A stretch of 64,000 bases of DNA. It comes from a virus. Below, piece after piece: positions 1-64,000 of this stretch (within the stretch, counting starts at the first letter, position 1; every line of letters starts with the position of its first letter). A program made the translations under genes and the position numbers. The notes beneath the pieces are model-generated. The model was not told the origin of the DNA and ran no database searches. It saw only the letters and a program-made list of their open reading frames with translations. The stretch covers positions 1 through 64,000 of the IMG/VR virus record IMGVR_UViG_3300035438_000341. One strand, given 5' to 3'.

Positions 1-160
1 CTAACAAGAATGTTAAATTGCGTCTCTCGTGTAACAATATATCAACTTGTTCTTCAATGATATGAATATTCGTATCATCGTGTGCATCTCTAAGACCATC
101 TAAGAAACATATCTCATTTGTGATGTCTTGTAATCTCTGTTCAATTTGTTCTGTTCTCAT
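1..160 (-). CDS. Small charged helical protein, cut by the window edge
   Basis: A minus-strand reading frame starts with ATG at 160-158 and stays open to base 1, giving 53 codons. The peptide begins MRTEQIEQRLQDITNEI and is rich in E, Q, R, D and L with a heptad-like pattern, so it is probably a helical or coiled-coil protein. It shows no signal peptide or membrane segment. Its start overlaps the stop of the upstream 43-residue membrane protein in an ATGA junction, which suggests translational coupling. I do not recognise a family and cannot see the C-terminus. Confidence 0.6.
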   Translation of the reverse strand, partial: MRTEQIEQRLQDITNEICFLDGLRDAHDDTNIHIIEEQVDILLHERRNLTFLL

Positions 161-288
161 AATGCTTTATCTATTATTACTTCTATTAATACTAATCCTG
201 AAAATAATAGAGCTAATAGTATTATTAGCCCTAATACAGCTTCTCTATGTTTCCACATGTAAGCTAATTGTTGTTTAATGTTTTTCAT
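157..288 (-). CDS. 43-residue single-pass membrane protein
   Basis: This minus-strand frame starts with ATG at 288-286 and ends with TGA at 159-157, encoding 43 residues. The N-terminus is basic (MKNIKQQLAYMWKHREA) and is followed by one hydrophobic segment at about residues 18-38 (LGLIILLALLFSGLVLIEVI). The stop overlaps the next ATG (ATGA), as is usual in phage operons. Tiny one-pass proteins beside a lipoprotein gene are often part of a lysis cassette, but no motif shows the function. TGA as a stop here argues against TGA recoding in this phage. Confidence 0.6.
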   Translation of the reverse strand: MKNIKQQLAYMWKHREAVLGLIILLALLFSGLVLIEVIIDKAL

Positions 289-289
289 G

Positions 290-433
290 TTATCGTCTAC
301 TATTATGTGTCCAACTGCTTGATTTGTGGAAACAATGGTTACTACTACAACTAGTCATGCTGAATGCAATAACAAATACTGTTATTGTAATAGCATATAT
401 TATCAATAATGTAATGTGAGGACGTCTCTTCAT
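290..433 (-). CDS. Small lipoprotein candidate (47 residues)
   Basis: ATG is at 433-431 and TAA at 292-290. The protein has a basic n-region (KRRPH), a hydrophobic stretch at residues 9-25, and a lipobox-like MTSC with Cys at residue 28, followed by SS. This is the layout of a Bacteroidota lipoprotein signal peptide. The mature part would be only 20 residues (CSSNHCFHKSSSW and a basic tail). A very short phage lipoprotein next to small membrane proteins could be an outer-membrane spanin component, which is an inference from size and context only. It lies one base upstream of the 43-residue gene and two bases downstream of the 68-residue gene, in one run. Confidence 0.6.
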   Translation of the reverse strand: MKRRPHITLLIIYAITITVFVIAFSMTSCSSNHCFHKSSSWTHNSRR

Positions 434-435
434 GA

Positions 436-642
436 TTAAAAACTATTAAGATGTTTATCATAATCACATGCTATTATAACAGCTGGTATCCAACCAAATA
501 TTAACATAAGCATTAATGTTCCACCATGTGTGTAACATTCACGTAAGGATAACTCTGAGAGCATCCAACCAATAAGACTCATAGAAGTCCATGTTGTAAG
601 TAAGCATGCTATTACAGCAAGCATAATTTTTGTTGATTTCAT
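436..642 (-). CDS. Two-segment small membrane protein (68 residues)
   Basis: The protein has a positively charged start (MKSTK), a first hydrophobic segment at about residues 6-29 and a second at about 42-58 (GTLMLMLIFGWIPAVIIA), and ends in a short polar tail. Two close membrane spans in 68 residues fit a holin-like or envelope-inserted phage protein, but no family motif is visible. It ends two bases before the lipoprotein gene, so the two are probably translated from one transcript. About 120 bases without a convincing start separate it from the 74-residue membrane gene upstream. Confidence 0.6.
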   Translation of the reverse strand: MKSTKIMLAVIACLLTTWTSMSLIGWMLSELSLRECYTHGGTLMLMLIFGWIPAVIIACDYDKHLNSF

Positions 643-761
643 ATTGTTTGTTATTAAGGGAGTTAAATCATTTGTAGTTATTCATTAAAGGAAAACGACC
701 AAATCTTCTGATTTTGAAGGTGTATATGTACTACATCCTACTGTTCTAGGACTGTAAATGA

Positions 762-986
762 TTATAATGTAATGTCAATGTGTATTTGTGACAGAAGAGC
801 ATAGACAGCAATATATAATATCATTGATAACAATGCTAATGTGCAAGCCCAACATATATACATTGCTCTATAATATGTTCTTTCATGATCAGTTGATATA
901 TAATAATACCAACCAACACACATAAGAATGTAAGGAATGATGTAACGCATCAATAGCTCACTAATGTCAATTGTAATTGTGTTCAT
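762..986 (-). CDS. Two-segment small membrane protein (74 residues)
   Basis: A 74-residue minus-strand frame has two hydrophobic stretches, about residues 12-30 (MRYIIPYILMCVGWYYYI) and 43-66 (ICWACTLALLSMILYIAV), joined by a charged loop (STDHERTYYR). It resembles its neighbour in size and topology but not in sequence. It may belong with the other minus-strand membrane proteins to a lysis or superinfection-exclusion group, which is inference from context. Upstream on the minus strand lies a TATATTTA element at 1007-1000, similar to a Bacteroidota -7 box, but no good -33 partner is seen. Confidence 0.55.
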   Translation of the reverse strand: MNTITIDISELLMRYIIPYILMCVGWYYYISTDHERTYYRAMYICWACTLALLSMILYIAVYALLSQIHIDITL

Positions 987-1173
987 GTCTGTGTAATGTT
1001 AAATATAACTAACAAATAACAATGTATTTGTAAATTATATGTTGTGTTATTATATAAATCAACTATAGCATACTTCTAATGCTCTTCTAATATTGCACCA
1101 TACTACTGGTAGTTGATTATTCATACATTCTTAGGAGTTTATATATACTCAGGATATGTATGTGTATTATAAA

Positions 1174-1191
1174 GGGCCCGTAGAAGAGCCC
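1174..1191 (-). terminator. Hairpin terminator after the 96-residue gene
   Basis: Read on the minus strand, GGGCTC-TTCTAC-GGGCCC can form a 6-bp stem (one G-U pair) with a 6-base loop, followed by TTTAT. It begins 9 bases past the TAA of the 1200-1490 gene, so it probably ends that transcript. The rest of the spacer down to 987 holds only a 21-codon frame that I do not call. Confidence 0.5.
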
Positions 1192-1199
1192 ATTATTAT

Positions 1200-1490
1200 T
1201 TACCATGGTAATTCATAATCACTATATAGTTCAAAGTTACCATTATCATCAAAGTCAATTTTAATATCTTTTCTGTGACCACTATATTCTCCACATTTAC
1301 TATATAGATACAAGATTCTCTCTTCATCTGTAAAAGGTCTAACAAATTTAGAATATTCCAATAGAGCATAAAGAATACATTCATCAGAGAACACTTCAAA
1401 TCCTTTACCTATTCTTAATGGTGCAATATATCCTCCAATGAATGAAGATAACTTTTCTTCTAGTATGCAAATATCTTTATATGTCTTCAT
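1200..1490 (-). CDS. Hypothetical protein, 96 residues
   Basis: The frame runs from ATG at 1490 to TAA at 1200 and encodes an acidic soluble protein (MKTYKDICILEEKLSSF at the start, GNFELYSDYELPW at the end). There is no signal peptide or membrane segment. The competing frame at 1196-1399 on the same strand is lower-complexity and has no sensible start context, so I prefer this one. A small hairpin terminator follows it directly, and a 250-base spacer precedes it, so it may be a single-gene transcript. The family is not recognised. Confidence 0.6.
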   Translation of the reverse strand: MKTYKDICILEEKLSSFIGGYIAPLRIGKGFEVFSDECILYALLEYSKFVRPFTDEERILYLYSKCGEYSGHRKDIKIDFDDNGNFELYSDYELPW

Positions 1491-1603
1491 AATGCTATAT
1501 ATATTATTTATGTTAAACGTTATTTCTGCTTAGTTAGTAAGCTCTATTATACTATGAAGGTCTACACCTCGATATATTTACACACATCAACACATATAAA
1601 ATG

Positions 1604-1691
1604 TTACATTATTCTCAACATTATAAACATTTCATTGAAAGAAAGTTATTATGCCCCTCGTAGAAAGTTTTATTTACTGAGAATAATGTAA
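1604..1691. repeat. 14-bp perfect inverted repeat around a 60-base loop
   Basis: TTACATTATTCTCA at 1604-1617 and its exact reverse complement at 1678-1691 flank 60 bases with no reading frame. The pair lies in the spacer between two minus-strand genes. It could fold into a long-loop RNA structure or form paired protein-binding sites. Confidence 0.6.
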
Positions 1692-1736
1692 TATCCACTA
1701 TTTATGTCTGATGATAGATATAAATATATAAAGAAA

Positions 1737-1758
1737 CAATTGGGTTAGTACCCAATTG
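1737..1758 (-). terminator. Perfect 9-bp stem terminator overlapping a gene end
   Basis: The minus strand reads CAATTGGGT-ACTA-ACCCAATTG and then TTTCTTTATAT. The hairpin includes the last codons and stop of the 1745-2074 gene. The U-rich run follows only on the minus strand, so it is oriented to end transcription of that gene. Confidence 0.65.
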
Positions 1759-2074
1759 CATCTTCAAATGTTGCTACAGTTTGTGGAGCTTCTTTCAAGT
1801 TTAAGCTTGCCACTTTAATAGTAATGGTTTCACCTCTTTCTCTTTGGATGATCCAACGCCCTTCTTCATTAAGTACAACGTTTAAGAACAGTAAACTGTC
1901 TTTAGTTCTTTTACCTGCTCTTAGTTCTTCAGTAACAGCAACTGAACAGAATGCTTCTCGTTGTTCACCTTTTTCATTTCTAAGAGTAACCATAATTCTT
2001 TTTGTACCTGCAAGGTTAGTTGTTAAGAAATCTAACTCACCTTTTGCTCCTGTGTAATCTAAAACTTTTTCCAT
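1745..2074 (-). CDS. Hypothetical protein, 109 residues, last gene before the strand switch
   Basis: The protein (MEKVLDYTGAKGELDFLT at the start) is mixed alpha/beta with many charged residues and no membrane segment, and ends in GY inside a hairpin terminator. It is the minus-strand gene nearest the divergent spacer, so its promoter should lie in 2075-2418. An A-rich leader (AAAAAAACAGAAA) precedes the ATG. Position at the edge of the opposite-strand block would fit a DNA-binding or replication accessory protein, but I see no diagnostic motif. Confidence 0.7.
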   Translation of the reverse strand: MEKVLDYTGAKGELDFLTTNLAGTKRIMVTLRNEKGEQREAFCSVAVTEELRAGKRTKDSLLFLNVVLNEEGRWIIQRERGETITIKVASLNLKEAPQTVATFEDAIGY

Positions 2075-2418
2075 TTTCTGTTTTTTTAAATGTTTATATT
2101 AAGAAGAGGGGAGTATCCCCAACTTCCAAAAAATAGGTGGGGTGGCTGGTTGGAATGGGTCTCTTCCCCCACATACACGATGGGGTGTAAAATTTTGAAA
2201 AAAAATTTGAAAAAAGTTTTGGTTGGTATATGAAATATGTTTTACCTTTGGGGCGGTGGTTGGGCTTGGTCTTAATATAATGAGTCTTTTATGTAGTCAT
2301 TTGTACAGCTTATACAAATATTTAGTCATAATATAGCTATGATATAAAAATATTTATTCATTATGTTCATTGTTAGTTTTATTTATATATCTTTGTCAAT
2401 AGAATATGAAACTAAATT
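2075..2418. other. Divergent regulatory spacer with G-rich clusters and A-tracts
   Basis: These 344 bases separate minus-strand and plus-strand blocks and hold no convincing gene. They contain a GGGG-AGTAT-CCCC hairpin (2108-2120), a G-rich cluster at 2136-2159, a hairpin with a bulged A at 2167-2185, a run of A/T tracts at 2190-2220, a second G-rich cluster at 2250-2269, and an ATTTGTA-N7-TACAAAT inverted repeat at 2299-2319. The final 80 bases are plain AT-rich DNA with a promoter-like element. It probably holds the promoters for both blocks and could include a replication origin. Confidence 0.6.
2388..2395 (+). promoter_or_regulatory. Bacteroidota-like -7 box (TATCTTTG)
   Basis: TATCTTTG fits the TAnnTTTG consensus and lies 24 bases before the ATG of the first plus-strand gene. 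No TTTG is found at the expected distance upstream, so the match is half a promoter only. Confidence 0.35.
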
Positions 2419-2769
2419 ATGGAACCAACAGTAACATTACAAAGACTAAGGAAAGTTGTACCAACTGATATACAACTAGCTGAGAAGTATTATTCTATTC
2501 TATCAGCTGTAAACTCTCTCAATCTCACACAGAGAGAAATCCAACTCATAGCTTTTACATCTATTAAAGGAAACATTACATATGCTAATGTAAGAGAGGA
2601 ATTCTGCAAACTACACAATACAACAAGTCCTACAATCAATAACATTATATCAAAGCTAAAGAAGGTGGGTATATTTATTAAGGAAGGTGGGAAGGTTAAG
2701 ATTAATCCAATGATTGTTATTGATTTCAAGAAGGATGTTACATTAGGAATAACACTTGTACATGAATAA
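2419..2769 (+). CDS. Winged-helix-like DNA-binding protein
   Basis: A 116-residue protein opens the plus-strand block. Residues about 35-100 read as a helix-turn-helix with a following wing: LTQREIQLIAFTSIKG, then a predicted recognition helix near TTSPTINNIISKLKKVG, then a hairpin FIKEGGKVKINP. This resembles the winged helix of replication or MarR-type regulators. Its place at the divergent spacer suggests that it controls the virion operon or binds the nearby origin candidate, which is inference. The gene overlaps the next by 8 bases. Confidence 0.6.
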   Translation: MEPTVTLQRLRKVVPTDIQLAEKYYSILSAVNSLNLTQREIQLIAFTSIKGNITYANVREEFCKLHNTTSPTINNIISKLKKVGIFIKEGGKVKINPMIVIDFKKDVTLGITLVHE

Positions 2770-3106
2770 GCCAAATACAATGTCTGTCAAGGAATTTATC
2801 ATCAAGAGAATGTCTATTAGTTTAGTAGTCTCTGAGAAGGTGATTGATAATGTTATTCAACATCAGTTTGATTCTGCCAATGATGCTCTTAACACAAATG
2901 ATACAGTGGAGATATCAGGGTTTGGTAAGTTCTTCTTCAACACGAAGAAAGCCAATACACATTACAATAAGCTTCTAGCAATGAAGCAAGCATATGAGAA
3001 TACATTAGCAGACACATCTATTACAGAGAAGAAAAGACATTCAACAGAACAGAGAATGATTACAGTGTTGAGTGATATTAAGATGCTAAAACCAAAAATC
3101 AAATGA
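2762..3106 (+). CDS. IHF/HU-like DNA-bending protein
   Basis: The 114-residue product has the HU/IHF signature: helices VSEKVIDNVIQHQFDSANDALN, then DTVEISGFGKFFFNTKKA, matching the V-x-I-x-G-F-G-x-F core of the family. The beta-arm tip is replaced by a charged helical tail (KLLAMKQAYENTLAD onward). Related IHF-like genes are known in crAss-like phages. I place the start at the ATG at 2762 rather than the in-frame TTG at 2756. The gene ends with TGA in an ATGA overlap with the zinc-binding gene. It probably bends phage DNA for packaging, replication or transcription; the A-tracts at 2190-2220 are a possible target (inference). Confidence 0.8.
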   Translation: MNKPNTMSVKEFIIKRMSISLVVSEKVIDNVIQHQFDSANDALNTNDTVEISGFGKFFFNTKKANTHYNKLLAMKQAYENTLADTSITEKKRHSTEQRMITVLSDIKMLKPKIK

Positions 3107-3381
3107 GCCTAGGACAAATATACGAGGGCTGGAAGAATCATCTTCTCCCTGAAGAAAGAAAGAAAGCTTACATAGATGATATTAGTCTTGAAAGACTAGC
3201 CATATGTAATGAATGTGAAGAACATTCTTCCAATAAGAAAGATTATAAATCAATTAGGCCAGATGCACATTGCGCAAATTGTGGGTGTACATTGGCAGCA
3301 AAGACTAAATGTTTAACATGTGAATGTCCATTAAAGAAATGGCTAGCCACAGAAATACCAATAGATAATGAAACTACGTAA
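3103..3381 (+). CDS. Small zinc-ribbon protein, 92 residues
   Basis: The protein carries three cysteine pairs: CNEC (about residues 35-38), CANCGC (about 57-62) and CLTCEC (about 70-75), with His nearby. This spacing suggests one or two zinc-binding ribbons. The N-terminal third is helical (LGQIYEGWKNHLLPEERKKAY). It is translationally coupled to the IHF-like gene (ATGA) and overlaps the next gene by 14 bases. A zinc ribbon just upstream of the terminase genes could bind DNA or a packaging partner; the exact role is unknown. Confidence 0.7.
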   Translation: MSLGQIYEGWKNHLLPEERKKAYIDDISLERLAICNECEEHSSNKKDYKSIRPDAHCANCGCTLAAKTKCLTCECPLKKWLATEIPIDNETT

Positions 3382-3679
3382 GATTCCTTTAGAGCCTCTT
3401 CTACAAATCCTAACAGATCTATTTGATAGTGGAGCTGATTTCATTGATATATCAGGAGAGAACAATGCAGATGGTGATGAGTTAAGAGACATCATCAAAA
3501 TCACTATTAAGCCTGAATATATGATGGACAAAGATGATATGATTGAAGAGATAGAGATGGATTATTCAGGAGATTATGATGATGATGATAATGAAGACAT
3601 TGCTAACACTACACATACACAGATTCGTATAGAGGATAAGAGAGGTCTTTCGGATGAAGATATAGATAATCTAATCTAA
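3368..3679 (+). CDS. Acidic hypothetical protein, 103 residues
   Basis: The product is strongly acidic, with a run of aspartates at about residues 68-78 (GDYDDDDNED) and an acidic C-terminus (LSDEDIDNLI). The N-terminus is basic and helical (MKLRKIPLEPLLQILTDLF), overlapping the 3' end of the zinc-ribbon gene in another frame. No known domain is visible. Small acidic proteins ahead of terminase genes in phages can be packaging or chaperone-type factors, but nothing here proves it. Confidence 0.6.
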   Translation: MKLRKIPLEPLLQILTDLFDSGADFIDISGENNADGDELRDIIKITIKPEYMMDKDDMIEEIEMDYSGDYDDDDNEDIANTTHTQIRIEDKRGLSDEDIDNLI

Positions 3680-3684
3680 CGCAT

Positions 3685-3975
3685 ATGTCAAAACCAACCT
3701 ATTACAAACAGATTATTCATACATTGGAGAGTTTATATAAAGCTCATCCAACGTATAACATGGGAAGACACATTTCCACAGCATTAGATAATGATTATCC
3801 AGATATATGGGGAGTGTCAGATAAAGAACTTCTTACATCATTAAAGAAATATGAGGCAAGCTTAGAAATGGATGTTAGTCATCCAGATGAAGAAGACCTT
3901 GATAAGATAATAAAAGATGGCATGAATTTGGGACGTATATTCTCAAATGATGCTGAGGAGGAAGAGGAATACTAA
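3685..3975 (+). CDS. Hypothetical protein, 96 residues, upstream of terminase
   Basis: It encodes a compact helical protein (SKPTYYKQIIHTLESLYKAHPTYNMGRHI) ending in a glutamate-rich tail (AEEEEEY). The pattern around NMGRHISTALDN and WGVSDKELLTSLKKYE looks like a small all-helical fold. It lies five bases after the acidic protein and ten bases before the candidate small terminase in a tight operon. I do not recognise the family. Confidence 0.6.
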   Translation: MSKPTYYKQIIHTLESLYKAHPTYNMGRHISTALDNDYPDIWGVSDKELLTSLKKYEASLEMDVSHPDEEDLDKIIKDGMNLGRIFSNDAEEEEEY

Positions 3976-3985
3976 AACACACAAC

Positions 3986-4318
3986 ATGGCAGTAAAGAAA
4001 ACTACATACATTAATACGGAACTTGATTGGGCTGAAGAACAATTATCCAGCTGGAAACAATATGTTGATCTCAATCCATTACATACATTGGAAGATAGAA
4101 TCAAGTGGAAAGAAACCAAAGCTGGTGGAGCAATGCCTATGGTGATTGCAAGCATTGAAGCTCAGGGTAAGTTTGTACAAGAGACAATGAAGAACTATTT
4201 AGCTCTCTTAGAACAAGTTGAAAAACTTAGAGAAAAAGAAGAAGCTAAAGTGGTACCTGTAAGAGGTGGTGTTGAGCTTGGATCTATGGCAGAGGATTTC
4301 TTAAAAGGTAGGAAATAA
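3986..4318 (+). CDS. Candidate small terminase subunit
   Basis: The 110-residue product (MAVKKTTYINTELDWAEEQ) sits directly before TerL and its TAA overlaps the TerL ATG. It is helical, with a coiled-coil-like stretch at residues 66-90 (KNYLALLEQVEKLREKEEAKV) and a short conserved-looking end (GSMAEDFLKGRK). The position and helical build fit a TerS, which would recognise phage DNA and stimulate TerL. I choose ATG 3986 over the upstream ATG 3947 because the latter overlaps the previous gene by 29 bases and adds a low-quality leader. The call rests on position, not on a motif. Confidence 0.5.
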   Translation: MAVKKTTYINTELDWAEEQLSSWKQYVDLNPLHTLEDRIKWKETKAGGAMPMVIASIEAQGKFVQETMKNYLALLEQVEKLREKEEAKVVPVRGGVELGSMAEDFLKGRK

Positions 4319-6342
4319 TGGATGCCTTACAAAGTATTGATTACAAAGACTGGTTTATCAACCAGAAGAGAGTTCCACAAAAAGACTCGGAAGAGTATAA
4401 GGAATTCTATGCTTTTCATAAACAATTGTGCATGGATGGTTGTACAATGGGAGGAGTATATATCAATCCTTTTTTATATTGGCATTTAAACTTCTGGAAC
4501 ACAGAGGTGGATATAATAGATGAGAGAGGACGTATATCACAGAAATATGCCAATCCTTATCTACGTGATAATGAATGGGTTATTACAACAGAAATAGATA
4601 GAGCACAAATAGAAAAGAAAGGCCTAGTAATTTTAGGCATTAGACGTTTGGCTAAGTCAGTAATTGAGAGCAGTTATATAGGCTGGGGAGCTACATTTGA
4701 TGAGAACTCCCAAAACATTATAGCAGGATTGAATGCTCCCGATATAAAGCTTATCACAGATAAGATTGACAAAGGATTAAACTTTCTACCAGAAGCATGG
4801 AGATGGCAGAGGGTGGAAGACAATTGGAAAAACCAAGTTACTTTAGGGATCAAGACAAAAGCAGGAGAGAGAATCCCCTTTTCTCAGATCCTTATTCGTA
4901 ACTTAGATGGTGGTAACAATGAAGAGGCTATTGCAGGTACTAAACCTAGAAAATTAATTATTGATGAGATTGGTAAAGGAAGTTTCCTTAGAGGACTGCA
5001 AGCAGCAACACCAGGTTTTACTACACCATATGGGTGGGGATGTAGCCCTATCCTTACAGGTACTGGAGGAGATATGCAGAACTTTATGGATGCTAAGTCT
5101 CTTATGTTCGATGTAGAGAATTTCAACTTCCTTACATACAATAATGCTAAAGATGATCAGAGAGTACATGGGCTATTCATTTCCCATAAGTACAGAATGG
5201 AAGCTAAAGAGGAGTCTACATTAGGAGCCTTCTTAGAACAACCAGCAGATTCTGAGTTACACAACGTAAAGATGTTAGTCTCTAATGAAGAGAAAGCAGA
5301 TGAGATTACAAATGGTAACCTTGAAAGATTAAAGAAAGCTGGTGATAGACTAGCATATTTGAAAGAGAAGATGTATTACCCACAGGAAGTGGATGATATA
5401 TTCTTGAATGAAGATACAAACATATTTGATATAGAAGCTACTAAACGTCAGAAAGCCAGACTATTAGCACAAGAAAGAACAGGAACACCTGTTGTTTTAT
5501 ATGATGATGGACAGGGAGTGAAACATGAGTTTACAGACAAGCTACCTATATCAAACTTCCCTCTTAAGAATAGTGATAACAAAGAAGCTCCTGTAGTGAT
5601 ATACGAGTTTCCAATAGAGAGTCCTCCTTATGGATTATATGTAGCAGGGATTGACCCTTATAGACAAGGAAAGTCTGCCTACTCAAGTTCATTAGGATCT
5701 GTGTATATATACAAACGTATGCATAGCATTTCTGGAGAGAAGTATCAAGACATGTTTGTTGCTAGCTATTGTGCTAGACCAGAGAAGAAAGAAACATGGG
5801 AAGAGCAAGCTCGCTATCTGATTAAGTATTACAATGCTAGAGCTCTATGTGAGAATGATGAAATCAGTTTCATTGACTACATGATAGCCAAAGGAGATGC
5901 TCATTACTTAGAGAGACAACCAGATTGGTTAAAAGAAATAGTCCCAAATACTACCGTAAGACGTGACTATGGGATACATAGATCTTCTGAGAAAATTAGA
6001 GACTTCTTACATGGATGTCTTAAGAAATACTCAGAAGAAGTTATACATACAGAGAAGGATGAAGATGGAAACATCAAGTCTGAAACAAAGGGTATGTCTA
6101 AGATATTTGACCCTGTCCTATTGGAAGAGATGATACAATATAATGAGACAGGCAACTTTGATAGAATCATTGCAGCAGAACTAGCTATAGCTCTGGCAAT
6201 GAAACTAGATCCCATAATGGGAAAAATAGGGGGAGAACAAGATGTAAGAATGCAATCAATGTTCACAAAGAACAAAAAGAAGACGCTGTTTACAGAAAGC
6301 AGATCAATGTTTAACACACCAAAAAATAAATTGTTTAGATAA
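4318..6342 (+). CDS. terL: Terminase large subunit (ATPase and nuclease)
   Basis: TerL packages DNA into the prohead and cuts it. The ATPase part shows a Walker A-like GIRRLAKS at residues 107-114 (Lys113) and Walker B LIIDE with Asp216-Glu217. The C-terminal RNase H-like nuclease shows the first acidic residue at Asp446 (AGIDPYRQGKS), an acidic position at Glu512 (CENDE) and Asp631 (MKLDP). At 674 residues it has the usual length for crAss-like phages. It overlaps the upstream gene by one base and is separated from the portal gene by one base. The gene seems intact. Confidence 0.95.
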   Translation: MDALQSIDYKDWFINQKRVPQKDSEEYKEFYAFHKQLCMDGCTMGGVYINPFLYWHLNFWNTEVDIIDERGRISQKYANPYLRDNEWVITTEIDRAQIEKKGLVILGIRRLAKSVIESSYIGWGATFDENSQNIIAGLNAPDIKLITDKIDKGLNFLPEAWRWQRVEDNWKNQVTLGIKTKAGERIPFSQILIRNLDGGNNEEAIAGTKPRKLIIDEIGKGSFLRGLQAATPGFTTPYGWGCSPILTGTGGDMQNFMDAKSLMFDVENFNFLTYNNAKDDQRVHGLFISHKYRMEAKEESTLGAFLEQPADSELHNVKMLVSNEEKADEITNGNLERLKKAGDRLAYLKEKMYYPQEVDDIFLNEDTNIFDIEATKRQKARLLAQERTGTPVVLYDDGQGVKHEFTDKLPISNFPLKNSDNKEAPVVIYEFPIESPPYGLYVAGIDPYRQGKSAYSSSLGSVYIYKRMHSISGEKYQDMFVASYCARPEKKETWEEQARYLIKYYNARALCENDEISFIDYMIAKGDAHYLERQPDWLKEIVPNTTVRRDYGIHRSSEKIRDFLHGCLKKYSEEVIHTEKDEDGNIKSETKGMSKIFDPVLLEEMIQYNETGNFDRIIAAELAIALAMKLDPIMGKIGGEQDVRMQSMFTKNKKKTLFTESRSMFNTPKNKLFR

Positions 6343-6343
6343 C

Positions 6344-8929
6344 ATGGCAATAATTAGATACACAAAAGACGCTACCATACGGTATGCCTACTTAAACATC
6401 TTTCCTGATCAATTCAAGACAGAGAAGGAAAAGGAAGATGAGAGCTGGATTAAGAACACCATGGATTATTTTTCCAATAAAGCTTATGCTGAATACATAA
6501 AGAATAGAGATACGTTTGTAAAGAACTATGATCTTATGAAAGGAATCCTTCGTATGGAAGATTTCTATCAGGAACCAGAGGTGAGAAGTTTTACAGATGT
6601 GCTTACAGCAGATCTTGATCTTCCAGCTTATGTGAAACATTATTCTATTATTACAACACCTATTAATGAGTTAGTAGGAGAAATATCTAAGAGACCTGAT
6701 ACATTTAGAGTGAAGGCATTTGATGATGATAGTAAAGCAGAAGAACTTCAGTTCAAGACAGATACATTACAACAATATGTAATTAGTCAAGTTAAGCAGC
6801 AATTAACTGCAAAAGCTGCAATGAATGGAGAAGAAATATCAGAAGAAGATCTTCAACAAATGACAATGGAACAAGTTAAAGATGAGCTTGATAGCTATAC
6901 ATCTATAGCTGAGAAATGGGCTAACCATGTTCTTACATGTCAGAAAGCTGAATTCAATCTTAAAGAAAAGAGTGAGGATGCGTTCAGAGATATGCTTATT
7001 ACAGCTAGAGAATTCTATCATATATATGAAGATAACTCGAAGCTAGGATTTAACATAGAGGTAGCTAACCCAAAGAACACTTGGTTCCTATCTACACCAG
7101 ATAGAAAATATATATCAGATCCAACAGGTAGAGCACAAGGTGCTTATGCTGCTGGTACTGTGACAGTTATGGAACTATCTGAAATCATTGAATCTGTTCC
7201 TGATTTAACTAAAGAAGAGATAGATCACTTAAGAAGTTCACTACAAGATTATGGACTTATCAATGTACGTGAATCAAATCTTGGTAATCCTAATGCTCCA
7301 GAAGGTATTGACTCTGTAAACTATGATACATTTGACCCTCTTGTTCTACAAACAAGAATGATGATAGAGAGTGAGATGAAAGAGAATAATGATGGACTTA
7401 AAGATTTCCTAGGCCTTACTAATAACGTAAGTTCATTTGGTTATAAGTATGTTGTTGTAAGAAGCTATTGGGTATCTAAAAAGAAAATAGGTAAATTGAT
7501 TTATACAGATGAATTGGGTAATGAGCAATCTACACTTGTTGATGAATCATATAAATCAGGGATGCATCCTGCACAGCAATCATTAGAATGGGGATGGATT
7601 AACCAATGGTACCAAGGAACTAAAATTGGTCCAGACATCTACCATATCAAACCATTCAAACTACTAAGCTATTGTCCTATTATAGGTACAACACACGAGA
7701 TAAAGAATACAGAGGCTAAATCACTTGTTGATCTTATGAAGCCTTTCCAAGTTATATATAATGTATGTATGAATCAACTTTACAAACTTCTTGAGAAAGA
7801 AATGGGTAAAGTTCAGTTAATGTCACTAAGACACATTCCTATTCCTAAAGATGGAGATGCACAAGATGCTCTTGATATCTGGGAAATGGAAGCACGTAAT
7901 AGAGGAGTGGTGTTTATTGATGATAGTCCAGAGAACATGAAGAGCCCTAGCTCATTCAATCAATTTACAGCTCTTGACCTTACACGTACACAGGAAATAC
8001 AATCTAGATATAATCTTGCTATGCAGATTAAACAAGAGTGTTGGGAACTTGTAGGTATGTCTAAACAACGTATGGGATCTGTTTCTGCCTCTGAAAGTGC
8101 TACAGGTACAAATACTGCGATGCAGCAGAGCTATTCTCAAACAGAGCCCTTATTTGTGGCTCACGAGTATGTGCTTGGACAGCTGTATCAAAGTATTGTA
8201 GATGCTGCTTTATATGTAGAGAGTGCTAAGCCACAATCTACTCTATCATATATTACATCTGAAGGAGAATCAGCATTTGTACAAGTGAATGGATCAGATC
8301 TTAAGTTAAGAGATTTGAAAGTGTTCCTTACTAACAGACCAGAAGATACACAGATGTTTAATGAACTTAGACAATTGTCTCAAGCTATTATACAAAACGG
8401 TGGCACACTTTATGATGTTGTTGAACTATACAGTTCTAAATCACAAAGAGATCTTAAGAAAACATTCAAAGATCTTAGAGATAGACAAGTTGCTCAACAA
8501 GAACAAGCTAACCAATTGCAACAACAACAATTGCAACAACAACAAGAACAATCTCAAGCTCAATTGGCACAAGCTGCTCAATTGGCACAAGAGCAACGAG
8601 CTCATGATGATTACCAAAGAGAACTTGATAGACTATCTAAAGAAAAGATTGCTATCATTCAAGCTACAGGATTTGGTAATGTTGAGAGTGAAGATACTAA
8701 TGCTAATGCTATCCCTGATGTATTAGAAATGAGTAAACTTACACAGGCTGAAAACAAAGCTAACAAAGACTATGGGTTAAAGATGGCTGATATTCAATCT
8801 AAGAATAAACAAGCTAACGATAAAATGTCTGTAGAGAAAGAAAAAATTGCAGTGGCTAGAGAGAATATGGCAAACGATCTTGCTGTTGCAAAAGAGAATG
8901 CTAAGGGTAGGAATAACAAAAAAGGTTAA
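6344..8929 (+). CDS. Portal protein
   Basis: The 861-residue product follows TerL directly and has the long helical, mixed composition of crAss-like portals (for example SIITTPINELVGEISKRPDT near residue 102 and NNVSSFGYKYVVVRSYWVSKK in the centre). It would form the dodecameric ring at the packaging vertex. At residues about 718-755 there is a glutamine-rich tract (QLQQQQLQQQQEQSQAQLAQ), followed by a charged coiled-coil tail to the end. Such tails may form the barrel part of the portal. A UUCG hairpin follows the stop. Confidence 0.88.
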   Translation: MAIIRYTKDATIRYAYLNIFPDQFKTEKEKEDESWIKNTMDYFSNKAYAEYIKNRDTFVKNYDLMKGILRMEDFYQEPEVRSFTDVLTADLDLPAYVKHYSIITTPINELVGEISKRPDTFRVKAFDDDSKAEELQFKTDTLQQYVISQVKQQLTAKAAMNGEEISEEDLQQMTMEQVKDELDSYTSIAEKWANHVLTCQKAEFNLKEKSEDAFRDMLITAREFYHIYEDNSKLGFNIEVANPKNTWFLSTPDRKYISDPTGRAQGAYAAGTVTVMELSEIIESVPDLTKEEIDHLRSSLQDYGLINVRESNLGNPNAPEGIDSVNYDTFDPLVLQTRMMIESEMKENNDGLKDFLGLTNNVSSFGYKYVVVRSYWVSKKKIGKLIYTDELGNEQSTLVDESYKSGMHPAQQSLEWGWINQWYQGTKIGPDIYHIKPFKLLSYCPIIGTTHEIKNTEAKSLVDLMKPFQVIYNVCMNQLYKLLEKEMGKVQLMSLRHIPIPKDGDAQDALDIWEMEARNRGVVFIDDSPENMKSPSSFNQFTALDLTRTQEIQSRYNLAMQIKQECWELVGMSKQRMGSVSASESATGTNTAMQQSYSQTEPLFVAHEYVLGQLYQSIVDAALYVESAKPQSTLSYITSEGESAFVQVNGSDLKLRDLKVFLTNRPEDTQMFNELRQLSQAIIQNGGTLYDVVELYSSKSQRDLKKTFKDLRDRQVAQQEQANQLQQQQLQQQQEQSQAQLAQAAQLAQEQRAHDDYQRELDRLSKEKIAIIQATGFGNVESEDTNANAIPDVLEMSKLTQAENKANKDYGLKMADIQSKNKQANDKMSVEKEKIAVARENMANDLAVAKENAKGRNNKKG

Positions 8930-8935
8930 AAAACT

Positions 8936-8953
8936 TCTCCTCTTCGGGGGAGA
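8936..8953 (+). promoter_or_regulatory. UUCG-tetraloop hairpin between portal and scaffold genes
   Basis: TCTCCTC-TTCG-GGGGAGA forms a 7-bp stem closed by a C(UUCG)G tetraloop, a very stable RNA fold. It starts 6 bases after the portal stop. The downstream strand lacks a U-run (ATAAAAAT), so it may be an mRNA-stabilising or processing hairpin rather than a classic terminator. On the other strand it is followed by TTTTTT. Confidence 0.55.
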
Positions 8954-9008
8954 TAAAAATATTAATGCTATATTATCAACAATATTGAATCACATTGACT
9001 GATAATGC

Positions 9009-9039
9009 TTTGATATTCAAAACTCTTATTATACATTTA
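9009..9039 (+). promoter_or_regulatory. Candidate host-type promoter for scaffold and capsid genes
   Basis: TTTG at 9009-9012, a 19-base spacer, then TACATTTA at 9032-9039 resembles the Bacteroidota primary-sigma pattern TTTG-N19/20-TAnnTTTG with one mismatch at the last base. It lies 33 bases upstream of the scaffold candidate. Confidence 0.45.
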
Positions 9040-9072
9040 CACTAAATAAACCAAACACAAATACAACTACAT

Positions 9073-10335
9073 ATGGCTGACAATTTAGAAACTATGGGAA
9101 ACTTTAGTATCCAAGATACTATGGAAATGGGAATGGGTAACCAAGAACTATTAAATGACTTGTTTTCTCCTGAAACAGCATCCTCTAATCCAGAAGATGT
9201 AACTCCTATTATCAATGAGGCTGATGCACCTGCTGCACCTGCTAAACCAGAAGTTCCAAAAGGTAAGGACATTGTTCCTCCAAAGAGCGTTGATGGTAAA
9301 ACAGATGAAGAGAAACTAGAAGGTCAATCAATGATCTCTGATTTCTTAAGTGATAACCCTGATGATGAAGAGGAAGAAGCTCCAGTATCAAAAGTTGCAA
9401 AATCTGCAACAGTTGATAATGATGATGAATCTGATGAAGAACCAGAAACAACTCAGTTCACAGCTCTTGCTAATGACCTATACAAACTAGGAGTGTTTAC
9501 ATCTGAAGATGATGATACACAAGAACCAGTAACTACAGCAGAAGAGTTTCTAGAAAGATTCAATGCTGAGAAGAAAAAAGGTGCTAGTGAAATAGTACAA
9601 AACTTCATAGGACAATTTGGAGAAGATTATCAAGAAGCGTTTGATGCCATATTTGTAAAAGGAGTTAATCCAAAAGATTACTTCAATACATATAATAATG
9701 TTGTTGGATTTGCTGAGATGGATCTTTCAGATGAGGATAACCAAGTTAGAATAATGAAACAAGCTCTAACTAATCAAGGGTTTGAACCAGAAGATGTAGA
9801 GACAGAAGTTGAAAGACTTAAAAACTATGGTGACTTAGAAAGCGTTGCAGCTAAACATCACAAGGTGCTAGTTAAAAAAGAAGCATCTAAGTTACAAGAA
9901 TTAGAAGCTAAATCTGAAGCTGAGTTACAACAAAAAGCTCAAGTCAGAAATCAATATATAAGCAATGTGCAATCCATCTTAAATGATAAGGTGAAAGCAA
10001 AAGAGTTTGATGGTATCCCTATCAATCCAAAATTAGCAACAGAACTACAAGACTTCTTATTAGTAGATAAGTGGAAAACTCCTTCAGGAGAAACCCTTAC
10101 AGACTTTGATCGTGCTATTCTTGATATGAAAAGACCTGAAAACCACGCAATGAAAGTAAAGGTGGGACTCATCCTAAAGATGTTAGAGAAAGATCCAACA
10201 TTATCAGCTATACAAAGAACAGGCGTTACGAAAAAATCTAACGAACTGTTTGGAGAAGTTGCAAGACAAGTTACCAAAGCTAAGAGCACTGGTACAGGAA
10301 CAAGTAGTTCAAATACAAAATCGTGGTTTTCATAA
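9073..10335 (+). CDS. Acidic scaffold-like head protein
   Basis: The 420-residue product lies between portal and major capsid protein, the usual place of a scaffold. The first 135 residues are acidic and low in order (DNPDDEEEEAPVSK, NDDESDEEPETTQ), the middle is helical, and the C-terminus is basic with a Ser/Thr-rich end (TGTGTSSSNTKSWFS). An acidic, helical protein with a basic capsid-binding tail fits a scaffolding role, guiding capsid assembly and then leaving the head. No protease motif is seen. It is preceded by its own promoter candidate. Confidence 0.6.
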   Translation: MADNLETMGNFSIQDTMEMGMGNQELLNDLFSPETASSNPEDVTPIINEADAPAAPAKPEVPKGKDIVPPKSVDGKTDEEKLEGQSMISDFLSDNPDDEEEEAPVSKVAKSATVDNDDESDEEPETTQFTALANDLYKLGVFTSEDDDTQEPVTTAEEFLERFNAEKKKGASEIVQNFIGQFGEDYQEAFDAIFVKGVNPKDYFNTYNNVVGFAEMDLSDEDNQVRIMKQALTNQGFEPEDVETEVERLKNYGDLESVAAKHHKVLVKKEASKLQELEAKSEAELQQKAQVRNQYISNVQSILNDKVKAKEFDGIPINPKLATELQDFLLVDKWKTPSGETLTDFDRAILDMKRPENHAMKVKVGLILKMLEKDPTLSAIQRTGVTKKSNELFGEVARQVTKAKSTGTGTSSSNTKSWFS

Positions 10336-10364
10336 CAAATTAATAATTAATAAATTTAAATAAA

Positions 10365-11927
10365 ATGGCAGTTCAAACAATCCCTGGGTTAACTGGTTTT
10401 ACTTATGCTCGTGTAGCGTCTATGGACAAACGTGCAGTAGGTAAACTTACAGACTCGAATCACTTGGAAAGTTTTCACTCTACTGAGCCTGCGGACTATG
10501 ACAAAAAAATCATCAGTCTTTATACCCAAAGCTCATTGTATAGTAATGACTTTCTTGACATGATCAACAAAAGCACACCTTATTACATAGATAATAATAG
10601 TGATGCATGGAAATGGCAAGTATCAGTTCCTTACAAATTCCCAAAAATTATTGACATTCCTGCTTCTACGCAAGATTTAATCGAAACTGGTAAAACAGGT
10701 ATTGATGGTCAAGAATTCCAATTAGTATTAGATACTAATGAGTTCTCTAAAAACGCTATCGTTTCTGTAGGTACTCGTCAGTATGGTCCACGTTTCTACG
10801 TGATCAAAGATCCTATGCCTTGGAATGCAGGATATTTGTATTCATTTACATTGGTTACTGACAACCCTACGGTTGATTTCGTTAATCCTTTGTTCTTACA
10901 ATATGGTATCGAACTTGAATTAGTTGATGCTGCTATTGGAGAATTTGACCAAGACTTATTAGGTCTTCCAAGATTAGGTGAGCAAATCACAATGTTCGAA
11001 TCTTTAGGTTCTGCATATGGATATGAGCACAAAATCACAGAATGGGCTGATGATAAAATGATGGTTGATGCTTCTGGTAAAGCTCTTGACATTTTGGTAT
11101 ATGCTCCACAAAGACGTAACCAATTACCTTTAACTCGTAATGATGTTAAATGGGAACCGTTCATTGAGTTCTGGATGCGTAAATCTATGTTGGAATTGAA
11201 AGTTAAACGTATGATCTGGGCTAAACCAGGTACAGTTAAGACTAACGGTTCTAAACAAGAAGTTAAACGTACATCTGCTGGTGTTTACCACAGAATGAGA
11301 AACAATGGTAACTTAGTACAATATAACAGAGGTGAATTCTCTGCTAACTTGATTCGTTCAGTATTTGGTGATCTTTTCTACAGAAGAGTGGATGTTAAAG
11401 ACAGACGAGTTAAAATGTACACTAACGAAGCTGGATTCGATGTATTCCAACAAGCTTTGAAAACTGATGCATTAAATTCAGGTCTTACATTTATGGCAGA
11501 TTCTGGAAACAGATATATGCAAGGTGAAGGACAACACATTACTTACAACTTTGCATTTGATGCAATGGTTACACGTGAGACTGGTCGTGTTGAACTTATT
11601 CACTTGAAAGAATTAGATTTACCACAAACTAACCTAGAGTTTGGACAAAACAAAAAGAGCACTCCAGTATTTATGGTGTTTGATGTTTCTCCAATGGGTG
11701 ATGGATCTATGGTAAATAACATTAGAGAAGTACGTATGAAAGGTGCTCCTTCTATGACTTGGGGTTATATTGATGGAACTCGTCATCACTTAGGATTTGC
11801 AAAATCTCAAGGTATGAGCTCTGCTAACAAATTCCCAGGATATGAAATTTGGATGAAAGACAGATGTGATGTATTCATCGAAGATTTGTCTAGAACTGTG
11901 TTGATCGAGGAAATCCCACAATTCTAA
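10365..11927 (+). CDS. Major capsid protein (HK97-type fold family)
   Basis: The 520-residue protein matches what is known of crAss-like major capsid proteins in size, position and sequence flavour (FTYARVASMDKRAVGKLTDS at about residues 12-31; GSAYGYEHKITEWADDKMM in the middle; C-terminal PQF). It would form the icosahedral shell. Codon choice differs mildly from neighbours, with more GTT, CGT and GCT codons, as expected of a highly expressed gene. No cleavage site is obvious. It follows the scaffold gene by 29 AT-rich bases, and a structured noncoding region follows it. Confidence 0.92.
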   Translation: MAVQTIPGLTGFTYARVASMDKRAVGKLTDSNHLESFHSTEPADYDKKIISLYTQSSLYSNDFLDMINKSTPYYIDNNSDAWKWQVSVPYKFPKIIDIPASTQDLIETGKTGIDGQEFQLVLDTNEFSKNAIVSVGTRQYGPRFYVIKDPMPWNAGYLYSFTLVTDNPTVDFVNPLFLQYGIELELVDAAIGEFDQDLLGLPRLGEQITMFESLGSAYGYEHKITEWADDKMMVDASGKALDILVYAPQRRNQLPLTRNDVKWEPFIEFWMRKSMLELKVKRMIWAKPGTVKTNGSKQEVKRTSAGVYHRMRNNGNLVQYNRGEFSANLIRSVFGDLFYRRVDVKDRRVKMYTNEAGFDVFQQALKTDALNSGLTFMADSGNRYMQGEGQHITYNFAFDAMVTRETGRVELIHLKELDLPQTNLEFGQNKKSTPVFMVFDVSPMGDGSMVNNIREVRMKGAPSMTWGYIDGTRHHLGFAKSQGMSSANKFPGYEIWMKDRCDVFIEDLSRTVLIEEIPQF

Positions 11928-11929
11928 TA

Positions 11930-12091
11930 ATAACAGTAGGCGTACAGCTTCCCATTATAGAACAGCTTATGTCTCTTTTTTCCGAGAAGAATCCCCTCAC
12001 CTCCTCTCCCTCCTAGAGGGGAAGCTTCTCAAACAGAGTGATGGATTGTGGTGTCCACAGTCGCATTCCATTCAATTGGGACACTCTACAA
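11930..12091 (+). ncRNA. GC-richer, structured untranslated region before the tRNA
   Basis: This stretch has no gene and is visibly richer in G and C than its surroundings. It holds a C/T-rich tract, a CCCTC-CTA-GAGGG hairpin (about 12009-12021) that competes with a longer TCCCCTC/GAGGGGA pairing (starting near 11993), and a GTGTCC/GGACAC pairing near 12050-12085. It may be the 3' end of the capsid mRNA with a processing or termination role, or an independent small RNA. The call is tentative. Confidence 0.35.
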
Positions 12092-12162
12092 GGCGGTTTA
12101 GTGTAATAGGTAGCATATCGGGCTCATAACCCAATGGCCAGGTTCGAGCCCTGAATCCGCAA
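12092..12162 (+). tRNA. tRNA-Met-like gene, anticodon CAT, with several mismatches
   Basis: The sequence folds as a cloverleaf with anticodon loop CTCATAA, T-loop TTCGAGC and D-arm containing GGTAG. The acceptor pairs GCGG with CCGC, but pairs 1-72 (G-A) and 6-67 (U-U) are mismatched, as are 28-42 (C-A) and 49-65 (C-A), and the variable loop is short. CCA is not encoded. It may be a working tRNA-Met, a decaying copy, or a tRNA-like structure. It stands between the capsid gene and the next virion gene, so it may also act as a processing point in the transcript. Confidence 0.65.
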
Positions 12163-12194
12163 CTAATAAACCAAATAAATTAAATTAACTACAT

Positions 12195-13163
12195 ATGGGT
12201 AAGACAGGCAAAATCTCTACGATCAAACGTGAGTATAACAGTTCGCAATTGCAAACAATGGACAGTGGGCTAGCACAAAAAGGAATGACAAGAATCCCTG
12301 GAACAGGAGTATTCAAATATCCTTACAAAGAATTAGATGGTAAGTACAGAACAGGATTAGATCCTACTGCTTCATACATTAGACGAATTCAGGATCCACT
12401 TGAAAAAGAACTGGAAATTGAAAGAGTTACTAAGCTTAAAGAGAAACTTGAATATGAATTAGGTGATATTGATTTAGGACCTCGTTCACAATTCTGGAAC
12501 TATGGACTTTCAACTTCTACAGATGACCAGACTCACGTACAATCTGTTAAATTAATGGATGGTGATAACTATTTTGATTTAGGAGTTCCTTTTCAAGAAA
12601 TAGCTTTTTCATGGTTGAGAGTACATCCAACGATTGCATCAAGTCACCAAGCTTGGGAAAGAGGTGAATATCCAGCAGAGACACAGTTCTATGTTGTAGA
12701 TGATGAGATTGAGAATGCAGTTATATACAAGAAAAAACAATTGATCAACAAAGCAATTGTATTGTTTGATTCACTAACTCCTGATAAGAAGAAAAAAGTT
12801 GCAAGACTTTTAGGTCTTCCAGTGACAGAAGAAACAAAAGAAGAGGTTGTGTACAACTTAGTAGATAACGTATTAAAACAAACAGAATTTAAGAATGGTA
12901 AGTATTCAGGATTAAATCCAGTTGAAGTGTTTAATAGATTTGCTACAATGAAAGATGACTTACTCCATATTAAAGATTTAGTTAAACAAGCAACAGCACA
13001 TTCAGTATATAGAATCAAACCTAATGGTAAGATATATGAAGGTGAATATGAGATAGCTAAAGATGAAGATGACTTAGTTAGATTCTTAGCTGATGATGAT
13101 AACCAAGATGAGTTGTTGATATTAGAAGGTAAATTAAAAACTAAAAAACTAGCTGCTGTTTAA
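12195..13163 (+). CDS. Virion protein following the capsid gene, 322 residues
   Basis: The product starts MGKTGKISTIKREYNSSQL and has a mixed fold with conserved-looking central residues (GPRSQFWNYGLSTSTDDQTH). Residues about 195-240 (INKAIVLFDSLTPDKKKKVA, then LPVTEETKEEVVYNLVDNVL) look like a SAP/Rho-N-like helical hairpin of the kind that binds nucleic acid or small partners. The C-terminus is acidic with a lysine-rich end. Its place right after the capsid gene suggests a head or head-tail structural part. The exact role is not known to me. Confidence 0.6.
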   Translation: MGKTGKISTIKREYNSSQLQTMDSGLAQKGMTRIPGTGVFKYPYKELDGKYRTGLDPTASYIRRIQDPLEKELEIERVTKLKEKLEYELGDIDLGPRSQFWNYGLSTSTDDQTHVQSVKLMDGDNYFDLGVPFQEIAFSWLRVHPTIASSHQAWERGEYPAETQFYVVDDEIENAVIYKKKQLINKAIVLFDSLTPDKKKKVARLLGLPVTEETKEEVVYNLVDNVLKQTEFKNGKYSGLNPVEVFNRFATMKDDLLHIKDLVKQATAHSVYRIKPNGKIYEGEYEIAKDEDDLVRFLADDDNQDELLILEGKLKTKKLAAV

Positions 13164-13191
13164 GGAGCTAGTTTTAAAAATATAAAAGCAT

Positions 13192-13923
13192 ATGATCCCA
13201 GTAGATAGTTTATTATATAAAGTAGATCAAAGACTAAATAAACTATCAACTAATGAGCACCAACAGATTCAATTAGAAGACAAGATCTTAGCTTTGAATG
13301 AGGCTCAGATTAAGTTGATAAAACAAAAGGTTGATGGTATAAGTGTTACTAGTGGATTAGGGCAAGATTCATTTAAAAAACGTTACGAAGATTTACAAAG
13401 TCTTGTAATGGATTACAGTCATCAACCCTTAACATTAACATTAAAGGATTCAAATATAAATCAATGGGTTGCTAATGTTCATCAGCTTTCACCAAAATAT
13501 ATGTTTTATGTAGATAGTTATCTACTAGCAGATAAAGGAAGATGTGAGAATAGAAAAATCTGGATAAATAGAGATCTTGCTAAACATGGTGATCTTCAAT
13601 TTATATTAAATAATAATCATTACAAACCTTCATTTGAATATCAAGAAACATTTAACATTCTTGCCTCTGATGAAATAAGTGTATTTACAGATGGAACATT
13701 TACACCAGTCACTGTAAACATAATGTACATGCGTTATCCTAATTACATAAACAAAACAGGATATATAATGTTAGATGGTAATCCATCTATCAATACAGAT
13801 TGTGAACTTGAATTATATTTAGAAGATGAACTTCTAGATCTTACAGTTCAGAATCTAGCAATGTATACAGAGAATCAATCTGCTGTTCAAAATGCAGCAT
13901 ATAGGATTCAAACAAACGAATAA
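13192..13923 (+). CDS. Head-tail adaptor or ring-type virion protein, 243 residues
   Basis: The protein has a helical N-terminus (IPVDSLLYKVDQRLNKLSTN) of the kind seen in crAss-like connector proteins, then a beta-rich domain from about residue 80 (LTLTLKDSNINQWVANVHQL), and ends in helices. Proteins of this type form rings below the portal in short-tailed phages. It follows the 322-residue virion gene by 28 bases. Assignment to a particular ring is not possible from sequence alone. No membrane segment or signal peptide is present. Confidence 0.55.
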   Translation: MIPVDSLLYKVDQRLNKLSTNEHQQIQLEDKILALNEAQIKLIKQKVDGISVTSGLGQDSFKKRYEDLQSLVMDYSHQPLTLTLKDSNINQWVANVHQLSPKYMFYVDSYLLADKGRCENRKIWINRDLAKHGDLQFILNNNHYKPSFEYQETFNILASDEISVFTDGTFTPVTVNIMYMRYPNYINKTGYIMLDGNPSINTDCELELYLEDELLDLTVQNLAMYTENQSAVQNAAYRIQTNE

Positions 13924-13947
13924 ACTATTAATTTAAATAAATAAACA

Positions 13948-15099
13948 ATGGCTGATTTTTCATTAACCACATTATTTGTGGTTCCAGTAGGGCAAGAACT
14001 TGTCCCTAGCTCTGGCTCAACTCAAGACCTTGACCCAGGTATTGTAGGTATTTTTAAAAGCAATTACGCAGTGGCTACTGCTCTTAACATTGCTACAAAC
14101 AATCCTTACTTCTACGTTGCACAAGGTAGAGAAAACACTTATCTTCAAGCATCTAAAAGATCTGATAAGATTTCTTCTACAGGAGCAAACGTAACTGAAT
14201 GGTACAAAGTAACAGGATGTCCAACTGCGGCAAACCAAATTACTGATGTAACTAACTTTACTGCACAATGTGGTGATGTAATCACACTTACACTTCGTGC
14301 TGACAGTTCTTATCTTAGAACTCTTTATTTCAACGGATTTACACGTTCAGTAACTATTCAAGCACCTTGTTGTGATTGTGGTGATGATCCATGTACTGAT
14401 GTTGATGCAAATGGATTGATTAATCAATTGATTGCAAAATTAACTGCACAAGCTCCTGGTATCAATCCTGACAACATTAGCTTGAACAAATTCTACACAT
14501 TTGAAAATGTAGGTGGAACTATTCTACGTATTACAGGAAAACCTTTAACAGTATATGGACAACCATGTGATGTTGCTGCGTTCCCTTTTGAATATGACAG
14601 AATGACTTTCAGAACTTTTGTATATGCTGGTCCAGCTACCACTGCTGACTTTATTGTTGCTGATTCTTGTAACATTGTTGCTGATGCTGTTATCACTCAA
14701 CGTTCTTCTTATGCTTCAGGACAAGCTGCAGAATTTATCCAATTGGAGAAAAACTTCTATAGCTACCAAGCAGGTTACTTGAAACACCTTTATAGAATGA
14801 ATGGTTACAATGAGAACTTTGAGTCTTATGTTTCTGCTGGTAAAACTTACAATAGCTACTATATCAAATTCAATGAATATGATAAGTCTGCTTACCAATG
14901 GGGTGATTATATCATGGAAGATTCTACAGTAATCATTGCTATCCCTCAAGGTGGTTCTGATCTTACTCAAGACTTTGAGGATATCTTAGTAGCTGCTTTA
15001 GGACCTGTTACAGATGATAATGATTGTGTAATCACAACCACTACTACATCAACTGCTGCGCCTTCAACAACAACCACTTCATCTACTAACATTCCTTAA
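13948..15099 (+). CDS. Probable auxiliary capsid or decoration protein with Thr-rich tail
   Basis: The 383-residue product is beta-rich, with Cys pairs near residue 150 (CCDCGDDPC) that could bind metal or form disulfides. The last 25 residues are a Thr/Ser linker (TTTTTSTAAPSTTTTSSTNIP), the same composition as the fibre linkers further on. Good codon usage and the strong terminator directly downstream suggest high expression, similar to the capsid gene. An abundant surface protein of the head is the best guess; a major tail-surface protein is the alternative. Confidence 0.5.
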   Translation: MADFSLTTLFVVPVGQELVPSSGSTQDLDPGIVGIFKSNYAVATALNIATNNPYFYVAQGRENTYLQASKRSDKISSTGANVTEWYKVTGCPTAANQITDVTNFTAQCGDVITLTLRADSSYLRTLYFNGFTRSVTIQAPCCDCGDDPCTDVDANGLINQLIAKLTAQAPGINPDNISLNKFYTFENVGGTILRITGKPLTVYGQPCDVAAFPFEYDRMTFRTFVYAGPATTADFIVADSCNIVADAVITQRSSYASGQAAEFIQLEKNFYSYQAGYLKHLYRMNGYNENFESYVSAGKTYNSYYIKFNEYDKSAYQWGDYIMEDSTVIIAIPQGGSDLTQDFEDILVAALGPVTDDNDCVITTTTTSTAAPSTTTTSSTNIP

Positions 15100-15131
15100 G
15101 GATAAGTAGAGAATAATAAATTCCTAGTATC

Positions 15132-15169
15132 AAGGGGAGATGAGTTTAAAAACGCTCTCTCCCCTTTTT
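15132..15169 (+). terminator. Strong intrinsic terminator
   Basis: AAGGGGAGA at 15132-15140 pairs perfectly with TCTCCCCTT at 15158-15166, followed by a T-run to 15169. It closes the transcript that carries capsid and the three virion genes after it. Confidence 0.85.
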
Positions 15170-15191
15170 ATTAACCTTCAAACACAAACTC

Positions 15192-15755
15192 ATGGCAGAT
15201 TTAAAATTAGATATACTTGTAATACCTACATATAATGTATTTTCACTTGGAGTGATGGATGCGTCAACCTATTCAACAGATCCACCAGATGTTGAAAGTC
15301 CATCTATAAAAATAACTGTTCCTGGATTTAATCCTGTAACACTACCTTTTGATGTAAATTCATTTAATTTATACACCACTGCAAATCTTGGGATTACTGA
15401 AGTGGGTAGCGAACAACCTCTACCTGATGGAATATATAGATTACTATACACTGTAGCACCTGCATATTTAAATTATGTAGAAAGAACAATAATGCGTACA
15501 GAGAAAATACAAGAGAAGTTTGACAGAGCTTTTCTTCAATTAGATTTAATGGAATGTGATAGAGCAATTAAAACACAATCTACCGTTACATTAAATGCAA
15601 TCAACTTCTTTATACAAGGATCAATTGCTGCAGGTAATAACTGTGCAGAGTATGAAGCAAATAGATTGTATAATCAAGCAGATAATATGTTAAATACTTT
15701 TTTAAAATCTAACTGTGGTTGTTCAGGTAACAACTACCAAATTAATTTCAACTAA
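15192..15755 (+). CDS. Conserved-type virion protein, 187 residues
   Basis: The N-terminal half is beta-rich (LDILVIPTYNVFSLGVMDAS), with a module IKITVPGFNPVTLPFDVNSF that looks Ig-like. The second half is helical (EKIQEKFDRAFLQLDLMECD), with several cysteines and an end of NCGCSGNNYQINFN. The mixture suggests a small assembly protein that attaches fibres or forms part of the tail base. It follows the terminator and leads into the fibre cassette. I do not recognise a named family. Confidence 0.5.
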   Translation: MADLKLDILVIPTYNVFSLGVMDASTYSTDPPDVESPSIKITVPGFNPVTLPFDVNSFNLYTTANLGITEVGSEQPLPDGIYRLLYTVAPAYLNYVERTIMRTEKIQEKFDRAFLQLDLMECDRAIKTQSTVTLNAINFFIQGSIAAGNNCAEYEANRLYNQADNMLNTFLKSNCGCSGNNYQINFN

Positions 15756-15757
15756 TT

Positions 15758-16306
15758 ATGGCAAGTGGTATATATAAAATAACTAATGCTATAAACGGTA
15801 AATTTTATATTGGTAGTACAACTCGTTTATCTGCAAGAAAAGCAGAACATAAATATAGAACTAAAAATAGAAAAGGTAATTCAGCTATAAGAAGTGCTAT
15901 ATTAAAATATGGAGAAGATAATTTCATATTTACAGTTTTAGAAACTTTTGAATTTGGTGGATGGGCTACTAGAGAATACAAAGATGAAATTCTTTCTTCT
16001 AGAGAGCAATATTATATTGATACATTATCTCCTAAATATAATATTAGAAAAATAGATGTTACTAGATGTACAGGAGTATGTTCTGATAAACAAAGAGTTC
16101 ACCTTAAAAAAATAGCACAGTTACCTAGAAATACCTCTTCTTATAAAAAGCCAATTATTCAGATTGATAAAAATGGTAGTTTTATAAAAGAATATAGATG
16201 TGCTCAAGATGCAGAAAGTGAATTAAAATTAAATACTGGTTCTGTATCAAGAGTTCTTTCTAAAGAGTATTCACATACAAAAAATCATTACTTTAAATTT
16301 AAATAA
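15758..16306 (+). CDS. GIY-YIG homing endonuclease with NUMOD-like DNA-binding tail
   Basis: The N-terminal nuclease has GIY at residues 4-6, YIG at 17-19, Arg27 and His31, and the downstream RKYGEDNF-type and REQYYID segments of the family. The C-terminal 50 residues (IIQIDKNGSFIKEYRCAQDA, then SVSRVLSKEY) look like a NUMOD1-type repeat that recognises DNA. Such freestanding endonucleases cut cognate genes lacking the insertion and are mobile elements in phages. It begins two bases after the preceding stop. Its AT content is higher than that of the capsid genes, consistent with a mobile origin. Confidence 0.88.
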   Translation: MASGIYKITNAINGKFYIGSTTRLSARKAEHKYRTKNRKGNSAIRSAILKYGEDNFIFTVLETFEFGGWATREYKDEILSSREQYYIDTLSPKYNIRKIDVTRCTGVCSDKQRVHLKKIAQLPRNTSSYKKPIIQIDKNGSFIKEYRCAQDAESELKLNTGSVSRVLSKEYSHTKNHYFKFK

Positions 16307-16312
16307 AATAAT

Positions 16313-16405
16313 ATGAGAGCACAATGTAATTCATGTGGAGCAAAGGTAGGATGTGGATGTCAATTAACAAATGGACTATGTGCTACATGCGCAGCTAAAA
16401 AATAA
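16313..16405 (+). CDS. 30-residue zinc-knuckle protein
   Basis: The tiny frame encodes MRAQCNSCGAKVGCGCQLTN plus GLCATCAAKK. It has CxxC, CxC and CxxC motifs, enough to coordinate zinc, and no membrane segment. It has an A-rich leader (AAATAAAATAAT) like real starts here, and lies between the homing endonuclease and the 118-residue gene with spacings of 6 and 5 bases. The low-degeneracy cysteine pattern makes chance unlikely. Its role is unknown; a structural clip in the fibre base is possible. Confidence 0.65.
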   Translation: MRAQCNSCGAKVGCGCQLTNGLCATCAAKK

Positions 16406-16410
16406 TAAAT

Positions 16411-16767
16411 ATGTTAACACCTAGATTAACTAATTGTCCTGAGTGTGCAAACATTCCTGATTTATTAAAAAAGATAGATTGTAAGTTAGCAGAATATGCT
16501 AATGGTCTATACAACAATGTTGTATTTATGTTGAATCAAGTTGTTCCTGCTGGAGCAATGATTCAACTTTTGGCGTATAAAAGAATCCTTACATACAAAC
16601 AATGCAACCCTGATTATCTAAGTGATTGCTGTATGGACAAGATTGTAAGTAAGGTGATAAGATTAACATTAAACTGTAAAAGTACTTGTATATATGTTGC
16701 ACCTACAACAACAACAACGACAACAGTGAACTGTGCATTTACAGGCAGTGGTATTATAATTGTATAA
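16411..16767 (+). CDS. Small virion-type protein with Thr linker and C-terminal mini-module
   Basis: The 118-residue product starts MLTPRLTNCPECANIPDLLK and has cysteines that could bind metal, then a helical body. At residues 98-105 it has a Thr linker (TTTTTTT), followed by a short module VNCAFTGSGIIIV at the very end. Similar Cys-containing mini-modules after Thr linkers occur in the 21212 and 29533 genes. It stands at the head of the fibre cassette, so a fibre-base or adaptor role is likely but unproven. Confidence 0.6.
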   Translation: MLTPRLTNCPECANIPDLLKKIDCKLAEYANGLYNNVVFMLNQVVPAGAMIQLLAYKRILTYKQCNPDYLSDCCMDKIVSKVIRLTLNCKSTCIYVAPTTTTTTTVNCAFTGSGIIIV

Positions 16768-16778
16768 AATCAAACAAA

Positions 16779-17684
16779 ATGACATTATCAATAATATTAA
16801 CAGTAGCTGATATAGACACAGGCCCATTTAATTTATATTCAAATGCAAATGGCTATGAACCAGCATTTGCAGAATTAATAGAAAAAAGTGTTTTATTAGA
16901 AGGATATACATCTACAGTTGTTCCTGATGGTACAACAAACATTAAAGTGCAATCTGTTAATGAGTTATGTACTAATTTTATACTACTAACAGTGGATGTT
17001 ACAACTAGCACAACAACTAGTACTTCTACTAGTACATCAACGTCTACTAGTACTTCTACTAGTAGTACAACCACTACAACTACAACTGTAGCAATACCTA
17101 GCATACTTATTTGTGATCAAAATTGGACAATTGAAAATCTTGATGTAGCCACTTACAATGATGGCACACCCATTCCTCAAGTGACCGATCCAGCACAATG
17201 GTCAGCATTAACTACAGGAGCTTGGTGTCACTATAACAATGACCCAGCCAATGATGCTATTTATGGCAAAATATACAACTGGTATGCAGTAGCGGGCATA
17301 CATGACACAGACCCCAACACTCCAAACAAAACCCTTGCCCCAGTGGGCTACCATATTCCAACCGATGCAGAGTGGACTACTGTGAAAAACTGTTTAGGTG
17401 GATTTAGCGTTGCAGGGGGTAAAATGAAATCAACAGGCACATCCCTTTGGCTCACTCCTAATGTTGGCGCTACCAACAGCAGTGGATTTACAGGTCTTCC
17501 AGGTGGGTATCGTCTCAGCAATGGTTCATTCGCCTACATTAATTACTACGGTTACTGGTGGACTTCGTCAGAGTACAATACTATATACGCATGGGGTCAC
17601 CTTCTGTATTACAGCGATGCTACCGCAGGCAGAAGCACCAGCGCTAAACTAAACGGTTTCTCTGTTAGATTAATAAAAGATTAA
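16779..17684 (+). CDS. Fibre/adhesin: type-1 anchor module, Ser/Thr linker, FISUMP head
   Basis: Residues 1-72 form the shared anchor module (ILTVADIDTGPFNLYSNANG, ending in NELCTN). Residues about 76-107 are a Ser/Thr linker coded by short DNA repeats. Residues 110-301 match the FISUMP family (Fibrobacter succinogenes major paralogous domain), which has a C-type-lectin/FGE-like fold: NWTIENLDVATYNDG, GAWCHYNND, YGKIYNWYAV, HIPTDAEW, WWTSSEY and the end NGFSVRLIKD. This head probably binds a receptor. I choose ATG 16779 rather than 16686, which overlaps the previous gene. The head is markedly richer in G and C than its surroundings, a sign of transfer. Confidence 0.85.
   Translation: MTLSIILTVADIDTGPFNLYSNANGYEPAFAELIEKSVLLEGYTSTVVPDGTTNIKVQSVNELCTNFILLTVDVTTSTTTSTSTSTSTSTSTSTSSTTTTTTTVAIPSILICDQNWTIENLDVATYNDGTPIPQVTDPAQWSALTTGAWCHYNNDPANDAIYGKIYNWYAVAGIHDTDPNTPNKTLAPVGYHIPTDAEWTTVKNCLGGFSVAGGKMKSTGTSLWLTPNVGATNSSGFTGLPGGYRLSNGSFAYINYYGYWWTSSEYNTIYAWGHLLYYSDATAGRSTSAKLNGFSVRLIKD
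17028..17054 (+). repeat. 27-bp linker repeat, copy 1
   Basis: Part of the Ser/Thr linker of the 16779 gene. The same 27 bases recur without change at 23824-23850 in the linker of the 23023 gene. The repeat is built of ACTAGTAC/ACATCA units and could serve as a recombination site. Confidence 0.8.
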
Positions 17685-17694
17685 TAAAATAAAA
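17664..17694 (+). repeat. 31-bp repeat at gene 3' end, copy 1
   Basis: The last codons, stop and spacer of this FISUMP gene match 22974-23004, at the end of the second FISUMP gene, with one mismatch. It marks the right border of an exchangeable adhesin cassette or reflects a recent duplication. Confidence 0.7.
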
Positions 17695-17698
17695 CCAA

Positions 17699-18775
17699 AT
17701 GATAGTATTCTTACAATTAACAACAGCAGGAGTAGATTCAGGTCCATTTGATCTTTATTCTAATTTAGATACATACTCTGAACCTTTTGAAGAAAATGTA
17801 TCTAGAGATTTATTAATAGCAGGCTATTCAACAGATGTTCCTGATTATGCAACTGTAGTTAGAATTACATCTAAAGAAAATTGTATTAGTTCTGTTGATA
17901 TAACATTACGTGATGTTGAATGTGACTTAGCTGGATATGTAGAATTACCATGTAATGTTGATATAGTTTCTACAGTGACAACAGATCCTGATAACATACC
18001 AGGAGATAATGGAACAGCAACAATAGTATTTGAAGGAGGAACTGCACCATTTATATACACATTAAATTCTGTAGAACAAGGAGCTGCAGTGTCTCCATTA
18101 GTTATAAATGGACTATCGGCATCAACATCTTACACTGTTGAAATAATAGATTCATATCTATGTAATGATAGTGCAACATTTACATTAGGAGAAAGTACGT
18201 TCTATTTTGATGCAGATTATATAATGCTAACATATGAGTTTACAGATGGGCTAGATCTTGATACAAAAACTAGAATGGCTATTCCTGATATAGGACAAGA
18301 TGTTCCAGCAGATTATTTAGGATTCTTACAAACAATAGGAACTAGTGTTCTACAATGGCCACCATTACCTGCCACACCTATATTAACTTTTGGGGGTGAT
18401 AATCAAGGAACTGGATTTGAATCTGTTTTAATAGATATTAAACAATTTAAAATAGATTATCCATTAGAAACTAGTTTCACTATAGACGCTAGATGTTTAT
18501 GGTATAGACCTGACGATATAGGAGTGAACCCTGTAAATGTAGCTGCTACATTATGGAAAGGTGGAACTCCTGTGCAAGATGGATGTTATGAAGGACAATA
18601 TTATTGCTGGACAAATCCAACAGCAAATAATTCATCTAATATAGATTCTGTTGGTATTGTAATTACAAGCACTAATCGTATTTGTGGTCAAAGAGCTGCA
18701 ACATTAATATATAACTTAGTAACAAAGATAGGTGTATTAAATAATAATGATACAGCAACACCTACTGTATGTTAA
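17699..18775 (+). CDS. Fibre/adhesin: type-1 anchor module plus SprB-like repeat domain
   Basis: Residues 1-72 are the shared anchor module (LQLTTAGVDSGPFDLYSNLD). Residues about 90-165 resemble an SprB-like/Ig-type repeat found in Bacteroidota surface adhesins (NGTATIVFEGGTAPFIYTLN, ending in IIDSYLCNDSATF). The remaining 190 residues are a beta-rich domain with several cysteines that I cannot name (FYFDADYIMLTYEFTDGLDL onward). Unlike its neighbours it has no Thr linker. It is likely a host-surface binding fibre, placed one short spacer after the FISUMP gene. Confidence 0.75.
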   Translation: MIVFLQLTTAGVDSGPFDLYSNLDTYSEPFEENVSRDLLIAGYSTDVPDYATVVRITSKENCISSVDITLRDVECDLAGYVELPCNVDIVSTVTTDPDNIPGDNGTATIVFEGGTAPFIYTLNSVEQGAAVSPLVINGLSASTSYTVEIIDSYLCNDSATFTLGESTFYFDADYIMLTYEFTDGLDLDTKTRMAIPDIGQDVPADYLGFLQTIGTSVLQWPPLPATPILTFGGDNQGTGFESVLIDIKQFKIDYPLETSFTIDARCLWYRPDDIGVNPVNVAATLWKGGTPVQDGCYEGQYYCWTNPTANNSSNIDSVGIVITSTNRICGQRAATLIYNLVTKIGVLNNNDTATPTVC

Positions 18776-18818
18776 AGATATAAACTAATAATTAAAATTT
18801 AATAAAACAAATATAAAT

Positions 18819-19970
18819 ATGTCTTGTACAAATTGCTTTAATGGATGCACAGAAACTATTTCAGATCAGTGTGTCGTATATACAGGAACTGATGTTCCTT
18901 CATTAGGAATTCATACTAATGATTCTTTATTAGTAGTTGAACAATCTTTAATTACATTTCTCATCTCTGCATTAAATGGTTCTGGAACAACAATAGATCT
19001 TAGTGGTATAGATGTATGTGCGCTAGTGCAGAACTATCTTCCTTCAGAAGGAGAAATAGTATTAACAGATGTATTAGAAGCTCTTATACTAGCTTCATGT
19101 GATATACAAGCACAACTTGATGTTGTAGTCTCTGATATTAGTGATTTAAATAGTCCTTATACAATACCAGTAGATCCTGTAACTGGACCTTGTTTAACAG
19201 GAGTTACAAGTTCTTCTGATACACATGATATTGTACAAGCTATAATAGCAAAAGTTTGTACTACTAATTCTTCTGTAGATACAATAGTAGATCAATTACC
19301 ACTATTTGTAACAAAATCTGAATTTTGTACATTACTTGCACAATGTACTAGTAACACTCCAACAACAGTATTGGCTAGTGATAAGATGCTTCCTTTTGCT
19401 GTTGTTCCTTATTATGGTCCTACTAATGGATACCCCACTGTAAATGATACATTTGATGATACAGGAGCAGGTACAGGATATTGGGCTAGAGTGTTTATGT
19501 GTAATGGACAAAATGGTACACCAGATTTAAGAGGAAGAGTTCCTGTAGGAGCTACGGATACACCAAGTACTAATGGTTTTCCAGCACAAACAAATCCTGG
19601 AGTTGATGGTAATCCTGTTTACACTTACAACACTACACCAGGAACTAATAGAATAAGATTAGAATTACCACAAATTCCTGTACATAATCATGTTGGTTCT
19701 TCTGTAAATTCAACAGTTAATGATCCTAAACATAGTCATGCTCCTAATTCTACTGGAGATTTTGCTATATACTCTGGTAATGAAGGAGAGAATGGTTCTG
19801 GATCTAGTGGAAATGAAGTAGAGAGAGATATACATCCCGCAAGAACAACTTCAGAATTTACAGGAATAACTGTCAATACTACATTAACAATAGCTAATGC
19901 AGGACAGAGTGACTTCCATCCAAATGTTCAACCAGGATTTGCACTTTATTATATTCAATATAGACCATAA
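18819..19970 (+). CDS. Tail collar-domain fibre with type-2 anchor module
   Basis: Residues about 1-60 form a second kind of anchor module (CVVYTGTDVPSLGIHTNDSL), shared with the 19973 and 62994 genes. From about residue 190 it is a phage tail collar domain: FMCNGQNGTPDLRGRVPVGA, the His-rich IPVHNHVGSS and HSH segments that bind metal in short tail fibres, and the end QPGFALYYIQYRP. Such proteins form trimeric receptor-binding tips. It is intact and is followed after two bases by another type-2 fibre. Confidence 0.88.
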   Translation: MSCTNCFNGCTETISDQCVVYTGTDVPSLGIHTNDSLLVVEQSLITFLISALNGSGTTIDLSGIDVCALVQNYLPSEGEIVLTDVLEALILASCDIQAQLDVVVSDISDLNSPYTIPVDPVTGPCLTGVTSSSDTHDIVQAIIAKVCTTNSSVDTIVDQLPLFVTKSEFCTLLAQCTSNTPTTVLASDKMLPFAVVPYYGPTNGYPTVNDTFDDTGAGTGYWARVFMCNGQNGTPDLRGRVPVGATDTPSTNGFPAQTNPGVDGNPVYTYNTTPGTNRIRLELPQIPVHNHVGSSVNSTVNDPKHSHAPNSTGDFAIYSGNEGENGSGSSGNEVERDIHPARTTSEFTGITVNTTLTIANAGQSDFHPNVQPGFALYYIQYRP

Positions 19971-19972
19971 AT

Positions 19973-20995
19973 ATGTCATCTTACCCACCTACTCCACAAA
20001 GAAAAGCTTGCAACTGTAGCGATCCTTGTATCTCTACAGATGATGTTTACTATGCTGGTCCCAATCTTCCTAGCTCAGGAATTAATACTTATAATGTATT
20101 AACAGAAGTTATAGAAAAGCTAGATGCTATCTATGCTGTTCCTACATTACAAAGAGTAACAGAAATGGGTAATCTTACCACTCTACCAATCATTGCAGAT
20201 TCATTTGTAAAGATTGGTGGAGATGGTGATAATATTCTATTGGATGATGGTACAGTGTTACCTATAGGAGATTTACCAAGTAATACACAAACATTAGCCG
20301 AAACTCTTGTATTAGGTAATAATACAGGAGGTACAGATATATATTTGAATGATGCAGACTCACTATACTTAGAAAATGGTTCTTATATAAAAAAGGGAAG
20401 GTATGATTTTGGAGCTGCTGGTGGTGTTTCAAGAATTTGCTCTGTAGGTTATGAAGATATGTGGCAAGCTGGTTTCAGACACGTTTTTGATGCTAACGGA
20501 TTTATAAGAAATTCAACTAATTGTTTTAATCTTATACCTGATATTGACTCTGATGTTACACGAAGATATAAGATAGGCAGTATTTGGACTTTAGATGATT
20601 TAACTAATTATATTTGCACAGATGCGACAGAGGGTGCTGCTGTGTGGGAATTATACAAAGAAATACCTATAGCACCATATAAAGTATATACTGCTTTATT
20701 AAAAAGAACTGGTACTATTGTAAATCCTCCTATAGTTCTAGAAAACACATTAGGAGAACTCACATTTAATTATACTCTTCCAGGAGTATATACTATAGGT
20801 TCAGCAGGGTTATTTACTTTAGATAAAACTGTTGTTTTTATTACAAACCAACCAAGTGGAGCATTTGGAGTTGTTCTAAACGCATCAAGATTAGCCTCAA
20901 ATAATATCCAAATAGTTCAATCTACTAGTAATGGTGGTACAAGTGATAATAATTGGAGTCTTCCAGTATCTATAGAAATAAGAGTATATAATTAA
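19973..20995 (+). CDS. Fibre protein with type-2 anchor and LLDDG motif
   Basis: The N-terminus (about residues 14-55) is the type-2 anchor (YYAGPNLPSSGINTYNVLTE). Next comes a motif also present in the collagen-like gene at the right edge: LQRVTEMGNLTT, then ADSFVKIGGDGDNILLDDGT. Such repeats are typical of trimeric fibre shafts. The rest is beta-rich with no named head domain (IPIAPYKVYTALLKRTGTIV near the middle). It starts two bases after the collar protein, so the two are probably co-translated and may form one appendage. Confidence 0.7.
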   Translation: MSSYPPTPQRKACNCSDPCISTDDVYYAGPNLPSSGINTYNVLTEVIEKLDAIYAVPTLQRVTEMGNLTTLPIIADSFVKIGGDGDNILLDDGTVLPIGDLPSNTQTLAETLVLGNNTGGTDIYLNDADSLYLENGSYIKKGRYDFGAAGGVSRICSVGYEDMWQAGFRHVFDANGFIRNSTNCFNLIPDIDSDVTRRYKIGSIWTLDDLTNYICTDATEGAAVWELYKEIPIAPYKVYTALLKRTGTIVNPPIVLENTLGELTFNYTLPGVYTIGSAGLFTLDKTVVFITNQPSGAFGVVLNASRLASNNIQIVQSTSNGGTSDNNWSLPVSIEIRVYN

Positions 20996-21053
20996 ATAGC
21001 TATATTATAAACTTTAATTAATTGCAACCCACTGTAAACTAATTTATAATAGT

Positions 21054-21061
21054 TAACTTTG
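21054..21061 (+). promoter_or_regulatory. Bacteroidota-like -7 box (TAACTTTG)
   Basis: TAACTTTG matches TAnnTTTG and lies 42 bases before the 29-residue gene in a 108-base AT-rich gap. No TTTG is present at the -33 position, so this is a partial match that could restart transcription of the second half of the fibre cassette. Confidence 0.35.
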
Positions 21062-21103
21062 TATACAATAAGAATATATATTTTATTACTTAAAATTTAA
21101 AAA

Positions 21104-21193
21104 ATGAAAGCAAGTTCACAACAAATAGGTCAAAGTCAGAAAGTTAAAGTGCTAGCAAACTTTGACGCAACAAAAGGAAGATTCGGATTATAA
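21104..21193 (+). CDS. 29-residue basic peptide
   Basis: The frame encodes MKASSQQIGQSQKVKVLANF plus DATKGRFGL, with an A-rich leader (TTTAAAAA) like the real starts in this window. It stands alone in the gap between two fibre genes, 18 bases before the next ATG. There is no membrane segment. It could be a tiny structural or regulatory peptide, or a leader peptide. Nothing else supports it. Confidence 0.45.
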   Translation: MKASSQQIGQSQKVKVLANFDATKGRFGL

Positions 21194-21211
21194 TAATATA
21201 AACCAAATAAA

Positions 21212-22090
21212 ATGACAATATTAATAGACTTATCAGTAGCAGGAGTAAACACAGGACCATTCAATCTGTATTCAGATGCAGATGGATATACATCAGCATT
21301 TGCTACAAATATCACAAGACAACAATTATTAGATGGTTATCCAGCTGTTGTTGATGCAGGTACAACAAATATCAAACTTCAATCACTTAGTGATATATGT
21401 CCAAATGATACAATACTTCCTGTAAGTACAACTACATCAACATCTACTAGTACCACTACTACCACCACTACATTGAATTGTTTATTTATTGCAAATGCTG
21501 AAGAATTGAATTGTTCATTTATTGTAAATGCTCAAGAAGTAACAACAACATCAACTTCTACATCAACCAGCACATCATCAACAACTACAACAACCACTAC
21601 TGCAGATCCTTGTACTGGTTATACAATAGGTCAATCAGCATTAGGAGGAAAAATTGCTTATATTTTACAGCCTGGAGATATAGGATATGTGGAAGGTGTT
21701 TGTAAAGGACTTGTTGCAATGACTACTTATCTAAATTTTGCTGAATGGGGATGCCAAGGACAAGATATTTTTCAAGCAGAAGGATTTGCAGTAGGAACAG
21801 GATTGTCAAATAGCATAGCCATAGATACTTATTGTTTAAGTCTAACAGCAGCAAGTTATTGTTTAGATATAGTTGAAGGTGGATATAGTGACTGGTATTT
21901 ACCAAGTGCTGGTGAATTATACAAGTTATATATAAACAGAGTTGCAATTGGAGGTTTTACTGCTGAAAGGTATTGGAGTTCTACTCAACAACAAAGTATT
22001 TATGCAACAGCTATTAATTTTAGCAATGGAGTGTCTACTGGAGAATTGAAGGCTCAAGCCTTTAGATATCGTCCTATAAGAACTTTTTAA
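21212..22090 (+). CDS. Fibre/adhesin: type-1 anchor, two Thr linkers, DUF1566/Lcl-like head
   Basis: Residues 1-71 are the shared anchor (LSVAGVNTGPFNLYSDADGY). A Thr/Ser linker (about 72-86) leads to two tandem mini-modules (LNCLFIANAEE and LNCSFIVNAQEV), then a second linker (about 110-130). Residues 131-292 match the DUF1566/Lcl C-terminal type domain: GGKIAYIL, GYSDWYLPSAGELYKLY, RYWSSTQ, INFSNG and the end FRYRPIRTF. This fold is related to C-type lectins and is used in bacterial and phage adhesins. The product is likely a receptor-binding fibre. Confidence 0.8.
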   Translation: MTILIDLSVAGVNTGPFNLYSDADGYTSAFATNITRQQLLDGYPAVVDAGTTNIKLQSLSDICPNDTILPVSTTTSTSTSTTTTTTTLNCLFIANAEELNCSFIVNAQEVTTTSTSTSTSTSSTTTTTTTADPCTGYTIGQSALGGKIAYILQPGDIGYVEGVCKGLVAMTTYLNFAEWGCQGQDIFQAEGFAVGTGLSNSIAIDTYCLSLTAASYCLDIVEGGYSDWYLPSAGELYKLYINRVAIGGFTAERYWSSTQQQSIYATAINFSNGVSTGELKAQAFRYRPIRTF

Positions 22091-22112
22091 TAATAATAAA
22101 ATAAATATAATC

Positions 22113-22994
22113 ATGACAGTATTAATAACATTATCAGGAGTAGGAAGTAGTGCAGGTCCATTATTTGATTTATATGCAAGTCCTGATGGAATAAATTTTA
22201 CGGTTTTTTTATCAGGTGTAAATAAAACAGTACTAGAAGCAGGATATACAGCAACTGTTCCTGATGGTACAACAGATATTAAAGTAACTTCTGTAGGTCA
22301 ATGTACTAATTCCTATGTTGCAACAATTGGTGTAATACCAACTACCACTACTACCACTACTACAGCAAATCTTTATTTATGTGCATTAAATGATGTTACA
22401 ATAGGTTCTCAAATATGGACTGCATGTAACTTAAATGTAGAGACATATAGAGATGGTACGGAAATACCACAATTTACAGGCACTAATGAAGACTGGGCAG
22501 CTTTAACAACTGGAGCTTGGTGTTATTATAGAAATAACATTGAATATGATGGTTATGTCTATGGTAAATTATACAATTGGTATGCTGTTGTAGGAATATG
22601 GAATGAAGCATCTCTGATAGATCCATTGCTAAGAAAAAACATAGCTCCTGCTAATTACCACATGCCTTCAAGTACTGAATGGACAACATTAACTAATTTT
22701 TTAGGAGGAAATCCAGGTGGAGATTTAAAAGAAACAGGTTTAAATCATTGGTGGTATCCTAACAGTGATGCAAATAACTCGTTTGGATTTACAGCACTTC
22801 CAGGAGGGCTTCGTGACCCGCTTGCTGGGTTTGCCAATAAAGGTAACTTTGGCCAATGGTGGACTTCTTCAGATGATAATAGTTTTGGCCAAGACTATGG
22901 TATATATAGAATTATGACTTACAACGACAGTGATATTACTCTAAGTTCCAACTATAAAACAAATGGTATGTCAGTTAGATTAATAAAAGATTAA
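22113..22994 (+). CDS. Fibre/adhesin: type-1 anchor, Thr linker, second FISUMP head
   Basis: Residues 1-73 form the anchor, slightly divergent (GSSAGPLFDLYASPDG). A short Thr linker (TTTTTTTT, about 77-84) follows. The head is a FISUMP domain: IWTACNLNVETYRDG, GAWCYYRNN, YGKLYNWYAV, HMPSSTEW, QWWTSSDD and the end NGMSVRLIKD. It is paralogous to the 16779 head but has AT-rich codons like the rest of the phage, so it entered earlier or was acquired separately. The 3' end shares a 31-bp repeat with that gene. Confidence 0.83.
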   Translation: MTVLITLSGVGSSAGPLFDLYASPDGINFTVFLSGVNKTVLEAGYTATVPDGTTDIKVTSVGQCTNSYVATIGVIPTTTTTTTTANLYLCALNDVTIGSQIWTACNLNVETYRDGTEIPQFTGTNEDWAALTTGAWCYYRNNIEYDGYVYGKLYNWYAVVGIWNEASLIDPLLRKNIAPANYHMPSSTEWTTLTNFLGGNPGGDLKETGLNHWWYPNSDANNSFGFTALPGGLRDPLAGFANKGNFGQWWTSSDDNSFGQDYGIYRIMTYNDSDITLSSNYKTNGMSVRLIKD

Positions 22995-23004
22995 CAAAAT
23001 AAAA
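22974..23004 (+). repeat. 31-bp repeat at gene 3' end, copy 2
   Basis: Matches 17664-17694 with one mismatch. It covers the VRLIKD codons, stop and following spacer of the second FISUMP gene. Confidence 0.7.
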
Positions 23005-23022
23005 AATATATAATATATAATA

Positions 23023-25371
23023 ATGACAATACTATTAACACTAGAAATAGAAGGAGGTAACCTAGGACCTTTTAATTTATATTCAAACACAAATGGATAC
23101 ACAATTCCATTTGCTACAAATATAACAAAAGATGCATTAGAAGCAGGGTATACATCTACAGCTGTTCCTCCTAATACAACAACTGTACAAGTTAAATCTG
23201 TAGGGAATTGTAGTAATTCAATTGATATAGTTTTACAAAACATCATTGTTCCATGTAATGGAACTAGTGATTCTGGAGGATTTGGTTTAAAAGATGTAAG
23301 TGTTGATTTAGATCCAGCAGGTGGAGTTATTACATTTCTTTTTGATCCACAAGGAGCAGCTGATAAAATGGAATTCTATCATGGAGTTCCACAAGATGAT
23401 GGAATTAATAAAGTGGCTACTACATCTCAATCAGCTCCAGGAGAATTTGGTGGTAACTATGGTCCATTTGATAATGTATATGGAACACCTCCAGCACCTA
23501 TTATATTTCCTAATAATCCAACTACAGATGTAGATCAATTCATAGGAACATTTAAGGATCCAGTACCTACAAGACAATCACAATACAGTAGTGATACAGG
23601 ATGTACTATTCCAAGTATGACCATTGGAGAAATTACATACGATCAAGTAGTATGGTGGAGATATGATGCAGCAGATTATTTAGCAAATCCAGTAGTTACT
23701 ATTAGAATTACAGGATCAGGTGATAATACATTATGGAATTTAGTTAGAATATGTAATGTATGTGCAACTACCACTACAACATCATCATCAAGTACTAGTA
23801 CAAGTACTAGCACATCAACTAGCACTAGTACATCAACGTCTACTAGTACTAGCACATCAACTAGTAGCAGCACTACCACTACAACCACTACAGTTGGCAT
23901 TACCAATTATATGACAGGAGTGGTTATTAATGATTCTGAAGATAGTGGAAAAACTTTCTATGGTCCATCATATAATTTTACTGGCAATACGGTAGCTGGT
24001 GATTGGAATTATCAAAACGGGGTAATGACTATAGAACAACCTTCTAAATTTGAAACATTTGATTTATTACCTGGAAGCCCTTCATCTCCATCGGATAATG
24101 ATATAATGATGATGCACCAGTATATTCAGAGTTATTTACCCAATGACATCTTATTTGATCCTACACTTGGTAATAAAATGTGGTATCTAATTTCATCAGT
24201 ACAATATGCATCCGAACAACTTGTAACTATACTTGATGATGCAACTTTGATTCCAGATCTACAGTTAATAGCAGGAAGTCCTTCTAAATGGGAAGGTACT
24301 TTTCTTTTCGATATTAATCTTACACAATCAAATTATGTGTATTTAATATGGGATTATAGAAAGACTATTACTACCACTACAACCACTACAGCAATTTGTA
24401 ATTCTTGGTACTATAACGTAACTCTTTATAATTGTGACTGTATTGAACAAAGTAATTCATTAGAATTTAATGGTGCAGAATTAAATATTGGAAGTTTTTA
24501 TTATTCTTCTAGTTTGAATGGTAAAATTCTTGTAAATAGTATTTATTCTCCTTGTGATAATGCTGGAGAAACTATATGGGTACAACCATCATCAGAATCA
24601 AGTACTTGTGAGGCAGTAATTTGTCCTACAACAACAACAACAACCACAGCTATACCAACAACAACTACCACTACAACAGCGTGTGTAAATAGACCAGTAG
24701 GTTTAACCAATGGTTATGTAATAAGTGCTTGTAACAATCAATATTTTACATCATGGAATTTCACTGCTTCTGCTGCAGAAGCTTGTGATGCATTTAGTTA
24801 TTTCCGTTCAAATCCTATAACAACAGGTTCAGGATATAGTTATTCATCTATGCAATATGATACACTAGCAATAGGACAAAAAATATATTTAGGAAATAAT
24901 GGAACTAATTGTAGTGTAGTACAAAATGGAAATTACTGGTTTCAACCAGATACCACTGATACGACTTCTTATTTTAAAAATATAAATACAATAGATATTG
25001 TCACAATAGTAAATGGGGTAATTACAAATATTAATCCTTGTAATTATGTAGAACCTCCTCTTCAATTTAGAGTTAGAGGTACAGACAATAAAATAAATAG
25101 TCTTACACCAAATTTCTACAATATTGAAACTGGAAACTTACCTGCTATAGAAGGAGAGGTTGTTTTAGGTTCAATAACTGCAGGAGGAACTTCTTTAACT
25201 ATTGGATATGATTCTCCTAATTATGAACCACAAATTATGATTGTAAAAAATAATATAGTAGTAGAAAATTCTGCAGGAATACCTCAAGGAATAAATCAAT
25301 CTTTTACTTATAACATTTCTTGGTTAAGTACTGATATAATTAAAATATGGTTGCAACAATCTGGTACATAA
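23023..25371 (+). CDS. Large multi-domain fibre with type-1 anchor and four Thr/Ser linkers
   Basis: At 782 residues this is the largest member of the fibre family. Residues 1-74 are the anchor (LEIEGGNLGPFNLYSNTNGY). A beta-rich domain follows (about 80-248), then a long Ser/Thr linker (about 249-290) made of repeats, a second beta-rich domain (290-448), a Thr linker, a small Cys-rich module (about 458-535), two more Thr linkers, and a last domain from about 555. The latter includes a segment (DTLAIGQKIYLGNNGTNC) that resembles one near the end of the 29533 protein. It is probably a long, jointed receptor-binding fibre. Confidence 0.75.
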   Translation: MTILLTLEIEGGNLGPFNLYSNTNGYTIPFATNITKDALEAGYTSTAVPPNTTTVQVKSVGNCSNSIDIVLQNIIVPCNGTSDSGGFGLKDVSVDLDPAGGVITFLFDPQGAADKMEFYHGVPQDDGINKVATTSQSAPGEFGGNYGPFDNVYGTPPAPIIFPNNPTTDVDQFIGTFKDPVPTRQSQYSSDTGCTIPSMTIGEITYDQVVWWRYDAADYLANPVVTIRITGSGDNTLWNLVRICNVCATTTTTSSSSTSTSTSTSTSTSTSTSTSTSTSTSSSTTTTTTTVGITNYMTGVVINDSEDSGKTFYGPSYNFTGNTVAGDWNYQNGVMTIEQPSKFETFDLLPGSPSSPSDNDIMMMHQYIQSYLPNDILFDPTLGNKMWYLISSVQYASEQLVTILDDATLIPDLQLIAGSPSKWEGTFLFDINLTQSNYVYLIWDYRKTITTTTTTTAICNSWYYNVTLYNCDCIEQSNSLEFNGAELNIGSFYYSSSLNGKILVNSIYSPCDNAGETIWVQPSSESSTCEAVICPTTTTTTTAIPTTTTTTTACVNRPVGLTNGYVISACNNQYFTSWNFTASAAEACDAFSYFRSNPITTGSGYSYSSMQYDTLAIGQKIYLGNNGTNCSVVQNGNYWFQPDTTDTTSYFKNINTIDIVTIVNGVITNINPCNYVEPPLQFRVRGTDNKINSLTPNFYNIETGNLPAIEGEVVLGSITAGGTSLTIGYDSPNYEPQIMIVKNNIVVENSAGIPQGINQSFTYNISWLSTDIIKIWLQQSGT
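23824..23850 (+). repeat. 27-bp linker repeat, copy 2
   Basis: Identical to 17028-17054, within the first Ser/Thr linker of the 23023 gene. Confidence 0.8.
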
Positions 25372-25410
25372 TTTAAAAAAAATCTGAGTTTGTTGGTTTT
25401 CTTAGATTTT

Positions 25411-25444
25411 CTCCTCAAGATATTCTTGGGGAGTTTTTGTTTTA
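25411..25444 (+). terminator. Strong intrinsic terminator closing the fibre cassette
   Basis: CTCCTCAAGA-TAT-TCTTGGGGAG forms a 10-bp stem (one G-U pair) with a 3-base loop, followed by TTTTTGTTTT. It lies 40 bases after the 23023 gene stop. Confidence 0.85.
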
Positions 25445-25488
25445 TAACTATTTTGATTATAAAGAATAACCTATTTAGTTAAATTTAT

Positions 25489-25520
25489 TTGGATAGTATG
25501 AAAACTATTTTTATCTTTAC
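25489..25520 (+). promoter_or_regulatory. Candidate host-type promoter after the fibre cassette
   Basis: TTTG at 25489-25492, 20 bases, then TATCTTTA at 25513-25520. It matches the Bacteroidota pattern except for the last base and lies 27 bases upstream of the phosphoesterase ATG, just past a terminator. Confidence 0.5.
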
Positions 25521-25547
25521 CCTAATTTTAAGTAAACTAAACTAAAT

Positions 25548-26771
25548 ATGACTGAGAATCAAGATTTATTATTCAAGTTAGAAGAGTTGTTGAAGCAAAA
25601 GAAAAGTAAAAAGTTCTATGCAGAGAGATTAGGAATAAGTGAAAATGAAGTGAATGAACTTCTTAAAGAACTTAGAGAAAAAGATGATTTACCAATTGAA
25701 CTATCTCCTAGTTATAAAGAAGAGTTACGTAAGGTGAATGTTGAGAAGGGTACAATAGAAAGCACTATCACTAGTGACTTTGATCCAAAAGATGATATTG
25801 AACTAGCAGCATTACACAAAATAAATTTAGATAAATACATCATTACCAACTACTGGTCTAAGATGTTACCAAGTGGGAAGTTTACTTCTTCTGTCTTTAG
25901 TAAAAAGAAACAACCACAAGATTACTCCCCTGAAGACTTTGCTAAGTTTTTAGAAAACTACAAACCAAACAATATAGCTGTTGTTAAACCAGAACATCAT
26001 CTTACTAAAGAACATGTAGATGTAGAGATATCTATTTCTGATTTCCATTTAGCTAAGAAGCATGTAGATGGAGATAATGATCCTGCAAGCAGAGCATTGA
26101 GATATTTTAATGTAGCACAATCTTTGATACTGAAGGTGAGAGCTAATTACAATATAGACACTGTTATCCTTCCTATATCGAATGATTTCTTTCACACTGA
26201 TAACTATCAACATCAAACTACAAATGGTACTCCACAGGACACTATAATAGATTATGCAGATGAATATGAGTTAGGCTTTGCAGTTCTTGTAGATACAATC
26301 AATATGTTGAGACAGAATGCAAATGATGTAAAAGTGATACTTGTACAGGGTAATCATGACAGGACTAAATCATTCTACTTAGCACACGCACTAGATGTGT
26401 ATTTCACAGACTACTTTGATGTAGAGTTTGATAGATCACACAGTACAATAAAAGGACTTACAGTTGGTAATACATTCATAGGATGGCACCATGGTAATTG
26501 TAAACTAGATGATCTTCCATTATTGTTTGCTACACATACTAAATTTAGTCATCAATTTGGAGATGCTAATTACAGAGAGATACATACAGGTGATAAACAT
26601 CACTACATGGCAAAAGAACTCAAAGGAGTTAGAATACAACAAATGCCTAGCTTATCAGGAACAGATAGATGGCACCTAGATAATAACTTCGTACACTCAG
26701 TACGAGCAGCTCTTGCTCTAGTTTATGATAGAAAGCTAGGAAAGATAGCAGAGTTCGAATGTCGCATATAA
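25548..26771 (+). CDS. Calcineurin-like metallophosphoesterase (Mre11/SbcD-like)
   Basis: The N-terminus has a helix-turn-helix-like segment (KKFYAERLGISENEVNELLK). The phosphoesterase signature follows: D165-x-H167 (SDFHLAKKH), N212-D213 (SNDFFH), GNHD with N269, H270 and D271, H314-H315 (GWHHGN), and D349 with H351-H352 (TGDKHHY). All metal-binding positions are present, so it should be an active two-metal phosphatase or nuclease. Phosphoesterases of this type process DNA ends or nucleotides. At 407 residues it stands first in the transcript leading to the connector proteins, an unusual place for an enzyme. Confidence 0.85.
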   Translation: MTENQDLLFKLEELLKQKKSKKFYAERLGISENEVNELLKELREKDDLPIELSPSYKEELRKVNVEKGTIESTITSDFDPKDDIELAALHKINLDKYIITNYWSKMLPSGKFTSSVFSKKKQPQDYSPEDFAKFLENYKPNNIAVVKPEHHLTKEHVDVEISISDFHLAKKHVDGDNDPASRALRYFNVAQSLILKVRANYNIDTVILPISNDFFHTDNYQHQTTNGTPQDTIIDYADEYELGFAVLVDTINMLRQNANDVKVILVQGNHDRTKSFYLAHALDVYFTDYFDVEFDRSHSTIKGLTVGNTFIGWHHGNCKLDDLPLLFATHTKFSHQFGDANYREIHTGDKHHYMAKELKGVRIQQMPSLSGTDRWHLDNNFVHSVRAALALVYDRKLGKIAEFECRI

Positions 26772-26773
26772 CT

Positions 26774-27346
26774 ATGGCAAGTAATCAAATAACATTAGAA
26801 AGAAGTATAGAGATAAATTCTCTAGACTATTTATATCAATGTACTAAATGTAAGGAAATTAAACCTAATAGTGAATATTCTACTAGTCCAAATAAAAGAG
26901 TAGTAAATAGTTTAGGAAGAGCTTTTGTATCTGAATGTAAAGCTTGCAGGAGAGAATATAACTCTTCTAGAGCAGTTTTAGATAGAAAAAAAGAACTAGC
27001 ACCTATTCAAAGAAATAAACATAGACTTAGTTCAATTTTTTGGTCATCTAAACAAAATGCTAAAAAAAGAAACTTAGAACATAATATAGATCTAGAATAT
27101 ATTAAAGAGTTGTTTAAAATACAAGAAGGATTATGTTACTATACTGGTAAAGAAATGTTTATTGATACAAGAGAAAAAGAAAATAATGAAGATTCTGTAT
27201 CTTTAGATAGATTTGATTCTTCTAAAGGATATATAAAAGGAAATATTGTATTATGTAGATGGGTAGTTAATAGAATGAAAAATGATATTAACTTTAAAGA
27301 TTTTTTACAAATTGTTTCTGAAATAAATAAAAAACATAACTTATAA
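26774..27346 (+). CDS. HNH-type homing endonuclease
   Basis: The protein has an N-terminal zinc finger (CTKCKEIKPNSEY, then CKACRREYNSS) and a C-terminal nuclease core of the phage HNH type: CYYTGKEM, SLDRFDSSKGYIKGNIVLC and VNRMKNDI. I take the ATG at 26774 because the earlier ATG at 26759 lies inside the phosphoesterase gene. Its stop overlaps the next ATG (TAATG). Such endonucleases are mobile and insert between essential genes, so it may have no role in the virion. Confidence 0.8.
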   Translation: MASNQITLERSIEINSLDYLYQCTKCKEIKPNSEYSTSPNKRVVNSLGRAFVSECKACRREYNSSRAVLDRKKELAPIQRNKHRLSSIFWSSKQNAKKRNLEHNIDLEYIKELFKIQEGLCYYTGKEMFIDTREKENNEDSVSLDRFDSSKGYIKGNIVLCRWVVNRMKNDINFKDFLQIVSEINKKHNL

Positions 27347-28074
27347 TGGCAACACTTAGAAAACTTGTTAGTGATACTCGTGCTATGCACAAAATATTAT
27401 CGACTGATTCTTTAACAACAGATAGAGCAATTGCATCTGAGATAAGAAACAACTCTTTATTATTAATTAAGAGAGAAACAAATCTTAGAAAGCTGTGGGC
27501 TACAGATACATTGTTTACAACAATTCCTTGTTTGGAAATGATTGAAGTTCCTATATCTGAATGTTGTGACTATGTGGATCCTTGTTCTGTTGCAAGAACT
27601 AGATTTAAACTCCCACGCATATCTGAAGGAAACTATCAGTATGTTATACAGGGAGTTTATTCTATTAATGCAATGAGTGGAAATGGAAGAAAGCTAAAAG
27701 AAATAACTATCAATAGATATATAAACTTACTTAAACTTCCTGTAATTAAAAAAGAAGAATACTTCTGGATATCTAATGGATATTTATATGTAAGTAATCC
27801 ACTTCTTAAAGCAATTAGATTTGTAGCTTTATTTGAGGAAGATGTAATTAATGATATTATGTATCCAGAATGTGGATGTGGAGCTCCTGAATATACAGTG
27901 GAGCAATTATGTCAAAATCCTTTAGATAAAGAGTTTGCTCTTCCTGGATACTTAGAACAACAAGTCTTAGAGTTAACATCTAAGAAACTTCTACAAACAT
28001 ATTTTACAATCAAGACAGACATAAGTCAAGAAGGAATAGATGGACAAGCTCCAAATTCAAAACCAACTAATTAA
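27346..28074 (+). CDS. Connector/tail-completion type virion protein, 242 residues
   Basis: The N-terminus is helical (MATLRKLVSDTRAMHKILST), the middle beta-rich with cysteine pairs (ISECCDYVDPC, PECGCGAP), and the C-terminus helical (LPGYLEQQVLELTSKKLLQT). This architecture and position before the large nozzle gene are typical of crAss-like ring or stopper proteins that join portal to tail. It is coupled to both neighbours by one-base overlaps (TAATG). The specific ring cannot be assigned. Confidence 0.55.
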   Translation: MATLRKLVSDTRAMHKILSTDSLTTDRAIASEIRNNSLLLIKRETNLRKLWATDTLFTTIPCLEMIEVPISECCDYVDPCSVARTRFKLPRISEGNYQYVIQGVYSINAMSGNGRKLKEITINRYINLLKLPVIKKEEYFWISNGYLYVSNPLLKAIRFVALFEEDVINDIMYPECGCGAPEYTVEQLCQNPLDKEFALPGYLEQQVLELTSKKLLQTYFTIKTDISQEGIDGQAPNSKPTN

Positions 28075-28553
28075 TGAGTAGAGTTAAAGTAGACTGGAGA
28101 TCTTCTAGTAAAGATAATTATAATTTATTTTGTAAGAATCATCCATCTATTAAACTTACATATGATGAATGGAGAAACATTATATATACATATAATGAAC
28201 TATTCAAAGAATACATATTAGAAACTGGAGAGAAAGCAAAACTACCTTATGGCTTTGGAGAGTTCTCTATCAATAAGAAGAAGAGAAGGAAGATGAAACA
28301 AGCTGATGGAAAAGAGTTTGTTAATTTACCGATCGACTGGCAGAAAACTAAAGAGAAAGGAAAGGTTATATACAATTTTAACTATCACACAGAAGGATAC
28401 TTTTTTGGTTGGATGTGGTTTAAACCTACAGCACGTTTCAAAAACTCTGACCTTTGGTATTTCAAACCTTCTAGACTCACATCAAGACTACTATCACATT
28501 ACTTAAAGACCAACGACAAGTACCAACATATTTACCAAGAATGGAAAAAATAA
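28074..28553 (+). CDS. Basic conserved-type protein, 159 residues
   Basis: The product is rich in Lys and aromatic residues (SRVKVDWRSSSKDNYNLFCK at the start; INKKKRRKMKQADGKEFVNL; YFFGWMWFKPTARFKNSDLW; LKTNDKYQHIYQEW near the end). A basic, aromatic-rich small protein between connector genes may bind DNA or the tail tube interior, or be an assembly chaperone. I know of no firm family. It overlaps the preceding gene by one base and is followed by the 319-residue connector gene after 6 bases. Confidence 0.55.
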   Translation: MSRVKVDWRSSSKDNYNLFCKNHPSIKLTYDEWRNIIYTYNELFKEYILETGEKAKLPYGFGEFSINKKKRRKMKQADGKEFVNLPIDWQKTKEKGKVIYNFNYHTEGYFFGWMWFKPTARFKNSDLWYFKPSRLTSRLLSHYLKTNDKYQHIYQEWKK

Positions 28554-28559
28554 TGAACT

Positions 28560-29519
28560 ATGTCATACTATTATAAATATGCTTTTGTAAGCCCAGAACC
28601 TGTTTACTCAACTGTTAAAGAAGAGCTTAAAAGCTATTTCGATACTGGTGCAGTGGATGATCTTTTATTTCCTACCTATTTAGATAAAGCTCTAAAGAAG
28701 TTAGGAAGAACAACTTATGTAATTACTGATGAGATTCTTTTTGTAGAAGACTTTCAAGCTAGGCTTCCTGATAACTTTTATGCTGTTAGAGAAGCATGGA
28801 TGACTACAGAAGTGGCTAACTATCCATATCAATCAGCTAACTCATTCTATTCACAAGCAGCTTCTGAAACAACAATACAAGTAAGTCCTGTAACTTCTGG
28901 TGGTGCTGCTTGTACAAACCTTGAATGCACAACAGGATGTCCTGCGTGTATGCCTGTATTAATACAAGCTGTTTACAAGACAAATAATAGTGTAGCTAGA
29001 GGATTTACTCACAACTATCTACTTAAGCCTGGAAACATATCTGCAAGAAAGAACTGTGGTGTTGATTATACAAACAACTGGGACTTTCAAGCACAACCTA
29101 TTCCTGTAAACAATTTCACTCCTGGATCAGCTAGTATTGATAGCTTTGATATTAGAGACAATAAGTTTGTAACTAATTTTAGAAATGGTGTTGTACATTT
29201 AATATTCTATGCTACAGAGTATGATGAGATAGGAAATCAATTGATTCCTGACAACTATCGTATCAGAGAATATGTAGAAGCATTCCTTAAGTTTAAAGTG
29301 TTTGAAACTCTTACAAATCAAACTGTTGATGAAACATTCAATCAGTTACAACAGAAGTTGCTTTATCACAAACAAGCTTATGAAGAATCTTTCATCATGG
29401 CAAGTATAGAAGTTAAGAAACAAACTGGCTGGGAGAAACAACGAAGAATCAAAAATGACTTAAATAGATTTAATATGTACGAACTTCCTACTAGTAGATA
29501 TGGTAGAAGACGTAACTAA
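28560..29519 (+). CDS. Head-tail connector/stabilisation-type protein, 319 residues
   Basis: The N-terminal part (TVKEELKSYFDTGAVDDLLF, then FPTYLDKALKKLGRTTYVIT and DFQARLPDNFYAVREAWM) looks like the helical core of tail-completion proteins that dock on the portal. A Cys-rich loop (CTNLECTTGCPACMP) sits in the middle and could bind zinc. The C-terminus is a long basic helix ending in RYGRRRN. It stands directly upstream of the nozzle protein, as expected for a connector. The role is inferred from order and composition. Confidence 0.6.
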   Translation: MSYYYKYAFVSPEPVYSTVKEELKSYFDTGAVDDLLFPTYLDKALKKLGRTTYVITDEILFVEDFQARLPDNFYAVREAWMTTEVANYPYQSANSFYSQAASETTIQVSPVTSGGAACTNLECTTGCPACMPVLIQAVYKTNNSVARGFTHNYLLKPGNISARKNCGVDYTNNWDFQAQPIPVNNFTPGSASIDSFDIRDNKFVTNFRNGVVHLIFYATEYDEIGNQLIPDNYRIREYVEAFLKFKVFETLTNQTVDETFNQLQQKLLYHKQAYEESFIMASIEVKKQTGWEKQRRIKNDLNRFNMYELPTSRYGRRRN

Positions 29520-29532
29520 TTAAAATATCATT

Positions 29533-32500
29533 ATGGCAGACGAATTAGATAAAATTAAAAAAATAATTAACGGAGATCAAGACAACATCAAACTAGAGAT
29601 TAACTATGGTATGATGGGTTTGAATATGGATCAAACTTTGAATCAAATCAAAGATGGTACATTAACATATGCGTTAAACGCTGCTTTAGAAAACTTTGAC
29701 TCTAGTTCTGTTAATTATCAAAATGAACAAGGTAATGAGTTCTGTTTACAATTTCCAGAAGGATATTCATTAATAGGTACGTATTTTATTAATGAAAAAA
29801 ATAAACACATATTCTTTCTTACCAATCCTACTACAGGAGATAGTGAGATAGGATATATGGATAACAATGATTGTATCTATCATACATTAGTTAATGCATC
29901 ATGTCTTAATTTTAATATTGATAATCCTATACATAAAGTTGTACATAAGATATCAAACTGTAAAACCGAAATATATTGGACAGATGGTCTTAACTCAAGA
30001 AGATATTTAGATATTGAAAACATTCCTTGGAAATTAGAACCTGGGTCAGATCTTTGTGATCCTGTTCCTGATGTTGGTAATTTAGATTGTAACCAACTTA
30101 AAATACAACCTAATTTTAATATTCCTGAGCTTAATATAACTAATGTGTATAATGGTGGTGACATAACTGCTGGTACATATCAGTTTGCAGTGCAGTATTC
30201 TGATGCATCTGGTAATCCATATACATCATATTATTCTATTACCAATCCTACACCAATTGCTGATACACAATTAACCACTGCTATATTTGATTATAAAGTG
30301 GGTAAGTCTATTGAAGTGACTGTTACTAATTTAGATACATCTGGATTATACTTATATTATAATATAGCTGTAATCAAAACAATAAATAACATTACCACTC
30401 CTGAATTGGTTGGTACATATTCAATTGAGAGTGATGTTGATGTAATAACATACACTGGACAGAATCAAACATTAATCAAATTATCTATATCAGATATATT
30501 TGAGAAGTATCCATATTATGATATAGCACAAGATGTAACAGCTGTACAAGATGTTCTTGTATGGGATAATCTTACATCTATAGATAGAATCAATTATCAA
30601 GCTATAGCATCTCAAATTCAGTTACAGTGGGAAACATATAGAATACCTTCTACAGAAAACTATGCAGATGAATTAAATGCTACAAACTTACGTGGGTATC
30701 TACGTGATGAAGTGTATGCATTTGAAATTGTATTCTTATTAAAGAATGGAAAACAAACAGATGGTTTTCATATTCCAGGAAGAACATCTATCCCTAGTGA
30801 TTTAGTTCCTGTACCAACAACTAATGCAGATTTTATTGGAGAACCAGATCCTGAAACAAACACTAGTCCTTATTGGAAGATATATAATACAGCTTATGTT
30901 ATTGATAATGCTAGTAGTGATCCTATTGGCAATGCTACATCATATAAATATGGTGAATTTGCATATTGGGAATCAACAGAAGAATATCCATGTAATACAG
31001 ATGTGTGGGGAGACTTAGCTGGTCAAAACATAAGACATCATAAATTTCCAGATGTATTAGTTAGTCCTATATTTGAAAATCCTTCACATGTATTAAATAA
31101 TAGTTTTGTACCAGAAATGCAAAGTGATGCTATTTTTCCACTAGGTGTAAAGGTGGATACATTACAAATAGAATCATTAATAGACAATTCTACTATAACA
31201 CGAGAGCAAAAAGATAATATTACTGGATTCAAAATAGTAAGAGGTAATAGAAGTACAAACAGATCTATTGTTGCTAAGGGAATGCTTAGAAACGTAGGAA
31301 CATATCAAAGAGAAGAACAAACTCTGTATTACCCAAACTATCCATATAATGATCTTAATGAAGATCCTTTTTTAAATGATAAAACTAATGCATATGATTC
31401 ATTAGGACAAAGTAGAGTTTGGTTACTTGAATGTAGAACAACAGGTGTATATGAATATACAGATTCAGTTACAGGTAAACTATCAAGTTGTAATCAAATG
31501 GTTGCTGGACAAAATTATGAATTCTGTTCTCTAACTAGACCAAAATACTTAAGTGGTAACGCATGTATAGGTCCTGCAAATTATGATTTTGTAATATTTG
31601 ATTGTGGTCAAAGTGACCAACGAGCATTTTTAAGAGCATCATGTGAAAGAACTTGTAACAATGATCCTTTAGTAACTTTACTGTTCGGAATAGTAACTCC
31701 ATATTGTGGAGCTGGTTGTACTTTATGTTATAAACCTTGTGGTATTGTTGTTAAATATTTAACTCCTGGTACATTTCCTTATTATGAAAATGAAGATGGT
31801 AATACTTGGAGTGCTCAAAATGCATGTACTGTTGCACCTGTATATCCTGGTACATTAGCTCTTGGACAAATTCCTCCTTTTACAGAAAGTAATAATTCTT
31901 GTGTTATTTGGAGTAGAAGATCTCCTCTAAATGATACATGTGGATTAGCTAAACCATTACCAGCTATTACAAGTGAAGCTTCTAGATATAGACAAGTATT
32001 TAATTCTCCTGACACATCTTTCTCACAACCTTTCTTAGGAGATGTTCTTAAGTTAGAAAGTGTAATGTATGGTGGAGGAAGAGCACACTTTGTACCTGTT
32101 AAAGGAAATGCTAAGTATAGACTTCTATCTAAACAAGCTCAACAAGATGCATTAGATGCTTCATTTCTTATTGCAGGTGGTGCAAATGGAGATGTAACAG
32201 CTATATTCACAGCATATCAAGCATACCTAACAATATATGTTAATGGTATAACAAGAAAGAATTATGCACAGTCATTTAATTCTATAGCCAGTTATGACTA
32301 CTATGGAGATATACCAAATAACACTACATCAAATGGTGTAGTAGGTATTAAGCAAAGACAACTTGATTTAAAATCATATTTAATTCCTGGTGTATTAAAT
32401 GTAGGCGATGATAAAAATATTAATAACTACCAAAGAGAATCTTCTATATATACAAAAACAGTAGATAATTATAGTCCTCTTCCATTCCCTAATAAAACTC

Positions 32501-34911
32501 CTAGTCTTCTTGATTCTAGCGGTGCATCATTAATATCAGAATATTCAAGATTTATTATTGGAGGAATAGGTGGATGTGATGTACCTGCTCCAGGTCAGAA
32601 AGCAAACTATTGTACTACTCCAGAAAAAGAAAGAGACATAAAAGTTGTATCATATTATGCATCATTAAAAAATATATTTACTAACCAATGGGGACAAATA
32701 TATTCTTATGAAACAATAGATACAGGATTTCAAAGAATGTTCAATGGTATTTCTAATCCTAATGATGTAGCATTTGGAGGAGATACATTCATAAATAAAT
32801 TTGCATACAAAACAAAACTTCCATTCTTTTTAGATAATAGAGTTAATGCTCCTGATGATTCAGATATATTCTATGATGAGATTGGTAATGTAGCCTATCC
32901 AAAATATTGGCATTCTGCTAGATCTATTTTGTACACTTATCAAAATATGACTAATATTATATCAATTAAAGCACATAGTTTTGATTGCTATAGCGATCCT
33001 GCATTAACAGAAAAAGATCCTGTAGGAGCTACTGCTACATTTAGAACATTCTATGATGGTTCATTTTATTTATTTGCATATGGTGTTCCTAGCTTTTATT
33101 GTGAATCAAATTATAATGTAGATGTTCGTCAAGCATTCAATGATAGAGAAGGAAACTTTTGGCCACATGTATCAACAGGTATTCCTGATGATTGGGTACA
33201 AGAAGAGTTCACATCAATTGCTTACGATAACTCATACTATTATAATGTAACATTCTCTAAACAGAACAAGGAAAACTATTTCTCACATTTACCAGCTGAT
33301 TGGACATCTGATTTATGTTTTACATATTATCCATTTAGAACAGTGTATTCAGATACTCAAGTTAACAATGCTGATGTAAGAGTTAACAATTGGTTAGTGT
33401 ACAAACCATTATCATTATATGATTTTCCTCAGAACTATGGTAATCTTATATCACTAGATGGTATTCAGAATAGAGCTATACTAGCTAGATTTGAAAATAA
33501 ATCATTGTTGTATAATAATCTTCTTACAATGAATACCAGTTATCCACAAGCTGCGTATTTAGGTAATCCTAGTATGTTTGCTAACCCTCCTATTGATTTT
33601 GCAGAAACAGATCTTGGATACGTAGGAAGTCAAAACAAAATGTTATTAAAGATTCCTCAAGGACAGATAACAGTTGATGCTAAGAGAGGACAGATATTCT
33701 TAATTCAAGGAACTAAAGTTGAAGAGATGTCTGCATTTGGTTCTGGAATGAATAGATTCTTTACAGACCATTTAGCATTTGAAATACTTAGATACTTTCC
33801 AAAGGTAGATACAGATAATCATTTTAATGGTATAGGTTTACATGGTCTGTATGATAGTAAATTTGAGAGAGTGATAATAACTAAGTTAGATTACATTCCA
33901 TTAAGTTCAGATATCAAATATGACCCTATAACAAAAGATTTCTATATACAAACATTAATAGGTGATGACATTTATGGTAGAACAATTATAAGTTTAAAAG
34001 ATTCAGAATATTTCTGTAATAAGTCTTGGACACTTTCATTTAATGTAAATACTAAAAGCTGGATTTCTTTTCATAGTTATATTCCTAATTGGTATATAGC
34101 AGAAAACAATTTCTTCTATTCTGGTATCAATGGATGTTGTGAGGAGTTTGATTTTGTTGCAGGACAAATAGTTGATACACCAAGTACAACTACTACAACT
34201 ACTATATTTGTACCTACAACCAGTACTACCACTACCGCTGTAACTGCAATTTGTGCAGTTGAAGGAGTTGTAAGAGCAATTGATTGTACATTAGAAGGAG
34301 TAGGAATTATTACTACACCTCCTATTCCTCCACCATGTCAAAGACCTTCTGATTACTCAACAGAATTTACATTTATAAAAGGATATACATTAGGAACGGA
34401 TCCAGAAGTTGTATTTACTGCTAGTCAAATAGAGGCATGTGCTGCTGTCCCTTCTATTGAATATATACTTAGTCCTCTCAATACAGATGGAAGCACACTA
34501 GATACATTTGATGGATATACAAACACTATATTAGATACTTTAGAAGTTGGAAATATAGTTTATTATGGACCTGGTACAGATTGTACACTTGTTCCTGATG
34601 GTTGGTATTTTGCATATTCGCCACTTCCATTAGACAATGTTTATCAAATTTCAGCAGGTGTGGTTGTTACTAAAACAACTTGTAATCCTACCACCACCAC
34701 TACCACAACAGCAATACCTTGTTACTCATTTACAGTGACTAAAACAACAGTGGGTATTGTGACAGTGAATTACATTGATTGTTCAGGGAATCCAGCAACT
34801 AGAGATGTTGGGCTTGCTGAAGGAGGATTTTCAACACAAACATTCTGTGCACGTAGTGTAACTACACCTACACCTACTGGAGTATCATTAACTAATAACG
34901 GACTTTGTTAA
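29533..34911 (+). CDS. Large tail nozzle/hub-type protein with C-terminal Thr-linked modules
   Basis: At 1792 residues this matches the large tail protein of crAss-like phages, often a propeller-containing nozzle below the connector rings. The first 1500 residues are beta-rich, with repeated short strands and Cys pairs (GYSLIGTYFINEKNKHIFFL; EIYWTDGLNSRRYLDIENIP; GAGCTLCYKPCG). The last 250 residues add Thr linkers (TTTTTTIFVPTTSTTTT), Cys mini-modules (ICAVEGVV, IDCTLEGVGII) and a segment LDTLEVGNIVYYGPGTDC akin to the 23023 fibre. So fibre-type modules have been grafted to a core tail protein. Confidence 0.75.
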   Translation: MADELDKIKKIINGDQDNIKLEINYGMMGLNMDQTLNQIKDGTLTYALNAALENFDSSSVNYQNEQGNEFCLQFPEGYSLIGTYFINEKNKHIFFLTNPTTGDSEIGYMDNNDCIYHTLVNASCLNFNIDNPIHKVVHKISNCKTEIYWTDGLNSRRYLDIENIPWKLEPGSDLCDPVPDVGNLDCNQLKIQPNFNIPELNITNVYNGGDITAGTYQFAVQYSDASGNPYTSYYSITNPTPIADTQLTTAIFDYKVGKSIEVTVTNLDTSGLYLYYNIAVIKTINNITTPELVGTYSIESDVDVITYTGQNQTLIKLSISDIFEKYPYYDIAQDVTAVQDVLVWDNLTSIDRINYQAIASQIQLQWETYRIPSTENYADELNATNLRGYLRDEVYAFEIVFLLKNGKQTDGFHIPGRTSIPSDLVPVPTTNADFIGEPDPETNTSPYWKIYNTAYVIDNASSDPIGNATSYKYGEFAYWESTEEYPCNTDVWGDLAGQNIRHHKFPDVLVSPIFENPSHVLNNSFVPEMQSDAIFPLGVKVDTLQIESLIDNSTITREQKDNITGFKIVRGNRSTNRSIVAKGMLRNVGTYQREEQTLYYPNYPYNDLNEDPFLNDKTNAYDSLGQSRVWLLECRTTGVYEYTDSVTGKLSSCNQMVAGQNYEFCSLTRPKYLSGNACIGPANYDFVIFDCGQSDQRAFLRASCERTCNNDPLVTLLFGIVTPYCGAGCTLCYKPCGIVVKYLTPGTFPYYENEDGNTWSAQNACTVAPVYPGTLALGQIPPFTESNNSCVIWSRRSPLNDTCGLAKPLPAITSEASRYRQVFNSPDTSFSQPFLGDVLKLESVMYGGGRAHFVPVKGNAKYRLLSKQAQQDALDASFLIAGGANGDVTAIFTAYQAYLTIYVNGITRKNYAQSFNSIASYDYYGDIPNNTTSNGVVGIKQRQLDLKSYLIPGVLNVGDDKNINNYQRESSIYTKTVDNYSPLPFPNKTPSLLDSSGASLISEYSRFIIGGIGGCDVPAPGQKANYCTTPEKERDIKVVSYYASLKNIFTNQWGQIYSYETIDTGFQRMFNGISNPNDVAFGGDTFINKFAYKTKLPFFLDNRVNAPDDSDIFYDEIGNVAYPKYWHSARSILYTYQNMTNIISIKAHSFDCYSDPALTEKDPVGATATFRTFYDGSFYLFAYGVPSFYCESNYNVDVRQAFNDREGNFWPHVSTGIPDDWVQEEFTSIAYDNSYYYNVTFSKQNKENYFSHLPADWTSDLCFTYYPFRTVYSDTQVNNADVRVNNWLVYKPLSLYDFPQNYGNLISLDGIQNRAILARFENKSLLYNNLLTMNTSYPQAAYLGNPSMFANPPIDFAETDLGYVGSQNKMLLKIPQGQITVDAKRGQIFLIQGTKVEEMSAFGSGMNRFFTDHLAFEILRYFPKVDTDNHFNGIGLHGLYDSKFERVIITKLDYIPLSSDIKYDPITKDFYIQTLIGDDIYGRTIISLKDSEYFCNKSWTLSFNVNTKSWISFHSYIPNWYIAENNFFYSGINGCCEEFDFVAGQIVDTPSTTTTTTIFVPTTSTTTTAVTAICAVEGVVRAIDCTLEGVGIITTPPIPPPCQRPSDYSTEFTFIKGYTLGTDPEVVFTASQIEACAAVPSIEYILSPLNTDGSTLDTFDGYTNTILDTLEVGNIVYYGPGTDCTLVPDGWYFAYSPLPLDNVYQISAGVVVTKTTCNPTTTTTTTAIPCYSFTVTKTTVGIVTVNYIDCSGNPATRDVGLAEGGFSTQTFCARSVTTPTPTGVSLTNNGLC

Positions 34912-34920
34912 TAAATTAAT

Positions 34921-35787
34921 ATGTCAAAACTAATAACAATAAGGTTAACACAAGTGTCACCATCTTCTGGACCATTCTCAATCTTTGATCAGCTTGGGAA
35001 TGTGATAGCAGAAGGTGTACCTAGAGAAATACTCATTGGTGGGGTGAACTATACTGTAAATGATAATGTGACATCAGTTAAATTAAAATCTACAGGTAGT
35101 TGTAAGATTGAAAAAACAAATGAATTAAATGATATAACTGAACAAGAATACATTAGTATTAAAGTAAACATAACTATAACAGGATGTATATGGAGACATT
35201 TAACTAATATACAATTATACAATTCTTATTATGGTGCTACATATCCATACATAATTGAATACCCATTTGCTTATAAGAATCAAGATGAAATTTTACAGAA
35301 TGTAAAAGACTATACAAAGGCATATGAATATGTATCTATATCAGATGGTGTGTTTAATGATAACACAAGAATAGAGACAAACAATAAATGGTTTACACAT
35401 GCTATTCTATATAATGGACAACAGAGTTCTGGTGTTCTTAAACTAGTTGCTAAACCTCTTAATGATATGCGTGCATACATGCAATATCCAATATTAAATG
35501 CAGATAGTAAAACAATCACTTACACTAAGAGTGATAACTTCTATCAGTATAATACATTCTGGGCTCTTCAGAAAAGTTCTCAAGTTCCATTGTTTAATAC
35601 AGGTTGTGAAAGCTTATCTATTGATAAGGTGATTAACCAAGCTAATATGGACTATGGATCTAGAAGTTTCAAGAAAGCTACACTAAGAGCAAAAGAACTT
35701 AAAATACGACATATACTTCAAGACAATTGTACAACGCACCTAGTGAGTCAATTCATAATTGCTCCTGCACAAATCTCATACAAGTAA
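34921..35787 (+). CDS. Type-1 anchor-bearing tail protein, 288 residues
   Basis: Residues 1-70 are a divergent copy of the type-1 anchor (QVSPSSGPFSIFDQLGNVIA, ending in SVKLKSTGSCK). The remainder has no Thr linker or known adhesin head. It is mixed alpha/beta (YGATYPYIIEYPFAYKNQDE) and ends in a helical, basic tail (SFKKATLRAKELKIRHILQD). Its place directly after the nozzle gene suggests a tail-tip adaptor, perhaps the attachment partner for the fibres. Its stop overlaps the next ATG (TAATG). Confidence 0.6.
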   Translation: MSKLITIRLTQVSPSSGPFSIFDQLGNVIAEGVPREILIGGVNYTVNDNVTSVKLKSTGSCKIEKTNELNDITEQEYISIKVNITITGCIWRHLTNIQLYNSYYGATYPYIIEYPFAYKNQDEILQNVKDYTKAYEYVSISDGVFNDNTRIETNNKWFTHAILYNGQQSSGVLKLVAKPLNDMRAYMQYPILNADSKTITYTKSDNFYQYNTFWALQKSSQVPLFNTGCESLSIDKVINQANMDYGSRSFKKATLRAKELKIRHILQDNCTTHLVSQFIIAPAQISYK

Positions 35788-38009
35788 TGACTAAAGGATG
35801 GTTAGATAATTATAATGATTCAACAACTTCTGCTCCTGAAGGATTTATTGGTGAAGGAATATTCAATGGTCCTAAGTTTGATAATCCTGCATGGGGAGGA
35901 CAGTTTCAAATGGGAGGAAATCTTCCTGGTGCTGTAGGTAATATGTATGCTAGAACAGGATCTCCTAGTAAAGGACCACGTAGAAACCAAACTGATGTAA
36001 CAGATGCTTCTGCACAGAATGGTAAAGAAATGCAATACTATCAACAAGGACTAGATTGGAAACCTAAAACTATTAGTAAGAATGGTGCATGGTTAGATAA
36101 CTATGATGTAGCACAAGAAGGAATAAATCTTCCTTCAGTTAGAGATCTTATTACTGATACCATGAATAGAAAGATTCAAGAACGTAAAGGTAAAGGTAAA
36201 GAAACTAAGGTTACACAAAAAGACAATGCAAAAACTGTTACACCTAAGATAGGTAAAGTAGCTACAGCTAAAGAAAAAGAGCAAAGAGCTATAGAAGAAA
36301 ATAAACAAGCACAAGAAGCTTCAGAATTACAAGCACGCAAAGATTGGGTACAAGGAAGTATGGAAGAAGCTTACAAGTCTCCATTAATGTCTCCAGGATA
36401 TTTTACTCCTGAAGGAATGGCTATTGGTGCTATGCAAGGAGCAGTTAAAATGGGTCCTGATTTATATGAGGGCAATTATAAAGGAGCTGCAGTAGATGCA
36501 CTTATGATGTTACCATTAGCCCCTAATGCTGTTAGAGCAGCTACTCCATTAATACAAAAAGCAGGAAGAGCATTAGGAACAGAAGAAGGTTTATTATCTA
36601 ATGCATATAAATTAAATCCTTGGGCATATAAATCTAATCCTGAAGCATTTTATAGAAAAATTGGTAATGAAGGTTTAGATGATGCATTAGAAAGTGGTTT
36701 AATACGTGCAAAACAACAACCAACACAATCGCCTTCTGGTAAAGGGGTCATTGATATTTCAGAAAACTTTCAACATAAAGATCCTTATTTTGCTAAAGGG
36801 AAACCTTTAGAAAATTATAAAGGTAAATACATGGTTGAGGTTGAAGATATTCCTATGGAAGAAAGAGCTGGATATCCGAACACATCTTATATTCCAAAAA
36901 ATATTTTAGAAACTTCTAATCCTAATTTAAAAATATATGAAAAAGATTGGTTACAAGGATATAAAGAAGTTCCTAAACCTACATCAAATTTTAATTCAGA
37001 AATAAATTGGGGTAAATGGAATAAAGAAATTCCTGATAATCCTCAATTGATGAAAGAGTATAATGCAATAGAACAAACTTCTAAAGCTAATGGTAGTTGG
37101 ATGAAGAATCCTGATGGTTCTTCTTTTCAAGGAACTCCTGAACAATTTGTACAACAGAATAGTGAGAACTTTAAAAAAGCTTTTGGTAATACTAAAGTGA
37201 GAGATGCTAAAGGTAATGTACAAATAACTAATCATAGTACTTGGGATAAATTTGATGAATTTGATTTAAATAAATTTGGTCAAACAGATGATGGGTTTTA
37301 TGGTAAAGGAGCATATTTTCATCCAAATACAAATAGTCCTAAGTTATATGGAGACATTGACATGAATAGTTATGTTAATATAGAAAACCCAATGCCACAT
37401 GAAACTCGTTCTTTTTTTGGAAGAGAGGGTAAAGGAGCATACTGGGATTCAGCAAAGAATGAACAAGTTATAATAGATGACTTAGGTTCTTTGTGGAAAG
37501 GTAAGTATGATGGATACATAACACCTCATGGAGAGTACCCATTAAATGATTTTAATTCTACAGAATATATAACAAATATTCCTAGTAATATTAAATCAGC
37601 AACAGGTAATAATGGAATGTTTGATATGACTAATCCTAATATATATAAAGCTGTAGTTCCAGGAGCAATTGGATTAGGAGCATTGCAACAAAAGAAAGAT
37701 GGAGGAGTGATTAAAGATGATAGAGGGCAATGGGATCATCCAGGAGAGATAACAGAAATAGGAAGTAATGAAATAACAATGGAAGGAGTTCCTTATGATG
37801 TCCTTGGTGTATCAGATACAGGAGATACAAAACTAATGAAACCAGGAAAGAATTATAAGTTCAAGGGTAAGAAGGTTACAGAATATCCTATGGCTAAGAA
37901 TGGTGTGAACCAACAAGATCAAAAAACTTTGCAACAATTAGATCAATTGACTAACTTTACAAATTATAATAAACCACAACCAGGAGGCTGGTTAGAAGCT
38001 TACAAATGA
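35787..38009 (+). CDS. Internal virion protein with ADP-ribosyltransferase-like segments
   Basis: The 740-residue product has a disordered, charged N-terminus (to about 190) and a hydrophobic stretch near 245-265. Residues about 287-398 look like one ART-type toxin segment (YRKIGNEGLDDALESGLIRA; PYFAKGKPL; GKYMVEVEDIP). Residues about 470-622 look like a second, of the phage ART/polyvalent kind: NHSTWDKFDEFD with H483-S-T485, GFYGKGAYF with Y510-F511, and an end MFDMTNPNIY. The C-terminus carries HPGEITEIGSNEITMEGVPY, a motif common in internal phage proteins. I set the start at ATG 35787; the upstream TTG at 35727 lies inside the previous gene. It ends with TGA in an ATGA overlap. The enzymatic role is inference. 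Confidence 0.6.
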   Translation: MTKGWLDNYNDSTTSAPEGFIGEGIFNGPKFDNPAWGGQFQMGGNLPGAVGNMYARTGSPSKGPRRNQTDVTDASAQNGKEMQYYQQGLDWKPKTISKNGAWLDNYDVAQEGINLPSVRDLITDTMNRKIQERKGKGKETKVTQKDNAKTVTPKIGKVATAKEKEQRAIEENKQAQEASELQARKDWVQGSMEEAYKSPLMSPGYFTPEGMAIGAMQGAVKMGPDLYEGNYKGAAVDALMMLPLAPNAVRAATPLIQKAGRALGTEEGLLSNAYKLNPWAYKSNPEAFYRKIGNEGLDDALESGLIRAKQQPTQSPSGKGVIDISENFQHKDPYFAKGKPLENYKGKYMVEVEDIPMEERAGYPNTSYIPKNILETSNPNLKIYEKDWLQGYKEVPKPTSNFNSEINWGKWNKEIPDNPQLMKEYNAIEQTSKANGSWMKNPDGSSFQGTPEQFVQQNSENFKKAFGNTKVRDAKGNVQITNHSTWDKFDEFDLNKFGQTDDGFYGKGAYFHPNTNSPKLYGDIDMNSYVNIENPMPHETRSFFGREGKGAYWDSAKNEQVIIDDLGSLWKGKYDGYITPHGEYPLNDFNSTEYITNIPSNIKSATGNNGMFDMTNPNIYKAVVPGAIGLGALQQKKDGGVIKDDRGQWDHPGEITEIGSNEITMEGVPYDVLGVSDTGDTKLMKPGKNYKFKGKKVTEYPMAKNGVNQQDQKTLQQLDQLTNFTNYNKPQPGGWLEAYK

Positions 38010-38629
38010 AAACAGGTATATATACAATAACTAATACTATTACAAACCATATATACGTGGGAGCTGCTTCTGATATTCTAAAAAGATTAAATCAACATTT
38101 ATTAGGATTAAGAAGAAATAATCATGATAACGATTATTTACAAAATTCTTTTAATAAGTACAAGGAAGAAAGTTTTATCTTTGAAACATTAGAAGAATGT
38201 AACAAAAAATACTTGTACTCTCAAGAACATTATTGGTGTAACATGTTAAATACACATAATAAAAGTTTTGGATTTAATTTAAAACCAACACATCCAGATA
38301 ACATATCTTTGTGTAGTGAAGAAACTAGAACAAAAATTAGAATAAAGGCTACTGGTAGAAAATGGTCTGATGAATATAAACAATTGTTTAGAGAAAAACA
38401 ATTAGGAAAAAAACAATCAGAAGAACAAATTACAAAATCTAAAGAAAGCAAATACAAAAAAGTTTATCAATATTCTTTAGAAGGGAAGTTAATTAAAGAG
38501 TGGCCTTCAGCTCAACATATAAAAAAAGAATTAAACATACCAGCAAATAACATATCTAATTGCTGTAATAATAAAAAGTCTTGTAATACTGTAAAAGGTT
38601 TTAAATGGACATATATAAATCAAGGCTAA
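38006..38629 (+). CDS. GIY-YIG homing endonuclease with NUMOD-like tail (second copy)
   Basis: GIY is at residues 4-6, the variant YVG at 17-19, with Arg27 and His31 as in the family. A basic middle (RIKATGRKWSDEYKQLFREK) resembles the NUMOD3-type linker, and the C-terminus (KVYQYSLEGKLIKEWPSAQH, NTVKGFKWTY) is a NUMOD1-type DNA-binding repeat. It differs enough from the 15758 copy to be a separate arrival. It is wedged between two internal virion genes, overlapping the first by four bases. Confidence 0.88.
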   Translation: MKTGIYTITNTITNHIYVGAASDILKRLNQHLLGLRRNNHDNDYLQNSFNKYKEESFIFETLEECNKKYLYSQEHYWCNMLNTHNKSFGFNLKPTHPDNISLCSEETRTKIRIKATGRKWSDEYKQLFREKQLGKKQSEEQITKSKESKYKKVYQYSLEGKLIKEWPSAQHIKKELNIPANNISNCCNNKKSCNTVKGFKWTYINQG

Positions 38630-38642
38630 ACAAATATAAATC

Positions 38643-41600
38643 ATGAAAGCACAAATTTTAAAAATTGCAGGAGTTAAATCTGAAAAGGAATTCTATAAGA
38701 AATATCCTTCGGAGGAAGCCTTTATGAAAAAACATGGTAAAGAGTTTAAGAAAGCTCAGACTGGTAATAATATAGCTACTAGTAATGCAGGATCATTCAA
38801 CATGTATAATCCTTATGGCGATGCTTTCCAAAGTGTTGATATGGAAGGAATGCAATCTTCTTTTGTTAAACCTATTATAGAAGATACTAGTGATGAAGAA
38901 ATAGCACCAGTTGAAGTTACTCCTAACTTTGGTAAAAAACAACAAAAAGCTAGCGATGCATATGACACACAAGAGTTAATAGGTATGACAGGAGATACAT
39001 CTAATCCTTTGGGAACAGATAAACTATCTTCTTTTGCAAAAGGAATAGATCCTATGAATGCTGTAATGGGAGCTTTCACTGGAATAAAAGGTGCGTTTGA
39101 TGCACATAAAGAAAATAAGAAACTTACAAAAAAAATGGAAACTTGGGCTAAAGTTTCTGATGTACAGAAGAGAGCTGGTATATCAAATGCATTTGCTGAG
39201 AAACCAAAGAACCAATGGTTCAGACCAGATGATCCTAGATTCATACATAGTGCTAATGAACTATCTAATACACAAGGAAGAGGAACAGATGTTATTACAC
39301 AAAATGGTGGAGTGTTCCAAGGTGGTGGTGAAATACAAAATACATTTGCCCCTGGTGCAATATACGATGATCTTGGATATGAACCATTTGATGAAAGTAA
39401 TAATGATGATGCTGCTTATCTTGAGAATTATCAAGGTGGTGGTAAGTTTGGAAATTTCTTTAATCAACTTAATACAGACCTAGGAGGAGGCCAAGGTTTT
39501 ATGGGTAACCTAGGAAAGGAAAGTCCCTTTAATTCTATGCTTGCTGGAAACAGTACATTAGCTAATGCTACTGGTAAGCTAGGTAGTTTATTTGGACCAG
39601 GTGTAGGACTAGTTACAACAATGTTTGGAAGAATGTTGGATAAAGAACCAGGTAAACAAAAGCATGCACAAAATACAATGAATTCAAATAATGCATTCTT
39701 AGCTAGATTAAACACTGCAGGAGATATAACAGGCGGTTTACAAAATATGGGAGTTGGTCAAAATGGAGAAGCTCTTCAACCGTATGAAGATGGTGGATGG
39801 GTCTCTAACGATTGGACTCCACAAGTTATAGCTTCATTTGGTGGTCTTGATGAACAAGAAGTATATGACTATGCACATGAAGGAATGGATACACTAAGAG
39901 CTGGTGGACATATGAGAGATTACACACCTATTAGTAATCGAGGTATGGAAACTTATGCTATGGGTGGACAACTTAAAACTCATTGGGGTGGAGAAGCTGA
40001 AGTAATTTCTCGTAATCCATATATGCCAGGTTCTGGTGAGATGGTTAAACTTAATGGTGCATCACATGACAATGATGGTATTGGTATTAGCTATGGTGGT
40101 CAACAAGGTGGTCCTCAACAAACAGCTAAATATGGTGCTGATACAGATGCTAGTATAGAAGCAGAAGGAAGAGAAACTATAATGGAAATGCAAGATGGTG
40201 GAGAAGTAGATCCTCAAACAGGAGAAGCTCAAACATCAGCAGTTGTATTAGGTAATATAGCACCTAGTGCAGATATAGTTAAAGCTACTGGTGATCAAGT
40301 GTTAATAGATTTATTCAATAAAAATCCTAAGAAAACATTTAAACGTATAGGTGAGGTGATTGCTAAAGATGAGAATAAAGCAGCCTCTTATATGGAGATA
40401 GCTTCTGCTAAAGCAAATAATGCAGATGATACACAATGGGGAGCATTAGAAAATAAAACTGCAGATATAATAAAAAAAGCTGGAGATGCTAAATTTAAAC
40501 TAGCTGCACAACAAAGAATCAAATCAGCAAACTTACAGAGTGCAGTTAATGATACTAAAAAAGATATATCATATATGAAAGGAAAAAATATAAGTGCAGA
40601 AGATTTAGGTAAAGGTAAGATATCACTTGACTATGATCCTATCACTAAAGATGCTGAATTAGAAAGTCCATATGCTAAGCATGGAGCTTATTTAAGAAAA
40701 GCTCAGAACAGTGAGGTCATTAGTCCAGCTGAACAAAAACCATCTATTACAGAAGATCAATACAATGAACTTGTTAAATTATATGAACAAGGTAAGAAAG
40801 ATAAAAAGAGTGCTTCTATAAAAGAGTTCCAACATAAGTATCATCAATTATTTCCTAATGAAGCTATTACAGCAATTCAAAAAACTACTAAAGAAAGAGG
40901 AGTTAATGCTAAAGGGAAGAAGATGGGTCTTACTAAAGAAGAAATTCTTTCTGGAAAAAATACTGGTAGGATATTAGAAAGTAATGAAGATGAATACTTT
41001 GGTCCTAGAACAGAGCAATACATGGCTAAGATTAGTTCTGAATTCAACAAGAAACCTGCAGCTGCAACAGAAGAATTAAAGTTAACCCCTCTTGGTGCAA
41101 AGACAACTCCTACCACTGATAAAAAAGAAATAGATGTAGTTCCATATAAAAGAAATAAGTTTATGGACTATGCTAACATGCTTAGTCAGTTCTTACCAAG
41201 TGCTAAACTTCCAGGAATTGATCCACGTCAGTTTGCAGGAGAATATATGGCTATGTCTCAGAATCAATATGAACCTGTACCATCTCAACATATAAGAATG
41301 CAATTAGATCCTATGACTCGTGTAAGCTATCAAGATATTAGAAATCAAAGCACTGCAGACTTTAGAGATGCATTGAATCAAGGTGCGTTTAATCCAGCTG
41401 CGGCAGCAGGTGTATTTGGTAAAAAAGCTCTAGCAGATCAATCTTCTTACGCTGAGGAGTTCAGAGCTAACCAAGGTCTTGAACAACAGATATATGGCGG
41501 TAATAGAGCTAAGGTTAATCAAGAGATGGCTGCAAACTTACAATTAAATGCTGATCAAATGAACAAACAAAGTCTTGCATTAAGTAAAACAAAAGAGATA

Positions 41601-41990
41601 AATCAAAAAGCCATTGCTTCTATAGCTGATAAGTATTTGCAACATGATGCTCGTGACTTAGAATATAAGGTTAAGAGTAATATGTTCCCTACATTTGCAT
41701 ATAATCAATCAGGTGGAATACGTACACAAGGTCCAGGATTTCAACCAAACATTCCACAAGTTTATGGAGGTAAATCAAACATAAAACAAGTTCCTGTATA
41801 TGATACTGATGGTAAAACTATTCTAAGATATCAAATGCAAGAAGGAGATGGAACTAATATACCTTCTACTGCTACACCTCCTCTTGTTGCACTAACAAAA
41901 AATGGAGGATCTGTTGGTAAAAATAATAGATCATCAGTTGTTAAAAATGCTAAGAACGGTTCTATAGTTAAACTACACAAAAATTTCTAA
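38643..41990 (+). CDS. Large internal (cargo-type) virion protein, 1115 residues
   Basis: The N-terminus is basic and helical (KAQILKIAGVKSEKEFYKKY). The centre has glycine-rich stretches (GGVFQGGGEIQN, ENYQGGGKFGNF) and a hydrophobic segment near 315-330. At about 440-520 lie motifs often seen in internal phage proteins (YAMGGQLKTHWGGEAEVISR; KLNGASHDNDGIGISYGGQ; EAEGRETIMEM). Residues about 700-795 recall a peptidoglycan-binding repeat (SIKEFQHKYHQLFPNE and DEYFGPRTEQYM). It is likely held inside the head and ejected with the DNA, perhaps helping to cross the cell wall; the last point is inference. Confidence 0.6.
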   Translation: MKAQILKIAGVKSEKEFYKKYPSEEAFMKKHGKEFKKAQTGNNIATSNAGSFNMYNPYGDAFQSVDMEGMQSSFVKPIIEDTSDEEIAPVEVTPNFGKKQQKASDAYDTQELIGMTGDTSNPLGTDKLSSFAKGIDPMNAVMGAFTGIKGAFDAHKENKKLTKKMETWAKVSDVQKRAGISNAFAEKPKNQWFRPDDPRFIHSANELSNTQGRGTDVITQNGGVFQGGGEIQNTFAPGAIYDDLGYEPFDESNNDDAAYLENYQGGGKFGNFFNQLNTDLGGGQGFMGNLGKESPFNSMLAGNSTLANATGKLGSLFGPGVGLVTTMFGRMLDKEPGKQKHAQNTMNSNNAFLARLNTAGDITGGLQNMGVGQNGEALQPYEDGGWVSNDWTPQVIASFGGLDEQEVYDYAHEGMDTLRAGGHMRDYTPISNRGMETYAMGGQLKTHWGGEAEVISRNPYMPGSGEMVKLNGASHDNDGIGISYGGQQGGPQQTAKYGADTDASIEAEGRETIMEMQDGGEVDPQTGEAQTSAVVLGNIAPSADIVKATGDQVLIDLFNKNPKKTFKRIGEVIAKDENKAASYMEIASAKANNADDTQWGALENKTADIIKKAGDAKFKLAAQQRIKSANLQSAVNDTKKDISYMKGKNISAEDLGKGKISLDYDPITKDAELESPYAKHGAYLRKAQNSEVISPAEQKPSITEDQYNELVKLYEQGKKDKKSASIKEFQHKYHQLFPNEAITAIQKTTKERGVNAKGKKMGLTKEEILSGKNTGRILESNEDEYFGPRTEQYMAKISSEFNKKPAAATEELKLTPLGAKTTPTTDKKEIDVVPYKRNKFMDYANMLSQFLPSAKLPGIDPRQFAGEYMAMSQNQYEPVPSQHIRMQLDPMTRVSYQDIRNQSTADFRDALNQGAFNPAAAAGVFGKKALADQSSYAEEFRANQGLEQQIYGGNRAKVNQEMAANLQLNADQMNKQSLALSKTKEINQKAIASIADKYLQHDARDLEYKVKSNMFPTFAYNQSGGIRTQGPGFQPNIPQVYGGKSNIKQVPVYDTDGKTILRYQMQEGDGTNIPSTATPPLVALTKNGGSVGKNNRSSVVKNAKNGSIVKLHKNF

Positions 41991-42010
41991 CCAATTTAAT
42001 TATAAAGAAT

Positions 42011-42037
42011 TACCAGAATTGATTATTAGTTTTGGTA
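42011..42037 (+). promoter_or_regulatory. Stem-loop overlapping the -33 promoter element
   Basis: TACCAGAATT at 42011-42020 and AGTTTTGGTA at 42028-42037 can pair over 10 positions (two G-U pairs) around a 7-base loop. The right arm contains the TTTG of the promoter at 42031. It could be an operator or a weak terminator of the 38643 gene. No U-run follows. Confidence 0.4.
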
Positions 42038-42062
42038 GTTATAATAATTCATATTATATTTG
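42031..42062 (+). promoter_or_regulatory. Full-consensus Bacteroidota promoter before the RNA polymerase operon
   Basis: TTTG at 42031-42034, exactly 20 bases, then TATATTTG at 42055-42062 followed by C. This is the best match in the window to TTTG-N19/20-TAnnTTTG. The ATG lies only 7 bases after the box, so the transcript may have a very short leader or none. Confidence 0.65.
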
Positions 42063-42069
42063 CTAAATT

Positions 42070-44685
42070 ATGGCTTCATACACAGACATCACCCCCACTT
42101 TCAATCCCTACGTTAAGCAATTGCCTGTTGAGGCAATGGCTGAAGTGGGTATGTACAAACAACAAAAGTATGATGAGGGTATACAGAAAATACAAACTAA
42201 CATTGATAACATTGCTGGACTTGATGTTCTTAGAGATGTAGATAAAGCATATCTACAATCTAAACTCAATCAACTAGGTAATAACCTCAGTACAGTTGCA
42301 GCTGGAGATTTCTCTAATTTCCAATTGGTTAATTCTGTTAATGGAATGACCAATCAAATATCCAAAGACCCTAATGTACTAAATGCAATAGCATCTTCTA
42401 AGACTTATAGAAAAGGATTAGAAGAGATGGCTGCTGCTAATAAAGATGGTAAAGGATCTGCTTCTCACGATTGGTTATTCAAAACTGATGCTAACGATTG
42501 GTTAACTAGTGGAGATTTAAATAAATCATTTACTGGTGGGTATAAGCAATACAGTAATTATAAAAAGAATGGAATAGAAGTTATCAAAGCATTAGTTAAA
42601 AATGAAACTACTAAAGATGTAGCAATTGAGTATGACAAGAATGGTAATGTGATTGTATTAGATGCAATGACACGTACAAAGATTGCAGGAATAACACCTG
42701 AAAGAATACAAGCAGCTTTGATGGTGGGTCTTAGTCCTAATGATTTTCAATCAATGCAAATTGATGGTAGATATAATTATTCAAATTCTACACCTGAACA
42801 ATTTGTTTCTGATATCAATAAATCATATAAGACAGATTATGATAAGATAAAGATGCAAAGAGACATGACAGTTAATGCCATGGATACAACTAGTTCAGCA
42901 TCTACTAAAATGGAATTACAAAAACAAGTTGACTCATTTGACAAAACATTAAAAAATTTATCAGATGAATATGGAAATGTTACTAAAACATTTGCTCAAG
43001 GTGATGTAGAATCCGCTAAGGCAAGACTTCACACTACTAAATGGATTAGTAATTTTTCTAATACATTTGCTAGCCAAGATGTATCTCAAACATATGAGTC
43101 TAGTCCATTTCAACAAGTTAAGCAATATAAGGAAACTAAAGAAATTGAATATAGAAAATGGTTAGCTACATATAATCAAACACAACAGTTTCATCAGGAT
43201 GATATTTATTTTAAAAAGAGAGATGATGCTAGAGCTGAACGTAAAGAAGTAAGAGAAGAAAAGTTAGCAGGTCTTCAAAGTGGATATGGAGGAGTTCCTT
43301 TCTCTGTTGATCAAAAAGAACTTCCTACGGTTACTCTTGATAAAATTAATGATAAAATAAAAAATGATAATAAAGCTATAGCCAATAGTGAAAATGAAAT
43401 AATGGAAGCCTTTGATAAAAAGGGAGATACATTATGGTTAGATCAACAACGAGTGGCATGGCAAAGCGGTAAGTATGTAGATCCTTTATTGAGATCACAT
43501 TTTAATACAACAGAACCTTTGAAAAGAGATGCATTTGCTAATATTGGAATGATTACAGATATAAATAATAAACTAGATAGTAAATTTGGAAAAATAGAAG
43601 ATTATATCCCTGCTGGTTCTAAATCTGTTACAGTTAGTTTTCCTGGTGGAGCATACAAATATTCTCCTAAAGATTTTGTTGAATTTAATAATAAAGTGAA
43701 CAACTATATAATAAGGGGTAGTGGTGATGGTAGATCTACAGGAGGTGGTGGTGCCCCTGGAACACAAAGTTCAGGAGCAATGTATGATAATGCAAGAGCT
43801 AAAAAAGAACTTTCTGATAAAGAATATTATTTATTTCTAGCAAAAACTCAACCCTATTCAAATAATGCTGGATTTAAAACACTTAATCAATATTCAAATG
43901 AATATTTTAAAAATGTAAACTTTCCATATCAAAAAGTTTTAGTAGAAAGAAACAAAGAAACTGCTCAAATGGTTAAAGATAGAGTGGTAGCAATGCAGGG
44001 TAATGAGTATGGTATTCCTTTAGATAATGAAGCACAGAAAACTAGCTTTGGAAATGCTCTTATGAGTTTTGCTAATCTTGCTGATAAACAAGATGGAGGA
44101 TTACCTAACTCTCCAGGTCTTGATACAAAAGCATTAAGAGCTATTGCAGGAGATCTTCAAAATGCAACAATACAAATTGTTGAAGGAACTGCATATGCTC
44201 CTGGAATGTATCAAGTTACAGCAGCAGGAAAAGATGGTACACCTCAAACATTTAGAGTTCCTACAGAAGCATACAGATCTGTATTTGGTAATAGATTTGA
44301 AGCTGATCCACAGATAGCAGCAATTAGACCTTTGCAATCACAACAAATAAGAGCAGGTGGTGGTACAACAGCAATTGATGGTGGAAAAACAAATATAAGT
44401 AATTCTTATATGGGAAAAGCTACAGATTTTGTAAATGTAAGACATTATGGAGTTTCAGGAAACTTAGTTACAAGTCAAGATGGTCTAAACTCAATTAGAC
44501 TTAATATAACAGATCCTAAGACTAACAAAGTGTTAATTCAAGATCTTGCATATCCAGATTTTAATATACCAGCTAATCAAGTAAACAATGCAGTGCTAGG
44601 ATTGACTGATGAAAGAATATTTGAGTTATTAAATAATAGAAAGCCTTCAGCTTCAGAATTAAAAACATTAAGACAAAAACCATAA
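42070..44685 (+). CDS. Cargo-type internal virion protein, 871 residues
   Basis: The N-terminal 110 residues have a conserved-looking helical pattern (NPYVKQLPVEAMAEVGMYKQ; IQTNIDNIAGLDVLRDVDKA; LNQLGNNLSTVAAGDFSNFQ) that I associate with crAss-like cargo proteins packaged in the head or tail barrel. The middle is a long charged helix (FKKRDDARAERKEVREEKLA near 380), and a glycine-rich hinge lies near 558 (RSTGGGGAPGTQ). It follows the best promoter in the window and precedes the polymerase gene by two bases, so both are probably made together and packed together. Confidence 0.65.
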   Translation: MASYTDITPTFNPYVKQLPVEAMAEVGMYKQQKYDEGIQKIQTNIDNIAGLDVLRDVDKAYLQSKLNQLGNNLSTVAAGDFSNFQLVNSVNGMTNQISKDPNVLNAIASSKTYRKGLEEMAAANKDGKGSASHDWLFKTDANDWLTSGDLNKSFTGGYKQYSNYKKNGIEVIKALVKNETTKDVAIEYDKNGNVIVLDAMTRTKIAGITPERIQAALMVGLSPNDFQSMQIDGRYNYSNSTPEQFVSDINKSYKTDYDKIKMQRDMTVNAMDTTSSASTKMELQKQVDSFDKTLKNLSDEYGNVTKTFAQGDVESAKARLHTTKWISNFSNTFASQDVSQTYESSPFQQVKQYKETKEIEYRKWLATYNQTQQFHQDDIYFKKRDDARAERKEVREEKLAGLQSGYGGVPFSVDQKELPTVTLDKINDKIKNDNKAIANSENEIMEAFDKKGDTLWLDQQRVAWQSGKYVDPLLRSHFNTTEPLKRDAFANIGMITDINNKLDSKFGKIEDYIPAGSKSVTVSFPGGAYKYSPKDFVEFNNKVNNYIIRGSGDGRSTGGGGAPGTQSSGAMYDNARAKKELSDKEYYLFLAKTQPYSNNAGFKTLNQYSNEYFKNVNFPYQKVLVERNKETAQMVKDRVVAMQGNEYGIPLDNEAQKTSFGNALMSFANLADKQDGGLPNSPGLDTKALRAIAGDLQNATIQIVEGTAYAPGMYQVTAAGKDGTPQTFRVPTEAYRSVFGNRFEADPQIAAIRPLQSQQIRAGGGTTAIDGGKTNISNSYMGKATDFVNVRHYGVSGNLVTSQDGLNSIRLNITDPKTNKVLIQDLAYPDFNIPANQVNNAVLGLTDERIFELLNNRKPSASELKTLRQKP

Positions 44686-44687
44686 CA

Positions 44688-47600
44688 ATGGCAGAAAATA
44701 ATCTAGAATCAATTGATAAAGCACAAAATGGTGCAGCAGCAGTAAATCCTGTTCCTACACAATTAAATGTAGAAACACCAATGTTAGATAGACTTGATCT
44801 TGAAAATCAATTTGGTGGATATACAGCTCCTGGTATTCCAGAACCTTTGCCTACATATGCAAGTCCAGATAATGTTTATCCTGATGCAGTACCCTTAACA
44901 AGTAATCTTGGTGGAGGTGGTGATGATGGTTCTTTGGAATCACTTTATTCTTCATTGCGTACACCTACTTCTACTAAACCAGGAGGAAGTATAATGAGAA
45001 CTCTTTCTGAAGTGTCATCTAACAGATATGATAACTTTGTTCCTGGAGATTATAATAACGAAGATGCTTATGCTCAAAATCAATCTTGGACATCTAAAAT
45101 GATCAATGGTGTAGGTAAAGGACTTTTACTTACAGGTACAACATTTCTACAAGGTACTGTAGGTATGGTTAATGGATTGGTTCAATGGGGAAAGGATGGG
45201 AGATTTGCTTCTTTTTATGATAATGATTTTAATAGAAACTTAGATGAAGTAATAAGAAAAGCTGAAGATGTTGCTCCTAATTTTTATACTGATGTAGAAA
45301 AAAATGCTAGTTGGTATTCTCCTGATTATTTTTTAACAGGAAACTTTTTATGGGATGGTGTTGTTAAGAACATGGGATTTGCTGCTGGAGCTTATTTAAC
45401 TGGTGGAGTTTATTCTGCTGGATTAAAAGGACTCGCTGCACTTCCAGGTGCATCTAGACTATTATCTATGGGTAAAGTTGCTGAAGCAGTTGCTAAGTCA
45501 GAAGAGATGTTATTAAAACTTGATAAAGGAACAGAGGCTTATGGAAAAATAAAAGCATTGTCTGATTCCTATTTAAGAACATATAATATTTTAGATAAAG
45601 GACATAGAGCTGTTGTTGCAGGATTGTCTACTAGTGGGGAAGCTGGATTTGAAGCATTTCAAAATCTTAATACTTTTAGAAATCAAAAAATACAAGAGTT
45701 TAAAGATAAAAATAATGGACTAGAACCAAAAGGTGCTGATCTTGATAACATTAATAGATCTGCTGATAGTGTAGGTAATGCTTCTTTCTTAGGGAATGTT
45801 GCTTTACTTAGTGCTACTAACTATATTCAATTTCCTAAAATACTAGGAAGTTCTTATAAAGCAGAAAAGGGAATTATAAATAATGTTACTAGAGGGATTG
45901 GAGATATAACTACAGATGCTGCAGGTAAGTTTGTTGCAAAAACTCCTAAGAATAAAGTATTAAACACTATAAATAAAATAAGACCTTATACTTTTTCTGC
46001 CTCAGAAGGGTTTGAAGAAGGTGCTCAGTTTTCTATAGGTGTTGGTGTAAATGATTATTATAATAAAAAATATAATAATGAACCTACTAGTTGGTTAGAT
46101 GCTTTATCAACAGGAATTACTGAAGGATTTTTATCAGATGAAGGAGCTAAAAATGTTTTAATAGGAGGATTGTCTGGTGCAATAATGATGGGAAAAAGTA
46201 AATTCCAAGAAGGAAGAGAAACATCAAAAAATACAGCAGAAGCAATAACACAATTCAATAACTATCAATTATCTGATTTTACTAAAGAAACAAAAGACTC
46301 TGTAAATAGAGGAACTGTTCTTCAAGAAGAAAGAGAGCAGTTATTAAAAGAAGGAAACATAACAGAAAGTAAAGATAAAGAAACTGATTACATTATTAAT
46401 TATCTCACTCCTAGAATTAAATTTGGAAGATTTGATTTAGTAAAAGCTGAGATAGATGATTACAGAACTCTTGCTAGTACTAATGATGGGTTTAATGAAT
46501 TAGTAAAAGAAGAAAAAGCTCTTCCTACAGATACTAGAGAAGCATTCTTGGATAGACTTAATAAATTTGAACAGACAGCAAATAATGTAAAATCTTTATA
46601 TCAAACTTTAAACTTACGTTATAGTGGCTTAGCAAATGCAGATGGAACTCCTATGTACCCTACTTCTGTAATAGATAAAATGTTATATGCCACTACTAAA
46701 ATTTCAGACTATGAACAAAGAATTCCAGAATTAACAAGTCAGTTAATAGGAAGTGTAGATAATATAGATGAAATTTTACAAGATGTTTCTGAGGGTAAAT
46801 TAGATACGTTTAATACAGCTGTTGCTAATCTTCAAGCAAGTAAACTTATTAATAAAGAAGAACTTATTGAAGCATTAGATGATGCTGCTTTTATGACTGC
46901 TAAAAGAGATGTATTATTAAAGCAATATGATGGTTTAAAAAATAACCCAGAAAAGTATGTAGCAGTTGAACCAACTATAACTGATAGTGAAGGTAATGTA
47001 TTAGATGAAAATGGAAACATTGTTCCTAAAGAAACTGTTATAGTTAAAGTTAAAGATGGTAAAACAGGACAAGTAGTAGATAAGAAAATTGAAATAGGTA
47101 CTGAGTATGTACTTGGTAAAATAGTTAAATACGATAAAGATGGTAATGAAGTTATTCAAGCTCCAACATTAAGTATATTAGCTGATAATGGTGATGGTAC
47201 ATTTAAAATTAAAGATAAGAATGGAATAAGAAATGTTTCTGCGGAAACATTAGAAGGATATCAATTATCTAAACTTTCTGACATTACAAAAGATAAGAAG
47301 AAGAACTATGCATACATTAATAGAAATAACACTTTCTCAAATAAATTAATAAAAGATGCTAATGGTAATCCTGTTATAGGAAGATTAGAATACTCTGCTA
47401 ATAAAGACAGACTTACATTTGTATACAAGAATGAGAAAGGACAAGTTATAAGAAGTGAGGTTTGGAACAATATGTTCAAAGCTCAAGGTACATACAAAGA
47501 GGCTATTATTACACAAGTGGGAGAAGTGACTGCTGAAGCTGCACAAGCTACAGAGGAATTTGTAAATGCTGTAACCACTATATCACAAAAACTGCAAACA

Positions 47601-50600
47601 CGTAACAATATTATACTAGACTTGTATGATAAAAGTGTTAAGCGTCTAGATGAGATAACTAAAAAATTAAACACTAGTAAAGAAAGAACAGCTAAAGCTC
47701 TTGAAGCATTAGAAGATCAACTTGCAAAAGAGAGCCTTACTAAGAAAGGAACTCCTAGAAAGAATCAAACTCCTGCAATGAAGAAGATAATCAATGAACT
47801 ATCTTCTATACAAGCTACATTAAATAAAGAGAATGAACAACTATTAAGTGAGAAAGAAGAATTAGAATCTAACATACCTTTCTTTAAAGACTTCTTAGAT
47901 AATCTTGAGTCTCTTCCTGAATCAGGTAGAGAGATGATTAAGTTATTAAAAGATGATATTAACACTCTTGAGGACTTAATTGATATAACTAATCAAGCTA
48001 TTAAAGATAATAGTAGTCTATTGAAACAAATAGAAGATGCATTTCTAAAAGCTGTTTCTATATTTAATGATTATATCAAAAGACTTCAACAAGAAAATCC
48101 AGGTGTACCATTATTTATAGATGACTTACAAGCTAATCTAGAAAGAGCATTAGGAGATGAAGGTGCACAATACTATATTAATAATAAACAGGGCATCACT
48201 ACTCAAGTATTAGAACTAGAATCTGATATAAATGATTTCTCAGCTGAGTTAAAAATACCTGCATTAAATAAAAAAGCAGAAGAGCTCGTTAAAGATATAG
48301 CAGATTTAAAAGAAGGCTTAGATAAACTTATCAATGAACAAATTGCTAAGAGAGAAATATTAAATGCGTTTGAACAATTTGCAGAAGATGTAAAGAAACA
48401 AGAAGAAGAAGCTGCACAAATGCAACGTAATGTTACATTAGGACAAGAGCTTCTTGGTACATTAACAGGAAGTGTACAAAACTTCTTTGGTACAAAACCA
48501 TATGAGCAAGAAGCTAAAAAAGATAAACTTACTGTTGTAGGAGCTACTAAACCATTCACAGGAGATACTGTTGAAAGACCTCTTCCAGGATATGCTGCAA
48601 GAGTTAATCACTTTGGGACAAGAGTTTCTGATATGGATAATGTAGATGATCTTAGAGGTGTTATTGTAACAGCTAATACAGAAGATCAAATACTTTCTGG
48701 ATTAACAGAAGCGTTTCTTTCTGAAGATATAACAGATGCAAAAAGAAAAGAAGAAGTCAGAAAAGAAGTTATATTCTTAGTTGTAACAGAGAATGGACAA
48801 CTTGTAGATAAGGATGGGAAACTTATTCCTGGAAAATCTGCAGATGAAACACAAGAAGCTTACAACAAAAGACTTTATGACAATGCTATATTCCAAGTGT
48901 TTCCTTCTGCTTCATTAGCTTATACAAAAGGAGATGTTGAAACAGGATCAATGTTTAGAGACACTGTTCCTGAATATGAAAGAGAAAGTCTTAAAGAGCA
49001 ATATAAAGCATGGAGAGATGGACAATTATCAAATACAACATTAGATAAGAAAGGACAAAAGTTTAAAACATCTTTTGGTAATCTAGAGTTTGTTAAATAT
49101 AAAAATGCAGATGGCACAACATCTGTAGATACTTCTGCAAGAACTTCTGCACAAGATGCTGGATTATTAGCTAAAGGTATACTTAATAGAGATGCTGTCA
49201 TCACTGTTGCTACAACTAATGATGATAAGTCTGAAGGAAGTGTTTCTTTCAAGAGTCCTAAAGGTAGAGTGTTCTTACGTATACCAGGGCAAGGACTTGT
49301 TAGACTTTATAATAAAAAGTTTAATAAAACAGAATCAGAAACAATATTTGATGCTATGTTAAACTTAGCTAAAAATGCTTCTGCGAATGGTTCATTATTC
49401 GGTAATGAAAAAGAAGAAGTTAATAAGAATATTTTAAACTGGTTAAAGAGCGTTGTATATTGGGGAATTGCAAAAGATAAAGAAGGAAACAGAAAACCTG
49501 CTGGATATAATAACATTTGGTTTGAAGATGTTATGGAAGATGGTAAACAAGTTAAGAAGTTGTTTATGTCTGGTCTTCAAAAAGAATCTCAAAGATATTT
49601 TGACTTTACACCACAAGGACTTATAAATAGTAAACAAGATATTCTTGGATTGCTAGGACAAATGTATGCTAATACAGATGCTAAAAAAGTAAATATAGAT
49701 ACATACAATGCTCCCTACGATGAGATACTAAGTTTTGATAACCTAGGACTCCCTGTTACAAGAACATGGCCTAATTATCAAACATATTTATTGTCTGCAA
49801 ACATTGTAGATAAAGATGGAAATGTTATAGGTAAAAGAACTGGAAAAGAAATTCCTCTTACAACACAAGTAAGACCTCTTACATCTGCAGAAGATACAAA
49901 TAGAAAGGGTGTGTATTTCACATTGAATAGTTCAGTAGAATACACTGTACCTGCAGCTCCTATAGTTAAACCTGCAGTGGTGGTTACACCAGCACCAGTT
50001 GCTGCTACACCAACTGCTCAAGCTCCTGTAGCTCCCACAGCTTCACCAGTAGTTCCACAACAACAACCTACACCTCCTGGACAATATAATTTAAATGGAG
50101 AAGCAGAAAATAGTAGAATGTTTGGTAATGGTGTAGGAGAAATAAGATTTACATTCAATTCAGCAAAAGCAATTGAGTATATAAAATCTCTTTCTATAGA
50201 TATATTTTCTATTCAAGGATTACTTCCTGCTGAAATATCTACAGCATTTTTTAAGAATGACATCATGAATATAAATTCAGATGATGTAAAAATGAAAATT
50301 GGTCAGATAAAGGAAAACTTAAGAGATACTAACCCTGATGCAACTGATGAAGAACTAACAGGTAAAGCTCTTAATATTGCTGTTAGTATGATATGGAAAG
50401 ATGTTGCTCCACAAGTTGTAGGAGAAATGACTCCTGTTCAACCAGCAATAGCTGATGAAGCTCCAACATCTTTAGTAACAAGAATAAATGACACTATAAC
50501 AAAAATATTTGAGTATGAATCATTATTTGATTTTAGTACAGATCAACCAGGTAAAGTTGTTAAAGGAGAATTTATTCCTGATAATTTAGGATCTCAAATA

Positions 50601-53600
50601 TTTGAAGCACTTAATAAATCCATTAAAGGAGAATTAGTAAAAACAGACAAGGTAGAAGCACAAAAGTTATTTAAAGAATATGCTAAAGAAGTTCATCCAG
50701 ATAAAAATACACAATCTAGTGAACGTCAAACTATAGCAGAAGCATTTTTTAAAGCAATGTCTGTTGCTAAAGAACAAGGTAGAGTAGATATATTAAATGA
50801 GTTAAAAGATAAATTTGATTTAGAAATAGCAGAAGTAACCACTGTAGTAAAAACTCCAATAGAAGAAGAAGAAGTAGTTACTCCTGAAAAAGTAGTTCCT
50901 GCAACTACACTTCCTGAAGGATTTATCAATCTAGATGATATAGAAGATGTAGATGTTGATAGAAGTGAAATGAGAGTTGCACAAGCTATTGACAAACTAG
51001 ATCAATTTAAAGCAGAGAACTGGAAGAAATTAGAAGAAGATTACAATAAAATGCTTCCTAATGTTCCTTTATATAGAGTGAAGAACCTGATCAAAGGTAC
51101 TAATGGTAGACAGCTTTGGGGTATGTTCCATGATGCTGCTGTATATGTATATGAGAACGCAGAAGAGGGAACAGCTTACCATGAGGTGTTTGAAGCTGTA
51201 TGGAAAATGTTTGCTGGACCAGCTCAGAAACAAGCTATTATTAATGAGTTCAAATCAAGAACAGGATCTTTTACTGATAGAGAAACTAGAAAGTCTGTAG
51301 AATATAAAAACGCCACTGCTTATCAAATCAAAGAACAATTAGCTGAAGAGTTTAGAGAAGCAGTTCTTTTTGATAAGTTAGGTAAACCATTAGAATCAAA
51401 AAGTTTAATAAGCAGATTGTTCTCTCAATTGATTGACGCTATTAAAGCTTTCTTTGTAGGACCTAGAGCTCAAATTAATACAAGAGAATTATTCAATAGA
51501 ATTGGTAATGGATACTATGCTCAATTCAATCCATATGAAACACAACTATCATATGCTAAGAAGGGTGTGATAGATATTGAAAATGCTCAAGCTAATCAAA
51601 CTTCAGAAGGAAGATCAACAACAATCCCTGAGATTGAAATGCATGACATTATTCAGCATATGACATTCTTGACATTGACTAAACTTTCATTAAACAATGA
51701 GAGTGTATTTACTGTTAATGATCAAAAAGAATCAGAATTATACCCAGCTCTTAAACTTGGTATATTAAAACTTCTTGCAGGACAAAAGAAATTAAATGAT
51801 ATATTAGTTACTGAAGGTAAGTCAACTTTAGAGAAAGTGACTAGAATGAATAACAATCTTGATACACTATCATATAACATTCAAATGGAATGGGCTGAAA
51901 TTACTGCCAATCATAAAGCACATTTGAAAACGTTTGATGTTCAGTTTGATGAGAATGATGAAGGTATATTAAACAGTGAAGAAAATACTGGTAGAGGAGA
52001 ATTAGAAGCATCTAATAAAATTGATTCATATAGAAAAGCTAATGCTGCTTTGAAACTTGTATTGAGCACTATTCCTGTTACAGAAATGACAGGTGGTAAA
52101 ATAGATTGGCTTCCTTCTTCTATAGGAGGAGTTACACTTATTCCTGCAGATCAGATACACATTGATTTAAAAAGTAAGTTACATAGTTCTATGGATATAG
52201 AAGATATGTTACTAGGTCTTAAAACAATGGCAGAGAATAATCCTAATTACAATGCTTTATTTAGACGCTTAACTGGTAACTCTGCTAATCAAGGATTAGA
52301 TATAACTACTATTCAAGAACATGACTTCCAATTAGCAGCAGCATTATGGAAATCTATCAGTATGCAAAATCCTGATGTTATCACTGTGTTCCTTCAAGAA
52401 GATGGTGATGTAGTTGTAAGTAACTCTACACTTAGTAGTGCAGCTAAGCAAGCTAAAAAAGGGATGATTAATGATATAATATCTACATTAAAAGCAGATC
52501 AATCTAAGTATTTTAGATATGTACCAGCTACAGGTAGATACTATGCTAAAGATAATTTGAAAGCTTTAGAATTTGATGGTAGCGGTCTAAAGCAATATGT
52601 TGATTTTCTTAATTCAATTGGAATAGAATTTAATGAAAGAGACCTAGTAGATTTAAAAGCAGATCAACTTTCTGTATTTAAAAAATCAGTTGGATATATT
52701 AGAGAAGAACTTGCTAAGGTGGGAGATACAAAAATAGTAAAAGATGCAAATAATAATGATGTAGAAGAAGATGGTGGTATACGAAGTATCAGTACTAAAA
52801 CATTAAATATTGATGGTAACTTATTTGAGTTAGCTATTGTAAAAGCTGTTATTGAAAATACAGAGTTTCAGTCTACATATTTTAACATTAATGGAGAGCG
52901 TACACAATCATTCATTGGTACCAATCTTATTAGTGCTTTACACAACACACTATCTAAACTAAAAAATATAGAGGATCTACAAAACGATCCTAGACATAAA
53001 AGATTTGCTTACTTAGCAGCAGGCAATGATGTATTTGTACAAGGAAGTCAAATGTTGAAAAAGATGTTTGATATAGTTGGAACAGATAGTACAGGAAAAC
53101 GTAGAGCTGGTACAGAAGATATTGGAAAACCTGTTATTGTAGATGGTATAGTAGATGAAGAAACTGGTAAGAAAAAAGAAGCTTCTAAAGTTTCATACAG
53201 ACAAAGACTTATACAGGAGTTAAATCTTAACCTATCTGGTATATTCATGAACCTTGTTCCTGGAGATGCTTCATTGGAACATGCTATTAGAATGTACAAT
53301 GCAAAAGATCCGTTTGTTTCAGAAGATCAATTACTCAACAAAGGCTACTTAGATATATTCAAAGACTATTTCATGTCTGAAGTGGAACTAGTTAAAGAAA
53401 ATAGAAATACAGCAAAAGATAATGGAAAAGATCTTCGTTTCTTTAAAGCTATTCTAGGAGATGAGGCACATAAAAAAATTGCTTCTAGAATTAAAAAAGA
53501 CACTGATGCTGAACAATTATATCAAGATAATAAAGAAGCTATAAATTCTGCAGTGGAGGCATTCATTAAACAAGAAACAGAAGATACAGAAGACTTATTA

Positions 53601-56600
53601 AGATCATATGATATTGTAACAACAGAAGATGGACAAGTTAGTGTAGATAAGGTGAGCTTATTTAAAAAAGGAGAAGCAGTTACACAAGCTGGTTTAAATA
53701 CAAAATTAAAAGCATTAAGTATTAACTACATGATAGCTAATATTGAAATGCACAAAATTTTGTATTCAGATCCTTACCAATATAATGATGAGCTTAAACG
53801 TATCAAAAACTTTACATCTCCTGGACAACCATTAGTTCCTAGTTCTCAAAAGATAGATGCTAGACTTAATGAAATTTATAACAAAGGATTTGAACCTGAT
53901 GATATTGGTTATATAGATATGACTCAAGATCATTTTAAATCTGTAACACTTGCGGATGTATTAAGTACTAATAAGAATTTAGGATATGATGTTCCTTATG
54001 AGGAAACAGATGGTGGAGGATTAATTACACTTAAAGCAACTAAAGTATTTAAACTTAGAGCTGGTACATGGACTTCTAATAATGAAAAACAATATAGATT
54101 TGATATAGCGTTTGAAGAATTATTTAAATCAGGTGCTAGTGAAGAAACACTTAAGAAATTCTTAAAAGGTAATCCAGGTATTAAAGATACATACACACCT
54201 GTTAAACCTATTGTTAGAGGTAATAAAGACAATGGTAGAACTTATAATGATATTGTTCTTCACAAATTTGCACTTGCTCCTATATCATTTAGAATTCTTT
54301 ATGAAATGAATCCTGATTCTAATGCAATCAAATTGTATAACAAGATGCAAGCAGAGAATATAGATTATGCTGTGTTTGCTTCTGGTAGTAAAGTGGGAAC
54401 AGAAAAGATATCTCCTTTATATAATGCAAAAGGTGAGTTTGACAATACACCATTTCAAGATGCCAAAGAGAAAAAAGGTAATTTAGCTGACAATGTTAAG
54501 AGAGCAGTAACTAATATACCATTCACTATTGTAGCTGTACAATCAGAAGTTCCTTCTAAAGATGTTCCATCTGTTACACAGGGATCTCAGATTACTAAAC
54601 TTGCTACAATGGATTATTTAGAATCTGGTGTACCTGTAGATTTTATGGCTGGTAAAGAATTTGAAGATAGATTTCTTGCATGGTTAGATCTTGATGATAA
54701 ATCAAGTTATAACAATGGTACAAACATCTATAATGAAATTGTAAACAATCAAAAACTTTTAGAAGCTAGAATCGAAGATGCTGTAGAGTCTTTATACAAA
54801 AAACTTGGTATCAAAGAAACTGTAAATGAAGAAGGAAATAGAGAGTGGAGAATAGAAGACAGAGATAAATTAGTTAAAACTCTAACTGAAGAGATTGGTA
54901 AAAGAGAAATCAATTACAACATTACAGATGCATTTGAAGGATTTGTCAAAGGAGATGTTATATTAGAAGCTACTCCTATATACCAACAAGTTAGAAACAT
55001 TCTTTATTCTATAGCTGATAAAACTATTGTACGTCCTAAAATATCAGGAGGTATGAAGGTGCAAGTTTCTTCTGCATTATTAGAATCTGTAAGAGCAGAA
55101 GGAAAACCTGTATTAGATGATAAAGGTAAGCCAACATTTAATAAAGATGGTAGCCCTAAACTTTCATATGAATCTACTGAGTTAGAGTTCTATAAGAATG
55201 AAGATGGTAAGAGAGTGTGTGAGATAATGATTGGTAGATGGTTTAAATCTAATAAATCAGATGCTGACCTAATGAATTACTTCAATAACACAGATGAAGG
55301 TAAGAAAGAACTTGCAGCTATTACAGGTGTAGCATTTCGTATTCCTACACAGAAACAAAACTCTATTGATGTATTCAAGATAAAACAATTTCTTCCTAAA
55401 GACTTTGGTGATTCAGTGATTATTCCTTCAGCTCTTGTTAAGAAAGCAGGATCGGATTTTGATATTGATAAATTGTCAATCTATCTAAAAAACTTATTTA
55501 CAGAAAATTCTGGAAAACTAAAAAGAATTCCTTTTTATGGCACAGGAGAAAATGCTAAAAAAGAATTTGGAAAATTGTATGATGTTGGATACTTTGATAA
55601 CTACATCTCACAGATGAAAGATTCACTATCTTTAGAAAGTGCTGAAGATAGATTAATGGAAAGTATGTTCCCTGAAGAATATTCTTTACAAAGAGAAAAT
55701 GTTATAGATACTTTATATAAAAAATCTTTAGAGAATGCATATATACAATCTTTAGAAAACCTTATATCTCATCCATTAAACTATGACAACTTAGTTAAAC
55801 CTAATGACGCTAAACCCTTAAGTGATCTATCAGACGCTATTCAAAAAGAAATGGGTTATGGTAAAGCAGATTTTGGTAATGTAGGTAATATGTTGAGTAG
55901 AAGATTTATGTCTAATCTAAGACAATCTTTTGTTGGTGGTAAACAAGCATTAGGTATTGCTGCTCAAGGACAAGTAGGACATGCTCAAAGACAACGTAGT
56001 GTTACATATATAGATGTAGATAGACTAGAAGGAGATTTGGTTGATGAACAAGATAAAATTATTCTTGGAACTAAATCAGATTCTACTATATTTGCTACAG
56101 ATACAAACATTAACTTTCAAGAGTACAACTCTGCAGTGATTAATGGTGTAAAAAGACCAATGCTTTCATGGATTAAAAATAAAGCAGGAGAATACATTTC
56201 AGATATTAATGGGATGTTTATTGATGGATATGTGGATATCTCTAAAGGTGACTGGATTATAAAACTTGGAGCAACTACTAATACAGCTTCTACATGGTTG
56301 TTTTTAATTGATCTTGGTGTGCCTATTGACACTGTAGGATATTTCATGAATCAACCTATCATTAGAGATTATTTACGTTCTATTGAGAACAAAGGATATT
56401 CTTGGTTATACATAGAGGATATGATAGAAGATAAACTTGCAGAATATAGTCCTAGTAAAGAGTTTATTAAATCAGGAACATCTGTAAAAGGAATTCCTGC
56501 AGAAGCAGATTTATTTAAAATGCTTAAATATAATAATGCAGCTCCTAAATCAGACATGACAGATATTCAAAAACTTCAACAACAATATATGTTGAAAGAG

Positions 56601-58115
56601 TTCTTGAAATATGCTAAGATGGCTTCACATATGTTTAATGTATCACAAGCTTCAAACTATGATACAGCTAACATCAATGATCCATATTTAGTATTTAAGA
56701 AAATGATTCAATTAGATAAAGCTAAAAAAACTATCATCTCTTCTGTAGATGATATTATTTCAGGATCATTCATAAAAGAATTAAAAAATAAAATATTTGA
56801 CTATAGAGATGCATTCTCTGAAATATTAATGTCAGATAAAGGAAACGTTAGACAAGTGCTACAAAATGTTTTAGAACCTTATACAGATATGTCTGATAGA
56901 GATTTTGTTAAGCTTTCACAAAAAGCTGTAAATGATCTATTTGATTGGGCTGTACAAACTACATTCAAAGAGGGTGTACCTGTAAACACAAAGGTGGCTA
57001 GAATATTATTAGGAACAGAGACAGAAAAATCTGCAGCTGAACAAATTATTGATTATAGAGATTCAATATTAGGTAATCCTGTAAAAGGAATAGCTCCTAA
57101 GCCAGATCATAAGTTATTCAATAACATCATTCTTAATTCACTATCTATAGATCAAAACGATAAAAATGGTGGTAGAAAAGGTGCTCCTATCAATCTTATA
57201 TTAGATAACAGAGAAAACAAAGTGTCTGATCAAAACTTAACTATATATGGATTCAATGAGTTAAGAGAAACACTGAAAGAAGAAAACAATTTGAAACTAT
57301 ATGGTAAGTTAACAAGACTTGCTTTATTACAATCAGGGTTAACTAATTCTCCTATATCATTCACTAACCTTCTTCCTTATAATGATTTCAAAGGATTGTA
57401 CAATGAAACCTTGTCTATATTAGAAAAACTTCCTAACTTAGCACAGTTTCAAGAATTAAATATTTTTGAAAGAAACAATTGGAACAATAGTGATGTAGTT
57501 ACATACAAAAGAGCTACATTATATTTTGGAGAAGATAAAGATGGTACTAAGTATGTATCTAATCTAGATAGAGATACATTAGTTAAACCATTGAAAAAAG
57601 CAACAAACAATGGTATTATTCCTAAGTTAGTTGGGATTAGTCCTATGTCAGAAGCTGGTAGATCAGATTTCATTGTTTATTCTTACGAGGATGTTATTTC
57701 TTCAGAACAAAGAATTCTTAGAAGAAAAACTGGTAACACACAACATCAACATAAAATGTTAATGCAGAAGGTGTACACAACAGATGCTAATAACAAAAGA
57801 GTTCCTCTTCTTCACATTACGGAAAAGAATGGAAAGGTTTACACTAAGTATGTATACAAAGCAATCAATGCTTGGGGAGATTCATTCAGAGCACAAGAGT
57901 TCTACACAACAAATCAACAATCAGTTCTTGATAATGGATTTGATAAAGTGAACGAAGTGAAAGATGATGTCATTGTAGATATATATAAAGGTGGTGCTAC
58001 TACTACTGCTGTAGAAACTGTAAGTGAAAAACCTGAAAGTGTTACACAAGAAGAATGGGATGCTTCAACTCCTAAAGAAAAGGCAGAAATAATAAGACAA
58101 CAAAAAGAATGTTAA
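44688..58115 (+). CDS. Giant virion protein with single-chain RNA polymerase domain
   Basis: The 4475-residue product is the packaged RNA polymerase. The catalytic double-psi barrel shows RIPTQKQNSIDVFKIKQFLP and then DFDID at residues 3590-3594, whose aspartates hold the catalytic Mg. This motif is known from the crAss-like phage polymerase gp66 of phi14:2. N-terminal of it are hydrophobic stretches near 143-165 and 229-250, a coiled-coil region (about 957-1244), a Pro/Ala linker (1754-1800), a J-domain-like part (about 1975-2040) with HPD at 2003-2005, and a zincin-like AYHEVFEAVW at about 2164-2173. It would be ejected into the host to start early transcription. No internal stop or frameshift is seen. 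Confidence 0.88.
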   Translation: MAENNLESIDKAQNGAAAVNPVPTQLNVETPMLDRLDLENQFGGYTAPGIPEPLPTYASPDNVYPDAVPLTSNLGGGGDDGSLESLYSSLRTPTSTKPGGSIMRTLSEVSSNRYDNFVPGDYNNEDAYAQNQSWTSKMINGVGKGLLLTGTTFLQGTVGMVNGLVQWGKDGRFASFYDNDFNRNLDEVIRKAEDVAPNFYTDVEKNASWYSPDYFLTGNFLWDGVVKNMGFAAGAYLTGGVYSAGLKGLAALPGASRLLSMGKVAEAVAKSEEMLLKLDKGTEAYGKIKALSDSYLRTYNILDKGHRAVVAGLSTSGEAGFEAFQNLNTFRNQKIQEFKDKNNGLEPKGADLDNINRSADSVGNASFLGNVALLSATNYIQFPKILGSSYKAEKGIINNVTRGIGDITTDAAGKFVAKTPKNKVLNTINKIRPYTFSASEGFEEGAQFSIGVGVNDYYNKKYNNEPTSWLDALSTGITEGFLSDEGAKNVLIGGLSGAIMMGKSKFQEGRETSKNTAEAITQFNNYQLSDFTKETKDSVNRGTVLQEEREQLLKEGNITESKDKETDYIINYLTPRIKFGRFDLVKAEIDDYRTLASTNDGFNELVKEEKALPTDTREAFLDRLNKFEQTANNVKSLYQTLNLRYSGLANADGTPMYPTSVIDKMLYATTKISDYEQRIPELTSQLIGSVDNIDEILQDVSEGKLDTFNTAVANLQASKLINKEELIEALDDAAFMTAKRDVLLKQYDGLKNNPEKYVAVEPTITDSEGNVLDENGNIVPKETVIVKVKDGKTGQVVDKKIEIGTEYVLGKIVKYDKDGNEVIQAPTLSILADNGDGTFKIKDKNGIRNVSAETLEGYQLSKLSDITKDKKKNYAYINRNNTFSNKLIKDANGNPVIGRLEYSANKDRLTFVYKNEKGQVIRSEVWNNMFKAQGTYKEAIITQVGEVTAEAAQATEEFVNAVTTISQKLQTRNNIILDLYDKSVKRLDEITKKLNTSKERTAKALEALEDQLAKESLTKKGTPRKNQTPAMKKIINELSSIQATLNKENEQLLSEKEELESNIPFFKDFLDNLESLPESGREMIKLLKDDINTLEDLIDITNQAIKDNSSLLKQIEDAFLKAVSIFNDYIKRLQQENPGVPLFIDDLQANLERALGDEGAQYYINNKQGITTQVLELESDINDFSAELKIPALNKKAEELVKDIADLKEGLDKLINEQIAKREILNAFEQFAEDVKKQEEEAAQMQRNVTLGQELLGTLTGSVQNFFGTKPYEQEAKKDKLTVVGATKPFTGDTVERPLPGYAARVNHFGTRVSDMDNVDDLRGVIVTANTEDQILSGLTEAFLSEDITDAKRKEEVRKEVIFLVVTENGQLVDKDGKLIPGKSADETQEAYNKRLYDNAIFQVFPSASLAYTKGDVETGSMFRDTVPEYERESLKEQYKAWRDGQLSNTTLDKKGQKFKTSFGNLEFVKYKNADGTTSVDTSARTSAQDAGLLAKGILNRDAVITVATTNDDKSEGSVSFKSPKGRVFLRIPGQGLVRLYNKKFNKTESETIFDAMLNLAKNASANGSLFGNEKEEVNKNILNWLKSVVYWGIAKDKEGNRKPAGYNNIWFEDVMEDGKQVKKLFMSGLQKESQRYFDFTPQGLINSKQDILGLLGQMYANTDAKKVNIDTYNAPYDEILSFDNLGLPVTRTWPNYQTYLLSANIVDKDGNVIGKRTGKEIPLTTQVRPLTSAEDTNRKGVYFTLNSSVEYTVPAAPIVKPAVVVTPAPVAATPTAQAPVAPTASPVVPQQQPTPPGQYNLNGEAENSRMFGNGVGEIRFTFNSAKAIEYIKSLSIDIFSIQGLLPAEISTAFFKNDIMNINSDDVKMKIGQIKENLRDTNPDATDEELTGKALNIAVSMIWKDVAPQVVGEMTPVQPAIADEAPTSLVTRINDTITKIFEYESLFDFSTDQPGKVVKGEFIPDNLGSQIFEALNKSIKGELVKTDKVEAQKLFKEYAKEVHPDKNTQSSERQTIAEAFFKAMSVAKEQGRVDILNELKDKFDLEIAEVTTVVKTPIEEEEVVTPEKVVPATTLPEGFINLDDIEDVDVDRSEMRVAQAIDKLDQFKAENWKKLEEDYNKMLPNVPLYRVKNLIKGTNGRQLWGMFHDAAVYVYENAEEGTAYHEVFEAVWKMFAGPAQKQAIINEFKSRTGSFTDRETRKSVEYKNATAYQIKEQLAEEFREAVLFDKLGKPLESKSLISRLFSQLIDAIKAFFVGPRAQINTRELFNRIGNGYYAQFNPYETQLSYAKKGVIDIENAQANQTSEGRSTTIPEIEMHDIIQHMTFLTLTKLSLNNESVFTVNDQKESELYPALKLGILKLLAGQKKLNDILVTEGKSTLEKVTRMNNNLDTLSYNIQMEWAEITANHKAHLKTFDVQFDENDEGILNSEENTGRGELEASNKIDSYRKANAALKLVLSTIPVTEMTGGKIDWLPSSIGGVTLIPADQIHIDLKSKLHSSMDIEDMLLGLKTMAENNPNYNALFRRLTGNSANQGLDITTIQEHDFQLAAALWKSISMQNPDVITVFLQEDGDVVVSNSTLSSAAKQAKKGMINDIISTLKADQSKYFRYVPATGRYYAKDNLKALEFDGSGLKQYVDFLNSIGIEFNERDLVDLKADQLSVFKKSVGYIREELAKVGDTKIVKDANNNDVEEDGGIRSISTKTLNIDGNLFELAIVKAVIENTEFQSTYFNINGERTQSFIGTNLISALHNTLSKLKNIEDLQNDPRHKRFAYLAAGNDVFVQGSQMLKKMFDIVGTDSTGKRRAGTEDIGKPVIVDGIVDEETGKKKEASKVSYRQRLIQELNLNLSGIFMNLVPGDASLEHAIRMYNAKDPFVSEDQLLNKGYLDIFKDYFMSEVELVKENRNTAKDNGKDLRFFKAILGDEAHKKIASRIKKDTDAEQLYQDNKEAINSAVEAFIKQETEDTEDLLRSYDIVTTEDGQVSVDKVSLFKKGEAVTQAGLNTKLKALSINYMIANIEMHKILYSDPYQYNDELKRIKNFTSPGQPLVPSSQKIDARLNEIYNKGFEPDDIGYIDMTQDHFKSVTLADVLSTNKNLGYDVPYEETDGGGLITLKATKVFKLRAGTWTSNNEKQYRFDIAFEELFKSGASEETLKKFLKGNPGIKDTYTPVKPIVRGNKDNGRTYNDIVLHKFALAPISFRILYEMNPDSNAIKLYNKMQAENIDYAVFASGSKVGTEKISPLYNAKGEFDNTPFQDAKEKKGNLADNVKRAVTNIPFTIVAVQSEVPSKDVPSVTQGSQITKLATMDYLESGVPVDFMAGKEFEDRFLAWLDLDDKSSYNNGTNIYNEIVNNQKLLEARIEDAVESLYKKLGIKETVNEEGNREWRIEDRDKLVKTLTEEIGKREINYNITDAFEGFVKGDVILEATPIYQQVRNILYSIADKTIVRPKISGGMKVQVSSALLESVRAEGKPVLDDKGKPTFNKDGSPKLSYESTELEFYKNEDGKRVCEIMIGRWFKSNKSDADLMNYFNNTDEGKKELAAITGVAFRIPTQKQNSIDVFKIKQFLPKDFGDSVIIPSALVKKAGSDFDIDKLSIYLKNLFTENSGKLKRIPFYGTGENAKKEFGKLYDVGYFDNYISQMKDSLSLESAEDRLMESMFPEEYSLQRENVIDTLYKKSLENAYIQSLENLISHPLNYDNLVKPNDAKPLSDLSDAIQKEMGYGKADFGNVGNMLSRRFMSNLRQSFVGGKQALGIAAQGQVGHAQRQRSVTYIDVDRLEGDLVDEQDKIILGTKSDSTIFATDTNINFQEYNSAVINGVKRPMLSWIKNKAGEYISDINGMFIDGYVDISKGDWIIKLGATTNTASTWLFLIDLGVPIDTVGYFMNQPIIRDYLRSIENKGYSWLYIEDMIEDKLAEYSPSKEFIKSGTSVKGIPAEADLFKMLKYNNAAPKSDMTDIQKLQQQYMLKEFLKYAKMASHMFNVSQASNYDTANINDPYLVFKKMIQLDKAKKTIISSVDDIISGSFIKELKNKIFDYRDAFSEILMSDKGNVRQVLQNVLEPYTDMSDRDFVKLSQKAVNDLFDWAVQTTFKEGVPVNTKVARILLGTETEKSAAEQIIDYRDSILGNPVKGIAPKPDHKLFNNIILNSLSIDQNDKNGGRKGAPINLILDNRENKVSDQNLTIYGFNELRETLKEENNLKLYGKLTRLALLQSGLTNSPISFTNLLPYNDFKGLYNETLSILEKLPNLAQFQELNIFERNNWNNSDVVTYKRATLYFGEDKDGTKYVSNLDRDTLVKPLKKATNNGIIPKLVGISPMSEAGRSDFIVYSYEDVISSEQRILRRKTGNTQHQHKMLMQKVYTTDANNKRVPLLHITEKNGKVYTKYVYKAINAWGDSFRAQEFYTTNQQSVLDNGFDKVNEVKDDVIVDIYKGGATTTAVETVSEKPESVTQEEWDASTPKEKAEIIRQQKEC

Positions 58116-58116
58116 T

Positions 58117-61100
58117 ATGGCAAGTTGCATAAATAAAAATACTGAAGAATTCAAAGCGTTAGCTGAACAATCTAAGATCAATCCAATAATTCTTGCTGCA
58201 AAGATTTCTTTGTGGCAGGAAGAAAATGGTTTAGACAACTTTCCTGTTGTATCAGATGTAATGTTACAAACAGAAGATATGCCTTCATCTAAAGCTTCAG
58301 AAGAAACTGTAGCTGTGATGAGGAAAGCTGCTGAACAAATGGGTATTGATATTCAAGACTTGCTTGATTATGCTAAAGCTAATCCTAATGTTGATGTTAA
58401 AAATGTAAATGGACTTGCTGATCTTATGAAAGGAGCAGTAGCTGTTGCACAAGGTAAAGAAGATGTAGCATTAATTGAGGAGATAGTTCACATCACAACA
58501 GCTATATTAGAACAAACTGATCCAAAACTTATAACAGAACTTATTAGTAAGATAGATAGATTTAAAATCTATAAGCAAGTATTAGAGGTTTATAGTAAAA
58601 AGAAAGAATATCAGCTTGCTAATGGAAAACCTGACATTAGAAAGATTAAAAAAGAAGCTGTGGATAAACTTATATCTGAGGTGGTAGTTTATCAATCTGA
58701 GGGATCTACAGAGTATCCAGAGCTAATAGAAGAGGAAACTAGAAATTGGGTTCAAGGATTATGGAATATGATTCTTGATAAGCTTAGGGGAATATATAAA
58801 AAATCTAACATTGATATATTCCAAGAAGTGGGTGGTATAGTGAGAGCTGGTGAAGCAGGAACTGTAGCAGATATTAAAACTGGTGGTATATATCTCCAAA
58901 TAGATAGTAGTGTTAAAGCTAAGATAGATAACTTCTACAATAAAGTGAAAGACTATGCTAAAGAAATGGTGTATAATCCAGAAATAAAAGATGCTTCAGG
59001 AAATGTAACTCAAAAAAGAGGGTATACATTTAAAGGGGAAACAGTAGCTACAACTATTACAGAGAAAATAAAAAAGAATAAAAAGTTTCCAGAAAGAACA
59101 CCTGAACAACAAGCTAGTGATGATGCTAAAAAAGATTGGGGAAGTGAAGGACACAGATTCCTAGAAAAATATTTTGTTACAAATCTTATTGATCAAGATG
59201 GATATAGAAAACCTGTATTTGGAAACAGTCGTATAGATTCTACATTAAGTTTAGATTTACAAATAAAGTTAAAAGGTTTTGCAGAAGAACTTATTGCAAG
59301 TTATCCTGTAGGTACAAGATTTCTTATAGAAGAAATGGTTGTTAATACAAAAGAGAAAGGAATGATTGGCTCTAGAGTGGATTTTAAAGCTGTATATCCT
59401 TTTGAAAAGAAGGATGGAACTTTTGATATGAAGATTGATACTCTTGACTGGAAATTTACTACAGTGGATAAAACTAAGTATGAAGATATATCAAGAGATA
59501 AAATAAAAGACTGGGTTCCTCAAATGGGACAGTTTGTTGCTATTGATTATACATATGGAGCTAACCAAACTCAAATAGGTAAATCTCGTATGATTCCTTT
59601 TATAATGAATTATAATTACAGAATAGCAGGAGATAAGAAATCTGGATTAGTTCCAGAATCTATGGAGATAGGTAAACTTGATTCACTTAAAGAAACTAAT
59701 CTTTATTTACTTCCTGTTCCTATCACTACAGAAACTACAGGTAATGAAGCAGTAGATAAATTAATTGTATCATTACAGGCTCAGTGGGATAAATTATATA
59801 GTAAACCTGTAACGTTTGAAGGAAAAGATAAAAGGATTGCTGATTTAGCAGAGCTTAGTAAGGCTATTCGTTTCTTACATTTAAAGCTTGATTTTGAACC
59901 ATTGGTTAATGTTGGTAAAACATTCTTAAATAATGCTGCAGATACGTTAAAAGAGTTCAAGGCTATAAAGTTTGCAGAATTAGATGATGTTGAACTAAGT
60001 AAAAAACTACAAGATCTAATTTCTTATAAAGAAGGAGCACAAAAATATGCAGGTTTAGGAGAAACATTCCTTTCGTACTATCCAAGAAAGAGTTTAAATG
60101 CAGAAAGTCAAAAAATATTAGATGATTTAACTAATATTTCTAGATCTACAGATGCTATGTTGAAGGTGATAGATGATTTACAAAAACAATTTGTTGTAGA
60201 ATTAGCTGTAAGAGAAAAGTTTACAACAGAAGAAACACAATTATCTGTATTAGATGCAGAAGCTAGCATTGTAGGAATGTCAAAAGCTTTCTTAGAATCT
60301 AGTAAACTTTCTTCTATGATAATAAATCTGACTACCAATTTAATAATGGTAGCTAAAAAAGTTGTAGATGGTAAAGTTAGAAAACAAATCAAACAGTTTG
60401 GAGAGTTACTTATTCCTTTAGAGAAAGAAGCAAAAGCAAGAGGAATAAAAGCTTTTGATATGATTGCTACAAAGTCTAAAGATGGAATGTCACTTATCAA
60501 AAAAATTAATCCTGAGTTTTGGGTGAAGGTTAATAAAGCTAAAGAAGATAATAACAAACAATTCTTCTTAGATAATGTAAACTTAGATGAATATAAAGCT
60601 CTTGCTAAAACAGCTATAGAACAAAGAACTATAGATGCTAGCAAAAGACAATACGCATCTGATCCAGAAACTAATGAGAGATACAAACAATATGCTATTG
60701 ATGCTATTAATAATGCATTAGATATAACTAGAGATTCATTTAATGGATACAATGATAAAACATTTGGATATTTATTTAGCAAATCCTTTAAGCAAGATAA
60801 AAACTATTCTAAGGAATATGTAGAAATGTCTAAGAGTAAAGCAGCGTTAGATGTTTGGAATGTCTTCACTAAGCTAAATGAAAGAGCTGAAGCAATGGGT
60901 TATCTTGGAGAATATAAAGATTCATTCTTTCCATTAATGGAAGCTACAATATTAGAGAAGTTCTATCAGACTAGTAATGTAGCAGGACAAACAAAAGATT
61001 TCTTTCAAGATTTTTATAAGATAAAAGTAAATGAGGAGCAACAATTTTCTAAAAATGATCCAGAAACTGGTAAGGTTAAATTAGTTATTCCTAAACTTTT

Positions 61101-62907
61101 TACAAAAACAGACAAATCTATTGAGCAACTATCTACAGATCTTAATAAAGTGGGAAGTATTTGGATTAAATCTATAGAAGAATATGAAAATAAAAAGAAT
61201 TTAGAGAGTAAACTTCTTACATTACATTCTATAGAAGCTGCTAAAGGAAGTCTTATAATGGAGAATGGTAAAGTGGTAATTGAAGCAGGAGTTCCTAAAG
61301 TCAATCTTGATGAGAATAAAAATGCTGATCTATTGAAAGTTATTATAAATGATTATTTATACAACTTAACAGAGAATCAAAGTTCATTAGGTAACATAAC
61401 TATATCTGCAGCAGCATCTAAGTTAGGTAAAACAGAAGAAGATGTAGAAAAGGTTGAAGTGGGTACAAAGAAGGTGATAGCTACAGCAGATACATGGATA
61501 CAATCATTGGCTGTAGGACTTAAACCAGCTATTGCAATAGCTAACTGGTTTGGTAATCAATTTACAGCATTCATACAAGCTGGAGGGTTCTATAATTTTT
61601 GGACTGATTTTGAAAAAAATAATCTAAAAGTTACTACTGGTAAACTAACTACAATAGAGAGAGGACTATTAGATTTGATACATCCTTTAAATGAAGATGT
61701 GTCTGAAGAAGAAAGAAGAAAACTTGCTTGGAAACAAGGATATATAGAATATCTTTCTACATGGTCTTTTACAGACATAATGCAAGTGACAAACTCTTTC
61801 CCTGAAAGAAAACTACAATTTGCTAATGCACTAAGCTTTATTGATAACTCAATTGTGATAGATGGAGAAATTAGAAACATTAGAAAGTATTTAAAAGCTC
61901 AAGATAGAGCTACTAAGTATAATCTATCTACTAGTGAAAGAAAAGCATTAGAAGCTACATTTGAAACCAGGGTGACAGAATTAAAAAATGCTCCTAATGC
62001 ATTAAAGAATATCGCTAAGATAGAAAATGGTGAAATGGTTATACCAGGCGTAAGTGATTTGAACATTGCTAAGTTTAGTCTTACTGTGTCTGAATATGCT
62101 AGAACATTGAATGGTCAGATGAGTCTTACTAACAAAGCTGATTATAGAAGAGACACAATGTTTAGTTCATTTATGATGTTCAAAAACTGGATACCTAAAC
62201 TTGTTACAGCAAGAGGAATGGATATCAAGAGAAATGTTGAACTTGATACATGGGAGTATGGTAGAACAAGAGCATTTTTTAAAACAGTAGCCTTCCTTGG
62301 AAAATCTAATATATCATCTATGATTGATATTATTAATGGTACTGAGAAGGGATTGAAAATATTAGATGAGTTATTAGCAGCTAAGAAAATAGAACATTAT
62401 AAAAAGACTGGACAAGAGTTAGAAATAACACAAGAAGAGTTTTATGATCTAATGAGAGAACAATTAGTTAATCAATCTAAAGAACTTGGTTTATTATTAG
62501 GTTTGCTATTAATTGTATTTGCTGCAGCTGCTGCTGAACCACCAGAAGATGCTACAGATGCTGAAAAGAATGCATATAAGTGGTACAGTAAAGTTATAAA
62601 TAAAATTAGTGATGAGGTTTCTTTCTATTATAATCCAATATCATTTGAGTCTATAACAAAAGGAAGTTTACTTCCATCTGTAGGACTTTTGTCTAAAGCA
62701 TTTAAAATTGTAGATCAGGTATCTACAGAAGGATATGGAATAGCTACAGATAATGAAGAAATGATGGAAAAAGCTCATGGATTAAAATATTTATTAAACA
62801 TAATTCCAGGATTATCTCAAGCACAAAATGAAGCTCTTCCATATCTATATCCTGAACTTGCAAAAGAAATGGGAATCAGAGTTTCCAAAGAAGCTAGAAG
62901 TAGGTAA
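58117..62907 (+). CDS. Ejected virion protein with zincin-like site, PD-(D/E)XK nuclease and C-terminal membrane segment
   Basis: At 1596 residues it follows the polymerase after one base. Near the N-terminus is a zincin-like EEIVH (residues 121-125). Residues about 335-480 form a RecB-like PD-(D/E)XK nuclease: WGSEGHRFLEKYF (His346), E405-E406, GSRVDF with D422, TLDWKFTT with D444 and K446, and QMGQF (Q469-Q472). The remainder is long and helical, and residues about 1457-1474 are one hydrophobic segment (LGLLLGLLLIVFAAAAA). Nuclease plus polymerase in neighbouring ejected proteins agrees with what has been described in crAss-like phages. It may cut host DNA or process the entering genome. 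Confidence 0.78.
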   Translation: MASCINKNTEEFKALAEQSKINPIILAAKISLWQEENGLDNFPVVSDVMLQTEDMPSSKASEETVAVMRKAAEQMGIDIQDLLDYAKANPNVDVKNVNGLADLMKGAVAVAQGKEDVALIEEIVHITTAILEQTDPKLITELISKIDRFKIYKQVLEVYSKKKEYQLANGKPDIRKIKKEAVDKLISEVVVYQSEGSTEYPELIEEETRNWVQGLWNMILDKLRGIYKKSNIDIFQEVGGIVRAGEAGTVADIKTGGIYLQIDSSVKAKIDNFYNKVKDYAKEMVYNPEIKDASGNVTQKRGYTFKGETVATTITEKIKKNKKFPERTPEQQASDDAKKDWGSEGHRFLEKYFVTNLIDQDGYRKPVFGNSRIDSTLSLDLQIKLKGFAEELIASYPVGTRFLIEEMVVNTKEKGMIGSRVDFKAVYPFEKKDGTFDMKIDTLDWKFTTVDKTKYEDISRDKIKDWVPQMGQFVAIDYTYGANQTQIGKSRMIPFIMNYNYRIAGDKKSGLVPESMEIGKLDSLKETNLYLLPVPITTETTGNEAVDKLIVSLQAQWDKLYSKPVTFEGKDKRIADLAELSKAIRFLHLKLDFEPLVNVGKTFLNNAADTLKEFKAIKFAELDDVELSKKLQDLISYKEGAQKYAGLGETFLSYYPRKSLNAESQKILDDLTNISRSTDAMLKVIDDLQKQFVVELAVREKFTTEETQLSVLDAEASIVGMSKAFLESSKLSSMIINLTTNLIMVAKKVVDGKVRKQIKQFGELLIPLEKEAKARGIKAFDMIATKSKDGMSLIKKINPEFWVKVNKAKEDNNKQFFLDNVNLDEYKALAKTAIEQRTIDASKRQYASDPETNERYKQYAIDAINNALDITRDSFNGYNDKTFGYLFSKSFKQDKNYSKEYVEMSKSKAALDVWNVFTKLNERAEAMGYLGEYKDSFFPLMEATILEKFYQTSNVAGQTKDFFQDFYKIKVNEEQQFSKNDPETGKVKLVIPKLFTKTDKSIEQLSTDLNKVGSIWIKSIEEYENKKNLESKLLTLHSIEAAKGSLIMENGKVVIEAGVPKVNLDENKNADLLKVIINDYLYNLTENQSSLGNITISAAASKLGKTEEDVEKVEVGTKKVIATADTWIQSLAVGLKPAIAIANWFGNQFTAFIQAGGFYNFWTDFEKNNLKVTTGKLTTIERGLLDLIHPLNEDVSEEERRKLAWKQGYIEYLSTWSFTDIMQVTNSFPERKLQFANALSFIDNSIVIDGEIRNIRKYLKAQDRATKYNLSTSERKALEATFETRVTELKNAPNALKNIAKIENGEMVIPGVSDLNIAKFSLTVSEYARTLNGQMSLTNKADYRRDTMFSSFMMFKNWIPKLVTARGMDIKRNVELDTWEYGRTRAFFKTVAFLGKSNISSMIDIINGTEKGLKILDELLAAKKIEHYKKTGQELEITQEEFYDLMREQLVNQSKELGLLLGLLLIVFAAAAAEPPEDATDAEKNAYKWYSKVINKISDEVSFYYNPISFESITKGSLLPSVGLLSKAFKIVDQVSTEGYGIATDNEEMMEKAHGLKYLLNIIPGLSQAQNEALPYLYPELAKEMGIRVSKEARSR

Positions 62908-62943
62908 TAACGCTATATTATACCTATCTATTTTATATAACAC

Positions 62944-62974
62944 TTTGACGTTAAGTTTATAAACATTATTTTTA
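62944..62974 (+). promoter_or_regulatory. Candidate host-type promoter for the collagen-like gene
   Basis: TTTG at 62944-62947, 19 bases, then TATTTTTA at 62967-62974. It lies 19 bases upstream of the ATG and deviates from consensus only at the last base. Confidence 0.45.
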
Positions 62975-62993
62975 CACATTATACAACATACCC

Positions 62994-64000
62994 ATGAATC
63001 AATTTTGTGAAGCTATTCCATGTCCTGTTATACTAAATGCTACCTGCGTATTCTACGAAGGAGCTAATCTAGTATGTTCAGGAATCAATACTAATGACAC
63101 TCTTGAGACCGTCATAGTTAAATTAAATACTAAATTATGTAATGTTAGTGGCACATCTGGAACCAGTGGGACTAGTGGGACTAGCGGTACATCAGGTAGT
63201 AGTGGTGCACAAGGAGATAAATATAGAACAACTAGCAATGATGAACTTACATTAGGGCAAGGAGGACAATTAAATGTTGATACATTATTAGCATATACTC
63301 CTGGACAATCTATCATTATATCACATAATGCATATAACTATCAAGAGTGTATTGTTATTGATTATAATCCTTTAATAGGAATATTAAACTTTGAGTTTCC
63401 TTCACAAGTTTTTGGATCTGGAACATTTACCTATTGGGACATCAATCTAAAAGGTGCTGCTGGTGGTGATGGTTCTTCAGGTAGCTCTGGTACATCTGGA
63501 ACAACTGGTAGCAGTGGAACGTCAGGGACTAGTGGTTTAGCAGGATCAGATGGTTGTCCTGGTACTAGCGGTACTAGTGGTACATCTGGTATTAATGGAA
63601 CTTCAGGTACAAGAGGTACATCAGGTAGTAGTGGCACAAGTGGGAACACTGGTTTAAATGGAAGTAGTGGAACATCTGGTACTTCTGGTACTTCTGGCAC
63701 TACAGGTACTAGTGGAACGAGTGGAACATCAGGAACTAGTGGAACTAGTGGAAGTGGTGGTTCTTCTGGGACTAGTGGAACAACAGGTACTAGTGGTACA
63801 TCAGGAACTTCTGCTACATCAGGTACATCAGGTACAACTGGAACAAGTGGATCTTCAGGTGTATCACCATCACAAACTCTTCAAGAAGTAACTGATTTAG
63901 GAGCTGAAACAACGCATCCTATAATTGCTAATTCATTTATAAAATCTGGAGGTACAGGAACTAATGTTTTATTAGATGATGGTGATATTATAGCGTTATC
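62994..64000 (+). CDS. Collagen-like fibre with type-2 anchor, cut by the window edge
   Basis: The frame starts at ATG 62994 and runs open to the last base (335 codons). Residues 1-50 are the type-2 anchor (CVFYEGANLVCSGINTNDTL). A first short GTS repeat (about 52-72) leads to a compact domain, and then a long run of G-T-S, G-S-S and G-T-T triplets (about 160-288) forms a collagen-like shaft. After it comes LQEVTDLGAETT and SFIKSGGTGTNVLLDDGD, the same motif as in the 19973 fibre. The end and any binding head lie outside the window. It is probably a trimeric fibre with its own promoter. Confidence 0.8.
   Translation, partial: MNQFCEAIPCPVILNATCVFYEGANLVCSGINTNDTLETVIVKLNTKLCNVSGTSGTSGTSGTSGTSGSSGAQGDKYRTTSNDELTLGQGGQLNVDTLLAYTPGQSIIISHNAYNYQECIVIDYNPLIGILNFEFPSQVFGSGTFTYWDINLKGAAGGDGSSGSSGTSGTTGSSGTSGTSGLAGSDGCPGTSGTSGTSGINGTSGTRGTSGSSGTSGNTGLNGSSGTSGTSGTSGTTGTSGTSGTSGTSGTSGSGGSSGTSGTTGTSGTSGTSATSGTSGTTGTSGSSGVSPSQTLQEVTDLGAETTHPIIANSFIKSGGTGTNVLLDDGDIIAL
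63474..63858 (+). repeat. Collagen-like triplet repeat coding for Gly-Thr-Ser units
   Basis: The DNA is made of 9-base units such as GGTACTAGT and GGAACATCA with small variations, coding for Gly-x-y triplets. The repeats are prone to slippage, so length probably varies between relatives. Confidence 0.85.

Follow-up and report, generated by a model that had tools for sequence, protein, structure and literature searches.

A small N-terminal module common to five putative tail fibres and a split muzzle protein in a lineage of crAss-like phages

Our analyses of a 64,000-nucleotide stretch of viral DNA (positions 1 to 64,000 of the IMG/VR record IMGVR_UViG_3300035438_000341; hereafter the window, its genes being named by their first position) have identified a homologous N-terminal module in five fibre genes and in a sixth gene, 34921, which encodes the rear part of a muzzle protein that is divided between two genes. 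The heads behind the fibre modules are replaced between related phages, and among these phages the division of the muzzle and the presence of the module go together. With a probability of roughly 0.55, these observations reflect an Ig-like docking domain common to fibres and muzzle, swappable heads drawn from one pool, and docking of the fibres at or near the muzzle. The wider question is by what means crassviruses recognise their hosts and how that recognition leads the muzzle gate to open. The flexible fibres are reportedly not resolved in the phiCrAss001 structure. The occurrence, in a natural lineage, of one domain both on the fibres and on the gate protein, where it sits at a defined point, probably a hairpin, that maps onto phiCrAss001 gp44, provides a concrete hypothesis for fibre docking.

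The phage is assigned to the Crassvirales by homologues of phiCrAss001 gp33, gp34, gp40, gp42 and gp43, which occur in the phiCrAss001 order and are followed by the muzzle. The ring and IHF-like genes upstream of the muzzle follow that order as well, and the two ring genes are:

27346..28074, + strand, homologue of tail-barrel ring protein R2 (phiCrAss001 gp40; 97.9% probability; upstream context)
28560..29519, + strand, homologue of tail-barrel ring protein R1 (phiCrAss001 gp43; 94.4% probability; directly upstream of the muzzle)

The crass-type terminase, portal and major capsid protein are represented by matches to phrog_6681 (E 1e-82), phrog_6547 (E 1e-97) and phrog_11589 (E 9e-33), families that may not be confined to crass phages, and direct hhalign comparison of the capsid protein with phiCrAss001 gp32 gave no match. 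The collar is partly recognisable: gene 15192 is a possible THA by a weak match, with the fibre genes nearby, just after it, while the identity of gene 16411 as gp39 (THB) is not supported. We infer that the host is a member of the Bacteroidota. Judged from their translations, two GIY-YIG-like genes (15758-16306 and 38006-38629) and an HNH-like gene (26759-27346) situated between structural genes have the look of homing endonucleases.

The elements of the five fibre genes are as follows:

16779..16994, + strand, module copy 1 (72 aa) of fibre 16779-17684 (BLASTP, profile)
16998..17105, + strand, Thr/Ser low-complexity linker of fibre 16779 (linker analysis)
17109..17678, + strand, FISUMP head (PF09603) of fibre 16779 (129.1 bits; cut-off 33.9)
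17699..17905, + strand, module copy 2 of fibre 17699-18775 (BLASTP, profile)
17906..18772, + strand, head of fibre 17699: a weak SprB-like stretch, then a phrog_24956-like region
21212..21424, + strand, module copy 3 of fibre 21212-22090 (BLASTP, profile)
21425..22087, + strand, linkers and Lcl_C head (PF07603) of fibre 21212 (35.2 bits; cut-off 34.9)
22113..22322, + strand, module copy 4 of fibre 22113-22994 (BLASTP, profile)
22395..22988, + strand, FISUMP head (PF09603) of fibre 22113 (116.3 bits; cut-off 33.9)
23023..23229, + strand, module copy 5 of fibre 23023-25371 (BLASTP, profile)
23230..25368, + strand, multi-domain head with several Thr linkers of fibre 23023

The original prediction, made from the window alone, had described six ORFs sharing an N-terminal module of about 70 residues at 16779, 17699, 21212, 22113, 23023 and 34921. 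All six are present at these starts (that of 16779 being an internal ATG of an ORF that opens mechanically at TTG 16686), and the module is confirmed by both BLASTP and profile searches. The five fibres are homologous to one another over their first 65-72 residues (BLASTP, E about 2e-7 to 1e-18 for most pairs); the 34921 module resembles them weakly in pairwise comparison (best E 5e-4) and is matched at E 3e-9 by a profile made from the other five only. Profile searching of the 96-kb record returned exactly these six places and no seventh copy. Over 102 non-redundant modules the residues Phe17, Gly42 and the late Cys63 are invariant, in agreement with the sequence pattern and late cysteine first described. 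Conservation in related phages is likewise borne out, as hundreds of related viral loci carry the module; an IMG/VR scan yielded 435 loci encoding a relative, 80 of which were analysed (L-numbers below denote loci or records of relatives). A scan of bacterial and archaeal genomes found no relatives of the module, which therefore offers no clue to the host.

The fibre-type module was modelled with confidence (pLDDT 92.9, pTM 0.80) as six strands and one helix, and in the model of 34921 residues 1-68 are well predicted with the same order of elements, so that one fibre copy and the 34921 copy agree in predicted strand order, as would be expected of N-termini with a common fold. The best match among solved structures was a T9SS substrate domain (PDB, E 0.7), and the weak matches were mostly to Ig-type domains; since none was significant, "Ig-like" is a probable description rather than an assignment, and we regard the module as probably a small beta-rich domain of this kind. 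At the sequence level, neither the module nor the muzzle rear piece nor 29533 had a significant match in the PDB. A search of predicted viral structures gave significant matches (E 2e-6 to 6e-4) to just five proteins, all unannotated, of Virus NIOZ-UU157 (A0A7S9XH99, A0A7S9STY0, A0A7S9SU94, A0A7S9SU37 and A0A7S9XFL2), whose predicted structures contain the module (TM 0.70-0.92, 20-44% identity). One module protein of this virus has 287 aa, the length of the module-muzzle gene described below, and two have only 77 residues and are nearly the module alone.

In all 155 module ORFs from the 80 loci and the window, the module lies within a few residues of the start codon, and none carries it internally or repeated. 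It lies invariably at the extreme N-terminus, as for an anchor, and is the one part that all the proteins share, the rest being variable; both facts speak against a role in the oligomerisation or folding of secreted-type adhesins, with the module held in common through paralogy and the fibres attaching by other parts. We consider that explanation improbable, even though relatives possess headless modules and Ig-like domains commonly serve crass-like phages for adhesion or as spacers (PMC13370021). Sixteen module genes of relatives continue for less than 40 residues beyond the module, mostly with a Thr run and a few further residues (e.g., L045 10001-10249, L062 10001-10246 and L021 5331-5609), and several directly precede another module gene; the window has no headless module.

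The suggestion that the modules carry different heads is correct for most of them, with the exception of 16779 and 22113, both of which bear a FISUMP head, with 44% identity over the full length of the proteins. The head types that had been named stand in part: FISUMP (gathering cut-off 33.9 bits) is clearly exceeded by both of these proteins and Lcl_C barely by 21212, whereas the SprB repeat (PF13573) in 17699 falls under its gathering cut-off (20 against 28 bits). Among the 155 module ORFs, 93 non-redundant heads long enough for comparison sort into 38 clusters, of which 28 have a single member. By analogy with known families, the FISUMP, Lcl_C and other heads would bind surface molecules. 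Within the linker region of 21212, a 33-bp tandem duplication (21472-21538, 91% match) doubles a short Cys-containing peptide. Between the fibres, genes 18819 and 19973 (18819-20995) have a second, different N-terminal motif of about 40 residues in common (C-x-IS-x-x-V-x-Y-x-G-x-x-(L/V)PS-x-GI-x-T; 40% identical, pairwise E 1e-5), and the C-terminal end of 18819 is a tail-fibre type domain (phrog_8469).

The proposal that heads are exchanged at the shared module is supported by breakpoints located at or just after the module end. The nearest relative, L001, has the gene order of the window and three matching modules, yet its counterparts of 16779, 17699 and 21212 all bear heads unrelated to those of the window; DNA identity is mostly 90-100% per 30-nt bin up to about the module end (one bin at 70%) and then drops to a background of about 20-60%. 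Conversely, the 17699 head occurs in L003 on another module (head DNA 85.6%, module amino-acid identity 46%). Non-homologous heads, by which we mean heads with no BLASTP match at E 0.01, so that remote kinship of fold is possible, are present in 9 of 21 groups whose module DNA is at least 90% identical, with two head families in each of the nine. Twelve representative pairs show 89-99% DNA identity in the module against 18-48% in the head, and in seven of the twelve the 150 nt downstream of the replaced head return to 77-95%. Comparison of these sequences indicates that heads are replaced as cassettes between phages. Replacement at near-identical modules marks a domain boundary and a pool of heads, which could help receptor prediction in uncultured phages.

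The relatives compared are all metagenome assemblies and the linkers are repetitive, and assemblers might have joined modules to wrong heads, giving only apparent swaps. This is very improbable: the flanks are orthologous on both sides of the replaced heads in many pairs, so that two coincident errors per locus would be needed; the same arrangements recur on contigs of different metagenomes (L063/L064/L065 and L070/L080); and the muzzle split, found in over a hundred loci, is independent of such joins. Head variation driven by a diversity-generating retroelement (DGR) was rejected for want of a reverse transcriptase: no RVT_1 match was found in the 96-kb record, which is possibly incomplete. 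Linker repeats as the substrate for recombination are suggested only by a single 27-nt stretch, the one stretch of at least 24 nt common to linkers of different window genes. L001 (5343-9982) contains two genes, of 318 and 1226 aa, that separate its orthologues of 19973 and 21212 and are absent from the window (20995-21212).

The sixth module belongs to a different kind of protein, and the elements concerned are:

29533..34131, + strand, muzzle front piece (about residues 1-1533 of gene 29533-34911)
34132..34908, + strand, Thr-linked appendage (head-type domains) behind the muzzle front piece
34921..35112, + strand, module copy 6, N-terminus of gene 34921-35787 (profile, predicted structure)
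35179..35784, + strand, muzzle rear piece (residues 87-288 of 34921)

34921 had been described as lacking a head and as a possible adaptor or ancestral tail-bound form, but its residues 87-288 are a conserved 200-residue domain which matches the C-terminus of the muzzle, a hexamer that forms the gate of the crassvirus tail tip (PMC10172136). The gene is thus no headless fibre; it is a module fused to the C-terminal muzzle piece. Homologues of 34921 form a fixed gene of about 288 residues, which in most loci comes immediately after 29533; in 13 of 115 loci one or two whole fibre genes separate the muzzle pieces. In profile searches several of these homologues match phrog_15100 from about their residue 88 to the end (positions 1587-1781 of 1783), and the N-terminal part of phrog_15100 matches 29533. 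The muzzle is one ORF in the Leptolyngbya phage Lbo-JY46 (XAI97387), where the 29533 match ends at residue 1455 and the 34921 match starts at 1463, in csAssE-Sib (WOZ57294, annotated as a muzzle protein; 2059 and 2048), in the Flavobacterium phage Fpv3 (gp29; 1766 and 1768), in the Cellulophaga phage phi17:2 (gp043; 2098 and 2103, the 34921 match being weak by BLASTP, E 0.035, and clear by profile), and in IMG/VR relatives. As a single ORF in the four named phages covers both matches, 29533 and 34921 are two parts of the muzzle: together they cover it end to end and occupy the same position, after the ring and IHF-like genes. The homology extends over the N- and C-terminal parts of the muzzle, which is a single polypeptide there and is two genes here and in all module-bearing records, the front with a Thr-linked appendage and the rear with an N-terminal module. 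No module homologue was found in the four intact-muzzle named phages, each searched whole.

In the intact protein the site of the cut is a loop of 3-12 residues, and the alignment of split and intact C-terminal pieces continues to the last residues. A profile of intact muzzles matches phiCrAss001 gp44 (92.5% probability, E 5e-7) and places the split junction at the stretch FYAFKDGKMWEQ, at about residues 1232-1240. Since this is beyond the IG2/crass insertion of gp44 (residues 318-1021; PMC10172136), the junction lies in the last part of the propeller or in the ring-joining region, and the cut point would be a hairpin within a propeller blade. Structure prediction of the whole of 34921 was reliable for the module only, the rear piece being poorly predicted. 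What stands at the cut is a Thr-linker with head domains, a stop, a start and a module, the same order of elements as at a fibre-fibre gene junction. TAA closes the first muzzle gene in 113 of 115 loci, and relative to it the second gene occurs in each of the three frames (in the window both are read in one frame, separated by TAA TAA); hence the split is not a reading artefact, and stop-codon recoding or a programmed frameshift was rejected as its cause. The crassvirus papers PMC10172136 and PMC10136315 do not describe a muzzle split, and we found no direct precedent in the literature on crass fibre paralogues or environmental crass phages. A naturally split muzzle may aid structural work.

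Of the 133 muzzle C-pieces examined, some of which share a contig, 116 start with the module and 16 belong to intact muzzles; the remaining one is truncated by the end of its contig. Among whole records, some of them fragments, each of the 30 that bear modules (the window's, plus 16, 12 and 1) has one copy of the muzzle-type module, and 0 of the 18 with an intact muzzle have any module. The tree of C-pieces requires a single change for the split, so that the association represents one evolutionary event and not 30 independent ones. On this tree L179, the closest relative with an intact muzzle (about 48% identity to the window), groups with the split muzzles at an SH-aLRT of 99, and the branch dividing split from intact muzzles is supported by only 79. 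Gene order is the same in L179 and its kin, where the fibre genes observed start with a different domain. Muzzle-type and fibre-type modules are divided by one branch (support 97), which implies that the muzzle copy has kept its own line. Median dN/dS is about 0.35 for the muzzle-type module, about 0.28 for the fibre-type module and 0.12 for the muzzle piece, and both module types are under purifying selection. The appendages resemble fibre heads (L031 appendage and L006 fibre head, 58% identity; L008 appendage and residues about 560-775 of 23023, 38% over 241 residues), and by this likeness muzzle appendages and fibre heads are domains from one shared pool. Replacement of the appendage between close relatives was seen in 0 of 77 pairs, and the appendage is thus not a frequently swapped head.

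We propose that the module is the docking domain of one crAss-like lineage and would form a common N-terminal plug for the five fibres, whose heads, probably receptor-binding and mostly carried behind a low-complexity Thr/Ser linker, are swapped as cassettes. In the simplest history, a fibre-junction unit (linker, head, stop, start and module) entered the muzzle loop and interrupted the ancestor's single gene at the hairpin; the front piece would thereby have gained a tethered linker and head and the rear piece, the last ~200 residues, the module. The two pieces presumably re-associate in the virion, the heads may bind host surface molecules, and the fibre modules may dock at or beside the muzzle, perhaps on the 34921 module. 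If so, receptor binding by any fibre would be physically tied to the gate.

The site of docking is where a competing explanation must be weighed. In phiCrAss001 the fibres attach not at the muzzle but at the collar hubs THA/THB near the portal, on which gp22 docks them via its first 26 residues (PMC10172136), and the fibre modules of the present lineage could plug into such hubs, the muzzle copy being an insertion left-over that supplies a start codon and a soluble N-terminus. The fibre genes following the possible THA gene, the fibre-junction order of the muzzle insert and the faster evolution of the muzzle-type module than of the piece behind it would agree with this. Yet that module is retained in 116 of 116 informative genes, it has its own line and is still under purifying selection, and phages with intact muzzles never have module fibres, which is otherwise than a mere left-over predicts. 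We therefore judge docking at the collar possible but rather unlikely, and favour docking at or near the muzzle. A further step, which we advance tentatively and hold somewhat short of an even chance, is that the split turned the muzzle into a display platform, with the 34921 and fibre modules forming one docking system at the gate and the heads coupled to its opening; this would permit a change of receptor without redesign of the trigger, with one exchangeable head tethered to the muzzle itself.

The five fibre proteins combine a conserved N-terminal domain with exchanged C-terminal domains, as do the receptor-binding proteins of the Klebsiella phages KP32 and K11, which occur several per phage and whose anchoring has been demonstrated by chimeric phages (PMC8262889). 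The present system, known from sequence alone, differs from these in its smaller and probably Ig-like module, its five parallel fibres, its Thr/Ser linkers and the presence of the same module on a tail-tip gate protein. Tentaclins and DGR-diversified tail proteins are strain-variable proteins with lectin-type heads from phages of Bacteroidota (PMC10743442, PMC12386605); here, in contrast, whole heads are replaced rather than hypermutated, and no reverse transcriptase was found in the record.

Relatives show additional variation around the same genes. In the intact-muzzle sister lineage (L179 644-1968 and L188-L191) the fibres have another N-terminal domain, fibronectin-like by eye, with Thr runs at the C-terminal end, and their stop codon coincides with, or lies close to, the start of the next gene. 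In L192 (1-10591) and L174 (3170-10603) a second cut upstream of the common site divides the muzzle into three pieces, the first of which, in L192, likewise has a Thr run at its end.
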